From Unio delphinus (Eukaryota; Mollusca; Bivalvia; Unionida; Unionidae): a stretch of 64,000 bases of DNA. Positions 1 through 64,000 of the stretch are shown one piece after another (position 1 is the first letter of the stretch; each line of letters opens with the position of its first letter). Both the position numbers and the translations under genes were made by a program. The notes below the pieces were generated by a model. It saw nothing but the letters and a program-made list of their open reading frames with translations. It was not told the DNA's origin and did no database searches. Where the stretch lies: positions 3,341,501 through 3,405,500 of the forward strand of contig JAQISU010000070.1 in NCBI GenBank assembly GCA_029339505.1, read 5' to 3'.

Positions 1-408
1 TTACATTTGTAAGTGACAGGAATGTTTACCAGCATTGTGATGATGTGACTGCATCAAATTTTTGTTCACGGTAATTTGATATGGCCTATATGAAGGTATT
101 GATATATATAAAAACAAGTATAAAAGAAACCATACTACTGATTTTCAGACAATAAACTTCTCTCCTTATCACTCAAATGCACAGGAGTAAATGTAATCCA
201 ACATGATTAATAGTCAGTAACAAAGCATTAATTTGGTACTTTTCACATCTGATTGAAAGAGGAAGGAGAAAAAAATACATTTTCAAAAGTATCTTATCTC
301 ATTAAAACAATAATTTTTTACATCTACGAAAGTGAGAACTATCTTGTGAGATGAGATAAGAAGATAATTCATTATTTCAGACTTGAAAGACCCATACCTA
401 AATTAAAC

Positions 409-495
<87 letters not shown>

Positions 496-1016
496 CTTCA
501 ATCACTCTAAAATGCTTAAAGAAGTTGACAAAATAGAGGCAATATGCACAATCCACTCTATTTTAAACTGTTCTCCTCGAGGTTATAAAAAATCAGCATA
601 AAAGTGATGTTCTTTCAGACATCCTGCATCCAAAGATATTTACATGCACAATAGTAGTAGTAAAGAGGCTGAACAGATCATGTTTTGAGACAAAAATAAA
701 ACCTATATGGAGAGAGGTTGAACAGACCAAGGTTTCAAACAAAAATAAAACTTCCTATGCAGAGAGCCTGATCAGATCAAATCTGTTATAGTCGATTTCT
801 CAAATGAGAGGGGTTGTGAACAGACCAAGTTTTCAGGCAGAATTAGGTCTTGTATGGTCAGAACGTGAAACCATCTCGGATATTTTCAAGCCTGTTCCAA
901 CAAAGGCAAAAATTACATCTGTTGTCGCGGTTCGCAGTTTTAAACTAAATCATATCATACAACAATACTGGTAGGAGAATCGTTAACAGCCAGATTAGCT
1001 CTAAAACAATTAGAGG
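1..1016. other. Host flank, duplicated at 19,808-20,780; no gene seen
   Basis: No coding region is recognisable here. The stretch is AT-rich and contains a long (TA)n run. It matches 19,808-20,780 almost base for base apart from the TA-run length and scattered substitutions. In both places it ends with the same GAATTAGAGG-like sequence directly before an element end module. The shared flank shows that the two element copies to its right descend from one insertion by segmental duplication. Confidence 0.8.
413..493. repeat. (TA)n microsatellite
   Basis: About 80 bp of uninterrupted TA dinucleotides. The duplicated counterpart at 20,219-20,253 is only about 35 bp, so the run has changed length since the duplication. 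Confidence 0.97.
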
Positions 1017-1207
1017 AGCAGCAGAGAGGGTGAACAGACCAACCCGTTTAGGCGTCGACGAGGCTTCCTTCTCGTAAATGTTTTATAGAAAGGTCTATTT
1101 GACAAACCATGGCTTCCTTGTAAATTGTCAAAAAATAAGCGTCGATTCGGTAAATTGAGGTTTCCTCAAAGACGCCAATTTTGTTGAAACTCACCCTCTC
1201 TGCTGCA
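1017..1207. repeat. Element end module (alpha)
   Basis: This 191-bp segment starts AGCAGCAGAGAGGGTGA and ends with its inverse (CTCACCCTCTCTGCTGC). It contains internal imperfect repeats of a GGCTTCCTYGTAAATG-like unit and GGCGTC/GACGCC pairs. It lies at the ATPase end of the element, exactly where copies B, A, gamma and E carry related modules. See the finding on palindromic termini. Confidence 0.8.
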
Positions 1208-1247
1208 ATGGGTTAACAATTCTTTTACGATGAAAATAACTACAATT

Positions 1248-1907
1248 TTAACCGAATATTTTATCAAGTCCGACACGATATCGCGTCCGAGGATCTGATA
1301 AATTTATCGTCACAAATCTGTGTGCGATTGATTGAGCCTGACTAAAGGAATTTCTAAAGAGATTATGATCCATATCACCGCTGCACCAAGTTTGCCAAAT
1401 ATTTCTAAGAGTATGTGTATCAAGTCCGTTGAATACGGCAAGAATATTACAGTTATCTCTGATCACTTTTGGTATTTGTGTGTATCGCTGAGTGACATAT
1501 CACGTCAGTTTTTTTATACCTGCCTCTGGAAAATATCCTAGCGGGATTTTTTGATTGTCTAACATAATATCATCATATACGACTAAATTGTTAATACCTC
1601 CATCAATATCATCAATGCTCGGTGCTTCATCGATATCGGTTATAAAGTCAATAATACCCTCGCCGGATTCTTCTACCGCTTTGTCGTTAAAATCTTTTAC
1701 TACATTGTAACATCGCTGATCATCTAGACTTGGAGCTATCAAATGCAACTTGTCCCATTTCATCAATCTCGTTATTAAATTAAGTAACAATTGTGTCTTG
1801 CCACTTCCAGATGGTCCGATTATAATCATTCTAATTGAATTCGGCAACATCGCATGGTGTTTAATAGGTTCTCGTCGTCGGGTAGCTGAATAATCAATTA
1901 CATTCAT
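1248..1907 (-). pseudogene. Packaging ATPase (FtsK/HerA, A32-like), copy alpha, frameshifted
   Basis: The product would be the genome-packaging NTPase. The N-terminal part (1,500-1,907) retains Walker A (GPSGSGKTQ) and the Walker B region (NNLVVYDDIML). A homopolymer length change near 1,541-1,546 (six T where copy B has seven) shifts the frame after the Walker B region, and a second change near 1,510 restores it. The C-terminal part (1,248-1,466) keeps the conserved RDNCN, NGLDTHTLRN and TRYRVGLDKIFG-type sequence. It diverges from the PLA2 gene at 1,925, as in every copy. It is certainly ATPase-derived and very probably dead. Confidence 0.85.
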
Positions 1908-1924
1908 GGTATTATAAATATATT

Positions 1925-2444
1925 ATGGATCTATATTGTGTGAATTGTAAGGCGCGTACTGGCACAGATGACTTGACGACGATTACAACTAAAAAAAACT
2001 AATCAGCACTTTCTGGTAAGTAAGTACAATGTAGTACAAAAAAGTTTAGATATGTTTCTATGAAATCTGCGGATAATTTTTAAAAAAACGAGGTGATATT
2101 GCAGCCAAGCTAACTAAACTCCCGGGAACACCATGGGCAAAGTATCCAGGAAAAAAACACCTTCCAGGGTATAGTTATTGTGGACCCGGAACCAGACTCG
2201 ATATCAGACGCGATGATCAAAACCAACCTCGACGTGGTGAAGAACCAATAAACTCCATCGATATGGCATATGATGCTCATGATGTTGCTTATAAAAGCAG
2301 TAATTTGCAGCACAGACATCTCGCAGATGTGAAATTATTTCACGCGTTGAATTCTACCACTGATAAATCCTTCAAAGAAAATTGGCTTCATGGTTAGTAA
2401 AATCGGCTATGAAAGGTAAATTGATGTTAGGTGCCGGTAATTAA
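1925..2444 (+). pseudogene. Zinc-ribbon/PLA2-like protein, copy alpha, broken
   Basis: Begins MDLYCVNCKARTGTDD, the first CxxC of a small zinc ribbon. In-frame stops follow within the first 130 codons, and the A-run that separates the two halves is shortened. From about 2,110 a second reading frame carries the phospholipase A2 features: Gly-rich calcium loop YCGPGTRLD and catalytic HDVAY, preceded here by YDA where other copies have YHA. A deletion near 2,380 shifts the last 20 codons. See copies E and A for function and for the possible recoding site. Confidence 0.8.
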
Positions 2445-2451
2445 TAACAAC

Positions 2452-3383
2452 ATGGAATCTATTATTCTCCAAAAGGATACTGGAGGGGTAATGCAGCAAT
2501 CAGTAAACTCGCTAGCGCCGCAAAGGTGAAATACACCACTGCAGCGGATTGGTTATCCAAACAGGCAATATTGCAAATTTATCTACCGCCGCCTAAACAA
2601 ACTAACTACTCGCATTTTGATGTGACCGTTCCTAATAAAGTTCATCAAGCTGATATATTATTTCTGCCGCATGATGGTGGTTACAAATACGCGTTAACTG
2701 TAGTTGATGTTGCGAGTCGATACAAACAAGCAGAGCCATTAAAAACAAAATCATCAACTGAAGTGGCTTCTGCGTTTGAAAGGATTTATCGAAGGGGTCC
2801 TCTGCGTTGGCCAAATATATTACAAGTCGATCCTGGCCAGGAATTTCAGGGTGCGGTTCTATCAACGAAGAAGAATCATAATACCGCATTACGACGAGGA
2901 CATGCTGCGATCAGGCTATTGTTGAACGATTTAATCAGACACTTGCTGAGCGGTTATTTGGATATCAATACGCGAAGGAATTTATTCATGATGAACGATC
3001 TCGTGAATGGGTCAAGAGATTACCAGCTGTGATTACCGCGCTGAATAACGAAATTACTCGAACAATCAACATGAAACCTAACAACGCGATTAAAAAGAAG
3101 TATATACCCGTCCAACCGCCAGAAGATATTTTCAAAACAACCAATACTCAGTAATGTCACTGTTAGGTATTTATATGAACCAGGAGAACTCGAAGGTGGC
3201 ACAAAAAGGGCTACTGATCCTATTTGGAGTGTCACCGCGCATAAAATATCCAGTATAACACGATCTACTGGTAGACCAGCAATCTATAGATTGGATTTGA
3301 CCGCTCCTCAGCGAGGATTTACTCGTGAACAACTACAAGTGATACCCGAGGATACTAAATTACCGCCGCGTGGTCTTAACTAG
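2452..3383 (+). pseudogene. Retroviral-type DDE integrase, copy alpha, broken
   Basis: Starts at the conserved ATGGAATCTAT but loses frame at once through a small deletion (present in copy B too). The core 2,526-2,900 keeps HQADILFLP (first Asp) and the second Asp motif (QVDPGQEF). A deletion around 2,910 removes the LHRD segment and shifts the frame just before the catalytic Glu. The C-terminal SH3-like part (TDPIWSV, STGRPAIYRL) is recognisable to 3,383. It converges on the polymerase gene with an 8-bp overlap, as in all copies. Confidence 0.85.
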
Positions 3384-5460
3384 CACCTCCTCGTCTGTTG
3401 CACTCAAGACACATCAGCATCACATTATTTTTAGTATGACCTACGCTGCTATCTTTTCTGTCTACGGTAAATTGGCGAAGATCTTTATCCGACCAACACC
3501 AACGTATTATACAATTGCAACTCGCGCAGTGATTATTCTGTTGTTGCTTCAGCGTAATTATTAATTCAGCGTCAATATCAAATTTTCTATTATATTTTTT
3601 GTCCTGTTGTTTATAACAAGAAAGTTTTTTTCTGATGATGTCATTATCAACAATATCATTGATTGTAGTGTCATTATCATCTAAAACAACTCTTCGAAGC
3701 TGATTTATTATTCGTACTCTGGTTACTGCGAGATAAACTAAATTTGACCACTCGATGTGATTATCCACCATCCAAACAATTGTATCTGATATAGTCAATC
3801 CCTGTGAAGAATGTATCGTCGCTGCGTAACCTAGCGTCCATGGGTATTTATCAGCGTGTAATGCATCTTCGAGAAAATTGACATCAACCAGCAGAACATC
3901 ATTTAACACGAGAATTTGCTTTTCACGCTGCCCAGGAATATCAACTTCAATATTCTGTTTTTGTGTATCCGAAGGCCTCTAACACAACGGTACTGGAAGT
4001 GTTGCAAATTTTCTTTATGCAATTCAAATAACTGCATCTGAAGTGTGTCTCTGACTATCTTTCTACTTGCCACTATCAAATCGTTTGGTCTCCACGCTTC
4101 CCAGAAATCTATTAATGGTGTTTCTGAAATTATTTCACGCGCTATCTCACATTGGATTCTATCCGGTTATAATCTAATTAGTTTTTTGAACTCGCGTAAT
4201 TGTTCATCAAGTGCTCTATGATCAGTACTAATTTCTTCATAATAGTCTACAAAAATCTTTAGCGAATCATGTGGCGAAGAAGCAACAAATGGTGGTGGTT
4301 GGCCATGATCGCTGCACATACATGACTTTTGTATTCGATAACAATAACCACTCGAGAAACTTTTGTAATACATCTAACGACACCGTGCATATCTCATCCC
4401 AAATAAAGACTTCAGGAATATATTTTTCACCCATTTGTTCAGGAGTCCATTCATCGCCTTTCCATCGAAAGAAACTGTGATAAGTACAGGCATTTACCCC
4501 TCGTTGTTTCATCTCTCTGGCAAGTCTGTGTGTCGGTATTAGTACAATCATATTTGATTTCACACGAAATAACTCAATCGCACGAGTCGTCTTTCCTGAC
4601 CCGCCACAGCCGTTTTTTTTAGCTGGTTTTATACCTACCTATTGGATCAGATATCTACGGTGCTTTAGATAGTTCTGATATCTGATTATTTTTCAAATAT
4701 TTATCTTCAATGGCAACATCTGCTGATTTTCAATAGTCACATGGTATTTCCCGCTTAATACTCCATGATCCCCAACTTTCGTCAGAATTAGTGAATTCAG
4801 CCACTGCTTCCCTGTGTTTCGCATCTTTATAAAATGAATCAGTGGCTACTCTAACTGCGGTGTCAGGAAATCTATTTATCATCGAAAATAAATTGATAGA
4901 AGCATAAGCTAGCATAGACGCCCTCAAATGTGTATACTGAAGATTTTCTCCGTCTGCGTAAATAACAATTGTACCAAATTTTGTTCTATCGGACATGAAA
5001 GCGTCTTTGTGATCCACTTATATACCCTTAGATGTTACATCAGCGATTATAAAATCGTACTCAACGCTATCTATAATCAACCATGAAGAATATCGTTTAT
5101 TGTCGTATTTTCCACCTTGAGTAAATTTACCTATTATTCTTCTACCAAGACCCCCCTTTGCGTCTTTATTTCTAACTTGAAATAAATGTTTGGACCATTT
5201 CACGATGTTTTCTTTGTTGTGTTCGTTTTTCGCTGATTATACTATCTAGATTGGGTTGTGGTAACCAGACTTCAGTCTGCGCGTGATAGGATATAATCGC
5301 TTCACTGACAATCAGCGATATCAACATGTTACAATCAATCATATACCGTAACAGTACTATTGTCATCCAGTGTTTTTCAGACATATGTCTACCAATCCAA
5401 ACATAACTACACGGATGAAGTCCTGCAGCTAATTCGGATGATACCACACGAGCGAATCCA
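3376..5460 (-). pseudogene. PolB-SF1 helicase-HNH fusion, copy alpha, truncated and frameshifted
   Basis: The C-terminal two-thirds of the replication protein are present in pieces: the HNH domain (CASC...CLECNRR), helicase motif V (TIHSSQGLTI), motif III (SDHGQPPPF) and the polymerase TDS motif (ATDSFY). The Walker A block is damaged near 4,600 and at least six frame breaks or stops occur. Homology ends at about 5,455, in the segment just downstream of polymerase motif A, where it abuts an end-module fragment. The N-terminal third is absent. Copy B (38,324-41,704) is a close relative that shares several of these lesions. Confidence 0.85.
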
Positions 5461-5517
5461 CTTTGTTTGCCAATTTGACGCCTCTAAAATGTTGTCGGAT
5501 TCGCCCCTACTGCTGCT
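5461..5517. repeat. End-module fragment at the alpha/gamma junction
   Basis: Reads as the reverse complement of the start of the module at 41,969 (AGCAGCAGTAGGGGCGAAT...). It interrupts the Cys-rich gene at the same codon (after the DKRI residues) as in copy B, so both descend from an ancestor that already had this insertion. Confidence 0.75.
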
Positions 5518-5600
5518 GATTCTCTTATCATAATAACGCTTCAACAATCTGTATCGCTTACCACCACAACCGAGACACAACTGCGACTTGCCACACTTGA
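5518..5600 (-). pseudogene. Cys-rich zinc-ribbon protein fragment, copy gamma
   Basis: Encodes the second CxxC ribbon (LCLGCGGKRYRLLKRYYDKR) of the small Cys-rich protein. Its 5' half, and the divergent intergenic region that should separate it from the polymerase gene, are deleted. Its 3' end is cut by the end-module fragment. Confidence 0.75.
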
Positions 5601-8600
5601 ATGATTTTCCTCCAGTATCCAATAACATGATCGATATTAGGAGGTGACACCAAAAAGTCTAATAGGTGATAGAACCATGATAGGTAAAATTCGTGATTGT
5701 TTTAATGAATCAAACACGATGGAGCATCTTACTGTTGGTCAACATTTCGAATTGATGGTAGCGTTGATACTACCATGAACGACGAAAAAGCAGCCAAGAT
5801 AATTTCACATCTTAGGCTTAACAGGTATTTTTTAGAGTGAAATTCATTATCCGCTCGGAAAAACGAGATTGGATTATCAGAGATAAATTTGACCCCATCT
5901 TAAAGGATTAAAAAAACTATCACTGTGAGTCAATATTCCAAACCAGGGATTCTAACTGGAATTGACGAACCGTATTACGAGAGATCTTATCCTGTAACAG
6001 CAGTTGTTTTTTAAAAATATATCCGTTAAATGATAAACCGATTATTGAAAAACTAAAACCCATGAAACTGCCATTGTTGATTTGTGTAGCAGAACGAATA
6101 ATATAACACTTCACAAATGCGTTGTGTGGAAACAAACTGACTGATTTAAGACGCAAAAAAAAAAAAATAAATGGGGGCTAACAGTGAAGGAGCGCGGAGC
6201 AACAATTCAAAATGTGGCAGATTTAGAACGAATACTAAAATTCCCAGTATCGGTAACGACAATAACAGGAGAAGTATTATACGAACCGAAATATAAATCG
6301 AGAGGAGCTCCAATTAAAATTATAGATCATAATGAACACGCGTGGACATCTGCAGTAACAATATTTCCACGAGAACGAACAATAAAAGATATACCCGCGG
6401 AGTTCTCCCCGGAATTCTCTGAGGAGAAATTATTTGATTTTATTCACCAGTTGTATAAAAACGATCCTGTGTCAGTGTGGTTACTTCACAGTTTTGAAAA
6501 CTCCGATGGCAGATTTGATCAGTTTGTGAGACCCAATGGTGAATTATACCGTACTGAAGCCCTGCACAATGAAATGAAAATATTAGCTAATAGTTTTTCA
6601 ACAGAACACGACGAACAATTACTGACAAACTGTTTTACAATTCCGTCGGTTGCAGCTCATTTTGTGAGAAAGAGAAAAACGTGGAAACCAACAAGAGCTG
6701 AATTTCTATCAGATATCTATTCAAGTTGTGTGGAATATAACCACGGCAGATTATGGAATACAAAATACACCTCTGAAAATATTTTTTTCAGTTGATATGG
6801 TTGCGTGTTATCCCAGGAGTTTTCTCGGGTACGGAGAATGCGCTGAATACTTCAAGCAATTTGGACATCCCACACATAAGATAACCCGTGTTGCTATTAA
6901 TGAGCTACTGCCCGATTTTGATTTAACTGGATTCGCTCGTGTAGTATCATTTGAATTGGCTACAGGACTTCATCCGTGCTGTTATGTTTGGATTGGTAGA
7001 CACATCTCTGAAAAACACTGGATGCCAATAGTGCTATTACGATATATGATTGATTGTAGCATGCTGATATCGTTGATTGTCGGTGAAGCAATTATATCAT
7101 ATCATGCGCAGACTGAAGTTTGGTTACCACAACCTAATCTAGATAGTATAATCAACGAAAATAGAAAACGATTTCCCGATCTCGACGAAGAAGAAATCTT
7201 GAAGTGGTCCAAACAGCTATTTGAAATTGAAAATAGACAAGCAAAAGAACTCGGTAGAAGAATAATCGGTAAATTTACTCAGGGTGGAAAATACGACAAT
7301 ACAAGATATTCCTCACGGTTGATTATAGATAGCGTTGAGTACGATTTTATAATCGCGGATGTAACATCTAAAGGTATATACGTCAATCGTAAAGACGCTT
7401 TCTTGTCCGATGGAAGCAAATTGGGTACAATTGTTACCTACAACAATGGATACAGTCTTCAGTATACACATTTGAGGGCGTCTATGCTGGCTTATGCTTC
7501 TATTAATTTATTTTCAATGATAAATAGATTTCCTGACACCGCAGTTAGAGCCGCCACTGATTCATTTTACATAAAAGCGAAACACAGCGAAGAAGTAGCT
7601 GAATTCACAAATACCGACGAGAGTTGGGGATCATGCAGAATTAAGCGGGAAATGCTGCCTGATTATTCCAAATCAGCAGATGTTAAGATTGAAAACAATT
7701 ACTTGAAAAATGATCAGATATCAGAACTATCTAATGCACCGCAGATATCTGATCCAATGTGCAGATATAAAACAGTTTACTTAAACGGCTGTGGTGGGTC
7801 AGGAAAGACGACTCGTGCGATTGAATTATTTCTTGGGAAAAATCCTACGGATTTTCACGCATCAAGAGAGATGAAACAACGAGGGGTGAATCCCTGTACT
7901 TATCACAGTTTCTTTCGATGGAAAGGCGATGAATGGACTCCTGGTCGAATGGGTGAGAAATATATACCTGAAGTCAAAATTTGGGATGATATATGCACGC
8001 TATCGTTAGAAGTATTACAAAAGTTTCTCGAGTGGTTATTGCTAGCGAATACAGCGGTGATAATGTGTGGCGATCATGGCCAACCACGTCCATTTGTCGG
8101 TTTGTCTCCACATAATTGGTTGAAGAATTTTGTAGACTATTATGAAGAAATTAATACTGATCATAGAGCGCTTGATGAACAATTACGCGAGTTTAAGAAA
8201 CTAATCAGATTACAATCGGATAGAATCCAATGTGAAATGGCCCGTGAAATAATTTCAGAAACCCCATTAAAAGATTTCTGGGAAACGTGGAGACCAAACG
8301 ATTTGATAGCAGCGAGTAGAAAAATAGAGACACACTTCAGATGAAGTTATTTGAATTGCATAAAAAAATTGCAACACTTCCAACACCGCTGTGCTATAGA
8401 CCCAAGGATACACGAAAACAAAATATCGAAGCTGATATTCCTGGGCAGAGTGAAAAACAGGTTTTAGTGCTAAATGATATTGTTTTGGTTGATATCAGCG
8501 TCGTCGAAGATGCATTGCGCGCTGATAAATCCCCATGGATGCAAGGTTACGCAGCGACGATACATTCTTCACAGGATTGACTATAACCGATACAATTGTT

Positions 8601-9002
8601 TGGATGGTAGATAATCACATCGAGTGGTCAAATTTAGTTTATCTTACAGTGTCCAGAGTACGAAGAATAAATCAACTTCGAAGAGTTGTTCAAGATGCTA
8701 ATGACACTACAATAAGTGATATTGTCAGCGATGATATAATCAGAAAAAAAACTATCTAGTTATAAAGAGCAGGATAAAAAAAAAATAAACGAGAATTTGA
8801 CATTGATGCTGAATTAATAATTACACTGAAACAACAACAGAATAATCACTGCGCGAGTTGCAATTGTTTAATGAGTTGGTGTTGGTCGGATAAAGATCCT
8901 CGCCAATTTACCGTAGACAGAAAAAATAGCAGCGTAGGTGATACCAGAAATAATGTGATGCTGACTTGTCTTGAGTGCAACAGACGAAGAGGTGCTAATT
9001 AA
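5600..9002 (+). pseudogene. PolB-SF1 helicase-HNH fusion, copy gamma
   Basis: Nearly full-length relative of the 1,289-residue protein of copy A, broken into several frames. The first part, to about 6,180, is riddled with shifts. 6,184-6,795 holds the conserved region upstream of the polymerase. 6,728-8,344 holds polymerase motif A (SVDMVACYP), motif C (ATDSFY), Walker A (NGCGGSGKTTR), Walker B (WDDI instead of WDEI) and motif III (GDHGQPRPF). After Walker A a deletion removes the residues matching the THRLA motif of other copies. Frame breaks occur near 6,785, 8,338, 8,576 and 8,750. The HNH domain is recognisable at 8,830-9,002. The N-terminal tandem repeats of copy A are absent. Confidence 0.87.
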
Positions 9003-9769
9003 GACCACGCAGCGGTAATTGAGTATCCTCGGGTATTACTTGTAGTTGTTCACGAGTAAACCCACGCTGAGGAGCAGTTGAATCTAGTCTATATATTGCT
9101 TGTCTACCCGTAGACCGTGTTATGCTAGATATTTTATGCGTGGTGACACTCCAAATAGGATCAGTAGCCCTTTTTGTGCCACGCCTGGTAATCTCTTGAC
9201 CCATTCACGAGATCGTTTATCCTGGATGAATTCTTTCGCGTATTGATATCCAAATAACCGCTCAGCAAGTGTCTGATTAAATCGTTCAACAATTGCCTGA
9301 TCGCGATGTAGTGCAGTATACCCTCGTCTAATAGTGACATTATGATTCTTCATCGTTGATAGAACCGCACCCTGAATTCCTTGCCAGGATCAACTTGTAA
9401 TAGATTTGGCCAACGCAGAGAACCCCTTCGATAAATTCTTTCAAACGCAGTAGCCACTTCAGTTGATGATTTTGTCCTTAGCGGTTCTGCTTGTTTGTAT
9501 CGACTCGCAACATCAACTACGGTTAGCGCATATTTGTAGAAACCATCATGTGGCAGTAATAATATATCAGCTTGATGAACTTCATTAGGGACGGTCACAT
9601 CAAAATGCTAGTTAATTTGTTTAGGCCGCGGTAAATAAATCTGCCATATCGCCTATTTGGATAACCAATCCGCTGCAGTGGTATTTTTCACCTTTGCGGC
9701 GCTAGCGAGTTTACCAATTGCTGATTTACCCCTCCAGTATCCTCTTGGGGAATAATAAATAGATTCCGT
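8995..9769 (-). pseudogene. DDE integrase, copy gamma, internal deletion
   Basis: The start codon has become ACG (9,767-9,769). The catalytic Asp motifs (HQADILLLP, QVDPGKEF) and Glu (AIVERFNQTL) can all be found, but there are frame breaks near 9,350-9,370 and 9,600-9,610. A deletion of about 150 bp near 9,180 fuses the region after the catalytic Glu directly to the C-terminal domain, so it cannot make a normal integrase. Confidence 0.82.
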
Positions 9770-9776
9770 GTTGTTA

Positions 9777-10286
9777 TTAATTACCAGCACCCATCATTAA
9801 TTTACCTTTCATCGCCGATTTTATTAACCATGAAGCCAACTTTTCTTTGAAGGATTTATCAGTGATACACTTCAACGCATGAATCAATTTCACATCAATT
9901 TCACATATGCGAGATGACGTTGTAAATCACCGCTCCGGTAAGCTATATCGTGTACCCGACACGCTTCATCAATTGCATTTATCGGATTTTCTCCCGGGTT
10001 AGGATTATTTTAACTATCAAGTCTTATATCTAATCGTGTTCCCGGTCCACAATAACTATATCCTGAAATGTGTTTTTCACCTGGATACTTTGCCCATGGC
10101 GTTCCTGGGAGTTTAACTAGCTTGGCGGCGATATCACCACCGCTCTTTTTTTTTACAAATCTAAATTTTTTTTGTACCACATATTTCACACTTGCCGGTG
10201 ACCGCTTCTCTGTTATTTTTTGTGGCAACAGTCGTTGGGTCAATAGTTGGTGTACGCTTCTTACATTTCACACGATATGGATCCAT
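9777..10286 (-). pseudogene. Zinc-ribbon/PLA2-like protein, copy gamma
   Basis: This copy shows that the two halves can be in one frame: the segment from about 10,243 to 10,010 reads through the A9 run with no shift (RFVKKKSGGDIAAKL) and on into the calcium loop (YCGPGTRLD). The N-terminal first Cys is lost (YRVKC), and the region of the catalytic His-Asp is disrupted by shifts and a small duplication near 9,880-9,960. It is a pseudogene, but it is useful as a comparison for the frame change in copies A and E. Confidence 0.75.
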
Positions 10287-10307
10287 AATATTATTATAAA
10301 ATATCTA

Positions 10308-10955
10308 ATGGAAGTAATTGATTTCTGAGCGCTAAAGAATAAACAAGTAAAACATCATCCAATGTTACCAAACTCTATCAGAATGATCATCATCGGACCG
10401 TCAGGAAGTGGTAAAACGCATTTGCTGCTCACGATGATAATGAAATATATGACATGGGACAAATTATATTTAGTTGCCCCGAGCGTAGACGATCAACATT
10501 GTTAGCAGGTGTTCAAAGATTACAACGAAAATGCTTCAGAGATTTCCGATTATAATGTTATCGAGTTTATAACCGATATCGAGGAAGCACCGAGCATTGA
10601 TGATATTGATGGAAGTATTAACAATTTGGTCGTCTATGATGATGTCATGTTAGACAATCAAGAAAATCCCGCTAGGATATTTTCCAGAGGCAGGCATAAA
10701 AACACTGATGTGATATATGTCACTCAACGATACACTCAAATACCAAAAGTTATCAGAGATAACTGCAATATTCTTGCTATATTCAACGGAGTTGATACGC
10801 ATACACTACGAAATATTCACCAGACATGGTGCGGTGGTGATATGGATTATAATCTCTTCAGAAATTTCTTCAGTGGTGCTCAGGGTACCCCGCACGGATT
10901 TATAACTATAAATTTATGAGATCCTCAGACACGATATCGTATTTGATTAGATCGT
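10308..10955 (+). pseudogene. Packaging ATPase, copy gamma, broken
   Basis: The start (MEVIDF) is followed by an immediate TGA and shifts. Walker A (GPSGSGKTH) is legible near 10,395-10,420. From 10,509 to 10,919 an open stretch carries Walker B (NNLVVYDDVML), the TQRYTQIPKVIRDNCN segment and the C-terminal THTLRNI block. It ends with stops in place of the usual LDQIFG tail. Confidence 0.83.
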
Positions 10956-10982
10956 ATTTATAATTAATTCGGTTAACCCGGT

Positions 10983-11237
10983 AGCAGCAACGGGGGTGCG
11001 TCTATTTTTTCGATGAATTGCTAGCAACTTCGAGAAAGCATTAGTTAGTCAAATGGACGCCTTTTTTACGATTTACGAGGAAGCCTCGGTTTGCCGAATC
11101 GACGCCTCTAAAAAGTTGTCGGATTCGCTCCTCTGCTATTTTGCCAATGGACGCTTCTATTAAGCATTTACGAGGAAGCCTTGGTTTGCCAAATCGACGC
11201 CTCTAAAAAGTTAGTCTGTTCGCCCCGCTCTGCTGCT
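10983..11237. repeat. Element end module (gamma)
   Basis: Begins AGCAGCAACGGGGGTG and ends CCCCGCTCTGCTGCT. It contains two direct copies of a unit with TTTACGAGGAAGCC, GTTTGCC and CGACGCCTCTAAAAAGTT, each followed by a CTCTGCT-type end. This suggests a partially duplicated end. Host sequence homologous to 48,334 onward begins immediately after it. Confidence 0.78.
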
Positions 11238-11403
11238 CGATATTTGTAACAGAAATAGTAATTGCCACTGATAATATAGTATTGTTGATCCATTTCGCAG
11301 ATAAGTAAGTTCTTTATGGGACAAGGATGCCATTCGCAAAACGGATCTTTTTGGAAATACTTTATATACAAAAACTAAATAGATTTTAAATCCTATGTAT
11401 ATT

Positions 11404-11463
<60 letters not shown>

Positions 11464-12790
11464 GACTTTGTATAGCGCCTAATCTTTCGAAGCTCTAAGC
11501 GCTTTACACCATCAATAATGATATGACTACACTACAGAACAACAAATGACAAAAGCAATGAAATCGGAAAACATAAAAACATGCTGAAAACATATAAGAT
11601 ACAAAATATGATTAGGTCGCTAAGTTTGTCCCTGCAGTCGAAACAGGTGAGTCTTAAAAGAGCACTCTTAAACGGGACCACTACGCCTTTGTGTCTAATT
11701 TAAATGGGTGAGTCTGGATAGGTATGTTGGACTTGAGTCTGTCATTGAAACATAACACAGAGAACAATTTTTTGGGTTGATTCTGTATCAAATCGATGGC
11801 CAGTGTGGGGAAAAGAGCAGTGGTGAGGTGTGATCTCATCCAGATACTCTAAAGATGATCCGTGCAGCCGTGTTTTTGTTGCACAATATAATTCAATTTA
11901 TATATAATTTTAAATTTTAGAATTGTGATAAAAGAAAACCACAAACGCCGATAATTCTGTGCAGCTAGTTTCGCACTTACTGTATGCTTCATCATTCTTT
12001 AGTGTTTTACAACCTTTACTCAACATGAGGCTTGAAACAGAGCAAAATGTAGAGAAAATATAATTCCTTTTACAATATAATATAATTCATCATCACTTAA
12101 TATAGGCCTTATAGTTAATAAATATTGGAGTCTCCTAAATTTATCAAATAAAAACAGCGTAAAACACTTTAAAAATATGCTAATTCTTGCTTAGAGAAGA
12201 CCCAAAAATTTGAAAGATTTTCGACTTAAAAATAAACAGGGAGAATATAAAAGATACTTTTCGTCATTTCAATATAATAAACACCGGTGCTCTCAATATG
12301 CAAATATAAGAGAAAGTACTTTTTTTAAACAGCGCCAATGCAAATGGAATATTTTCTCTTCATTATAACATTTGCTGCGTATCAACTGATGTGATTTTTT
12401 TAAAAATAACCTGTAACGTTTAACATGCAATACGTTGGACAATCGATATTGTGCATGGAGACATGAACACACTCATCCAAGAAAGTTATTGGATTCACAA
12501 GATACTACAGTATACAATTATATGGCATTACACAACATGAATCCGTCTAATTAAAATGTAATTGTATGTATGACTGGTTGTCTCAATTTCATTATTTGCC
12601 TATAATGTAAAAACGTACTTTTCGTAGCTTTTCGCAACTTTTCGCACTTTAGTCATACCGTAAACTTGATGGATTATATGTACACAGTTAAGTCCCTTTA
12701 GTAACAATATAATCTGAAAAAGCACATGTTGAAACATGCGTTTGATCTTGGAAAAATGAAATTAATCAACGTGAAAGACTACAGAAGCAC
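11238..12790. other. Host region upstream of zinc-finger array 1; no gene seen
   Basis: Matches 48,330-49,950 throughout (segmental duplication). It contains an (AAT)n run (11,401-11,461) followed by a GAGGACTT..AGCGCC..CTAAGCGCTTTACA repeat-family segment. At 12,608-12,660 it contains a short tandem CTTTTCG(C/T)AA array ending in AGTCATACC, the right terminal repeat of the element seen complete at 47,700-49,788. No open frame with protein-like character was found. Confidence 0.7.
11401..11461. repeat. (AAT)n microsatellite
   Basis: About 20 ATA/AAT units directly abutting GAGGACTTTGTATAGCGCC. The same junction recurs at 48,484-48,551 and 52,434-52,461, as if the trinucleotide run were the tail of a dispersed repeat. 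Confidence 0.95.
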
Positions 12791-12793
12791 AAA

Positions 12794-13573
12794 TTGCAAG
12801 ATACCGGAGTTTTAAACATTTACGCATGTGGTTTTGTGCGAAAAATATTTAGGACGAGTGAAAATTTAAAGCTGCACATGAGGATTCATACTGGAGAAAC
12901 ACTATTTAAGTGTAAAGTGTGTGATAAAATGTTTAATCAGAGTCAAACTTTTAAACAGCACATGAGGGTTCATACTGGAGAAAAACCATGGAAATGTGAA
13001 GTGTGTGATAAATTTTTTAATCAGAGTGGAACTTTAAAACAGCACATGAGGATTCATACTGGAGAAAATCCTTATAAGTGTGAAGTGTGTGATAAAACGT
13101 TTAATCAGCGTGGAACTTTAAAACAGCACATGAGCATTCATACTGGAGTAAAACCGTTTAAGTGTGAAGTGTGTGATACAATGTTCAGTCACAGTGGACA
13201 TTTAAAACAGCACATGAGAACACATACTGGAGAAAAACCAAGGAAGTGTGAAGTGTGCGATAAAAGATTTAACCAGTCTGGACATTTAAAACAGCACATG
13301 AGGATACATACTGGAGAAAAACCATTTAAGTGTGAAGTATGTGATAAAATGTTTAATCAGCGTGGAACTTTAAAACAGCACATGAACATTCATACTGGAG
13401 AAAAACCGTTTAAGTGTGAAGTGTGTGCTAAAATGTTTAATCGGAATGAAACTTTAAAACAGCACATGAGGATTCATACTGGAGAAAAACCATGGAAGTG
13501 TGAAGTGTGTGATACAATGTTCAGTCACCGTGGAAATGTAAAACACCACATGAGAATACATACTGGAGAATAA
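12794..13573 (+). CDS. C2H2 zinc-finger protein, array 1 (eight full fingers)
   Basis: Encodes a degenerate first finger, then eight complete C2H2 fingers of the pattern CxxC-x12-HxxxH joined by TGE(K/N)P linkers, of the type [22 protein letters not shown]. Such arrays bind DNA in the nucleus. No ATG lies upstream in frame near the array (first ATG in frame is 12,879), and no KRAB, BTB or other partner domain is seen, so an upstream exon may be missing or the gene may be dead. The frame ends at a TAA that replaces a Lys codon of a TGEKP linker (13,571-13,573). Finger sequence continues in the same frame beyond it. Array 2 has the same TAA at the matching place, so the stop predates the duplication. 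Confidence 0.75.
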   Translation: MQDTGVLNIYACGFVRKIFRTSENLKLHMRIHTGETLFKCKVCDKMFNQSQTFKQHMRVHTGEKPWKCEVCDKFFNQSGTLKQHMRIHTGENPYKCEVCDKTFNQRGTLKQHMSIHTGVKPFKCEVCDTMFSHSGHLKQHMRTHTGEKPRKCEVCDKRFNQSGHLKQHMRIHTGEKPFKCEVCDKMFNQRGTLKQHMNIHTGEKPFKCEVCAKMFNRNETLKQHMRIHTGEKPWKCEVCDTMFSHRGNVKHHMRIHTGE

Positions 13574-14660
13574 CCATTCAAATGTGAAGTATGTGATAAA
13601 AGATTTAAACAGTCTGGACATTTAAAACAGCACATGAGGATACATACTCGAGGAAATCCATTTAAATGTAAATTGTGTGATAAAATGTTCAGTCGCATTG
13701 ATAATTTAAAACGGCATGCAGGAATACATACTGAAGAAAAACCATTTAAGTGTAAAGTGTGTGATAAAATGTTTAATCATAGTATATCATTAAAACGGCA
13801 CATATGGATTCATACTGGAGAAAAACCATGGAAGTGTGAAGTGTGTGATAAAATGTTTACCGTAATGAGAGTCAACATTTAAAACAGCACATGAGCATTC
13901 ATACTGGAGAAAAGCCATGGAAGTGTGAAGGGTGTGATCAAATGTTCAGACGCAGCGTACATTTACAGCAGCACATAATAATACATACTGGAGAAAAAAC
14001 ATTTAAGTGTGAAGTGTGTGCTAAAATGTTTAATCAGAGTAAAACTTTTAAACAGCACATGAGGATTCATACTGGAGAAAAACCATGGAAGTGTGAAGTG
14101 TGTGTTAAAAGATTTAACACGTCTGGACATTTAAAACAGCACACGAGGATTCATACTGGAGAAAATCTTTATAAGTGTGAAGTGTGTGATACAATGTTTA
14201 ATCGGAGTGAAACTTTAAAACAGCACATGAGGATTCATACTGGAGAAAATCCTTATAAGTGTCAAGTGTGTGATAAAATGTTTAATCAGAGTCAAACTTT
14301 AAAACAGCACATGAGAATACATACTGGAGAAAAACCATGGAAGTGTGAAGTGTGCAATAAAAGATTTAACCAGTCTGGAAACGTAAAACTGCACATGAGG
14401 ATACATACTCGAGGAAATCCATAATATTTTGAAATAAAATGTTTAATCAGAGTGGACCTTTGAAACGCCACATTAGGTTTATTGCTGGAGAAAAACCATT
14501 TAAGTGTAAATTGTGTGATAAAATGTTCAGACGCAGTGTACATTTAAAACAGCACATGATAATACATACGTACTCACCTGGAGAAAAACCATTCAAATTA
14601 GAAATATGTGATAAAAGATTTTGTCAAGGTGGACATTTAACATGAGGATACATACTAGAG
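13574..14660 (+). pseudogene. Downstream continuation of zinc-finger array 1, broken
   Basis: At least ten more fingers follow the TAA stop, in segments 13,574-13,882, 13,891-14,424 and 14,439-14,645. They are separated by a frameshift near 13,870, a stop near 14,424 and degenerate linkers (TRGNP). The last fingers are poorly conserved. Together with the upstream part, the ancestral array held about 18-20 fingers. Confidence 0.75.
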
Positions 14661-15080
14661 GATATCCATTTGTGTCATGAAGGGTTAAGTTAGGATAAAT
14701 ATTTGCAATGCCACATAAGTAAAAAATCTATCAACAAATGTTTAGTAACCCAGTAAAAAATACAGAGATATATGATACAGACACACACACACAGACATTT
14801 TATCAAATTGACACATTTTAAAATAATAATGAACATATCAGATATGATTTTGCCTGATTTACTTATCAATATCATTTACAATACAAATATGCTTTTCTCT
14901 TTGACTTTTAATGATTCTATGAGGCTCTGTGTGACTTTATCAGACTTTGTGTTGCTATTTCAAAATTAATAGTGTTTAGTCTGACCCAAGAAAAAAACAT
15001 TCAAGTGGGAAACTGTGTAATGAAATGTTTCATTTCAGTGGAAAACTAAAAGCCAGAATACCCGGTACCCATACAGCAAC
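14661..15080. other. Intergenic; no gene seen
   Basis: AT-rich. Contains a short (AC)n stretch near 14,783 and degraded finger-like sequence near 15,000-15,045. Nothing else recognisable. Confidence 0.6.
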
Positions 15081-18035
15081 ACAGTCTACTCTCATCACAT
15101 TAAAGGTGATGCATTCCAACACAGTCTAGGCTCATCATATTAGCGATGTTGTATTCCAACACAGTCTAGGCTCATCACATTAAAGGTGTTGCATTCCAAC
15201 ACAATCTAGGCTCATCATATTAAAGGTATTGCATTCCAACACAGTCTAGGCTCATCACATTAAATGTGTTGCATTCCAACACAGTCTAGGCTCATCATAT
15301 TAAAGGTGATGCATTCCAACACAGTCTAGGCTCATCATATTAGCGGTGTTGCATTCCAACACAGTCTAGGCTCATCACATTAAAGGTGTTGCATTCCAAC
15401 ACAATCTAGGCTCATCACATTAAAGGTGTTGCATTCCAACACAATCTAGGCTCATCATATTAAAGGTGTTGCATTCCAACATAGTCTTGGCTTATCACAT
15501 TAAAGGTGTTGCATTCCAACACAGTCTAGGTTCATCACATTAAAGGTGTTGCATTCCAACACAGTCTAGGCTAATCACATTAAAGGTGTTGCATTCCAAT
15601 ACGGTCTAGGCTGATTATATTAGCGGTGTTGCATTCAAACACAGTCTAGGCTCATCATATGAAAGGTGATGGATTCCAACACAGTCTCGGCTCATCATAT
15701 TAGCGGTGTTGCATTCCAACACAGTCTAGGCTCATCACATTAAAGGTGTTGCATTCCAACACAATCTAGGCTCATCACATTAAAGGTGTTGCATTCCAAC
15801 ACAATCTAGGCTCATCATATTAGCGGTGTTGCATTCCAACACAGTCTAGGCTCATCACATTAAAGGTGTTGCATTCCAACACAATCTAGGCTCATCACAT
15901 TAAAGGTGTTGCATTCCAACACAATCTAGGCTCATCATATTAAAGGTGTTGCATTCCAACATAGTCTAGGCTTATCACATTAAAGGTGTTGCATTCCAAC
16001 ACAGTCTAGGTTCATCACATTAAAGGTGTTGCATTCCAACACAGTCTAGGCTAATCACATTAAAGGTGTTGCATTCCAATACGGTCTAGGCTGATTATAT
16101 TAGCGGTGTTGCATTCAAACACAGTCTAGGCTCATCATATGAAAGGTGATGGATTCCAACACAGTCTAGGCTCATTATATTAGCGGTGTTGCATTCCAAC
16201 ACAATCTAGGCTCATCATATTAAAGGTGTTGCATTCCAATACGGTCTAGGCTGATTATATTAGCGGTGTTGCATTCAAACACAGTCTAGGCTCATCATAT
16301 GAAAGGTGATGCATTCCATCACAGTCTTGGCTCATTATATTAGCGGTGTTGTATTCCAACACAGTCTAGGCTCATCACATTAAAGGTATTGCATTCCAAC
16401 ACAATCTAGGCTCATCACATTAAAGGTGGTGCATTCCAACACAGTCTAGGCTCATTATATTAGCGGTGTTGCATTCCATCACAGTCTAGGCTCATCATAT
16501 TAAAGTTGTTGCATTCCAACACAGTCTAGGCTCATCATATTAGCCGTGTTGTATTCCAACACAGTCTAGGCTCATCACATTAAAGGTGTTGCATTCCAAC
16601 ACAATCTAGGCTCATCATATTAAAGGTATTGCATTCCAACACAATCTAGGCTCATGACATTAAATGTGTTGCATTCCAACACAGTCTAGGCTCATCATAT
16701 TAAAGGTGATGCATTCCAACACAGTCTAGGCTCATCATATTAGCGGTGTTGCATTCCAACACAATCTAGGCTCATCACATTAAAGGTGTTGCATTCCAAC
16801 ACAATTTAGGCTCATCATATTAAAGGTGTTGCATTCCAACATAGTCTAGGCTCATCACATTAAAGGTGTTGCATTCCAACATAGTCTAGGCTTATCACAT
16901 TAAAGGTATTGCATTCCAATACAGTCTGGGTTCATCACATTAAAGGTGTTGCATTCCAACACAGTCTAGGCTAATCACATTAAAGGTGTTGCATTCCAAC
17001 ATAGTCTAGGCTAATCACATTAAAGGTGTTGCATTCCATCACAGTCTAGGCTAATCACATTAAAGGTGTTGCATTCCAACACAGTCTAGGCTCATTATAT
17101 TAGCGGTGATGCATTCCAACACAATCTAGGCTCATCATATTAAAGGTTTTGCATTCCAACACAGTCTAGGTTCATCATATTAGCGATGTTGCATTCCAAC
17201 ACAGTCTAGGCTAATCATATTAAAGGTTTTGCATTCCAACACAGTCTAGGCTCATCATATTAAAGGTGTTGCATTCCAACACAGTCTAGGCTAATCATAT
17301 TAAAGGTGATGCTTTCCAACACAGTCTAGGCTCATCATATTAGCGATGTTGCATTCCAACACAGTCTAGGCTCATCACATTAAAGGTGTTGCATTCCAAC
17401 ACAGTCTAGGCTCATCATATTAAAGGTGTTGCATTCCAACATAGTCTAGGCCTATCACATTAAAGGTGTTGCATTCCAACACAGTCTAGGTTCATCACAT
17501 TAAAGGTATTGCATTCCAACATAGTCTAGGCTTATCACATTAAAGGTGTTGCATTCCAACACAGTCTAGGTTCATCACATTAAAGGTGTTGCATTCCAAC
17601 ACAGTCTAGTCTCATCACATTAAAGGTGTTGCATTCCAACACGGTCTAGGCTCATTATATTAGCGGTGTTGCATTCAAACACAGTCTAGGCTTATCATAT
17701 GAAAGGTGATGCATTCCATCACAGTCTCGGCTCATCATATTAAAGGTTTTGCATTCCAGCACAGTCTAGGCTGATCACATTAAATGTGTTGCATTCCAAC
17801 ACAGTCTAGGCTCATCACATTAAAGTTGTTGCATTCCAACACAGTCTAGGCTCATCACATTAAAGGTGTTGCATTCCAACACGGTCTAGGCTCATCATAT
17901 TAATTGTGTTGCATTCCAACACAGTCTCAGCTCATCATATTAACAGTGATGCATTCCAACACAGTCTAGGCTCATTATATTTAAGGTGTTGCATTCCAAC
18001 ACAGTCTCGGCTCATCATATTAATGGTGATGCATT
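15081..18035. repeat. 40-bp minisatellite, about 74 units, with higher-order structure
   Basis: Unit period is 40 bp: CATTCCAACACAGTCTAGG, then CTCATCACATTAAAGGTGTTG. Variants at fixed positions (CACAT/CATAT, TAAAGG/TAGCGG, CAGTC/CAATC) define unit types. A block of twelve units (480 bp) starting at 15,361 recurs in the same order at 15,841, so longer blocks have been duplicated. No transcription unit is apparent. Confidence 0.97.
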
Positions 18036-19807
18036 CCAGAGAAGAATCATTTCTTTTAAGTATGAGTTGTATCAAAGACTGTACACTAGGAAACATAAGG
18101 TAGGAAAAAATAAATCTGAATATAATGTTTTATTAAGTAAGGCAATAAGTTTATTTCAAGCTGTATGAGTGTGGTGTGCAGATTTGTGTTAAAACAATAA
18201 AAAGGGCCTAACCAAGTAGAAAATTTTCGTAAAGTACCAAATCCGAGTAGTTGGATGTACTTTTTGCCAAATCAGGGTACAAACCGATTAGTAGATGCAA
18301 CTCCAGAGAGTACCGTTAGTTTCATTATCGTATGCGAAGCTTAAACTTTCCATGTACCGTATACTGTATATATTGCCTCTAAGATGAAAAATTGTATTTT
18401 TAATTAAAATTATTCTGTATTAACAAATTTTTTTTTCAAGTTTGATATTTTTTCAATTATTTTACTTGTAACCATTTGTGCACATACTATTTGTTCAGGT
18501 GAATACTTCAGAATAGTACAGAAAATCCGGATATTTGGCTGAAGCAAATGTCTGAGGCAATTTCCGGTTAGGCCCTAACAATAAAATCAGTACAGTGGAG
18601 CCTGGAGGTGAGATAAAAATATTAAGGTGTTGGTCTGTAGGTTGAGCTATTGGCTTTGGTAGAGAAAGTGGTTGTAACACTGTAAATCATATGATGAAAC
18701 ATGACTCTTTTGCAACAAATACAGATACAATTCTTCTTTCATAATTGTCTCATGAAGCAACACGAGACCCTTTACTAATATGTACCATGTGGTGAAAATG
18801 GATGGTATTTCAATCTAGTATACATTTTTCAGATTTTTTGGGGTGGGATAATAATACTTTTTTTTAGAACAGATAGTATTCTACATCTGAAGAAAGTCAA
18901 AGGCTGGAATGTTTGCACAAACATACCCAAATTAATATTTCTGTATGTTTATATGTGCAAGTTTATGTGAATTTGAGAAAGCCAGAATACCCATACAGCA
19001 GCACAATCTAGGCTTGTGGTTTGGCTTAAATGACATTTCTCATCACATTAAAGGCTATACCTGGCAGCCAAGAAAACTTAAGAATACCCAGGAACACCCA
19101 TACAAAGCAAATGACAAGAATTAGCACATTATCATGTTCATCAGGTTATACTGTGGCCTCTTTTATCTAGACTTGTCCTTCTTTTTTCTAACATTTCTAG
19201 AACCCAAGTGTGTACCGGTAGATACTGATACTCTCTGAAGTATTCTCTTTTTTGAAAGTTCAGATATCGAAAACCTTACAATTACATAACCAGACACTCA
19301 AACCAACACATATAGAGATTAAATGTCAGTGATTCAATATTTGATTCTGTTTTACAAAGTGTTCATTTTATTGAGGCTTATGCAGATGTGGCAAAAGTCT
19401 TTTTTCCAGCCACGTATGTGATTAGAGAGAGAGAGAGAGAGGATATGCATTTATGAGAGAATATGTGTGAGAGAGAGAGAGTGCACAAAATTAAGAAAGC
19501 TATTCTTTTTTTAAAGATATGTGTTTAATCAAGAATTATCTCTTATAAATATATATTCCTTCCAAAAATAAAATCACATAAATACAGCCGTTCCACACAG
19601 ATATACATTCAACAAATATCTAGAATGAATACTACATGGAAATCAAAATACTGAGATGCTGTCTGTTCACAAATATCCATCATTCTCTCCCCATAGGTCT
19701 GCTATCTAAAGTTTAAAACAATAGAAACATAGTATTGTCTTTTTGACTCCTAGATAATGCAAAGTAAATGAATGCATTTACACATTAAGATTAAGTCAAA
19801 ACAGAAA
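18036..19807. other. Intergenic; no gene seen
   Basis: Contains no protein-like frame. A fragment near 18,980-19,050 (GCCAGAATACCCATACAGCA, CATCACATTAAAGG) resembles the sequence at the left edge of the minisatellite, so it may be a remnant of the unit's source. A short (GA)n run lies at 19,424-19,441. It ends where homology to the window's first base begins (19,808). Confidence 0.6.
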
Positions 19808-20216
19808 TTACATTTGTAAGTGACAGGAATGTTTACCAGCATTGTGATGATGTGACTGCATCAAATTTTTGTTCACGGTAATTTGATATGGCCTATATAA
19901 AGGTATTGTTATATATAAAAACAAGTATAAAAGAAACCACACTACTGATTTTCAGACAATAAACTTCTCTCCTTATCACTCAAATGCACAGGAGTAAATG
20001 TAATCCAACATGATTAATAGTCAGTAACAAAGCATTAATTTGGTACTTTTCACATCTGATTGAAAGAGGAAGGAGAAAAATAATACATTTTCAAAAGTAT
20101 CTTATCTCTTTAAAACAATAATTTTTTACATCTAGGAAAGTGGGAACTATCTTGTGAGATAAGATAAGAAGATAAGAATTCATTATTTCAGACTTGAAAG
20201 ACCCATACCTAAATTA

Positions 20217-20257
<41 letters not shown>

Positions 20258-20780
20258 AACTTAAATCCCTCTAAAATGCCTGAACAAGTTGACAAAATAG
20301 AGGCAATATGCACAATCCACTCTATTTTAAACTGTTCTCCTCGAGGTAATAAAAAATCGGCATTAAAGTGATGTTCCTTCAGACATCCTGCATCCAAAGA
20401 TATTTACATGCACAATATTAGTAGTAAAGAGGCTGAACAGATCATGTTTTGAGACAAAAATAAAACCTATATGGAGAGAGGTTGAACAGACCAAGGTTTC
20501 AAACAAAAATAAAACTTCCAATGCAGAGAGCCTGATCAGATGAAATCTGTTATAGTCGATTTCTCAAATGAGAGGGGTTGTGAACAGACCAAGTTTTCAG
20601 ACAGAATTAGGACTTGTATGGTCAGAACGTGAACCCATCTCGGATATTTTCAAGCCTGTTCCAACAAAGGCAAAAATTACACCTGTTGTTGCGGTTCGCA
20701 GTTTTAAATTAAATCGTATCATACAACAATACTGGTAGGAGAATCATTAACAGCTAGATTAGCTCTAAAGCAATTAGAGG
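19808..20780. other. Second copy of host flank 1-1,016
   Basis: Near-identical to 1-1,016, with a shorter (TA)n run at 20,219-20,253. Marks the start of the second unit of a tandem segmental duplication. Confidence 0.85.
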
Positions 20781-20970
20781 AGCAGCAGAGAGGGTGAACA
20801 GACCAACCCGTTTAGGTGTCAACGAGGCTTCCTTCTCGTAAATGTTTTTTAGAAAGGTCTATTTGACAAATCATGGCTTCCTAGTAAATTATAAAAAAAA
20901 AGCTTCGACTCAGTAAATTGAGGTTTCCTCAAAGACGCCAATTTTGTTGAAACTCACCCTCTCTGCTGCT
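20781..20970. repeat. Element end module (copy B)
   Basis: Paralogue of the module at 1,017-1,207, with the same AGCAGCAGAGAGGGTGA ends in inverted orientation at both sides. Confidence 0.82.
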
Positions 20971-21010
20971 ATGGGTTAACAATTCTTTTACGATGAAAAT
21001 AACTACAATT

Positions 21011-21671
21011 TTAACCGAATATTTTATCAAGTCTGACACGATATCGCGTCCGAAGATCTGATAAATTTATCGTCACAAATCTGTGTGCGATTGATTGAGC
21101 CTGACTAAAGGAATTTCTAAAGAGATTATGATCCATATCACCGCTGCACCAAGTTTGCCAAATATTTCTAAGAGTATGTGTATCAAGTCCGTTGAATACG
21201 GCAAGAATATTACAGTTATCTCTGATCACTTTTGGTATTTGTGTGTATCGCTGAGTGACATATGACGTCAGTTTTTTTATACCTGCCTCTGGAAAATATC
21301 CTAGCGGGATTTTTTTGATTGTCTGACATAATATCATCATATACGACTAAATTGTTAATACTTCCATCAATATCATCAATGCTCGGTGCTTCTTCAATAT
21401 CGGTTATAAAGTCAATAATACCCTCGCCGGATTCTTCTACCGCTTTGTCATTAAAATCTTTTAATACATTGTAACATCGCTGATCATCTAGACTTGGAGC
21501 TATCAAATGCAACTTGTCCCATTTCATCAATCTCGTTATTAAATTAAGTAACAATTGTGTCTTGCCACTTCCAGATGGTCCGATTATAATCATTCTGATT
21601 GAATTCGGCAACATCGCATGGTGTTTAATAGGTTCTCGTCGTCGGGTAGCTGAATAATCAATTACATTCAT
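21011..21671 (-). pseudogene. Packaging ATPase, copy B, frameshifted
   Basis: Walker A (GPSGSGKTQ) and Walker B (NNLVVYDDIM) are intact in 21,216-21,671. A base loss near 21,258 turns the DVIYVTQRY segment out of frame, and the C-terminal third continues in another frame to 21,011. Very close to copy alpha (1,248-1,907). Confidence 0.87.
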
Positions 21672-21688
21672 GGTATTATAAACATATT

Positions 21689-21925
21689 ACGGATCTATAT
21701 TGTGTGAATTGTAAGGCGCGTACTGGCACAGATGACTTGACGACGATTACAACTAAAAATAACCGATCAGCACTTTCTGGTAAGTGTGTACAATGTAGTA
21801 CAAAAAAGTTTAGATTTGTTTCTATGAAATCTGCGGATAATTTTTAAAAAAAAACGAGGAGGTGATATTGCAGCCAAGCTAACTAAACTCCCGGGAACAC
21901 CATGGGCAAAGTATCCAGGAAATAA
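21689..21925 (+). pseudogene. Zinc-ribbon/PLA2 gene of copy B, 5' half
   Basis: The start codon is mutated to ACG. The two CxxC pairs of the zinc ribbon remain. A TAA stop precedes the A9 run. The gene is then interrupted at 21,925 by copy A and resumes at 37,091. The interrupted codons lie just before the PLA2 calcium loop. Confidence 0.82.
21921..21925. repeat. Target-site duplication of copy A (AATAA, left)
   Basis: AATAA directly precedes AGCAGCAGAGAGGG; the same five bases follow the right end at 37,091-37,095. The empty site predicted from copy alpha has one A-run of seven at this place, so the five-base overlap accounts exactly for the extra length. Confidence 0.8.
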
Positions 21926-22239
21926 AGCAGCAGAGAGGGTGAGCCGGACAACATTTTTAGACAAGTATTCACTGAAATCACGCTTAAAATCAATGAAACC
22001 AATGACATCAGGCCCAAAAGTCAATGACATCAGGTCCCAAATGTGTGTGTGAATCATGGATTAGGTCCAAAAAAAAATTATGAAAAAATCAATGAAATTA
22101 ATGAAATCAAAAACTTTTCAACTATTACATTTTTTGGGAAAAAGGGACTACAACGTCGTTGTCACTACCCTCTCTGCTGCTAGAACTTTCAGTTGGGGTT
22201 AACCGAATATTTGATCCAGTCCGATACGATATCGTGTTC
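21926..22239. repeat. Left terminal inverted repeat of copy A
   Basis: 314 bp, inverse of 36,777-37,090. The outer 256 bp (to 22,181) form a module that itself begins and ends with inverted AGCAGCAGAGAGGGT. The inner 58 bp duplicate the 3' end of the ATPase gene, so a piece of ATPase code lies next to the penton gene here. Confidence 0.93.
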
Positions 22240-22265
22240 CAGACCTTGTCTGGGGACGAAAATCC

Positions 22266-23624
22266 TTAGGATTTCACAAACAGACTAATTTGTAAAACCT
22301 CCTCTTGTAAATCAATCAGATTATTAGACTGGTCAGTGAGTTTGAAATTAATTCTGGTTAATGAATTATTATGACATCGCATATAGACTGGATTCACCGG
22401 GGACTCAATTATTAAAAACCCTGGAGGAGCTGTTGGTGCAAATGAATACAAAATATATCCCTGCTGAGCTTGATTTGATCGTTCTAAATTTATTTGATAG
22501 CTTCCTTCGATCACATCACATACTAAATTGAGCGCAATCACCGTTGAAATATTCACATAGAACGGAGCAATATGCCTGCCACCACCGTCTGGGTCATTAT
22601 TATGGGTCAGGATAGTTGTTTGTGGTTGTGATGGTGTTTTTTTCCACGTATCATGGATTTTTTTGAAACCTTCATCGATGGCATCATCGAGAGATTTTTG
22701 TAGTTCTGAGATATTATATCCTGGAAGTTTGAATGGTGGAATATCTCCTATGCGGATCTTATAGTCTATTGCAAATAAATCTCTTGTTTTAGGACTACTG
22801 TCACCTAATACTTCTTGAATAATTTGTGAATGAAATGTTTCCATGTCATTGATGATTTTGTTACATGTTTCTACGACACTGATAAATTCATCTCGGGTGA
22901 GAGTGCCGGATCTAAGTGATATAAACAACAACGAAATATCGTTATTGAAAGCTGTGAAATTTTCAGTGATTTTATCCCGGTTAGCAAGATGATGAATAAG
23001 TCGTACTCTTTCATCATATTCTACTCTAATGAAAAAATATGACTTATCATAATATCTATAGCTTTTTATTGGATTATCAGATTTTATCCTGTCGGTGATA
23101 TAATCGGTTTTTTGAGGTTCTGGTAATTTAACGGTTTTTCCACCGGGTGGTAATTCAGGCCATCCTAGTACGGTTCTAATAGAACTCTGATAGATATCTA
23201 CGACGTATCCTTCTGTGCTTATTTCAATGGCAGATGATAGTGTCGGCACATGAACTGTTATAGCTATTTTTGATTCTTTTCCAGTAATCGATTTTATTCT
23301 ACGCGCGAATTCATCATTGATTTGTTCAATTTGATATGATCCGGTTGGTATGGAAACAACGTTCCAGTCTGGGGTACCGTCGGGTTTATTCTTATTTGCA
23401 AATACCAGTGAATTATTGGGTTGTTGACCACCAAATGATTTTGACCTAATATTTGGCCAACTGTGGTATACTCGTAGTTTTGCTAGCGCTATCTCCTTCA
23501 CTGGGACCGGAGAGGGGAAATTCACACTGAATTCTGGATTCGTTGAGGTTATTGAGATCATGCTTGTTTGTACTGGATTCGTGTTCTCCACTATTTGTTG
23601 AAGTAATTCCATCTGTGTTGTCAT
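22266..23624 (-). CDS. Putative penton/minor capsid protein
   Basis: About 452 residues. The first 110 (FSVNFPSPVPVKEIALAKL, then NNSLVF and a DWNVVSIPTGSYQIEQIN segment) form a conserved beta-rich block also intact in copy D. From family knowledge, Polinton-like elements carry a related protein in the capsid block, often with this FxVxFxxP / IPTGxY pattern. A middle region is helical (residues 200-310), and the C-terminal 130 residues are again beta-rich (ending LQISLFVKS). The start at 23,624 (MTTQMELLQ) is preferred over ATG 23,639 because copy D starts at the equivalent place. It is the outermost gene next to the left terminus. The exact capsid role is inferred from position and character, not proven. 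Confidence 0.65.
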   Translation of the reverse strand: MTTQMELLQQIVENTNPVQTSMISITSTNPEFSVNFPSPVPVKEIALAKLRVYHSWPNIRSKSFGGQQPNNSLVFANKNKPDGTPDWNVVSIPTGSYQIEQINDEFARRIKSITGKESKIAITVHVPTLSSAIEISTEGYVVDIYQSSIRTVLGWPELPPGGKTVKLPEPQKTDYITDRIKSDNPIKSYRYYDKSYFFIRVEYDERVRLIHHLANRDKITENFTAFNNDISLLFISLRSGTLTRDEFISVVETCNKIINDMETFHSQIIQEVLGDSSPKTRDLFAIDYKIRIGDIPPFKLPGYNISELQKSLDDAIDEGFKKIHDTWKKTPSQPQTTILTHNNDPDGGGRHIAPFYVNISTVIALNLVCDVIEGSYQINLERSNQAQQGYILYSFAPTAPPGFLIIESPVNPVYMRCHNNSLTRINFKLTDQSNNLIDLQEEVLQISLFVKS

Positions 23625-23829
23625 TGTTATTATACTCATGTTGTATTTCTAATTTTGACATCGCAGAATCATATATATCTACCATCGCTGAAAACTCACT
23701 CTCTGATATAATTGTATCATCGAGCGATGACGATATCAATGAGGATAATTGCGAGTATGCAGTGGACACAACATGAAATTGAATTATGTAGTCTTGTAGT
23801 TTCCGTTGGCTGCATGAGGATATTTTTTT
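23446..23829 (-). CDS. Overlapping frame, conserved in copy D; possible frameshift extension of the membrane protein
   Basis: An open frame of about 128 codons runs from the A7 run at 23,823-23,829, through the gap between genes, and over the first 60 codons of the penton-like gene. It encodes a Ser/Asn-rich sequence (ISSCSQRKLQDYIIQF, STAYSQLSSLISSSLDD, later LNNLNESRIQCEFP). Copy D keeps the same frame open at 43,445-43,759 with recognisably similar residues, including over the overlap. There is no convincing ATG of its own near its start. A -1 shift at A AAA AAA, in the frame of the membrane protein, would join the two. It could also be chance openness or an ancestral indel. Confidence 0.4.
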   Translation of the reverse strand, partial: KKISSCSQRKLQDYIIQFHVVSTAYSQLSSLISSSLDDTIISESEFSAMVDIYDSAMSKLEIQHEYNNNDNTDGITSTNSGEHESSTNKHDLNNLNESRIQCEFPLSGPSEGDSASKTTSIPQLAKY

Positions 23830-24089
23830 GTGATTATTGAAATAATTCCAGCGATTGTTGTTGCCGCAGAAATGCAAATTGGAACAGCTATCGGAGCCAT
23901 CATTGTCACTGAAGACAGTATAATACCAGCTCCGGTGATTACACCACTCACAGCGTACACAGTAACATCAATTGCGGTAATTCTCCTGCGATATTTTTTA
24001 ATTTTCAATTCATACTCCTCAGACAAGGTTTTGAGTCTAGTTTGATACTCTCTGACCTGATCATAGCGATATTGCGATGATGAAATCAT
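23784..24089 (-). CDS. Small membrane protein, two hydrophobic segments
   Basis: 101 residues. A basic, helical N-terminal part (residues 1-40, with KKYRRR just before the membrane) is followed by two hydrophobic stretches at about 42-62 and 66-86, rich in Ala, Ile and Gly. The predicted form is a hairpin in a membrane. Copy D encodes a clear homologue (43,770-44,099). It sits between the penton-like and coiled-coil genes. No family was recognised. The 3' end contains an A7 run, after which the frame changes if the overlapping frame is real. Confidence 0.7.
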   Translation of the reverse strand: MISSSQYRYDQVREYQTRLKTLSEEYELKIKKYRRRITAIDVTVYAVSGVITGAGIILSSVTMMAPIAVPICISAATTIAGIISIITKKYPHAANGNYKTT

Positions 24090-24118
24090 TTTTATTTTAA
24101 ATATGCTATCGTTTTCAA

Positions 24119-24952
24119 TTACGATTTACTTAAATTCGCTACGAATTCCACATACCACGTTGTTGAGACCCTAACCAAATGTTTATCAGTAGATGTGATT
24201 GTGAACTTTTCAGTTGTATTCTTGTCGATGATCGTTGAAATCGTATTATTGACCCCAGATGAACTGGACGATGAAATATTAAATTGAGACGATGGTGTTA
24301 CTAGTGTTAATCGAGAAATACCCTTAACGGTTGCAGTGATATCTAATGTGTTGTTTGTAGGTGTCCACTCAAATGATCCGTGTTGGATTGTGTATACTAC
24401 GTTGTTGGTTTTCTCATGAGGAATTTTTGTTTTTTCAATGGCTGTTATCATCCTCGAAAGATCACCTTTGATGCCTTCGATGGAAGTTTTCGTCTCATCG
24501 ATGGATTTTTTAATATCAGGGAGTTTTAGTTCAATTTTATCGAATGTAGTTCCAATAAATTTATCAATGATATTTCTACGAAATGCGGTAAACTGTTTTA
24601 TGTGTTCTTCGGTTTTAGATTGAAGTGTTGCTAGTTCTAACGCAGAATCGTTGAGAGTTTTAAATCGATCTGTAATCGTCGAAAAAAGTACACCCGGTTT
24701 GAGTTTACCCTGATCGGAAAATAACGCGATAGTATCCTCGATTGCGTTTTGTTGTTTAACTAAAATATCATCCAGAGAAATATTACTAGATTTCAATTTA
24801 CCCTGTTTGTCTTGAAATACTACTATTTCATTCGGGTCAACACTTGTTAAGTTCAACGTCTCAGTGATTTCATCTTTAATTTGTTTTGTTATATCACCGG
24901 TTGCAGTGTCATCGGGTTTGGGTTTCAGAGGTCTTCCCCAAATATCAATCAT
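24119..24952 (-). CDS. Coiled-coil structural protein candidate (fibre-like)
   Basis: 277 residues. The N-terminus MIDIWGRPL is conserved in copy D (MVNIWGR). Residues 40-180 are long helical heptad-like sequence with repeated LKLPDIKKSI/ETKTSIEGIK-type segments. The last 90 residues are beta-rich (GSFEWTPTNNTLDITA, ... VRVSTTWYVEFVANL) and could be a compact head. A helical shaft plus a beta head suggests a fibre or spike, but this is inference from layout only. Copy D has an extra helical stretch, so shaft length varies. The stop is 2 bp from the protease start region. Confidence 0.55.
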   Translation of the reverse strand: MIDIWGRPLKPKPDDTATGDITKQIKDEITETLNLTSVDPNEIVVFQDKQGKLKSSNISLDDILVKQQNAIEDTIALFSDQGKLKPGVLFSTITDRFKTLNDSALELATLQSKTEEHIKQFTAFRRNIIDKFIGTTFDKIELKLPDIKKSIDETKTSIEGIKGDLSRMITAIEKTKIPHEKTNNVVYTIQHGSFEWTPTNNTLDITATVKGISRLTLVTPSSQFNISSSSSSGVNNTISTIIDKNTTEKFTITSTDKHLVRVSTTWYVEFVANLSKS

Positions 24953-24953
24953 G

Positions 24954-25391
24954 TTATTGTAAAACTCTTTCTCTCTCTAAAAAGCGATTACTAGTGTAGT
25001 CATTAACGACAATATGAGGTGGTTTTCCCCTTGGGTTACCCAAGGAGTTAGAAATAGCGTCAAGGACATTTAACACTTCACTGCCGCATATTGGTGGGTC
25101 ATTGATTTGTTGTGTTGGTAGCGTAGAATACCAAGTCTTCATTGGAAGGGTTTTTATATAACGCAAAAACTCTTTTGGTGGGGCTAATCCATATGAATCG
25201 AAATAGACAATCCCACGTGGATCAATAGCGTATGCAACCCAGTGAGTTCCAGGTCCGGTGCTGTTATCGAGATTAATAATACCTGTTTCAGTTTTGTTTG
25301 GTTGATGTGGTAATTGATCTTTCATAAAAACACCTCTGAAATTTTTAATCACTAGTTTTTTAGCAGCATCCATTAAATCAAAATTGGACAT
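24954..25391 (-). CDS. Adenain-like cysteine protease (capsid maturation)
   Basis: 145 residues from ATG 25,391 (MSNFDLMDAAKK), a start whose N-terminus is conserved in copy D. The frame is open further upstream to 25,535, but that part overlaps the repeats ending the preceding gene. Catalytic pattern of the adenovirus protease family (C5/Ulp1-like): His50 in GTHWVAY, Asp65 in YFDSYG, Gln95 and Cys102 in PPICGSEV. Family members cut structural precursors inside the particle. Length is close to the shorter Polinton proteases. Copy D has a shifted but otherwise similar version. Confidence 0.87.
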   Translation of the reverse strand: MSNFDLMDAAKKLVIKNFRGVFMKDQLPHQPNKTETGIINLDNSTGPGTHWVAYAIDPRGIVYFDSYGLAPPKEFLRYIKTLPMKTWYSTLPTQQINDPPICGSEVLNVLDAISNSLGNPRGKPPHIVVNDYTSNRFLERERVLQ

Positions 25392-25429
25392 TGGAACCAT
25401 CGAAGATTTGGGAACCATAGGTTCCTCAA

Positions 25430-25969
25430 TTAATAAACCGTTCCTGGTAGTCTCAGGCCTGATCCGTGAACGGATCTCCCGCTGTACCATGAATACGGGG
25501 TTCCTGGTAGTCTTAGACCTTTTCCGCTGTACCAAGAATACGGGGTTCCTGGTAGTCTTAGACCCAATCCTTGAACGAATCGTCCCTTTTTTTTATATCC
25601 TTGTCCAGTTGCCTTTTTCAACGCCATTCCTGCTGCAGTACCAACGGCTCCTAACGCTGCTGCTTTAGCCACCGCTGGGGCTACTGCTGCAATCAATGCT
25701 GGTATCGCAGCTAACAATGGAAATATACCGCCTGTTTTCATCATATTTTTAATAGCAGCCGCAGAGAGAGTAATCTGAACTCCCTTTTTATCCTTGAAAG
25801 CATCATTGAAATGTTTCACCTGACGAGTTGTCAGCGATAATTTATTTTCACCACCAGTCATTTGGCTGGGTTTCAACGTGATTGTGGTTCCACATTTTTT
25901 AGCCGATTCTGATTGCAATTTTTTGATTTGACCAGGAGTTAACGTAACACTAATAACACTATATGACAT
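25430..25969 (-). CDS. Putative membrane-active capsid protein (pVI-like) with Pro-Gly-Thr repeats
   Basis: 179 residues. The N-terminal 70 contain two similar halves (LTPGQIKKLQ...TTITLKPSQM and LTTRQVKHFN...VQITLSAAAI), a pattern I recall from capsid blocks of Polinton-like elements. Residues 80-125 are an Ala-rich hydrophobic helix (GGIFPLLAAIPALIAAVAPAVAKAAALGAV) that could insert into membranes. The C-terminus has three copies of an LRLPGTPYSWYSG-like unit. It lies between the protease and major capsid genes. The pVI-like assignment rests on position, the amphipathic/hydrophobic helix and possible protease sites. Confidence 0.6.
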   Translation of the reverse strand: MSYSVISVTLTPGQIKKLQSESAKKCGTTITLKPSQMTGGENKLSLTTRQVKHFNDAFKDKKGVQITLSAAAIKNMMKTGGIFPLLAAIPALIAAVAPAVAKAAALGAVGTAAGMALKKATGQGYKKKGRFVQGLGLRLPGTPYSWYSGKGLRLPGTPYSWYSGRSVHGSGLRLPGTVY

Positions 25970-26018
25970 TATATATAATTGATTGATTCTAATTCAATGA
26001 AAAATCGAGAAAAATCGT

Positions 26019-27437
26019 TCAAAGATTTTCTACTGGGGCATCTACCACTCTCATTCTTCCACCAACACCTTCGAGTAGCATTGATTTATCACTGAGAATG
26101 ACAGCAACCGCTCTATAATCAGCAATAGCACCACGAGTCACATTAGCTCTAAAGTGTATATCAACAACTGACTGTCTTGTCAAATCGAGATGTTCCAGTG
26201 AGAAGTAGTAGATCGGATACAGATTTTTAAAATCAAATTGTGATATTTGCAAACCAGTATCGACATTTTGATCGCGTGCCATAAATGACAACAGACGATG
26301 ATAAACTCGTGCAATATGATTTTCTGTGTAATTAAGTTGTATATCCTCAGATGGTTCCTGCTGGCCGTTTATTCTCAGTGAGACGTCTTTCACACCTAAT
26401 TGATCAAATATCATATGACTGAAACGTTGATTGCCAACTCGTGCGGTATCCTGTAACGCAATAAATATATGACGTGGCGCAGAAACGCCCTGATTTGATG
26501 CTAGGTTCCAAGTGAATAACCCGTTGATATTTGATTGTTTCACATCTGTACTCACGGTTAGCCAACTCAACAACGACTTTCCTCCTTGGTCCATAAATGA
26601 TAGTAATCGTCCTTCTGCGGTGATTGCTGGAGTCAACACTGGCATCCACAATGATATTTTTGTTAAATTGACTTTACCAGCATCAGCATCTGGATTTGCA
26701 GCATTTGCTGGAATCCTCCAAATTGCGTCGTTATCATCACTTTTTCGTACAAGCGATACTGTATGCTTCGCCCCGTAGATAACTTTTCTGACGTTTCTAC
26801 AGAATCCAAAAATATGATGCAGTGGAATCGCACATGAAAATGATTTACGCCCTACTCCCAACATTGCGTTTCGTGTTGCGGCTCCTAGATTGAAATTAGG
26901 ATCGTTGTTTATAATCATATCCTCGATACCAGCAGGAGCAGGGTTAGGAGCAGCACGATCATTTGGTCGTCTTATAATAAATGGATTTCCTCCAGCGGTA
27001 TTCTTACCATCTTTTGCAAACATCATAGAAGGTCCTGCTGATCTTGTATAATCATCAGAATATCTCGCTAACCCGATTATTGTTGTAGCCACATCAACAT
27101 CACGATCTATGGACTCAATTTCTTTTCCATCAATGAGATATCTAGCACTCTCAAATAGCGCCATAATACCATTATTGACAAAACCGACTTGAGTACCAGC
27201 TGGATACGGTGCTGGTACAGCAGGAGTATCAGCAGCTGTTACAATTTCTCCTTCTACTTCAATAAATGCTTCACAGGGTAAAAAGTATTTACTGGTATCA
27301 TGGACTTGAAGATCAATTCTTGCTCGACTATTTGAGTCTATGGCATGATAGGCGTAATATTGATAATCGCGTACAGAATCATTCTTGGGGACTGGGGCGT
27401 CTATATCAAATGCTGGATCAGATGATTTTTTGAACAT
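26019..27437 (-). CDS. Major capsid protein, double jelly-roll type
   Basis: 472 residues. The sequence shows beta-strand-rich halves and the hallmark segment around residues 195-230 (IPLHHIFGFC, then VIYGAKHTVSLVRKSDDNDAIWR), which I recognise from the DJR-like capsid family of Polinton-like elements. The C-terminus (YPIYYFSLEHLDLTRQSVVDIHFRA and LLEGVGGRMRVVD) is repeated almost unchanged in the truncated copy D. It has the expected length for this group and no breaks. The product would form the pseudohexameric capsomer. It lies in the middle of the morphogenesis block, as usual. Confidence 0.88.
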   Translation of the reverse strand: MFKKSSDPAFDIDAPVPKNDSVRDYQYYAYHAIDSNSRARIDLQVHDTSKYFLPCEAFIEVEGEIVTAADTPAVPAPYPAGTQVGFVNNGIMALFESARYLIDGKEIESIDRDVDVATTIIGLARYSDDYTRSAGPSMMFAKDGKNTAGGNPFIIRRPNDRAAPNPAPAGIEDMIINNDPNFNLGAATRNAMLGVGRKSFSCAIPLHHIFGFCRNVRKVIYGAKHTVSLVRKSDDNDAIWRIPANAANPDADAGKVNLTKISLWMPVLTPAITAEGRLLSFMDQGGKSLLSWLTVSTDVKQSNINGLFTWNLASNQGVSAPRHIFIALQDTARVGNQRFSHMIFDQLGVKDVSLRINGQQEPSEDIQLNYTENHIARVYHRLLSFMARDQNVDTGLQISQFDFKNLYPIYYFSLEHLDLTRQSVVDIHFRANVTRGAIADYRAVAVILSDKSMLLEGVGGRMRVVDAPVENL

Positions 27438-27491
27438 TTTATTCTATTTATCAGAGTCTAAATAGTGAAATCGTAAACGATTTTTCCATTT

Positions 27492-27923
27492 TCATCTACG
27501 TAGTTTTTTAAGGCCACTTCCTGCTATCATGTTTGCAATATTGCTTTGGTCCCCTTGATTTACCATCGACGCTAGTTTTTCATCTACTGCGTTATTTATT
27601 ATTTTACTAACACTTGCAGGCATTTCTTCTGTAGACGGTAACGGTTTCTTTTTTCGCCCCACTAATGATGTTATTTTATCCTTCGCAGTTGAAAACGCTT
27701 TCCCGGCAAGATCTCCAACAGTACTAATACCCTTATCACGAATAACATCAATGGCTTTCATTGATAACTGTTTAGCTAACGGCATCACTTTTGGGGCCAT
27801 TCTTGAAAAGAATCCTAAAATGGTATTGCCGAGGCCATCTCCGTAGTATGCTCTATAAACTGGAAACCGTGAATTAACTACATAGACGAGGGTTGGTTTA
27901 TCATGATTGTAGTGTACGATCAT
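27492..27923 (-). CDS. Small basic structural protein candidate
   Basis: 143 residues. The N-terminal 25 residues are followed by YYGDGLGNTILGFF, then a helical basic middle and a C-terminus ending AGSGLKKLRR. The layout (a short leader, a Gly-Asp-Gly-Leu-Gly segment, a hydrophobic/basic helix) resembles core or minor capsid proteins next to the major capsid gene in Polinton-like elements, some compared with adenovirus core peptides. Both GxGL segments could be protease cleavage sites. No enzymatic motif. Confidence 0.55.
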   Translation of the reverse strand: MIVHYNHDKPTLVYVVNSRFPVYRAYYGDGLGNTILGFFSRMAPKVMPLAKQLSMKAIDVIRDKGISTVGDLAGKAFSTAKDKITSLVGRKKKPLPSTEEMPASVSKIINNAVDEKLASMVNQGDQSNIANMIAGSGLKKLRR

Positions 27924-27956
27924 TATTATAAAAACAATAGTGTTTTCAATTGTTAT

Positions 27957-29084
27957 TTAATCACTATGATACCCATTTGCTAACTCGTCAATGAAATCTC
28001 GATAGGTTTTGATATCCATGATACCGCCGGCAAATAACCGTCTACAGATATCAGCTGCTTCATTAATTATTTCTGGAGAGTTATTTCCAGCTCGTTTTCC
28101 TCCGATGAGAACATCTAATCGTGATATATCATTGATAACACTATCAGGACAAATGTTTCCAATCCTTAGATTTCCTAATCCACTTCCGCTATAGCCAGCT
28201 GCTTCATCTAGTTTGTCTGTATCCGTGGTTTGTAAATAATCAAGAGTATCATCATCATCATCATCATCACGTGGTATTTGTTGTTTTTTAGGTTCTTCTT
28301 GTTTTTTTTGTCTCCGTGTTGGTGTTTGACGTCGTTCTTCTAAATCATCATCATCAGGTGGTAGTTGTTGTCTTTTTTGTCTTCTTGTTTGTCTACGTGT
28401 TGGTGTTTGACGTTTTAGTTCTTGCCGTTCTTCTATTTCTCGTTGTCGCTCTTCTATTTGTTCTCTTTTATAATAACTAATTCCCTTTTTAAATTCCTTG
28501 TATCCTATCTCATCCTTATTCAAACGACCAATCCCCTTATTTAGTTTATACAAATAATCGAACCAATCATTACTTGATATTCTATCATTTTTATACTCGT
28601 CCTTTAAAAAATCTTTTTTTGAATTATAGCTTTGAGCAGCAAAATTACCAAAGGCTTGATAATCCTTTGATTTCAATAAACTAGGTTTTTTTATTAATAT
28701 TTTAGCATGATCAGTAAATTTATTCAACAGAGAAACAGTCGTTTTTTTCGGATCAGTTTTTTCAGTTTGTTCAGTTTTCGCTGCTATTTTTTCGAGTACA
28801 GAAATAAGACCCTCTTCCTTTCTTTTACCGTCAGGATCATCTCCCAGTATAGTACGCTCTACCCCCTTCGTTGCTGTGGTTACTGGTTTAAACAATTCTT
28901 CAGACCCCAGAGCAAAATCAGTTTGTAAACTCTGTCGTTGTTGCAGTTTATTTCTTACAGAGTCACGAATTGGTATAAATTTCTTAATTGCATCTAGTCG
29001 CTCACGAGCCAATCGGGTTGTTAATGCTTCATTGACCATTATTTGAAATCGCAAACTATTTTTCAATTGCAAAACACTTGACAT
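27957..29084 (-). CDS. Charged structural protein candidate with Arg/Gln-rich repeats and Asp runs
   Basis: 375 residues. The first 190 are helical. Residues 195-270 are very rich in Arg, Gln and Lys with repeated QTPTRRQ units. Two Asp runs follow (PPDDDDLEERR and RDDDDDDDTLDY). Then YSGSGLGNLRIGN and a final helical domain of about 80 residues. The Asp runs are encoded by (ATC)n and vary easily. No family recognised. It is the first gene of the capsid block downstream of the duplicated hairpin region, and the ATG lies inside the first 130-bp repeat. Confidence 0.55.
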   Translation of the reverse strand: MSSVLQLKNSLRFQIMVNEALTTRLARERLDAIKKFIPIRDSVRNKLQQRQSLQTDFALGSEELFKPVTTATKGVERTILGDDPDGKRKEEGLISVLEKIAAKTEQTEKTDPKKTTVSLLNKFTDHAKILIKKPSLLKSKDYQAFGNFAAQSYNSKKDFLKDEYKNDRISSNDWFDYLYKLNKGIGRLNKDEIGYKEFKKGISYYKREQIEERQREIEERQELKRQTPTRRQTRRQKRQQLPPDDDDLEERRQTPTRRQKKQEEPKKQQIPRDDDDDDDTLDYLQTTDTDKLDEAAGYSGSGLGNLRIGNICPDSVINDISRLDVLIGGKRAGNNSPEIINEAADICRRLFAGGIMDIKTYRDFIDELANGYHSD

Positions 29085-29345
29085 GTCGGATGATTTTTTA
29101 ACACAGTCATGGAAGTGTTATTTCATCGTGAGACACCTTCTATCATTGATGGAGCAAGTCACATAATTGTATATAAAATAAATAATACTGTGAGTTGCTC
29201 CACTTTTTTGACATGTCGGATGATTTTTGATATGGTCATGGAAGTGTTATTTCATCCTATAACAGCTTCTATCAGTGATGAGGAAAGTCACATAATTGTA
29301 TATAAAATTAATAATACTGTGACTTTCCTCACTTTTCCATTGACC
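29078..29345. promoter_or_regulatory. Duplicated 130-bp unit with hairpin, upstream of the capsid block
   Basis: Two direct copies (from 29,081 and 29,211) share ACATGTCGGATGATTTTT and GTCATGGAAGTGTTATTTCATC. Each then has an inverted repeat around a TATATAAAAT-containing loop: 29,152-29,200 (stem GAGCAAGTCAC / GTGAGTTGCTC, one mismatch) and 29,280-29,330 (GAGGAAAGTCAC / GTGACTTTCCTC, perfect). The stems differ between copies in ways that keep pairing. The position suggests a promoter or operator for the capsid genes, or a cis replication/packaging signal. Confidence 0.5.
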
Positions 29346-29505
29346 ATCCATTAAAGGTCCATAGATTTTTTATTCACTGATTTTGACATTTTAAATCAAA
29401 AAATGCTAAAAAAATGAAAATCTCTTGAGGGTCGGAATGATAATGGGTCGGGCAATCAAAAAATGATTAATGGTCGGTCAGTCAAAATTGTTCATTTTCT
29501 TGAAT
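29346..29505. other. Non-coding gap
   Basis: AT-rich, with two GGTCGG-containing stretches (near 29,434 and 29,470). No gene seen. Confidence 0.5.
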
Positions 29506-29883
29506 TCATGCTCGTAGGTTTCTAATTTTAGAGTTGACTTCTTTTTTCAATTCGTATTCGTTACCTAATTCTTTTCGTATTCCCTCTACGATAGTATACA
29601 ACGGGACGAACACACTGATGTCACTGGAAAATGAAAGAGAGTCTTTAATAGAATTCTGAATTTTTTTGATGAGTGCATATTTCTTTGGTAGCATATACTT
29701 GTTAGTGCTAACTCCGTATTCAATATCCTGAAAATCAGACACAATTTGGTCAGGATTTAATCCATCTGATAGTTTGATATCCTGATTTTTCAATTTTGCT
29801 ATTTCAACTATGATGCTATTCATGTTTTCAGAATTCATTATTCTATAAGTATGACATATCTCTAATTGGAAATTATGACGCAT
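29506..29883 (-). CDS. Unknown small helical protein
   Basis: 125 codons from an ATG that overlaps the stop of the HNH gene (TAATG). A second start, MNSENMNS at codon 16, is as plausible. The sequence is helical, with no Cys pairs, membrane segment or known motif (DIKLSDGLNPDQIVSDF, ... VFVPLYTIVEGIRKEL). Absent from copies B and E, which end before this point. Function unknown. Confidence 0.5.
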   Translation of the reverse strand: MRHNFQLEICHTYRIMNSENMNSIIVEIAKLKNQDIKLSDGLNPDQIVSDFQDIEYGVSTNKYMLPKKYALIKKIQNSIKDSLSFSSDISVFVPLYTIVEGIRKELGNEYELKKEVNSKIRNLRA

Positions 29884-30377
29884 TAGACATAACTAAATTG
29901 AACTTTTTGCCCCGTCTTTTTTGAAATAGTCGATCGATAAATCCCCTCTGCAACTTTTCGTACTGACGGTCCACAAATATCGAAAAATTTACCGGCTTCA
30001 TATAATGATTGAAATATTTTTTCTTCATTAGTTGTTGTATTCAAAGATGTCACAGGTCTCTTCCAAACCGTTTTGCAAGTGCCAGCTCTTCCTCGTTTGG
30101 AATTCTCACTCAGTGTGATAGCCTGCAGATTTGATACAGAATTATTCTTTGGATTAGAATCCTTGTGATAAATAACAAAACCATCTTTGATCAATCCATT
30201 AAAACATTCAAATACGAAACGATGAATGAGATAATTTTTCTTTCCAACAGTAAACTTCAAATACCCTTGATTATTCACAACACCGACCGGTTTCTTTAGT
30301 CTACGGTTTCTGACAGTACCATCACTGGATGCTTCATATTTTGTAATCACTGGATGTGGTCTGAATTCTTGGTCCAT
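29883..30377 (-). CDS. NUMOD/HNH homing-type endonuclease
   Basis: 164 residues. An N-terminal NUMOD4-like strand region (ITKYEASSDGTVRNRR) is followed by the HNH core (HRFVFECFNG, VIYHKDSNPKNNSVSNLQ) and a C-terminal helix-turn-helix DNA-binding module like NUMOD1/IENR1 (NEEKIFQSLYEAGKFFDI...GQKVQFSY). Such enzymes nick or cut DNA and often spread themselves. In copy E the core reads VIDHIDSDSQNN, nearer the usual form. Copy A has Tyr where the first Asp stood, so activity may be reduced. It is free-standing, not in an intron. Confidence 0.8.
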   Translation of the reverse strand: MDQEFRPHPVITKYEASSDGTVRNRRLKKPVGVVNNQGYLKFTVGKKNYLIHRFVFECFNGLIKDGFVIYHKDSNPKNNSVSNLQAITLSENSKRGRAGTCKTVWKRPVTSLNTTTNEEKIFQSLYEAGKFFDICGPSVRKVAEGIYRSTISKKTGQKVQFSYV

Positions 30378-30427
30378 ATATACTATTCTATTGTTTGTCT
30401 AATTCAGTGTTTGGTTCAATAATTACA

Positions 30428-30754
30428 TCACTGGAAAATCTTTCGATATAGTCTTATGATTTTATCCTTGATGTTGTCAGGGTCAAGGGCCTTTTCAGGG
30501 TCATAATTTCTGATAGATTGTCCATTTTTTATTCTTTTATCATAATAACGCTTCAATTCCCTATATCGCTTACCACCACAATCAATACACAATTGTGATC
30601 TTCCCTTGACCCCAACCCCACATCGAATACAGGGTAACGGACCAAGACTTCCACGTCGAAAACTTTGCATATGATACCTACAGCATTCATTTTTTCTGCA
30701 TGATTTGTTACACGGGGTTACATTTCCCATCATGAGCCATTTGCAGTGATTCAT
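30428..30754 (-). CDS. Small Cys-rich zinc-binding protein
   Basis: About 108 residues from the start MNHCKWLM, conserved in copies A, B and E; an extra upstream ATG (30,772) exists only in A and E. It has two metal-binding halves: C-x(n)-C..C/H in the first 30 residues and CIRC ... LCIDC at about 45-63. A basic helix follows (GGKRYRELKRYYDKR). It is divergent from the polymerase gene with a 42-bp gap holding a TATATAG-like box (30,789-30,795). It may bind nucleic acid or regulate early transcription; this is inferred only from the Cys pattern and position. Confidence 0.65.
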   Translation of the reverse strand: MNHCKWLMMGNVTPCNKSCRKNECCRYHMQSFRRGSLGPLPCIRCGVGVKGRSQLCIDCGGKRYRELKRYYDKRIKNGQSIRNYDPEKALDPDNIKDKIIRLYRKIFQ

Positions 30755-30796
30755 TATACATAAAACTTTCATTTAAATGTTTGTTTTTTATATAGC

Positions 30797-33700
30797 ATGA
30801 AGGAGTTCAAGAGATTGACTTCGAAAAATGCTAAATTCAATGCTGATAGAGAGTTCAAGAGATTATTGAAAATCAATCCTAGATTTAATCTCGATAGACC
30901 AAAAAAACGTCAAAAACGTCCAAGAGACGGAAACATGAAAGAGTTTAAGAGATTATTAAAAATCAATCCTAGATTTAATCTCGATAGACCCAAAAAACGT
31001 CCAATAGACGGAAACAAACGTAACAAACGTCCAAGAGACGGAAACATGAAAGAGTTTAAGAGATTATTGAAAATCAATCCTAGATTTAATCGCGATATAC
31101 CCAAAAAACGTCCAAAACGCACAATAGACGGAAACATGAAAGAGTTTAAGAGATTATTGAAAATCAATCCTAGATTTAATCGCGATAGACCCAAAAAACG
31201 TCCAAAACGCACAATAGACGGAAACATGAGATCATCATGGAAGGATGCTCAATTCAATCTTGATATAGTTTCTAATACACCCAAGAATAAAATTCTTGAT
31301 AAACCCATCAGAGACTGTTTTAATGAATTCAAGCGTGATGGAGCATCTTATTGTTGGTCAACATTTCGAATTGATGGTGTTGTTGACGCTACCATGAATG
31401 ATGAAAAGGCAGCAGTGATCATTTCACGTGTTGGGGAAAAAAGTCATTTTTTCCGAATCAAATTCATTATCCGTGAGAATGGCAAATGGATTATTAAGGA
31501 TAAATTTGAACCCATTCTCAAGGGCAAAAAAACTGTCACCGTGAATCAGGATTCAAAACCGGGAATTTTGACTGGAATTGATAAACCCTACTACGAAAGA
31601 TCTTATCCTGTCACAGCAGTTGTTTACGGGATCTATCCGCTCAATGAAAAACCTGATATTTCAAAACTAGCACCCATGAAATATTCGACAGGGCTCAATT
31701 GTGTAGCAGAACGAATAATAGAACACTTCACAAATGCGTCCCGGGGGAATAAACTCACTGATCTAAGACGAAAAAAAATAACCGAGTGGGAGTTCACGGT
31801 AAAAGAGCATGGAGCAACAATTCAGGATATAACTAAATTAGAAACATCATTAAGATTTCCAATATCGGTAAGGACAATCACCGGTGAAGTATTAAAAGAA
31901 CCGAAATATCAATCAAAAAAAGGAAACCCCATTGAAATTATTGATCATAACGCGCACGCGTGGTCATCTGCAGTAACAATATTTCCACGGGATAGAACCG
32001 TAAAATATCTATCCCCAGCAGGGTTGGGGCCTGAAGAATGTTTTACCGAGCAGAAATTATTTGATGCTATTTACCATTTGAGTAAAAACGATCCTGTGTC
32101 AGCGTGGCTATTTCATAGTAATTCAGACGAAGAATGTAGATTTGATCAGGTTGTAAGGCCCAACGGAGAATTATACCGTACTGAAGAACTGCAGAATCAA
32201 ATGAAACAACTAGCTAGTGAGTTTTCTGAGGACGGAGAAGAAGACGATCAATTATTAGCAAACTGTTTTACAGTACCATCCATTGCAGCACATTTTGCTA
32301 GAAAGAAAAACGCGTGGAAACCAACACGAAGTGAGTTTTTATCAGATGTCAAATTGTCCTGTCTTGAATACAGCCATGGAGGATTATGGAACACAAAATA
32401 CACCGCTGATACCGTTATTTCAGTTGATATGATTGCGTGTTATCCAGGAAGTTTTCTTGGGTATGGAGAATGCGAGAAATATTTCAAACGATTTGGACAC
32501 CCTACACACGAAATGACCCGTGTTGCTATTAATGGACCACTTCCTGATTTTGATTTAACCGGATTCGCTTGTGTAGTATCATTTGAAATGGCTGAAGGGC
32601 TTCATCCGTGTAGTTATCTTTGGATTGGTAAACACATGTCTGAAAAACACTGGATGCCAATAGTGTTATTACGGTATATGCTTGATTGTAAGATGTTAAA
32701 ATCATTAATTGTCAGTGAAGCAATTATATCCTATCGGGCACAGAAATCAGTCTGGTTACCACAACCTGATCTAGAAAAAATAATTAGCGAAGAGCGAAAA
32801 CTGTTTCCTGATTTTAATGAACAACAAATCATGGATTGGTCCAGACAGTTATTTGAAATCAGAAACAATGAAGCAAAAAATCTTGGACGAAGAATAATCG
32901 GTAAATTTACCCAAGGTGGCAAAGATGATAATACGAAATATTCTTCACGATTGATTATAGACAACGCTGAATACGATTTTGTAATGGCGGATTTAACGAA
33001 TAAGGGCCTATATGTCAATCGTAAGGACGCATTTATGTCCGATGGAACCAAATTGGGTACAATTGTTACCTACAATGATGGATACCATCCGCAGTACACA
33101 CACTTAAGAGCTTCTATGCTCGGTTATGCTTCTATCAATCTGTTTTCAATGATCAATAGATTTCCTACTACCGCAGTTAGAGTTGCTACTGACTCATTTT
33201 ACATAAATAGCAAAATGGCTGATTTTAAGGCTACTGGCAACGAGAAATGGGGATCATGGAGAATTAAGAAAGAAATGATTCATGATTATATTCCATCAGC
33301 AGATGTTACCATTGAAAATAATTACTTAGAAAGCAATCAGTGTTCAGAATTTTCTAGTGCACCACCGATTTCTGATCCAATATGCCTGTATAAAACAGTT
33401 TATTTAAACGGCTGTGGTGGGTCAGGAAAAACAACCCGGGCAATTGAGTTATTTCGTGTTTCCAATCCAAACATGATTGTGCTAACACCAACTCATAGAC
33501 TTGCAAGAGAAATGATACAGAGAGGGGTAAGTGCTTGCACTTATCATAGTTTCTTTAGATGGAAGGGAGATAAATGGACTCCTGAGCGCATGGGAGAGAA
33601 ATTTATTCCTGAAATTATCATTTGGGATGAAATAGACACAGTGTCCGAAGATGTCTTAAAAATATTTCTTGAGTGGTTGTTATTGAAGAATACAAAAATC

Positions 33701-34666
33701 GTCATGTGCAATGATCACGGGCAACCACCGCCATTTGTCGGTGCATCCCCCCATGAATGGCTAAAGGGTTTTGTAGACTATTATGAAGAAATTGATACCG
33801 ATCATAGATCACTTGATAATGAATTAAAAGAATTGAAGAAACTAATTAGATTACAACCGGATAGAATCCAGTGTGAAATAACCCGTGAAATAATTTCGGA
33901 AACTCCCATGAATGAGTTTTGGGAAATGTGGAGACCAAACGATTTAATCATTGCAAGTAGAAAAATAGTCAGGGACACACTTCAGATGAAGTTATTTGAA
34001 TTGCATAAACAAAAATTTGCAACACTTCCAGTACCTCTTTGTTATAGGCCATCGGATACGCGAAAACAGAACATCGAAGTTGATATTCCAGGACAAAGTG
34101 AAAAACAGAATTTAGTATTAAATGATATTGTGCTGGTTGATATCAATGTTGTTGAAGATGCATTGCGTGCTAATAAATCCCCGTGGACGCTAGGTTATGC
34201 AGCGACGATACATTCTTCACAGGGATTGACTATATCGGATACAACTCTTTGGATGGTAGATAATCGCATAGAATGGTCGAATTTAGTCTATCTCGCAGTG
34301 TCCAGAGTACGAAAAATAAATCAACTTCGAAGAATTGTCCTGACAGAGTCAGGCGATGATGAAATCATTGGCGATGATGAAATCATTGGTGACGATAATG
34401 ATATTATTGATAAAAAACTCTCCGGTTACAAACAGCAGGACAAAAAAAAACAACGAGAATTTGATATTGATGCTGAATTAATAATCACTTTGAAGAAACA
34501 ACAGAATAATCACTGCGCGAGTTGCAATTGTATAATGCGTTGGCAGTATTCGGATAAGGATCCTCGCCAATTCACCGTAGACAGAAAAAATAACAATCTC
34601 GGTCATGTCAGAAATAATGTGATGTTGACTTGTCTTGAGTGCAATAGACGCAAGGGTGCTAGTTAA
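30797..34666 (+). CDS. Replication protein: PolB-like polymerase fused to SF1 helicase and HNH nuclease
   Basis: 1,289 residues, intact. Residues 1-140 are basic tandem repeats found only in this copy. From about 290 to 530 is a conserved region (GLNCVAERIIEHF, DHNAHAW) before the palm. Polymerase motif A is SVDMIACYP with Asp544; motif C is ATDSFY with Asp799. The SF1 helicase follows: Walker A NGCGGSGKTTR (Lys878), THRLAREM, Walker B WDEI (Asp944-Glu945), motif III NDHGQPPPF (972-980), motif V TIHSSQGLT (1137-1145) and motif VI AVSRVRK. A C-terminal HNH domain has CxxC at 1240/1243 and CLECNRR at 1279. No exonuclease motifs were recognised. In motif III copy A has Asn972 where copies E and gamma have Gly. 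I recall similar fusions annotated as hypothetical proteins in other eukaryotes, but cannot check. Confidence 0.88.
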   Translation: MKEFKRLTSKNAKFNADREFKRLLKINPRFNLDRPKKRQKRPRDGNMKEFKRLLKINPRFNLDRPKKRPIDGNKRNKRPRDGNMKEFKRLLKINPRFNRDIPKKRPKRTIDGNMKEFKRLLKINPRFNRDRPKKRPKRTIDGNMRSSWKDAQFNLDIVSNTPKNKILDKPIRDCFNEFKRDGASYCWSTFRIDGVVDATMNDEKAAVIISRVGEKSHFFRIKFIIRENGKWIIKDKFEPILKGKKTVTVNQDSKPGILTGIDKPYYERSYPVTAVVYGIYPLNEKPDISKLAPMKYSTGLNCVAERIIEHFTNASRGNKLTDLRRKKITEWEFTVKEHGATIQDITKLETSLRFPISVRTITGEVLKEPKYQSKKGNPIEIIDHNAHAWSSAVTIFPRDRTVKYLSPAGLGPEECFTEQKLFDAIYHLSKNDPVSAWLFHSNSDEECRFDQVVRPNGELYRTEELQNQMKQLASEFSEDGEEDDQLLANCFTVPSIAAHFARKKNAWKPTRSEFLSDVKLSCLEYSHGGLWNTKYTADTVISVDMIACYPGSFLGYGECEKYFKRFGHPTHEMTRVAINGPLPDFDLTGFACVVSFEMAEGLHPCSYLWIGKHMSEKHWMPIVLLRYMLDCKMLKSLIVSEAIISYRAQKSVWLPQPDLEKIISEERKLFPDFNEQQIMDWSRQLFEIRNNEAKNLGRRIIGKFTQGGKDDNTKYSSRLIIDNAEYDFVMADLTNKGLYVNRKDAFMSDGTKLGTIVTYNDGYHPQYTHLRASMLGYASINLFSMINRFPTTAVRVATDSFYINSKMADFKATGNEKWGSWRIKKEMIHDYIPSADVTIENNYLESNQCSEFSSAPPISDPICLYKTVYLNGCGGSGKTTRAIELFRVSNPNMIVLTPTHRLAREMIQRGVSACTYHSFFRWKGDKWTPERMGEKFIPEIIIWDEIDTVSEDVLKIFLEWLLLKNTKIVMCNDHGQPPPFVGASPHEWLKGFVDYYEEIDTDHRSLDNELKELKKLIRLQPDRIQCEITREIISETPMNEFWEMWRPNDLIIASRKIVRDTLQMKLFELHKQKFATLPVPLCYRPSDTRKQNIEVDIPGQSEKQNLVLNDIVLVDINVVEDALRANKSPWTLGYAATIHSSQGLTISDTTLWMVDNRIEWSNLVYLAVSRVRKINQLRRIVLTESGDDEIIGDDEIIGDDNDIIDKKLSGYKQQDKKKQREFDIDAELIITLKKQQNNHCASCNCIMRWQYSDKDPRQFTVDRKNNNLGHVRNNVMLTCLECNRRKGAS
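30840..31228 (+). repeat. Tandem repeats encoding the basic N-terminus of the polymerase
   Basis: Four to five units of about 75-96 bp, each encoding MKEFKRLLKINPRFN, a Arg/Asp step, then KKRPKR-type basic residues and DGN. Copies B and E instead have a single MEEFERLSKI..W unit. The DNA units are nearly identical, so the expansion is recent. Confidence 0.88.
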
Positions 34667-35603
34667 GCCCATGGGGTGGCAATTGAGTATCCTCGGGTAT
34701 CACTTGTAATTGTTGTCTAGTAAAACCCCGTTGAGGGGCAGTTGAATCCAGTTTATAGATTGGAGTTCTACCCGTAGATCGTGTTATACTAGATATCTTA
34801 TGCGTAGTGACGCTCCAAATAGGATCAGTAGCCCTTTTTCTATCTCCTTCAAGCTCTCCTGGTTCGTATAAGTACCTCACAATGACATTACTACCAAGAA
34901 TTGGTTCTTTGAAATCTTTTTGTGGTTTTTCAGGTATTGACTTCTTTTTAATCGCGTTGATAGGTTTCATGTTGATGGTTCTAGTAATCTCGTTATTCAG
35001 TGCGGTAACTACACCTGGTAATCTCTTAACCCATTCACGGGATCTTTTTTCTTGGATGAATTCTTTTGCATATTGATATCCAAATAACCGCTCAGCAAGG
35101 GTTTTATTAAACCGTTCTACAATGGCCTGATCACGATGCAGTGCAGTATGCCCTCGTCTGATAGCGACATTGTGATATTTCATTGTAAATAACACTGCAC
35201 CCTGAAATTCCTTGCCCGGGTCAACTTGTAACATATTTGGCCAGTGCAGTGGACTCCTTCGATAAATCCTTTCAAATGCAGAAGCGACTTCAGTGGCCGA
35301 TTTTGTTTTTAACGGTTCTGCTTCTTTGTATCGACTTGCAATATCAACTACAGTTAACGCATATTTGTAACCACGATCATGTGGCAGAAATAATAGATCA
35401 GCCTGATGAACTTCATTGGGTCCGGTTACATCAAAATGCGAGAATTGAATTTGTTTAGGAGGTGGTAGATAAATTTGCCATAGTGCCTGTTTGGATAACC
35501 AATGAGCCGCAGTGGTTTTTCTCACTTTTGCGGCGCTAGCAAGTTTACTGATTGCAGCGTTACCCTTCCAGTATCCTCTTGGGGAATAATAAATAGATTC
35601 CAT
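34659..35603 (-). CDS. Retroviral-type DDE integrase
   Basis: 314 residues from MESIYYSPRGYW, the start shared by all copies (GTG-initiated extensions upstream are unlikely). Integrase core, numbered with seven extra upstream codons: Asp76 in HQADLLFLP, Asp135 in QVDPGKEF, Glu170 in AIVERFNKT, giving the D-D(35)E spacing. A C-terminal SH3-like domain (VRYLYEPGELEG, DPIWSV, GRTPIYKLD) matches the rve-type integrases of Polintons. It would insert the element and create the 5-bp duplication seen here. It overlaps the convergent polymerase gene by 8 bp and starts 8 bp after the PLA2 stop. Confidence 0.93.
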   Translation of the reverse strand: MESIYYSPRGYWKGNAAISKLASAAKVRKTTAAHWLSKQALWQIYLPPPKQIQFSHFDVTGPNEVHQADLLFLPHDRGYKYALTVVDIASRYKEAEPLKTKSATEVASAFERIYRRSPLHWPNMLQVDPGKEFQGAVLFTMKYHNVAIRRGHTALHRDQAIVERFNKTLAERLFGYQYAKEFIQEKRSREWVKRLPGVVTALNNEITRTINMKPINAIKKKSIPEKPQKDFKEPILGSNVIVRYLYEPGELEGDRKRATDPIWSVTTHKISSITRSTGRTPIYKLDSTAPQRGFTRQQLQVIPEDTQLPPHGLN

Positions 35604-35610
35604 GTTGTTA

Positions 35611-36140
35611 TTAATTACCAGCACCTAACATCAATTTACTTTTCATAGCCGATTTTATCAAAAAGGAAGCCAATTTTTCTTTGAAGGATTTATCAGTGAT
35701 AGAATTCAACGCATGAATTAATTTCACATCTGCTAGATGCCTGTGTTGCAAATTGCTGCTTTTATAAGCAACATCATGAAGGTGACAGGCCTTATCAATA
35801 GCGTTTATTGGTTCCTAACCGGGTCGGGGCTGATTTTGATCATTGAGTCTGATATCAAGTCTTGTTCCCGGTCCACAATAACTATACCCTGGAAGGTGCT
35901 TTTCTCCCGGGTATTTTGCCCATGGGGTTCCAGGGAGTTTTGCTAATTTGGCAGCGATATCACCTCCTCGTTTTTTTTTAAAGGTTCCTTGGGTTCCTTG
36001 GGTTTAGAAACAAATCTAAATTTCTTTGTACTACACTGTACGCATTTACCAGAAAGCGCTGATCGGTTATTTTTAGTTGTAATCGTCGTCAAGTCATCTG
36101 TGCCAGTACGCGCCTTACACTTCACGCAATATAGATCCAT
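35611..36140 (-). CDS. Zinc-ribbon/phospholipase A2-like protein; two frames, plus an internal TAG
   Basis: The zero frame (36,140 to 35,943) encodes a zinc ribbon (YCVKCK ... KCVQCSTKKFRFV) and a basic linker. The frame then changes at A AAA AAC, and the -1 frame encodes GGDIAAKLAKLPGTPWAKYPG, the PLA2 calcium loop YCGPGTRLD and the catalytic His-Asp (HLHDVAYKSS). In parvoviruses this fold in a capsid protein helps the particle escape endosomes; in this element it would serve entry by analogy. A TAG at 35,815-35,817 separates the calcium loop from the catalytic His, so copy A's PLA2 is probably inactive. Copy E has no such stop. Either the shift is programmed or it is an old A-run indel. Confidence 0.75.
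35970..35976 (-). promoter_or_regulatory. Candidate -1 frameshift site A AAA AAC (copy A)
   Basis: On the minus strand the heptamer is in the X XXY YYZ register relative to ATG 36,140: zero-frame codons AAA (35,975-35,973) and AAC (35,972-35,970). A -1 slip continues directly into the PLA2 frame. The nearby inverted CCTGGAA/TTCCAGG could form a stem downstream. Confidence 0.5.
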
Positions 36141-36157
36141 AATTTATGTATAGAGAT

Positions 36158-36817
36158 ATGAATATAATTGATTTTTCAGCGACTAAAACAAGAGAACCAG
36201 TGAAGCATCATGCAGCGCTACCAAACTATATCCGCGCAATTATAATCGGACCATCTGGATCCGGTAAAACGCAATTGTTGCTCAATTTAATAATGAGATG
36301 GATGAAGTGGGATAAGTTGTATTTAATTGCCCCTAGCGTAGACGACCAACGATGCTATGAAGTGCTAAAAGATTTTAATGAAAACGCTTCAGAGATTGCC
36401 GGCGAGGATGTTATTGAATTTATAACCAATATTGACGAGGCGCCATCAGTAGAAGACCTCGATGGAAGTATCAACAATTTAGTTGTATACGATGATGTCA
36501 TGTTAGATAAACAAAAAAATCCTGCTAGAATATTTTCCCGAGGCAGGCATCAAAACACGGACGTGATCTATGTCACTCAACGATACACTCAGATTCCAAA
36601 AGTGATTAGAGATAACTGTAATATGCTTGCTGTATTCAACGGCGTTGATACACATACGCTACGAAATATTTGGCAGACATGGTGTTCTGATATGGACTTC
36701 AATCAATTTAGAAATTTCTTTAGTCATGCTCAGTCCGCCCCCCACGGATTTGTAACAATAAATTTACATGACCCTCGAACACGATATCGTATCGGACTGG
36801 ATCAAATATTCGGTTAA
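36158..36817 (+). CDS. Packaging ATPase (FtsK/HerA family, A32-like)
   Basis: 219 residues from MNIIDFSATK, the start shared with copies B and E; an ATG 12 bases upstream is also in frame. Walker A is GPSGSGKT at residues 31-38, Walker B NNLVVYDDVM around 106-115, and a TQRY motif (sensor-like) follows RGRHQNTDVIYV. These are the features of the poxvirus A32-like packaging ATPases found in Polinton-like elements, which pump DNA into capsids. Intact. Its 3' end lies inside the right inverted repeat, so a piece of it is duplicated at the left end. Divergent from the zinc-ribbon/PLA2 gene. Confidence 0.92.
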   Translation: MNIIDFSATKTREPVKHHAALPNYIRAIIIGPSGSGKTQLLLNLIMRWMKWDKLYLIAPSVDDQRCYEVLKDFNENASEIAGEDVIEFITNIDEAPSVEDLDGSINNLVVYDDVMLDKQKNPARIFSRGRHQNTDVIYVTQRYTQIPKVIRDNCNMLAVFNGVDTHTLRNIWQTWCSDMDFNQFRNFFSHAQSAPHGFVTINLHDPRTRYRIGLDQIFG

Positions 36818-37090
36818 CCCCAACTGAAAGTTCTAGCAGCAGAGAGGGTAGTGACAACGACGTTGTAGTCCCTTTTTCCCAAAAAATGTAATAGTTGAAA
36901 AGTTTTTGATTTCATTAATTTCATTGATTTTTTCATAATTTTTTTTGGGACCTAATCCATGATTCACACACACATTTGGGACCTGATGTCATTGACTTTT
37001 GGGCCTGATGTCATTGGTTTCATTGATTTTAAGCGTGATTTCAGTGAATACTTGTCTAAAAATGTTGTCCGGCTCACCCTCTCTGCTGCT
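36777..37090. repeat. Right terminal inverted repeat of copy A
   Basis: Inverse of 21,926-22,239, with about one difference seen in the outer 256 bp. The outer module is 36,835-37,090. Followed by the AATAA duplication at 37,091-37,095. Confidence 0.93.
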
Positions 37091-37384
37091 AATAAACACC
37101 TTCCAGGGTATAGTTATTGTGGACCCGGAACCAGACTCGATATCAGACGCGATGATCAAAACCAACCTCGACGTGGTGAAGAACCAATAAACTCCATCGA
37201 TATGGCATATCATGCTCATGATGTTGCTTATAAAAGCAGTAATTTGCAACACAGACATCTCGCAGATGTGAAATTATTTCACGCGTTGAATTCTATCACT
37301 GATAAATCCTTCAAAGAAAAATTGGCTTCATGGTTAGTAAAATCGGCTATGAAAGGTAAATTGATGTTAGGTGCCGGTAATTAA
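37091..37384 (+). pseudogene. Zinc-ribbon/PLA2 gene of copy B, 3' half
   Basis: Continuation of 21,689-21,925 after the insertion of copy A. Encodes the calcium loop (GYSYCGPGTRLDIR) and the catalytic HDVAYKSS, and ends KLMLGAGN, open throughout. The gene as a whole is dead because of the insertion and the lost start codon. Confidence 0.87.
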
Positions 37385-37391
37385 TAACAAC

Positions 37392-38331
37392 ATGGAATCT
37401 ATTATTCTCCAAAAGGATACTGTAGGGTAATGCAGCAATCAGTAAACTCGCTAGCGCCGCAAAGGTGAAATACACCACTGCAGCGGATTGGTTATCCAAA
37501 CAGGCAATATTGCAAATTTATCTACCGCCGCCTAAACAAACTAACTACTCGCATTTTGATGTTGCCGTTCCTAATGAAGTTCATCAGGCTGATATATTAT
37601 TTCTGCCACATGATGGTGGTTACAAATACGCGTTAACTGTAGTTGATGTTGCGAGTCGATACAAACAAGCAGAGCCATTAAAAACAAAATCATCAACTGA
37701 AGTGGCTTCTGCGTTTGAAAGGATTTATCGAAGGGGTCCTCTGCGTTGGCCAAGTCTATTACAAGTCAATCCTGGCCAGGAATTTCAGGGTGCGGTTCTA
37801 TCAACGATGAAGAATCATAATACCGCATTACGACGAGGACATGCTGCATTACATCGCGATCAGGCAATTGTTGAACGATTTAATCGGACACTTGCTGAGC
37901 GGTTATTTGGATATCAATACGCGAAGGAATTTATTCATGATGAACGATCTCGTGAATGGGTCAAGAGATTACCAGCTGTGATTACCACGCTGAATTACGA
38001 AATTACTCGAACAATCAACATGAAACCTAACAACCCGATTAAAAAGAAGTATATACCCGTCCAACCGCCAGAAGATTTTTCAAAACAACCAATACTCAGT
38101 AATGTCACTGTTAGGTATTTATATGAACCAGGAGAACTCGAAGGTGGCACAAAAAGGGCTACTGATCCTATTTGGAGTGTCACCGCGCATAAAATATCCA
38201 GTATAACACGATCTACTGGTAGACCAGCAATCTATAGATTGGATTTGACCACTCCTCAGCGAGGATTTACTCGTGAACACCTACAAGTGATACCCGAGGA
38301 TACTAAATTACCGCCGCGTAGTCTTAACTAG
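37392..38331 (+). pseudogene. DDE integrase, copy B
   Basis: The start region has a four-base loss and another shift, but 37,465-38,331 is one long open frame. It retains HQADILFLP, VNPGQEF (the second catalytic Asp replaced by Asn) and AIVERFNRT, plus the C-terminal SH3-like part. The Asp-to-Asn change means the core would be inactive even if translated. Confidence 0.88.
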
Positions 38332-41300
38332 CACCTCTTCGTCTGTTGCACTCAAGACACGTCAGCATCACATTATTTTTAGTATGACCTACGCTGCTAT
38401 CTTTTCTGTCTACGGTAAATTGGCGAGGATCTTTATCCGACCAACACCAACGCATTATACAATTGCAACTCGCGCAGTGATTATTCTGTTGTTGCTTCAG
38501 CGTAATTATTAATTCAGCGATAATATCAAATTTTCTATTATTTTTTTTGTCCTGTTGTTTATAACCAGAAAGTTTTTTTCTGATGATGTCATTATCAACA
38601 ATATCATTGATTGTAGTGTCATTATCATCTAAAACAACTTTTCGAAGCTGATTATTCTTCGTACTCTGGTTACTGCGAGATAAACTAAATTTGACCACTC
38701 GATGTGATTATCCACCATCCAAACAATTGTATCTGATATAGTCAATCCCTGTGAAGAATGTATCGTCGCTGCGTAACCTAGCGTCCATGGGTATTTATCA
38801 GCGTGTAATGCATCTTCGAGAAAATTGATATCAACCAGCACAATATCATTTAACACGAGAATTTGCTTTTCACGCTGCCCAGGAATATCAACTTCAATAT
38901 TCTGTTTTTGTGTATCCGAAGGCCTCTAACACAACGGTACTGGAAGTGTTGCAAATTTTTCTTTATGCAATTCAAATAACTTCATCTGAAGTGTGTCTCT
39001 GACTATCTTTCTACTTGCCACTATCAAATCGTTTGGTCTCCACGCTTCCCAGAAATCTATTAATGGTGTTTCTGAAATTATTTCACGTGCTATCTCACAT
39101 TGGATTCTATCCGGTTATAATCTAATTAGTTTTTTGAACTCGCGTAATTGTTCATCAAGTGCTCTATGATCAGTACTAATTTCTTTATAATAGTCTACAA
39201 AAATCTTTAGCCAATCATGTGGCGAAGAAGCGACAAATGGTGGTGGTTGGCCATGATCGCTGCACATACATGACTTTTGTATTCGATAACAATAACCACT
39301 CGCGAAACTTTTGTAATACATCTAACGACACCGTGCATATCTCATCCCAAATAATGACTTCAGGAATATATTTTTCACCCATTTGTTCAGGAGTCCATTC
39401 ATCGCCTTTCCATCGAAAGAAACTGTGATAAGTACAGGCATTTACCCCTCGTTGTTTCATCTCTCTGGCAAATCTGTGTGTCGGTATTAGTACAATCATA
39501 TTTGATTTCGCACGAAATAACTCAATCGCACGAGTCGTCTTTCCTGACCCGCCACAGCCGTTTTTTTAGCTGGTTTTATACCTACCTATTGGATCAGATA
39601 TCTACGGTGATTTAGATAGTTCTGATATCTGATTGTTTTTCAAATATTTATCTTCAATGGCAACATCTGCTGATTTTGAATAGTCACATGGTATTTCCCG
39701 CTTAATACTCCATGATCCCCAACTTTCGTCAGAATTAGTGAATTCAGCCACTGCTTCCCTGTGTTTCGCGTCTTTATAAAATGAATCAGTGGCTACTCTA
39801 ACTGCGGTGTCAGGAAATCTATTTATCATCGAAAATAAATTGATAGAAGCATAAGTTAGCATAGACGCCCTCAAATGTGTATACTGAAGATTTTCTCCGT
39901 CTGCGTAAGTAACAATTGTACAACGTATATACCCTTAGATGTTTCATCAGCGATTATAAAATCGTACTCAACGCTATCTATAATCAACCATGAAGAATAT
40001 CGTTTATTGTCGTATTTTCCACCTTGAGTAAATTTACCGATTATTCTTCTATCAAGATCCTCCTTTGCGTCTTTATTTCTAACTTGAAATAAATGTTTGG
40101 ACCATTTCACGATGTTTTCTTTGTTGTGTTCGTTGTTCGCTGATTATACTATCTAGACTGGGTTGTGGTAACCAGACTTCAGTCTGCGCGTGATAGGATA
40201 TAATCGCTTCACTGACAATCAGCGATATCAACATGTTACAATCAATCATATACCGTAACAGTATTATTGGCATCCAGTGTTTTTCAGAGATATGTCTACC
40301 AATCCAAACATAACTACACGGATGAAGTCCTGCAGCTAATTCGGATGATACCACACGAGCAAATCCAGTTAAATCAAAATCGGGTAGTGGTCCATTAAGA
40401 GCCACACGAGTCATGTGTGTGGATGTCCAAATCGCTTGAAGTATTTAGCGGTTTCTCCATACCCGGGATAACACGCAACCATACCATATCAACTGAAGTA
40501 ATATTTTCGCGGCCATACTTTGTATTCCATAATCCGCCATGATTATATTCGACGCAACTTAGTTTGATATCTGACAGAAATTCATTTCTTGTTGCTTTTT
40601 CTACATATTTTTCTTTCTCGCGAAGTGAGCTGCAACAGACGGGATTGCAAAACAATTTGTTAATAATTGTTAGTCGTGTTCCGTTGAAAAACTATTAGCT
40701 TGTTTTTTCATCGCATCATGGAGGACTTCAGTGCAGTATAATTCTCCGCTTGGTTTTACAAATTGATCGAATTTACCCTCTTCGTGCTCAAAACTGTGAA
40801 GTAGCCACACTGACACAGGATCGTTTTCACTTAACTGGTAAATAAAATCAAACTCCGGGGAGAACTCCGCGGGTAGATATTTTATTGTTCTATCTCGCGG
40901 AAATATTGCTACTGCAGGTGTCCGCGCGTGTGCATTATAGTCAATAATTTTGATTGGAGCTCCTTTTGATTGGTATTTAGGTTCATATAATACTTCTCCG
41001 GTTATCGTCGCTACGGTTATTGGAAATCTTAATGATGTTTCTAATTTAATTATATCTTGACTCGTTGCCCCGCACTCCCTAACTGTTAGTCTCAATTCAT
41101 TTATATTTTTGCGTCTTAGATCAGTCAATTTGTTTCCACGCAACGCATTTGTAAAGTGTTCTATTAATCGTTCTGCTACACAATTCAATCTGACGAAGTC
41201 AACAGTGACAGTTTCATTGGTTTTAGTTTTTCAACGTTCGGTTTATCATTTATTGAATATGCCCCTTCAACAACTGCTGTTACAGGATAAGATCTCTCGT

Positions 41301-41704
41301 AGTATGATTTGTCACTTCCAGTCAGAATTCCTGGCTTGGAATCATGACTCACAGTGACAATTTTTTATCTTTCAGGATTGGTTCAAATGTATCTCTGATA
41401 ATCGAATTTCCCGTTTCATCGCGGAGAATGAATTTCACTCTAAGGAAATGTTTTTCTTGTCAAGATGTGAGATTATCACTGCTTCTCTTTCATCATTCAT
41501 ATTAGCATCAATGATACCATCAATTCGAAATGTTGACCAACAGTGAGATGCTCTATTGCACTTGAATTCATTAAAACAATCACAGATTTTACCCAACATG
41601 GTTCTATCACTTATTAGACTCTTTGGTACTACGGAGACTCTATCGAGATTGAATTTAGTATTTTTCCAAGGCGTAATTTTCGATAATCTCTCGAACTCCT
41701 CCAT
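38324..41704 (-). pseudogene. PolB-SF1 helicase-HNH fusion, copy B
   Basis: Full-length relative, in about ten broken pieces. The N-terminus is MEEFERLSKITPW with no tandem repeats. The HNH domain (38,324-38,500), helicase motif V (near 38,750), a damaged Walker A region (39,540-39,570) and polymerase motif C (near 39,790) are recognisable. Several lesions are shared with copy alpha, including those near helicase Walker A and the TAA in the segment leading into the RLQPDRIQ region. This supports common descent after decay began. Confidence 0.88.
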
Positions 41705-41746
41705 GCTATAATTAAAACAAGTATTTAAAAAAGAAAATTATATGTA

Positions 41747-41968
41747 ATGAATCATTGCAAATGGTTGATGATAGGATCAGTAACCGAATGTAACAAATCA
41801 TGGAGAAATGAATTCTATGGGTATGATATGCAAAGCTTTCGTAGGGGAAGCCTAGGACCAGCCCCTTGCATACGATGTGGGGTAGGAGTGCGTGGCAAGT
41901 CGCAGTTGTGTCTCGGTTGTGGTGGTAAGCGATACGGATTGTTGAAGCTTTATTATGATAAGAGAATC
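41747..41968 (+). pseudogene. Cys-rich zinc-binding protein, copy B, truncated
   Basis: Starts MNHCKWLMIGSVTECNKSW and keeps the CIRC/LCLGC pair. It is interrupted after the DKRI residues by the end module at 41,969; the frame then runs into module sequence to 42,034. Confidence 0.85.
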
Positions 41969-42151
41969 AGCAGCAGTAGGGGCGAATCCTACAACATTTT
42001 AGAGGCGTCAAATTGGCAAACAAAGATTTCTTAGAAATCGTAATAAAAGCTTCCATTGGCAAACTAAGACTTCCTCGTAAATGTTTTATAGAGGCTCATG
42101 AGCAAAAAAATAAGACGCCACAATTGTTGTCCCATCTACCCTGCTGCTGCT
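41969..42151. repeat. Element end module (copy D)
   Basis: 183 bp from AGCAGCAGTAGGGGCGAAT to CCCTGCTGCTGCT, with internal GACGCC/GGCGTC and TTTGCC/GGCAAA inverted pairs. Related fragment at 5,461-5,517. Confidence 0.78.
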
Positions 42152-42205
42152 ATGGGGTTAACAATCCTTGTTGAAATTGCTAGCAATTTTCATCGTAAAC
42201 GATTT

Positions 42206-43617
42206 TTAAGGTTTTACAAACAGACTAATTTGTAAAACCTCACCTCGTAAATCAATTAGATTATTGGACTGGTCAGTGAGTTTGAAATTAATTCTCGTTA
42301 ACGAATTATTATGACATCGCATATAGACTGGATTAGTGGGATCCTCAAAGATTAGAAACCCTTGAGGAACTGTGGGTACAAATGAATATAAAATATATCC
42401 TTGTTGGGATTGATTTGATTGTTCAAGATTTATTTGATAACTCCCTTCGATAACATCACATGCTAAATTCAATGCTATCACCGAGGATATATTCACATTT
42501 TGAGGAGCGATATGTCTACCGCCACCGTCTGGGTCATTATTATTTTTGAGGATTGTTGGTTGTTGTTTCCATTTGGCGAGTACCATAGAAAAGTTTTCTC
42601 GAATAAGATTATTAACAGATTTTTTTAGTTCATTTGCGTGATACCCATGAAACTTGAAATCAGGTAAATCAGCTTCTGTTATACTGTAGCCGGTTAGGAA
42701 TGTTTGTTTATCTCCGTTCTTATAATTAGTTATTACTTCAATTATTCATTTGTTGATATATTCCATATCGGATACAAGCTGATTTAATATCCTAACACAT
42801 TTTATGATCTCATCACGTGGCCTTGTTATATAAGAGAGATGCTCTTGGAATCTCCTTCGTAGTTGTTCTAGTTGTGTTCTATGTAATTGATTAATCTCTT
42901 TCAAATAATAAATGATGTTATTTAACGTAAATGTAATTGTAATGGATGAATCAGGAGTTTTCTTAAAAACAAAATACCATTGCATGGTATTGTTATCGAT
43001 AAATGTAAATCTATCGGTTAATTTTGTATTTTTTAAATCAAGTAAATATTCTCGATATGATGGGTTGATTTCATATGATTGTATATCCGTGACATAATAA
43101 GAATTTATGGTTCAGATATTTGATAAGATGCCTCATGTGGTATTTGAGGCCAGCCCAGTATTGTTCTGATTGAACTTTGATAGATATCTACGGAATAGTT
43201 AGGTGAATTTATGTCAATTGCGGATGATAACGTCGGCTCATGAACTGTTATAGCGATCTTCGAGTCTGGTGTTCCACTAATGGATTTTATTCTACGCTGA
43301 AATTCAGCATTGATTTGTTCGATTTGGTATGACCCAGATGGAAGCGAAACAACGTTCCAGTCTGGAGTTCCATCTTCGCGATTCTTATTCGCAAACACCA
43401 AGGAATTATTCGGTTGTTGACCGCCAAATGATTTTGATCTGATATTAGGCCAACTGTAATACACTCGTAATTTTGCTAACGCTATCTCCTTCACGGAAAT
43501 CGGAGTAGGGAAATTCACACTGAATTCCGGATTCGTTGAGGTTATTGATATCATACTTGTTTTCACCGGTGTGGTAATTTCCGCTATTTGTTGAAGTAGT
43601 TCTTGCGGTGTTGCCAT
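42206..43617 (-). pseudogene. Penton/minor capsid-like protein, copy D
   Basis: The N-terminal block (43,105-43,617) and C-terminal block (42,206-42,586) are well conserved with copy A. The middle (42,590-43,100) is diverged and broken by at least two shifts. Starts MATPQELLQQ. Confidence 0.83.
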
Positions 43618-43759
43618 TATTATTATAATCAGGTTGTTTTTCTAATTTTGACATCACGGAATCATAAACACGTACTATCGCTGATAACTCATTATCTGAT
43701 ATTAATGTATCATCGAGTGACGATATCATTGAAGATAATTGCGAGTACGCAGTTGACAC
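43445..43759 (-). other. Overlapping open frame conserved with copy A
   Basis: Matches the frame at 23,446-23,829 (STAYSQLSSMISSLDD, NLNESGIQCEFP). See that entry. The A run that precedes it has six A here against seven in copy A. Confidence 0.4.
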
Positions 43760-43769
43760 AATATGGAAT

Positions 43770-44099
43770 TTAATTATGTAATCTTGTAGTTTGTGCTGGG
43801 TGCATGATGATATTTTTTGTTATTATTGAAATATTTCCTGCGATTGTTGTTGCCGCTGCTATACAAATTGGAACAGCTATCGGAGCAATCATTGTCACCG
43901 AGGAGAATATAATACCAGCTCCGGTGATTACACCACTCACCGAGTACACGGTAACATGAAATCCGGTGATTCTTCGTCGGTACTTTTTTATTTTTACTTG
44001 ATACTCCTCAGTGAGTTTTTTGAGTTTAGTTCGAAATTCTCTGACTTGATCATAGCGATATTGCTGTGATGACATTTTATTTATTACAACAGAATTCAA
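43770..44099 (-). pseudogene. Small membrane protein, copy D
   Basis: Homologue of 23,784-24,089 with both hydrophobic segments and the basic KKYRRR stretch. The last 20 codons differ because of the shorter A run. Confidence 0.7.
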
Positions 44100-44108
44100 A
44101 TAAGTTGT

Positions 44109-45131
44109 TTAACTTAAATCCGCTACGAATTCCACATACCATGTTACTGAAACCCTAGCCAAATTATTATCCGTGATTGTTATTGTTAATCGTTCAGTTG
44201 TATCCTTATCGATGATTGATGATATCGTATTGTTGACCCCAAATGAAATCGTTGATGAAATATTAAATTGAGTCGGAGACACTAGTGTTAATCGATAAAT
44301 ACCCTTGACGGCTGCAGTGATACTTAATATATTATTTGTAGGTGTCCGCGTAAATAATCCGTGTTGGATCGCGTACACATTGTTTACGATATTTGTTTGT
44401 TCATGAGGAATTTTTATTTTTTCAATGATTGCTATCATCCTCGTTGCATCATTTTTAATTGCCTCGATGAAGTTTTTTATATACTCGATGGATTTTTTAA
44501 TATCAGGGAATTTTATGTCAATTTTATCCAACGTGGTTGCAAAACATTTATCAATGATATTTCTACAAAATGATGTAAACTTTTCAACGTGATCTTCATA
44601 TCTGGATTGAAGTGTTGCAAAATCTAAGATATAAGTTTTTATCTCTGTGAGCTTCAATGTGGTCACTGGAGGATTATCAAAAAATTCTAATATGGATTTA
44701 TTAATATTGTCTATGATGGAATTTTGTAAATCAGTAAATTTATTAAATGTATTTATATGATCGTCATACTTATCATTGAGTGATTTCAATGAATTTGCCG
44801 AGGATATATAATTGTTAACGAGTGTTAATATTTGATCTTTGATTGTTGAAACAAGTGCGCCTGGTTTGAGATTACCCTGATTGGAAAACAGCGCGATAGT
44901 ATTTTATACTGCGTTGCTTTGTTTAACTAAAACATCATCAAGAGAAACATTACTCGTTTTCAATTTACCCTGACGATCTTGAAAAACAACTATTTCATTG
45001 GGGTCAACACTTGATAAGTTCAACATCTCAGCTATTTCATCTTCGATTATTTTTTTATATCACCGGTTGCAGATATTTCCGTGGTGGGTTTTTTCAACAT
45101 TGATAAAGATCTCCCCCAAATATTAACCATT
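44109..45131 (-). pseudogene. Coiled-coil structural protein, copy D
   Basis: The C-terminal 226 codons are open (44,109-44,789) and end in the same beta-rich tail as copy A. The N-terminal third (44,790-45,131) has stops. It contains about 50 more helical residues than copy A. Confidence 0.75.
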
Positions 45132-45155
45132 GTTCTTGTAAAAATCTTTGATTTT

Positions 45156-45572
45156 CTAATTACTTTCTGTCTCTAAAAAGCGATTACTTGAATATTCATT
45201 TACGACTTGAGGATGTGGTTTTCTCGATGATGAAATAGCGTCAAGGACATTCAATACTTCTGTGCCGCATATTGGTGGGTCATTCATTTGTTGTGTTTGT
45301 AGCGTTGAGTACCAAGTCTTTATTTTATGAAAGGTGTTTAATTGTTGTATATAACGCATGAATTCTTTAGGCGGCGCTATTCCATATGAATCGAAATAAA
45401 CGATTACACGCGGATCAATCATGAATGCAACCCAGTGGGTTCCAGGTCCGGTGCTGTTATCGAGATTAATGATACCGGTTTCAACGTTTTTTGGTTGTGC
45501 CGGCAACTGATCTTTCATAAACACCTGTCAAGTTTTTAATCGCTAGTTTTTTTTTAGTAAATCAAGATTTGA
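45156..45572 (-). pseudogene. Adenain-like protease, copy D, frameshifted at its start
   Basis: Keeps GTHWVAF, YFDSYG and PPICGTEV. An A-run length change at about codon 10 puts the start MSNLDL out of frame with the catalytic part. Confidence 0.82.
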
Positions 45573-46030
45573 CATTGGAGTTAATAGACCGTTCCTGGGA
45601 TTTTCAGGCCGCTTCCTTTGTACCATGAATACGTGGTTCCTGGTAGTCTTAGATCCTTTCCCTTTTTTGTATCCTTTCCCGGTAGCTTTCTTTAGTGCCA
45701 TCCCTGCCGTGGTACCAACGGCTCCTAACGCTGCCGCTTTAGCCACCGCTGGGGCTGCTGCCGCAATCAACGCTAATAACGCAGCTAACAGCGGAAATAT
45801 ATCACCTGATTTTATCATGTTTTTGATCGCAGCTGCAGAGAGTGTGATCTGAACACCTTTTTTATCTTTAAAAGCATGATTGAATTGTTTTTTTGACGAG
45901 TTGTCAGTGACAATTTATTCTGACCACCAGACATCTGATTGATTTTCAGCGTTATCGTGGTTCCACATTTTTAGCCGATTCTGATTGCAATTTTTTGAGT
46001 TGACTGGGGGTAAATGTAACACTAACATGA
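45543..46030 (-). pseudogene. pVI-like membrane-active protein, copy D
   Basis: The Ala-rich hydrophobic helix is preserved (45,700-45,818). The N-terminal part has several shifts, and the C-terminus has one LRLPGT..SWY unit and a final PGTVY in a shifted frame, against three units in copy A. Confidence 0.7.
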
Positions 46031-46062
46031 CTGTATTACATCTTATTTAATAACAGATTGAT

Positions 46063-46311
46063 CTAACTGTTACATATTTCCACTGTTGCATCGATTACTC
46101 TCATTCGTCCACCAACTCCTTCGAGTAGCATTGATTTGTCGCTGAGAATGACAGCAACTGCTCTATAATTAACACCAGCAGGGATTACACGAGCTCTAAA
46201 GTGTAAATCAACGACGCATTGTCTGGTTAAGTCAAGATTTTCCATCGAAAAGTAATAGATCGGATATAGACTTTTAAAATCCAACTGTAATATTTGCAGA
46301 CCAGTATCGAC
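46063..46311 (-). pseudogene. Major capsid protein, copy D, C-terminal fragment
   Basis: Encodes the last 80 or so residues (SLYPIYYFSMENLDL, LLEGVGGRMRV), nearly the same as copy A. Homology stops at 46,311 in the codons for VDTGLQI. Confidence 0.88.
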
Positions 46312-47699
46312 AACTCATCTGTATTACATGGATAATATATGGGAGGAAATATAAAGTACACACCTTATGTATATCATTCAGTTATCTCCCTTACACCAGA
46401 CATAATATTTCAATAAATAGAAACCCACATTGTTAGCAATGGTGTATACAAATAAGAGAAGATTTGTGAAATATCATATTAGCCCTCGGTCTTGATGCAA
46501 ATTGAACTAGAAGTACTTTAATAATTTCTCCCAGTCAAGTTTACAAGTTTGAAAACTGATCCAACATGCTTTGTTTGGTTTAGGTATTTTTCTGCCTAAC
46601 TGAATCCCATTATTATTAATTTCTTATTTAGAAGGAATATGAATTACATGCATCTATATTATCTACATTATTCACCCTTTTATATTAGCTTGGAATGAGC
46701 ACCATGTCACCTGATATTTGGTGCCTGTAATGGATGTTATTAAACAAGTGCCTTTTTATTGTCCATGCACCTATGGTCCACTGGCTCCAAATATTGTCCA
46801 AGGTAATATCATCAAGCTCTTGCTTCTCATTTTTATCATTGCTGCTTGTGTCTCCTTTAATTCCAGTATCATTAGCTACATGTTTAATTTAGATACACAC
46901 TTTCCTCCTGTATTTAAATTCTTTGGACTCACTATACTCGTTGTATAACTTTAGCCTTTTCTGTATTTTAGTCCCCATTTTTTCCCCCAAATCCAACTTA
47001 ACCACTTAGAAAGCTGTTATCTGCTCTATTTGGTGTCAGGTTGGCTTATTGAATCAATTGTATTCACTACACAAAGGAGGAAAGCTTTCTATTTCTATTT
47101 TAGAACATTGGTTAGTACTTCATAAAATTGTTTTTTGACAAGCGAGACTAGGCACATTGGTTACTTATATAGTCGCAAGATATTTCACAGATTATTGGAA
47201 AAATCAAGGTTTGCTATAGGTATATCGTACCAATTGCGCAAATCCAGATGGGTGGAGCTTAAGTTGTAGGGAACATTGCGTTCAGAAATAAACAACAACA
47301 CTAGCTATGATTGGTGGATTACGTAAGAGTTGTACTTTCTGTTAGGCTTAAAAAAATGTTTAGCCTTTTGGCAACATGTGAATTTATGCTAATTCCTCTA
47401 TAGATCATATTTTGTATTTTTGATGAATTTTTGAAAATGTGATACACATGACTGAAAATATTTATGTTGTGACTAATTAACTCATACCCCTGTCTTGTTC
47501 CAGGAGAGTTATCTCTCATAAATGCAACGCACTACCTGGTTCTATCATTGTCAAATTGACAATCTAACATTGTACTCTATGACAGTGTGTGACAAGCATG
47601 CTGATGTAGCATAGAAAGTATATTTATTTCACAAAATATTAGCATTGAGGTCTATGGAAAAACAGTTGGTACCGTGATACCACATAGGAGACCACTAGG
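46312..47699. other. Host sequence; no gene seen
   Basis: AT-rich and without a protein-like frame. Not found in unit 1 of the duplication, so it was either lost there or acquired here. Confidence 0.6.
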
Positions 47700-48481
47700 G
47701 GTATGGCTAAAGTGCGAAAGTTACGAAAAAGGCGAAAAGTTACGACAAGTTGTGAAAAGTGCAAAAAGTTACGAAAAGTTGAGAAAAGTGCGAAAAGTTA
47801 CGAAAGTAAGAAAAGTCGCAAAAACAAAATATTACAAAATATAAAACTAAAATACCAAAAATTAATATAAGCTTCGACGAGTAAAGTTGCCTTGAAATGA
47901 ATTTTTAAGCTTTTTTGTTTCCGAAAGCTATACTATATCTAAAATTACATTAAATGTTATCCATACAAAAATATTTTCTTTATTTGATATTGTTTCATTT
48001 TCTCGATATTTGTTTATTAAAACAAGTAAGTAATAGCAAAGATTTTCGTTATCTTCATTTGTATCAGTGTAAATACATAGTTCGAAACAACTATAATAAC
48101 TTGATTTTGGCTTTGATAAATAAAATTAAAACGGATGCGAAACGTGCTTCTATAAATCTTTTTTTGTAGATTTCTTTCAAAATGGCATACACATTATAAA
48201 TTGAAACCGGAGTATTTATGTAAAATATTTTGAAGTAGTGATTTACTGAACGAACCTATGAACTCTCGTTATTAAAATGTTATATTAAATGATTATGAAA
48301 ATCAGTTACTACATATTAAAATTTCATTTCTGTAACAGAAATAGTAATTGCAACTGTTAATAAACTTTTGTTGATTCATTTCGCAGATAAGTAAGTCTTT
48401 TATGGGACAAGGATGCCATTCGCAAAACGGATCTTTTTGGAAATACTTTATATACAAAAACTAAATAAATTAAATCCAATG

Positions 48482-48553
<72 letters not shown>

Positions 48554-49788
48554 GACTTTGTATAGCGCCTAATCTTTCTAAGCTCTAAGCGCTTTACACC
48601 ATCAATAATGATATGACTTCACTACAGAATAACAAATGAAAAAACAATGAAATTGGAAAACATAAAATCATGCTGAAAACATATAAGGTACAAAACATAA
48701 ATTAGGTCACTAAGTTTGTCCCTGCAGTCGAAACAGATGAGTCTTAAAAGAGCACTCTTAAAAGGGACCACTATGCCTTTGTGTCTAATTTCAATGGTTG
48801 AGGCTGGATAGGTATGTTGGACTTGAGTCTATCATTGAAACATAACACAGAGAACAAATTTTGTGTTTAATTCTGTATCAAATCGATGGCCAGTGTAGGG
48901 AACAGAGCAGTGGTGAGGTGTAATCAGATCCAGGTACTTTAAAGATGATCCGTGCTGCTGTGTTGTTGTTGCACAATATAATTCAATTTATATATAATTT
49001 TAAATTTTAAAATTGTGATAAAAGAAAACCACAAACGCCGATAATTCTGTGCAACTAGTTTCGCACTTACTGTATCCTTCATAATCCTTTAGTGTTTCAC
49101 AACCTTTACTCAACATGAGGCTTTAAATACAGCGAAATGTAGAGAAAATATAATTCCTTTTACAATATAATATAATTCATCATCACCTAATATAGGCCTT
49201 ATAGTTGATAAATATTGGAGTCTCCTAAATTTATCAAATAAAAACAGCGTAAAACACTAAACAAAAATATACTAATTCTCGCTTAAAGAGGACCCAAAAA
49301 TTTGAAAGATTTTCGACTTAAAAATAAACAGGCAGAATATAAAAGATACTTTTCATCATTTCAATATAATAGACACCGGTGCTCTCAATGTGCAAATATA
49401 AGAGAAAGTCCTTTTTTTTTAAAACAGCGCCAATGCAAATGGTATATTTTCTCTTCATTATAACATTTGCTGCGTATCAACTGATGTGATTTTTAAAAAA
49501 AAAAAATAACCTGTAATGTTTAACATGCAATACGTTGGACAATCGATATTGTGCATGGAGACATGAACACACTCATCCAAGAAAGTTATTGGATTCACAA
49601 GATACTACAGTATACAATTACATGGCATTACACGACATGAATCCGTCTGATTTAATTGTAATTGTATGTATGACTGTTTGTCTCTATTTCATTATTTGCC
49701 TATAATGTTAAACGTACTTTTCGTAGCTTTTCTCAACTTTTCGCAACTTTTCTCAACTTTTCGTAACTTTTCGCACTTTAGTCATACC
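47700..49788. mobile_element. Non-coding element with minisatellite-containing inverted ends
   Basis: The left end GGTATGGCTAAAGTGCGAAA and the right end (inverse of GGTATGACTAAAGTGCGAAA) enclose 2.1 kb. Both ends continue inward as short tandem AAAAGTT(A/G)CGA units (47,700-47,820 and 49,707-49,788). No coding capacity was seen. An (AAT)n run lies inside. Unit 1 has only the right part, ending 12,660. Probably a non-autonomous DNA transposon of foldback or Mutator-like type. Confidence 0.5.
48481..48551. repeat. (AAT)n microsatellite
   Basis: Duplicated counterpart of 11,401-11,461, followed by the same GAGGACTTTGTATAGCGCC sequence. Confidence 0.95.
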
Positions 49789-49989
49789 GTAAACTTGACG
49801 AATTATATGAACACAGTTAAGTCCCTTTCGTAACAATACACTCTTGAAAAAGCACATGTTGAAACATGCGTTTGATCTTGGAAAAATGAGATTAATCAAC
49901 ATGAAAGACTACAGAAGCACAAATTGCAAGGTACCGGAGTCAAAAAGATTTACGCATGTAGTTTTGTGAGAAAAATGTTAAGGAAGAGT

Positions 49990-50197
49990 GAAAATTTAAA
50001 GCTTCACACGAGGATTCATACTGGAGAAAAAACATTTAAGTGTGATAAAATTTTAATCAGAAAGGAAATTTAAAACTGCACATTGTCATTTATACTGGAG
50101 GAAACTCATTCAAGTGTGGAGTGTTATAAAATTTTCAATTGCAATGGACATTGACAACAGCACATGAGAATTCATACTGGAGAGAAGCCCTTCAAGT
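49990..50197 (+). pseudogene. Degenerate 5' part of zinc-finger array 2
   Basis: Three to four decayed finger/linker units (HTRIHTGEKTFKC-like, then shifted) precede the open array. Upstream DNA matches that upstream of array 1. Confidence 0.65.
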
Positions 50198-51367
50198 GTG
50201 AAGAGTGTGCAAAAATGTTTAATCAGTGAAAATTTAAAACTGCACACAAGAATACATGTTGGAGAAAAAACAGGAACGTGTGAAGTGTGTGATATAATAT
50301 TTAACCAGTACGGACTTTTAAAACAGCACATGATGAGTCATGCAGGTGGAAATCCATATAAGTGTGAAGTTTGTGATAAACTGTTTAATCAGAGTGGACC
50401 TTTAAAACGGCACATACGGATTCACACTGGAGAAAAACCATTTAAATGTAAGTTGTGTGATAAAATGTTCAGTCGCATTGAGCATTTAAAACGGCATACA
50501 AGAATACATACTGGAGAAAAACCATTTAAGTGTGAAGTGTGTGATAAATTATATAATCAGAACGGAACATTGAAACGGCACATAAGGATTCATACTGGAG
50601 AAAAACCATGGAAGTGTGAAGTGTGTGATAAAATGTTCAGTCGCATTGAACATTTAAAACGGCATACAAGAATACATACTGGAGAAAAACCATTTAAGTG
50701 TGAAGTGTGTGATAAAATGTTTAATCAGAGTCAACATTTAAAACAGCACATGAGGGTTCATACTGGAGAAACACTATTTAATTTTAAGTGTAAAGTGTGT
50801 GCTAAAATGTTTAATCAAAGTCAGAATTTTAAACAGCACATGAGGGTTCATACTGGAGAAAAACCATGGAAATGTGAAGTATGTGATAAATTATTTAATC
50901 AGATTGGAACTTTAAAAAAGCACATGAGGATTCATACTGGAGAGAAACCTTATCAGTGTGAAGTGTGTAATAAAACGTTTAATCAGAGTGGAACTTTAAA
51001 ACAACACACGATGATTCATACTGGAGAAAATCCTTATAAGTGTGAAGTGTGTGATAAAAAGTTTAATCAGAGTGGAACTTTAAAACAGCACATGAGGATT
51101 CATACTGGAGAAAAACCATGGAAGTGTGAAGTGTGTGATAAAATGTTCAGACACAGTGTATATTTACAACAGCACATAATAATACATACTGGAGAAAATC
51201 CTTATAAGTGTGAAGTGTGTGCTAAAATGTTTAATCGGAGTGAAACTTTAAAACAGCACATGTGCATTCATACTGGAGAAAAACCGTTTAAGTGTGAAGT
51301 ATGTGATGCCATGTTCAGTTACAGTGGAAGTTTAAAACGCCACATGAGAATACATACTGGAGAATAA
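50198..51367 (+). CDS. C2H2 zinc-finger protein, array 2 (13 fingers)
   Basis: 389 codons with thirteen CxxC-x12-HxxxH fingers and TGEKP linkers, highly similar to one another ([22 protein letters not shown] type). No effector domain. The frame begins within a degenerate finger and ends at the TAA in TGE-stop-PFKC, the same stop as in array 1. Finger number and order differ between the arrays, as expected from unequal exchange inside tandem fingers. It would bind DNA if expressed, but the lack of a clear start and the shared stop leave this uncertain. Confidence 0.75.
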   Translation: MKSVQKCLISENLKLHTRIHVGEKTGTCEVCDIIFNQYGLLKQHMMSHAGGNPYKCEVCDKLFNQSGPLKRHIRIHTGEKPFKCKLCDKMFSRIEHLKRHTRIHTGEKPFKCEVCDKLYNQNGTLKRHIRIHTGEKPWKCEVCDKMFSRIEHLKRHTRIHTGEKPFKCEVCDKMFNQSQHLKQHMRVHTGETLFNFKCKVCAKMFNQSQNFKQHMRVHTGEKPWKCEVCDKLFNQIGTLKKHMRIHTGEKPYQCEVCNKTFNQSGTLKQHTMIHTGENPYKCEVCDKKFNQSGTLKQHMRIHTGEKPWKCEVCDKMFRHSVYLQQHIIIHTGENPYKCEVCAKMFNRSETLKQHMCIHTGEKPFKCEVCDAMFSYSGSLKRHMRIHTGE

Positions 51368-51521
<154 letters not shown>

Positions 51522-51616
51522 ACGTTTCGCCCATGGACGTTTTGGCCCAAGACATTTCGCCCCACTTCAATGGACATTTCGCCCCATGGACGTTTCGGCC
51601 CACATCAATGGAAATA
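51522..51616. repeat. Left terminal inverted repeat of the MULE
   Basis: Begins ACGTTTCGCCCATGG and ends ACATCAATGGAAATA. Inverse of the right end apart from an extra internal unit there. Confidence 0.88.
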
Positions 51617-52849
51617 CCTTCACTACCATTACACTATTGTCTTCATTTTACTTTAGGGGCCTACCGTTAAGATTTAAATTATTAAATTCTCAGATTTCAA
51701 TTACATTCAGCATGCCGTTATATCAGACAATATTTTCCCTTTTTTCTTCATTGATCTAATAAGATTAATCAGAAATTAATCTATCGTTTACAGTGATCAA
51801 TTTCTATATGGCAGTACTTTTATTTTCGCTGTTACACAAGCTGATGAAAACCATTTTTTTTTTTACCGTTTGTAGGAAATTGACATATCGCCACTTATCA
51901 ATCATGCTGTTCGTTTACCCAATCAGCGAGCGTAATTTTTTTCAAGATCGGTTTAATTTGCTTTTCATCTCTTGCCATTTATTGGCATTGTTACTTTGGA
52001 TTTTTTAAAACTAGCTATAAATCTGATCTAATTACTCGACTGAACTGCTGACAGAAACAGTCCAAATTAATGTACTTCATTTCTATATCCCGAAGATTCT
52101 TCATTACATCTTTTCAAAGCTGTGCACATAATAGCCCGATATATCGCGAACAACGAGAAACACCGGGGGGGGGGGGAGGAATGTTAATTTTAATTAACAA
52201 TAACGAGATATAAAAATGGTTTCTGATATTTATTTTTTTGAAATATGAGGCATGTATTTGTATTTTTAAATCAACACACATAACTAGTCAAAATTGCACT
52301 TCAATACAGGTTAGAAGTGTCAAATTGTGATGTGCAAAAGTATACTTCTAAACAGTAACTATCTATGATTTTAAAAAAAAATGCATTTAAGTAAAACATC
52401 TGCTACTAAAATAAGAAATTGAAATACAAATACAATAATAATAATAATAATAATAATAATGAGGACTTTATAGAGCGCCTAATCTTTAGAAGCTCTAAGC
52501 GCTCTACAGCATTAGACAACTGCTCTGATCCCTTGCCAAAGACCCTTTCCAAGTCAACAACAAATGAAGTTACTTTCGATTCAGACTGAAAAACCTGAAA
52601 ATGGAAGGGAAAAAGTAAAACTATTCATGGACATACTGAAATTCAGTATAGTTTAGTGTCTTTTATTTGCTTGTACAATAATTAATTTGATAACCGATTT
52701 TCTAAATCACTTTTTGATCTGGACGTGTATATTTAGGATAAATAAATTGAAAATATATTTTATATGATAAAATACTGTTCGTTATTTTACACATTAATTT
52801 ATTAAAGTAATTATCTTAATCCTCTCTCATCCTCAGTACACACACACAC
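51617..52849. other. Inside MULE; no gene seen
   Basis: Where the catalytic half of the transposase should be, only AT-rich sequence is visible. It includes a G9 run (52,167), an (AAT)n run with the GAGGACTTTATAGAGCGCC repeat (52,434-52,520) and a short (AC)n. Confidence 0.65.
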
Positions 52850-53129
52850 CTTTTTTGTAATGTCTCGTCTTCTGTCCCGACATGATGCAAAAACACAGCG
52901 GTATCTGCTTCAAGTCAACACCTGATCTCACAAATCCATGTATAGATAGCAGTTGATAAAATGGTTTCTTTACTAATTTGAATGTGCCATCAATATACCA
53001 TGTTTTGGTCATTCCGAGAAGCTCCAGCTGTTTGTTAGTGGCAAAGATCAGGTGACGCTTCCTGCCAACGACGACATCAAATCTAAAGAACGGTTCACTG
53101 ATGGTCGTGTTAAGAAATCCGTCGTCAAG
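52850..53129 (-). pseudogene. MULE transposase exon (N-terminal catalytic part)
   Basis: Open exon bounded by an acceptor (ATTCCAG) and a possible GTGTGT donor. Encodes [28 protein letters not shown] and KQIPLCFCIMSG, the usual sequence around the first catalytic Asp (in DGTF) of MULE transposases. The exon ends shortly after. No downstream exon with the second Asp and Glu was found before the element's end. Confidence 0.83.
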
Positions 53130-53158
53130 CTGGAATATATATATATATATATATCAAG

Positions 53159-53194
<36 letters not shown>

Positions 53195-53231
53195 CAGCTT
53201 GACGACGGATTTCTTAACATATTCCAAGCTG

Positions 53232-53290
<59 letters not shown>
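53130..53290. repeat. (TA)n arrays with inverted exon-edge duplications
   Basis: TA runs broken by AAGCTGGAATAT / ATATTCCAGCTTGACGACGG copies in both orientations. The second is a copy of the neighbouring exon edge, so a palindrome arose here. Confidence 0.9.
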
Positions 53291-53323
<33 letters not shown>

Positions 53324-53494
53324 ATAAAGATACAAGAAACAGAACGGTTCTTTAAGAGAATGCTCGATAATACTTGGCAGAATGTTATAAATAGAAATAA
53401 ATAACACGTAGAGTACGAATTAATATATATAGAGAAAAAAATTTAAAATACAATGCAACCACAGATTTTATACAGAAAAAAATCATTCACTTAC

Positions 53495-53680
53495 AGTAAA
53501 CGTAAAATCTCTGGGATCTTCTGGTCTGGTTGCGGACCTGGTCCGGTTGACCATTTTAACTAGGTTCGTCTCAGCAACCCTGGATGCCTCAGATTGTAAT
53601 GGTTCTCCATGAACGTCTATAGCCTCATTAACCAGTGCATGGGCTGTTTCAAACAAATTATTCTTCCCTAATAACTTGGC
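53495..53680 (-). pseudogene. MULE gene exon (linker between FLYWCH and transposase)
   Basis: 186-bp open exon with an ATTTAG acceptor and a GTAAGT donor. Encodes FETAHALVNEAIDVHG and NRTRSATRPEDPRDFTF, the linker typical of FLYWCH-MULE proteins. Confidence 0.78.
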
Positions 53681-53995
53681 CTAAATGAAAACAAAACCTT
53701 ATATAGTATATGGATGGATGGATGGACAGATATTTGTATGGATATATGAGTGACGAAATTTTGTCATTATTGGCACAGTATAACTTTTCAATACTGCATA
53801 GTTAATATAGCAGAACGATTGGAAGACGAAGATCAACATAATCTCGTTTAATGTAGACAATAAAGCGATATTTCTGGATTTAGCATACATTAATTATAAG
53901 TAAATTGATTAAAATTTAACCAACATATACTGTTAATAATATATTGATAGAATAGACCAAGTATTTATACAGATTAATCATGTTCTGCAAAATAC

Positions 53996-54308
53996 CTCGG
54001 TTTTGATTTTAACGGCTGCTAACAACCCAGGAGTGGCAGTGTGGCTATGGCTCAGATGACTTGGCAAAAAGTCGGCTTCTGTCTGTCGCACGGTTGCAGG
54101 GCATTGCGTATTCTTCCCACGCACGCTACAACGCCATTCGATGGTTCCATTCTTTAGCTCACGCTTAACAACAAAACTATATCCAGCACTATATATTAAT
54201 TTCCTTTTTCCTGGAGTGGATCCTGAAGCTACTACTTCAAAGGTTATACTATCCTCAGAATCCACTGGCACTGCCACTTCTCTATAAACAGTTTCATTCC
54301 TAACTGAC
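53996..54308 (-). pseudogene. MULE gene exon with FLYWCH zinc finger
   Basis: Encodes a FLYWCH domain: GYSFVVKREL, EWRCSVRG, CPATVR and the closing HLSHSHTA, so the C-x(n)-C-x(n)-HxH ligands are present. Preceded by a CCTTTCCTCAG acceptor and followed by a GTATTT donor. FLYWCH fingers bind DNA and are commonly fused to MULE transposases in animals. Confidence 0.85.
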
Positions 54309-54457
54309 CTGAGGAAAGGAGAAAAATCGTGATTATCAAAAAAAAAAGAAGAATATTTTACACGCACAAAAATTAGTTATGTACATCAATATTACTGAAA
54401 TAAATTGTTTCGAATTTCTGCGCTTTCTTGTCCGCTCCACTTCGCTTTTAAACTTAC

Positions 54458-54586
54458 GCTTCTTCTTCTTATGGTGTCAAAGATCTGTGTGGGCGCTCAA
54501 CGTCAAATGAAGAGATGTCGGTTGCAAATGTTGATGCAGCATCATTGTTGACCGTAAACTCGTTCACTTGTTGATTTCTATCCAGC
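54458..54586 (-). pseudogene. MULE gene exon, contains a stop
   Basis: Between an ATTACAG acceptor and a GTAAGT donor. Reads LDRNQQVNEFTVNND and FDVERPHRSLTP, then TAA (54,469-54,471), so the reading frame is closed here. Confidence 0.6.
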
Positions 54587-54636
54587 CTGTAATTAGAAAT
54601 ATGTATTAACTCGTCAGAAAATGTTGAAAACATATA

Positions 54637-54638
54637 AT

Positions 54639-54713
<75 letters not shown>
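54637..54713. repeat. (TA)n microsatellite in a MULE intron
   Basis: About 75 bp of uninterrupted TA. Confidence 0.96.
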
Positions 54714-54715
<2 letters not shown>

Positions 54716-54802
54716 CCAAGTTGGACTATACCGAATATGGTATTTACACATAAAGACGTATACAAGCACCCGTACGATTTTAATAAATAAAATAACATTC
54801 AC

Positions 54803-54951
54803 CTTGTCGAAATATCATCTTTATTGATAGAAATCGACGTCAAATTTCTCGTGCTCTCCATCGGCCCCCGTGCTGTACCGGTATACATTTCAAATCTGGC
54901 AGATGTATTTGGTATGCCGCTTAAGTCCATTTCGACATCGTAGTCATCTGC
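54803..54951 (-). pseudogene. MULE gene exon (acidic linker)
   Basis: Open exon with a TTTACAG acceptor and a GTGAAT donor. Encodes ADDYDVEMDLSGIPNTSARF and a further 30 residues. No domain recognised. Confidence 0.6.
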
Positions 54952-55190
54952 CTGTAAACAGTATTAATGTTAAAACGTGTAGCCCAGGAAAAAACAACGA
55001 AATATTTTATACAAGAAACATTATTTTCACTAATCTACCAGCATTTGTGATAGGGAGAAAGTAGGCAGCGTTCCACGTTTTGTTTGCAATTTTTATTTAA
55101 CCGTAGCTTAAATACATCGAATGCGAATGGGAATCAGCTACTGTAGCATGTCTTTATTTTTAAAATATTTCGTTTGTATTGAAATCTTAC

Positions 55191-55223
55191 CTCAGGTTTA
55201 GAACTGCACAGGTCACACATAAA
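55191..55223 (-). pseudogene. MULE gene short exon (end of PHD-like finger)
   Basis: 33 bp between a TTTTTAG acceptor and a GTAAGA donor. Encodes FMCDLCSSKPE, the CxxC that normally closes the N-terminal zinc finger of these proteins. Confidence 0.55.
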
Positions 55224-55496
55224 CTAAAAAGATATCTTTTTACGTCTAAGAAGACCATACTTGTAGCTTGATAAACCTGTAAATAGAAACCATTTCGTAG
55301 TATCAGTTAGTTAATTATATTTGTCTTATGATAACATTTATTTTGAAAGACATTTGGATATACTGAAACACGAACCATAACATGCGAGAAAAGGTCTCTA
55401 GATACATACAATTAATTATAAAAACATGTATTTATTTTGTTATGCCCGTTCAATTACGGAATGATCTATGATGTGGGAATAAATAAATAAACTTAC

Positions 55497-55597
55497 CAGT
55501 ATTTCCACATGCTGTGTTGCCATAGGCCGCAAATATCGCGATCTATGGCTTGCTGGCGACGTGTAACTGGTTTTCTGCAGTAAATGCATGAAGACAT
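55497..55597 (-). pseudogene. MULE gene first exon (PHD-like finger)
   Basis: Starts MSSCIYCRKPVTRRQQ and reaches GLWQH before a GTAAGT donor. A one-base loss after WQHS puts the conserved Cys (ACGNTG in the next frame) out of frame, another sign of decay. Confidence 0.65.
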
Positions 55598-56449
55598 GGT
55601 TCGATCTATTGATTTACGTGATTTTAAAACAACTAGTACCAAGAAAAGGAAATACTGCAATTTATAGAGCCACTGATAAATCTCCATGCAAACACATGCA
55701 CGAGCTTCTATAACAAACAATCTGTTGGACAATGCACTTGAAAAATCCTAATTTTTATCCTACAACTCAGATTTTTATATACTAAGATCAAACGTTTATT
55801 TATATGTCATTATTTTAGTTATTAGTGAACGCCATAACATATGTGCTAAATTGTAATTTCCTTTTCATAAAAGCTAACACGACTTACTCAAAACCCTGGC
55901 AGCAGCTTAATTACCTTGATACCACATTTAGTAGATTATTTAACTATGAAGATCAAAGAAGTTACCTGGCTGTAATTAAGTCCTATTAACACTTGCTGTG
56001 AGCAATAGTGAACGCCAGAACATTTTTTCTTTATGGCACCAGACAAATGCACCCCTACTTATAAAAAAGTTGTTTTATATGTGTATGTTTTCGCCAAACG
56101 TATGTCGTTTGTTTACTTTATAAAATATTTGTGAACAAAAAAAAGTCAGTTTTCCGTGTAGAGACAGCCACTAAGTCAAATTACCCATGTTGTATTATTA
56201 TATTTTCTTTTTGGATACAATCAATACAATGATAATTTGTCATTGTTTTATTATATTAAATTTAATTGGGGATTTTTGCTGTTGTATGCTTGCAGATGTG
56301 TGTCGCTTCTTGCATTACCATTATACTGAGACAGAATTTGGGATTTTTTTTATTGTTTTTATGCTTGCTGGTGTGTGTCGTTTCTCTCATTACATTATAT
56401 TTTTGATCATTTTGTAATGGTTGTGAATTTATATAAATGTCCGATATTT
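55598..56449. other. MULE 5' region; no gene seen
   Basis: Promoter side of the MULE gene. AT-rich, no recognisable frame. Confidence 0.6.
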
Positions 56450-56573
56450 CCATTGATGTGGGCCGAAACGTCCATGGGGCGAAACATCCATTAACCATGT
56501 GGGGCGAAATGTCTATTGAAGTGGGGCGAAATGTCTTGGGCCGAAACGTCCATGGGGCGAAACGTACATAATC
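56450..56573. repeat. Right terminal inverted repeat of the MULE
   Basis: Inverse of 51,522-51,616, with one additional ATGGTTAATGGATGTTTCGC-like unit in the opposite orientation. Confidence 0.88.
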
Positions 56574-56790
56574 CGAGAAAAACCATTCAAGGGTATGATA
56601 AAATATTTAACCAGTTTGGACATTTAAAACGGCACACTAGAATACATACTGGAGAAAACCATGTAAGTGTGAAGTGTGTCCTTAAATGTTTAATCAAAGT
56701 GGAAATTTAAGGCTCCACGTGAGCATTCATACTGGAGAAAAAGTGTGAAGTGTGTGATAAAATAATCAGACGCAGTGTACTGATAAAAAA
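56574..56790 (+). pseudogene. Zinc-finger array 2, segment after the transposon
   Basis: Resumes with the linker (GAGAAAAACCATTC) and carries two to three decayed fingers (IFNQFGHLKRHTRIHTGE, then a shift). Ends near 56,790. Confidence 0.75.
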
Positions 56791-56912
56791 ATAAATACAA
56801 GTATACACAGGTATTTGATTCTGTTCTGACATTGATACTACCAAAAATACGAGTGTAACAAACAAATATGAAGATGTCGGATACGAAAATACGAATGTTC
56901 TGAAGGATTTAA

Positions 56913-57140
56913 AGCAGCAGAGGGGGTGAATCGGACGATTTTTTTTCGACATTTTTGATTGAAGCGTCAAAACGGCAAATAGAGCCTTCCCGCGAAATCT
57001 CATGTTTTAACCAGAAAAAAAATAAGTCTCCATTTGGCAAATAGAGTCTTAGTGATTTTTGTCTGAAAACATGAGATTTCGTTTTCGTTGCTTAACCATA
57101 AATGTCGAAAAAAATCTTCCGATTCACCCCCTCTGCTGCT
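56913..57140. repeat. Element end module (copy E), long palindrome
   Basis: 228 bp. The outer arms AGCAGCAGAGGGGGTGAATC and inverse pair over about 40 bp with few mismatches. Inside, GAAATCTCATGTTTT pairs with AAAACATGAGATTTC, and TTTGGCAAATAGAG-like segments repeat. It could fold into a branched hairpin. Confidence 0.82.
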
Positions 57141-57146
57141 AATGTA

Positions 57147-57818
57147 TTACGGTGATTTCAACCGAATATCAAGTCCGATACGATATCGTGTCCTAGGGTC
57201 TGCTAAATTTATTGTCACAAATCCGTGTGGTTTTGACTGAGCGTGACTAAAGAAATTTCTAAATTGATTATGATTCATATCACCGCTGCACCAGGTCTGA
57301 TGAATATTTCGTAGCGTATGAGTATCAACGCCGTTAAATACACACAACACATTGCAATTATCTCTGATCACTTTTGGTATCTGAGTGTACCGTTGAGTGA
57401 TATATATCACATCAGTGTTTTTATGCCTGCCTCGGCAAAATATTCTAGCAGGATTTTTTTGATTATCTAACATGATATCATCGTATACCACTAAATTGTT
57501 AATACTTCCATCAATAGCATCAATGCTCGGGGCTTCCTCTATATCAGTAATAAATTCAATAATATCATCATCGATTTGAAATTCTTTTGCTTTCTCGTTA
57601 AAATCCTTTAGCACTTCATAGCATCGCTGATCGTCTACACTCGGGGCTATTAAATACAATTTGTTCCATTTCATCCATCTCGTTATCAAATTAAGTAGCA
57701 GTTGTGTCTTTCCACTTCCAGATGGTCCGATTATAATCATTCTAATTGAATTCGGCAACATTTCATGGTGTTTAATAGGTTCCTGTTGTCGGGTAGCTGA
57801 ATAATCAATTATATTCAT
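57147..57818 (-). CDS. Packaging ATPase, copy E
   Basis: 223 residues, open from MNIIDYSATR. Walker A GPSGSGKTQ, Walker B NNLVVYDDIM, TQRYTQIPKVIRDNCN and the THTLRNI block are all present. The last few residues (GLDIRLKSP) differ from the usual LDQIFG because of a small change next to the end module. Most likely functional in sequence. Same role as in copy A. Confidence 0.88.
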   Translation of the reverse strand: MNIIDYSATRQQEPIKHHEMLPNSIRMIIIGPSGSGKTQLLLNLITRWMKWNKLYLIAPSVDDQRCYEVLKDFNEKAKEFQIDDDIIEFITDIEEAPSIDAIDGSINNLVVYDDIMLDNQKNPARIFCRGRHKNTDVIYITQRYTQIPKVIRDNCNVLCVFNGVDTHTLRNIHQTWCSGDMNHNQFRNFFSHAQSKPHGFVTINLADPRTRYRIGLDIRLKSP

Positions 57819-57835
57819 GCCGTTATATATAAATT

Positions 57836-58356
57836 ATGGATCTATATTGTGTGAAGTGTAAAAAACGTACTGGCACAGATGACTTGACAACGATTACAAC
57901 TAAAAAGAACCGATCAGCGCTTTCTGGTAAATGCGTACAATGTAGTACAAAGAAATTTAGATTTGTTTCTAAACCCAAGGGACCTTTAAAAAAAAACGAG
58001 GAGGTGATATCGCAGCCAAATTGGCAAAACTCCCTGGAACCCCATGGGCAAAATACCCCGGAGAAAAGCACCTTCCAGGATATATCTACTGTGGACCCGG
58101 AACCAGATTTGATATCAGACTCAATAATCAAAATCAGCCCCGACCCGGTGAAGAACCAATAAATGCCATTGATAAGGCCTTTCACCTTCATGATGTCTCT
58201 TATAAAAGCAATAATCTGCAACACAGGCATCTAGCAGATGTGAAATTAATTCATGCGTTAAATGCTATTCCTGATAAATCGTTCAAAGAAAAATTGGCTT
58301 CATTTTTGATAAAATCGGCTATGAAAAGTAAATTGATGTTAGGTGCTGGTAATTAA
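57836..58356 (+). CDS. Zinc-ribbon/PLA2-like protein, copy E, with frame change at A AAA AAC
   Basis: The zero frame starts MDLYCVKCKKRTGTDD and carries both CxxC pairs, then a basic linker, and stays open to 58,162. The -1 frame, entered at 57,991-57,997, holds GGDIAAKL, the calcium loop YCGPGTRFD, the catalytic HLHDVSYKS and ends KLMLGAGN at 58,356 without a stop. Both frames are intact, which differs from the random decay elsewhere in this copy. The enzyme type is the parvovirus VP1-like PLA2, which hydrolyses membrane phospholipids during entry in parvoviruses. Its role here is inferred. Confidence 0.77.
57991..57997 (+). promoter_or_regulatory. Candidate -1 frameshift site A AAA AAC (copy E)
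   Basis: Register relative to ATG 57,836 is X at 57,991, AAA at 57,992-57,994 and AAC at 57,995-57,997. A stem CCTGGAA/TTCCAGG and a CCCATGGG palindrome lie 35-85 bases downstream. Same site as in copy A. Confidence 0.5.
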
Positions 58357-58363
58357 TAACAAC

Positions 58364-59308
58364 ATGGAATCTATTTATTATTCCCCAAGAGGATACTGGA
58401 GGGGTAAATCAGCAATCCATAAACTCGCTAGCGCTGCAAAAGTGAAAAAACCCACTGCGGCTCATTGGTTATCTAAACAGGCACTATGGCAGATTTATCT
58501 ATCACCGCCTAAACAAATTAATTTCTCGCATTTTGATGTGACTGTCCCTAATGAAGTTCATCAGGCTGATATATTATTTCTGCCACATGATAACGGTTAC
58601 AAATACGCTTTAACCGTAGTTGATATTGCAAGTCGATACAAAGAAGCAGAACCGTTAAAAACAAAATCAGCCACTGAAGTGGCTTCTGCATTTGAAAAGA
58701 TTTATCGAAGGAGCCTTCTGCACTGGCCAAATCTATTACAAATTGATCCTGGCAAAGAATTTCAGGGTGCAGTCTTATCAACAATGAAACATCATAATGT
58801 CACTATCAGACGGGGGCATACTGCGCTACATCGTGATCAGGCAATTGTTGAACTGTTTAATAAAACCCTTGCTGAGCGGTTATTTGGATATCAATACGCA
58901 AAAGAATTCATCCAAGAAAAAAGATCCCGTGAATGGGTTAAAAGATTACCAGCTGTGATTACCGCACTGAATAATGAGATTACTAAAACAATTAATTTGA
59001 AACCTATCAACGCGATTAAAAAGAAGTCAATACCTGAAAAACCACAAAAAGATTTCAAAGAACCAATTCTTGGTAGTAATATCACTGTTAGGTATTTATA
59101 CGAACCAGGAGAGCTTGAGGGTGGCAGAAAAAGGGCTACTGATCCTATTTGGAGTGTTACTGTACACAAGATATCTAGTATAACACGATCTACGGGTAGA
59201 CCTCCAATCTATAAACTGGATTCAACTGCCCCTCAACGAGGATTTATTTACTTGACAACAATTACAAGTGATACCCGAGGATACTCAATTGCCACCACGG
59301 GGTCTTAA
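58364..59308 (+). pseudogene. DDE integrase, copy E, frameshift near the C-terminus
   Basis: Opens at MESIYYSPRGYWRG and runs without a break through the catalytic core (HQADILFLP, QIDPGKEF, AIVELFNKT) and most of the C-terminal domain. A one-base change near 59,245 shifts the last 25 codons. The core is complete, so activity cannot be excluded. Confidence 0.85.
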
Positions 59309-62300
59309 CTAGCACCGTTGCGTCTATTGCACTCAAGACAAGTCAACATCACATTGTTTCTGACATGACCGAGATTGTTATTTTTTCTGTCAACGGTAAA
59401 TTGGCTAGGATCTTTATCCGAATACTGCCAACGCATTATACAATTGCAACTTGCGCAGTGATTATTCTGTTGTTGCTTCAAAGTGATTATTAATTCAGCA
59501 TCAATATCAAATTCTCGTTGTTTTTTTTTTTCGTCTTGTTGTTTGTAACCGGAGAGTTTTTTATCAATAATTTTAACACCAATATCATCCATTGTGGTGT
59601 CATTATCATCTAAAACAATTCTTCGAAGTTGATTTATTTTTCGTACTCTGGATACTGCAAGATAGACTAAATTTGACCATTCGATGCGATTATCTACCAT
59701 CCAAATAATTGTATCCGATATAGTCAATCCCTGTGAAGAATGTATTGTTGCAGCGTATCCTAGCGTCCATGGGGATTTATTAGCACGCAATGCATCTTCA
59801 ACGACATTGATATCAACCAGCACAATATCATTTAATACCAGAATTTGTTTTTGAAATCCTTCGGATTTTGGGCCTGGAATATCAGCTTCAATATTCTGTT
59901 TTCGTGCATCCGAAGGCCTATAACAAAGAGGCACTGGAAGTGTTGCAAATTTTTGTTGATGCAATTCAAATAACTTCATCTGAAGTGTGTCCCTGACTAT
60001 TTTTCTACTTGCAATTATCAAATCATTTGGTCTCCATGCTTCCCAAAACTCATTCATTGGAGTTTCCGAAATTATTTCACGCGCTATTTCACACTGGATT
60101 TTATCCGGTTGTAATCTAATTAGTTTCTTAAATTATTTTAATTCATTATCAAGTGATCTATGATCGGTATCAATTTCTTCATAATAGTCTACAAAACCCT
60201 TTAGCCATTCATGGGGGGATGCACCGACAAATGGTGGTGGTTGGCCGTGATCACCGCACATGACGATTTTTGTATTTTTCAATAACAACCACTCAAGAAA
60301 TATTTTTAATACATCTTCTGACACTGTGTCTATTTCATCCCAAATGATAATTTCAGGAATAAATTTCTCTCCCATGCGCTCAGGAGTCCATTTATCTCCC
60401 TTCCATCGGAAAAAACTGTGATAGGTACAGGCATTTACCCCTCTCTGTATCATTTCTCTTGCAAGTCTGTGAGTCGGTGTTAGCACAATCATATTTGATT
60501 TCCCACGAAATAACTCAATTGCCCGGGTTGTTTTTCCTGACCCACCACAGCCGTTTAAATGAACTGTTTTATATCTACAGATTGGATCAGAACACGGTGG
60601 TGCATTAGAAAATTCTGAACACTGATTGCTTTCTAAATAATTATTTTCAATTGTAACGTCTGCTGATTGAATATAATCATGAAGCATTTCCCGCTTAATT
60701 CTCCATGACCCCCAATTCTCGTTGCCAGTAGCCTTAAAATCAGCCATTTTGCTATTTATGTAAAATGAATCAGTGGCAACTCTAACTGCGGTGTTAGGAA
60801 ATTTATTGATCATCGAAAACAGATTAATAGAAGCATAACCAAGCATAGAAGCTCTCAAATGTGTGTACTGCGGATTGTATCCATCATTGTAAGTAACAAT
60901 TGTACCCAATTTGGTTCCATCGGACAGAAATGCGTCTTTACGATTGACATATAGGCCTTTATTCGTTAAATCCGCGATTACAAAATCGTATTCAGCATTG
61001 TCTATAATTAACCGTGAAGAATATCTTGTATTATCGTATTTACCACCCTGAGTGAATTTACCGATTATTCTTCGTCCAAGATCTTTTGCTTCATTGTTTC
61101 TGATTTCAAATAACTGTTTGGACCAATCCATGATTTGTTGTTCACTGAAATTTGGAAACAGTTTTCGCTGTTCACTAATTATTTTTTCTAGATCAGGTTG
61201 TGGTAACCAGACTGATTTCTGTGCTCGATAGGATATAATTGCTTCACTGACAATTAATGATTTTAACATCTTACAATCAAGCATATACCGTAATAACACT
61301 ATTGGCATCCAGTGTTTTTCAGACATGTGTTTACCAATCCAAAGATAACTACACGGATGAAGTCCTGTAGCCATTTCAAATGATACTACACAAGCGAATC
61401 CTGTTAAATCAAAATCAGGCAGTGGTCCATTAATCACAACACGGGTCATTTCGTGTGTGGGGTGTCCAAATCGTTTAAAATATTTCTCGCATTTTCCATA
61501 CCCAAGAAAACTTCCTGGATAACACGCAATCATATCAACTGAAATAACGGTTTCAGGGTCGTATTTTGTATTCCATAACCCTCCATGGCTGTATTCAAGA
61601 CAGGACAATCTGACATTTGATAAAAACTCACTTCTCGTTGGTTTCCACGCGTTTTTCTTCCTAGCAAAATGTGCTGCAATTGATGGTAGTGTAAAACAGT
61701 TTGCTAATAATTGATCGTTGTCTTCCCCCTCCAGTGAAAACTCACTAGCTAGTTTTTTCATTTGATTATGCAGCTCTTCAGTACGGTACAATTCTCCGTT
61801 GGGCCTTACAAACTGATCAAATCTACATTCCTCGTCTGAAGTACTATGAAATAGCCACATTGACACAGGATCGTTTTTACTCAAATGGTAAAAAGCATCA
61901 AATAATTTCTGCTCTGAAAAAAACTCTTCTGTTCCAAACAGATATTTTACGGTTCTATCCCGTGGGAATATTGTTACTGCAGATGACCACGCATGTTCGT
62001 TATGATCAATAATCTGTATTGGGGCTCCTTTTGATTTATATTTCGATTCGTATAATACTTATCCGGTTATTGTCGTTACTGATATTGGAAATCTCAATGA
62101 TGTTTCTAATTTAGTTATATCCTGAATTGTTGCCCCATTCTCCTTTACCGTTAATTCCCATTTGGTTATTTTTTTTCGTCTTAGATCAGTTAGTTTCTTT
62201 CCCCGGGGCGCATTTGTGAAGTGTTCCATTATTCGTGTTGCTACACAATTGACCCTTGACGAAGAATATTTCATGGGTGCTAGTTTTGCAATATCAGGTT

Positions 62301-62759
62301 TGTCATTGAGCGGATATATCCCGTAAACAACTGCTGTGACAGGATAAGATCTTTCGTAGTATGGTTTGTCAATTCCAGTCAAAATTCCTGGTTTTGAATC
62401 CTGAGTCACAGTGACAGTTTTTTGTCCTTGAGAATAGGCTCGTATTTGTCCATAATAATCCTATTTCCATCATCACGGATAAGGAATTTTATTCGAAAAA
62501 AATTTCTTTCTTCCCCAAGATTTGAGATTATCACTGCTTCTTTTTCATCATTCATGGTAGCGTCAACAACACCATCAATTCGAAATGTTGACCAACAGTG
62601 AGATGCCCCATCACGCTTGAATTCATTAAAACAGTCTCTGATTTTACTAATCATGGTTCTATCAAGAATTTTATTCTTTGGTGTATCAGAAACTCTATCA
62701 AGATTGAATTGAACACTTTTCCAGGGCTTAATTTTCGATAATCTCTCAAACTCCTCCAT
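59305..62759 (-). pseudogene. PolB-SF1 helicase-HNH fusion, copy E, three lesions
   Basis: Starts MEEFERLSKIKPW (62,759). A frameshift occurs near 62,406-62,424. A TAA replaces a codon at 62,059-62,061, just after the SVTTITG residues. A second TAA lies at 60,133-60,135, in the segment leading into the RLQPDKIQ region. Otherwise it is full-length, with polymerase motif A (SVDMIACYP), motif C (ATDSFY), Walker A, WDEI, motif III with the usual Gly (GDHGQPPPF), motif V, motif VI and the HNH domain with both Cys pairs. It has no N-terminal repeats. The best comparison for copy A. Confidence 0.9.
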
Positions 62760-62801
62760 ACTATAATTAAAACAAGCATTTAAATGAAAGATTTATGTAT
62801 A

Positions 62802-63125
62802 ATGAATCATTGCAAATGGCTCATGATTGGATCAGTGACACCGTGTAACAAATCATGCAGAAATGAATTATGTGGGTATCATATGCAAAGCTTTCGTCGT
62901 GGAAGCCTTGGTCCGTTACCCTGTATTCGATGTGGGGTTGGGGTTAGGGGAAAATCGCAATTATGTCTAAATTGTGGTGGTAAGCGATACAGGGAACTAA
63001 AACGCTATTATGACAAACGAATGAAAAATACCGTCATTGACCCCAACGATGACAAAATCATAAAAACTCCTCAAGATTATATACAGAGACTTATAATTAA
63101 AGCAAATAATGAATTAGAAAAATAG
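62802..63125 (+). CDS. Small Cys-rich zinc-binding protein, copy E
   Basis: 107 residues from MNHCKWLMIGSVTPC (a further in-frame ATG lies at 62,784). Same two Cys pairs and basic helix as in copy A, with a different, Asp/Lys-rich tail. Open. Divergent from the polymerase gene with a 42-bp gap. Confidence 0.7.
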   Translation: MNHCKWLMIGSVTPCNKSCRNELCGYHMQSFRRGSLGPLPCIRCGVGVRGKSQLCLNCGGKRYRELKRYYDKRMKNTVIDPNDDKIIKTPQDYIQRLIIKANNELEK

Positions 63126-63138
63126 TATTATTATACAA

Positions 63139-63630
63139 ATGAACCAAGAATTCAGACCTCACACCGTGCTTGTTAATTATGAAGCATCCCGTGATGGTAT
63201 TATCAGACACCGCAGATTGAAGAATCCAGTTGGATTTGTGACTAATCGAGGGTATTTGATGTTTAGTGCTGGGAAGAAAAATTATCTCTGTCACAGATTC
63301 GTCTTCGAGGTGTTTAATGGAATAATCGGAGATGGTTTTGTTATCGATCATATTGATTCCGATTCCCAGAATAATTCTTTATCAAACCTACAGGCTATTT
63401 CCCAAAGTGAGAATTCAAAACGAGGAAACACTGGAAAATACTCGAAAAAAGCGAGGCCTGTAAAATCATTCAATACAGTTACTAACGAAGAAACAATATT
63501 CCGATCTATGAATGAAGCTGGTAAATATTTCAATATTTGTATAGCCTCAGTACAATTTGTTGCAACATGAGTACAAAATTCGGCTTTTTCTAAAAACATT
63601 GAACAAAAAATTCGATTTTCGTATGTCTAA
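63139..63630 (+). pseudogene. NUMOD/HNH endonuclease, copy E, one in-frame TGA
   Basis: Same domain order as 29,883-30,377, with a better preserved HNH core (VIDHIDSDSQNNSLSNLQ). A TGA at 63,568-63,570 falls inside the C-terminal helix-turn-helix. After it the frame continues to the expected end (KIRFSYV, then TAA at 63,628-63,630). Loss of the last 20 residues would probably weaken DNA binding. Confidence 0.8.
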
Positions 63631-64000
63631 TAACACCAGGGGAAATAACTATTAAACATAACCAAGGGAGATAACTCTTAAATATAACCAAGGGAGTTAT
63701 CTCCCTTAGATTGTGTCAACTTGTTTATGGGTTATTGTGATTCAGCGGCGTGGTATTGTTTTGTAAGAAAAGAAATCAAATATAAAATGTTTTCAAACAA
63801 TTATATTCTTTTTTTTTTAGTGTTTAATTCAAATATTCGGTCTCATTTAAATACTGTGAAACACCATTATTAAGTAATTCAAGAAAATAAAATAACACAC
63901 CCTGTGGATTGACGCTGCTGTATTAGTCACCTTATATACTAAATGAAAGGTTTAAAGCTTGGGCTTTCAAAGGCCAATTCGACCGATCAAAAGCAACCCA
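63631..64000. other. Host flank; no gene seen
   Basis: Contains three AAGGGAGATAACT-like motifs, two direct and one inverted (63,640-63,710), then AT-rich sequence. The junction with copy E lies right after the NUMOD/HNH stop codon. Confidence 0.6.

Follow-up and report, generated by a model that had tools for sequence, protein, structure and literature searches.

A probable endogenous Polinton-like virus of the pPolB-S1H type multiplied in the genome of the mussel Unio delphinus

Within the window, the whole 64,000-nt stretch of Unio delphinus DNA analysed here, positions 21926–37090 hold a virus-like insert of 15,165 bp with its own capsid, integration and replication genes. Judged by published descriptions, this element is very probably an endogenous Polinton-like virus; it would belong to the pPolB-S1H (Tlr1) type and has multiplied in its mollusc host. 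On our best reading, the plan of its replicase is known from Polinton-like viruses, and the mollusc element is a variant of that kind. Descriptions of this replicase type come mostly from viruses that infect unicellular organisms; here the element that carries it is recently mobile and multi-copy in a mollusc, which makes the animal host range of such viruses, and particle formation by such elements, directly testable. Among the literature matches listed, none describes a pPolB-S1H replicase amplified in a mollusc together with an rve integrase and a capsid module. The insert and its immediate borders comprise the following features.

21921..21925, no strand, left target duplication AATAA, abutting the left end
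21926..22242, forward, left terminal inverted repeat, 317 nt, first letters AGCAGCAGAG
22266..23639, reverse, penton-like minor capsid protein, 457 aa (open reading frame; named from position only)
23784..24089, reverse, 101-aa protein, hydrophobic segments by eye (open reading frame; only sub-cutoff Pfam matches)
24119..24952, reverse, 277-aa protein (open reading frame)
24954..25490, reverse, adenain/Ulp1-type cysteine protease, 178 aa
25430..25969, reverse, 179-aa small protein with a repeated GLRLPGTPYSWYSG motif (open reading frame)
26019..27437, reverse, double-jelly-roll (DJR) major capsid protein, MCP (capsid domain search and model)
27492..27923, reverse, 143-aa protein immediately upstream of the MCP (open reading frame)
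27957..29084, reverse, 375-aa protein, scored in its own genome
29506..29883, reverse, 125-aa protein (open reading frame)
29883..30377, reverse, free-standing HNH_3 homing-type endonuclease, 164 aa (PF13392, E=5.8e-12)
30428..30772, reverse, 114-aa protein with CxxC pairs, zinc-ribbon-like by eye (one sub-cutoff Pfam match)
30797..34666, forward, replicase, 1289 aa, single open reading frame
34659..35624, reverse, rve (retrovirus-type) integrase, 314 aa from the ATG, which ends at 35603
35611..36003, reverse, PLA2-like domain gene, interrupted here by an in-frame stop
35943..36143, reverse, 66-aa DUF5679 protein (PF18930, E=1.4e-13), presumably a zinc ribbon
36143..36817, forward, A32/FtsK-type packaging ATPase (PF04665 Pox_A32, E=4.8e-12)
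36774..37090, reverse, right terminal inverted repeat, covering the final codons of the ATPase gene
37091..37095, no strand, right target duplication AATAA, abutting the right end

The insert opens with AG and closes with CT, and its two arms differ at 2 of 317 nt, at positions 144 and 315 counted from the outer end. The preliminary description had given matched inverted termini of 314 bp with one difference in the outer 256 bp, a 5-bp AATAA duplication, and open frames for capsid, protease, ATPase, integrase and replication genes. Alignment of the arms confirms their inversion, their match and the single outer difference but lengthens each to 317 nt; the duplication stands immediately outside both ends, and all of the gene classes are present in the open reading frame list and domain searches. 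A free-standing HNH_3 frame is likewise present. For PLA2, to which the preliminary description assigned no coordinates, the only frame of at least 100 aa with the domain, 36959–37384, is chimeric, starting in the terminal repeat and finishing in the older element.

The polymerase–helicase–HNH fusion, also claimed earlier, is carried by one 1,289-aa frame. Specifically, the replicase reads, in order, as basic N-terminal repeats, a vOTU-like part, a family-B palm (polymerase motifs at residues 544–800), a superfamily-1 (SF1) helicase (matches at 866–1173) and a C-terminal HNH. AAA_19 is found in 12/12 members of the replicase family, and solved helicases of Pif1/RecD type match. The palm motif residues are invariant or almost so in the replicase alignment; motif C reads ATD, with Ala in place of the first Asp in 12/12 aligned members, and the pattern RxATDS occurs in 44 of 54 replicase rows, the window's own included. 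No Pfam DNA polymerase domain was reported at E<=1 among the 12 members, and a search of phage records found nothing matching the replicase. In a low-confidence model of the polymerase, the top three solved structures are phi29 polymerase, with an alignment that starts ahead of the palm; OTU proteases match the same model at the place where, in the available text of PMC11071308, published pPolB-S1H proteins carry a vOTU ahead of the palm. Among the structural matches listed for this low-confidence model there is no terminal protein. Across residues 380–540 of the alignment, the only conserved acidic columns are 517 and 524, and there is no DxE pair. The prediction of a protein-primed family-B palm is carried by the sequence motifs, with fold support from the low-confidence model.

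This organisation agrees with the pPolB-S1H ("Tlr1-like helicase") plan described for Polinton-like viruses and Tlr1 in the part of PMC11071308 available. According to the accessible text of PMC11071308 and PMC4642659, Tlr1 of Tetrahymena and the pPolB-S1H Polinton-like viruses have a TP-vOTU-palm-S1H protein in place of the classical pPolB, an altered first Asp in motif C, a C-terminal homing endonuclease (GIY-YIG or HNH) and a DJR capsid with an ATPase, and Tlr1 shares the rve integrase. Among the defining features of the group, a C-terminal SF1 helicase, a palm with altered motif C, and a DJR capsid with a packaging ATPase are found in the insert, and the vOTU-like part is a candidate for the vOTU domain. 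The mussel element, likened by description, differs in having an animal host, in carrying HNH where Tlr1 is described with GIY-YIG, and in adding PLA2, DUF5679, a free-standing HNH_3 and basic N-terminal repeats. The earlier claim of a distinct lineage therefore holds in part: the element is not a classical Polinton, but its replicase matches the described pPolB-S1H plan, and the available portion of PMC4642659 mentions some Polintons with lipases of PLA2 type. Fusions of a polymerase with an SF1 helicase are reported, in the source text available, from elements of ciliates, algae and dinoflagellates and from transpovirons. One such element, OmPLV of Oxyrrhis marina, is also an endogenous Polinton-like virus with a large helicase–polymerase fusion, yet it is described with an N-terminal SF1 helicase, a retained exonuclease and a tyrosine recombinase (PMC12721341, in part), whereas the mussel element has a C-terminal helicase and uses an rve integrase. 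The HelPol viruses (Buck et al. 2024) share an unusual DNA polymerase and contigs with mixed adintovirus similarity; the accessible text describes HelPol as remotely similar to cellular PolBc/Pol-delta (PMC11071296), and the mussel replicase was compared with it by description.

The virion genes bear on whether the element might be a merely divergent classical animal Polinton/Maverick or adintovirus. Modelling indicates a double-jelly-roll fold for the MCP. Among the 50 viral matches listed for this capsid model, the top query TM-score, 0.63, belongs to the adintovirus entry at rank 3 (12% identity), while rank 20 is taken by a MELD virus (10% identity); the capsid profile found nothing below E 0.8 among PDB sequences. 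The 178-aa protease matches the African swine fever virus protease S273R over residues 55–116 (E=5.2e-6) and Pfam Peptidase_C5 below the cutoff (E=0.003). The 457-aa protein, without a Pfam or PHROG match, is inferred from its position to be a penton-like minor capsid protein, and the 179-aa protein is possibly a core or membrane-active virion protein. The integrase matches PF00665 at E=9.6e-8 (32.7 bits against a cutoff of 32.6) and has a putative D-D-E catalytic triad; a domain search at E<=0.1 reported rve alone, with no chromodomain, and a search of PDB sequences gave no match at E 0.01.

Several of these features speak for such a divergent relative: an rve integrase, a DJR capsid, an adenain-type protease and an A32/FtsK ATPase form a plan common to all, the adintovirus entry leads the listed capsid matches by TM-score, and the termini open with AG and close with CT, in keeping with Maverick end motifs (PMC8097293, in part). 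The replicase argues against it: an SF1 helicase and HNH are joined to the polymerase, motif C reads ATD, and a Pfam DNA polymerase domain was reported in 0/12 members. Polinton-like viruses are reported to have 5–6 bp target duplications, so the 5-bp length alone decides little. Still, 19/20 copies have 5 bp, whereas intact vertebrate Mavericks, which share the integrase, capsid, protease and ATPase plan and inverted termini opening with AG, are described in the available text with 6-bp duplications and (AG)3 or (AGT)2 ends, against AGCAGCAGAG here (PMC8097293). Of the defining features of classical Mavericks, the insert has the rve integrase and inverted termini, but neither a helicase-free pPolB nor a 6-bp duplication. 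Adintoviruses also have an OTU-bearing family-B polymerase, hexon, penton and adenain genes and an rve integrase, but their definition in the accessible part of PMC11071296, with which the mussel element was compared by description, is without a helicase fusion, and a C-terminal chromodomain is a criterion for their integrase. We thus consider a divergent classical Polinton or adintovirus improbable; a classical Polinton was rejected on the replicase fusion together with the 5-bp duplications, as the preliminary description had anticipated. In a large survey that mined protist genomes and included published animal capsids, almost all Maverick-Polintons fall into one capsid supercluster, outside which the available text names cnidarian genes as the only metazoan ones (PMC10120064).

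The proposed Polinton-like virus occurs at many other places in the same 2.5-Gb genome. We inspected the ends of 19 additional copies, ten being the top of the match list of the 375-aa protein and nine being TIR matches chosen for near-perfect ends. Paired termini and a perfect 5-bp duplication are present in 10/10 of the former; the latter, so chosen, span 15,100–15,333 bp with 0–2 mismatches per 317 nt between termini, and 8/9 have the duplication. Altogether 18/19 additional copies, or 19/20 counting the window's, are flanked by 5-bp duplications, and the remaining one, located in a TA repeat, shows an overlap of 4 bp. The left TIR matches 40 scored places (of 1181 candidates in its own genome) at about 99.7–100%, and the 375-aa protein gene 109 scored places (window's included) at 94–100% identity. 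The best 90 MCP matches in the genome, window's included, have 97–100% identity, a range set by selection because these places are the best-scoring candidates. Near-identical copies at many sites attest to recent, repeated insertion in this genome. Both recent activity in this host, as proposed earlier, and insertion by staggered cutting find support in these ends.

The rest of the window holds the following relatives.

21008..21925, reverse, left part of the older host element: ATPase and start of PLA2, split by the insertion
37091..41967, no strand, right part of the older host element: remainder of PLA2, integrase and broken polymerase-helicase
37426–38331, forward, integrase of the right part (dN/dS 0.154)
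within 37091..41967, reverse, broken polymerase-helicase of the older host element
1251..5463, no strand, duplicated copy of the older element with an empty target site
5647..10961, no strand, further degraded relative in opposite orientation, its homologous place also insert-free
57126..63627, no strand, further relative with ATPase, integrase, polymerase-helicase and HNH, close to the window end
42206..46312, reverse, older capsid half: penton, 277-aa protein, protease and MCP C-terminus, stops present

The interrupted element (21008–21925 and 37091–41967) is reversed relative to the insert and 77.9% identical to it across the main block, in agreement with the earlier view that the insert is nested in an older relative, whose broken remains flank it on both sides; the relative at 57126..63627 reaches 88.9% across the main block. 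The look for an empty site, proposed as a check, found one in the duplicated copy: a single target at about 2152–2156, with one substitution. The capsid half at 42206–46312, which includes a piece homologous to the 277-aa protein at 44112–45053, has the orientation of the insert, opposite to that of the adjoining interrupted element, so the surroundings comprise parts of at least two older elements, or of a single rearranged one. A TIR-like stretch at 41969–42000 is weak (E=0.40). The window is rich in repeats.

Segmental duplication does occur here, since window positions 1–2157 match 19808–21926 at 94.6% and 2152–5463 match 37091–40370 at 96.4%. It is nevertheless very improbable that the copies were made by segmental duplication or gene conversion instead of integration: the target duplications at the 18/19 copies differ from site to site, as do the flanks, and an empty site exists. 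Segmental duplication alone was rejected on the distinct target duplications. An assembly artefact or contamination, for which little speaks besides the repeat density, is hardly credible, as the sampled copies sit on contigs of 4.5–33 Mb with different flanks and the older relative also occurs without the insert; it was rejected on these grounds.

The most likely life cycle of the Polinton-like virus would run as follows. Linear double-stranded DNA with inverted termini would be copied by the protein-primed family-B polymerase fused to the superfamily-1 helicase, and the vOTU-like part may set free an N-terminal portion resembling a terminal protein. The rve integrase would cut sites of loose specificity with a 5-bp stagger and insert the DNA there, as the observed 5-bp duplications and empty site suggest. 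Capsid assembly and filling would fall to the capsid protein, the penton-like protein, the adenain-type protease and the A32/FtsK ATPase, PLA2 may aid the particle in crossing membranes, and the HNH modules look like homing-endonuclease passengers. Spread could proceed from cell to cell as virions or by transposition within the cell.

On the latter route, the element would be a particle-free, capsid-encoding transposon whose virion genes are passengers being lost. We consider this unlikely; its probability overlaps that of the preferred identification because the identity of the element is agreed and only its spread differs. In its favour, only integrated copies were found: viral contigs scanned with the MCP, the replicase, their alignments, the ATPase and the integrase gave short-pattern matches and no relative, as did genome contigs scanned likewise by pattern. 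The 375-aa protein gene has a stop in 48/109 scored places, and PLA2, though present as earlier claimed, is split by a stop in the window's copy (PF08398 on the two pieces at E=0.0029, sub-cutoff, and 1e-5). Against it, the PLA2 stop is missing from 10/10 other sampled copies, MCP frames are stop-free at 80/90 best-scoring places, and comparison of the 375-aa gene with seven young copies gives a pooled pN/pS of 0.31 (0.21–0.60 singly). As a further measure of selection, six comparisons with older copies give dN/dS of 0.11–0.22.

Tentatively, we suggest that the Polinton-like virus may belong to a still-infectious, virion-forming mollusc lineage that colonises germ lines via its integrase, which would be the first animal branch of pPolB-S1H; in that case, the related replicases present in Elysia assemblies would point to hosts across the molluscs. 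The distinct target sites, the empty site, the near-identical termini and the open capsid frames can be checked against tissue and population data. In the MCP tree, a clade of 15 rows (98*) takes in sequences of Sinanodonta woodiana and Potamilus streckersoni, in keeping with a freshwater mussel as host. By eye, the P. streckersoni protein P0033 contains sequence like the 143-aa protein ahead of its MCP start.

The virus-like insert spans 15,165 bp (21926–37090), and both of its ends are inverted repeats of 317 nt each with two differences between the arms, directly flanked at each side by AATAA, as expected from the preliminary description of an element with matched ends and a target duplication. 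Its proposed nesting within an older relative holds as well: the decayed flanks (21008–21925 and 37091–41967), whose reading frames are broken, align to the insert in reverse orientation with 77.9% identity over the main block. A second copy of this older element at 1–5463, 94.6% identical to the left flank and 96.4% to the right flank, runs uninterrupted across the insertion point, where it carries a single target with one substitution. This copy is a clean empty site for the insert. The segmental duplication itself (1–5463 versus 19808–21926 plus 37091–40370, 94.6–96.4%) comprises the older element and its surroundings, one copy being without the insert.

Further copies were located by scanning the 2.5-Gb genome (1,246 contigs), which contains the window, with three probes. 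Specifically, the 375-aa protein encoded by the insert (27957–29084, minus strand) matched at least 109 scored places at 94–100% identity, 61 of 109 listing no stop (counted from the best-scoring rows); the capsid protein matched at least 90 at 97–100%, with 80 of the 90 best-scoring places free of stops; and the best 40 scored of 1,181 left-terminus candidates lie at about 99.7–100%. Each list includes the window's own copy and holds best-scoring candidates only, so the copy numbers are minimum values and the selection itself accounts for the high identities. Many 375-aa gene copies list one TGA and start matching at query residue 2–4; this pattern may reflect an altered 5' end shared by a subfamily, not random decay.

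Ten further copies were taken from the top twelve 375-aa rows after skipping the window's copy and one stop-bearing row. In 10/10 the termini pair up close to where they were expected and are flanked by a perfect duplication of 5 bp that varies between sites; the two termini of a copy differ by 1–10 mismatches and 0–5 gaps. Nine additional pairs, picked for having both ends among the 40 left-terminus rows, span 15,100–15,333 bp and differ at 0–2 of 317 terminal positions, a low divergence that follows from the choice of sample; eight carry a 5-bp duplication, and in the ninth, which sits inside a TA repeat, the overlap is 4 bp. Given these paired termini and duplications, the element has inserted at many sites via a 5-bp staggered cut, partly recently, in agreement with the recent activity first proposed.

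The integrase, ATPase, polymerase and penton (a 457-aa protein named by position) segments give dN/dS of 0.11–0.22 against older window copies (six comparisons, two with dS >1), and the window 375-aa gene gives a pooled pN/pS of 0.31 (singly 0.21–0.60) against seven non-independent young copies; both ratios take in time spent as neutral copies.

From genome DNA, the insert is best read as a Polinton-like virus of the pPolB-S1H type that has recently multiplied in a mollusc. Polinton-like viruses have reported duplications of 5–6 bp (PMC12220804), which take in the 5 bp of the insert family; the same source describes cryptophyte members with a superfamily-1 helicase fused to GIY-YIG. Intact vertebrate Mavericks, in contrast, are reported to make 6-bp duplications (PMC8097293), and classical Mavericks lack the fused replicase of the insert family. 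A classical Maverick identity is therefore disfavoured. Against this, among the 50 viral structures listed for the capsid model, it is an adintovirus entry that reaches the top query TM-score. Some Polintons are reported to carry lipases of the PLA2 type (PMC4642659), a gene that the initial description counted among those setting the element apart from classical Polintons.

Literature searches covering few subscription papers listed no title that describes an element of this kind from molluscs or animals; several of the lists held part of the matches (20 of 143, 20 of 3,972 and 10 of 79). The "distinct lineage" first suggested is therefore best taken as a recently amplified variant, not described from molluscs or animals among the titles listed, of a kind already known, the pPolB-S1H Polinton-like viruses. 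Bivalve genomes already contain large amounts of sequence annotated as "Maverick", e.g. 1.69% of one Mercenaria assembly (PMC8905726), so DNA of this kind may sit unnamed within existing repeat libraries.

In the capsid tree, the window protein falls in a 15-row clade (98*) with sequences from Sinanodonta woodiana and Potamilus streckersoni, the latter filling 45% of alignment columns; this makes a freshwater mussel the probable host. One 37,906-base contig is common to a capsid entry (P0026) and a replicase entry (P0059), a hint that both genes also move as a pair elsewhere. The replicase N-terminus bears basic tandem repeats (30894–31229, unit about EFKRLLKINPRFNLDRPKKRP) whose number differs among ten sampled genomic copies. 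Three related replicases (P0083, P0084 and P0085) labelled Elysia crispata, a sea slug, fall in a clade other than the window's. Unless the contigs come from food algae, this points to several lineages of this kind of element among molluscs.

Additionally, the window holds:
5647–10961, a further relative
57126–63627, a further relative
42206–46312, the capsid half of an element that is either a separate or a rearranged one
With these beside the insert, the 64-kb stretch is therefore a cluster of such elements.

Separately, 11240–14412 and 48326–51522 form another duplication (84% identity). Arrays of an 84-bp unit at 12856–14559 and 50040–51522 have, as judged by eye, HTGEKP linkers and resemble C2H2 zinc fingers. 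A tandem array at 15077–18038 has a 40-bp unit in about 74 copies with 88% matches, and a TGGGGCGAAACGTCCA-like unit makes up short repeats at 51519–51612 and 56459–56569.
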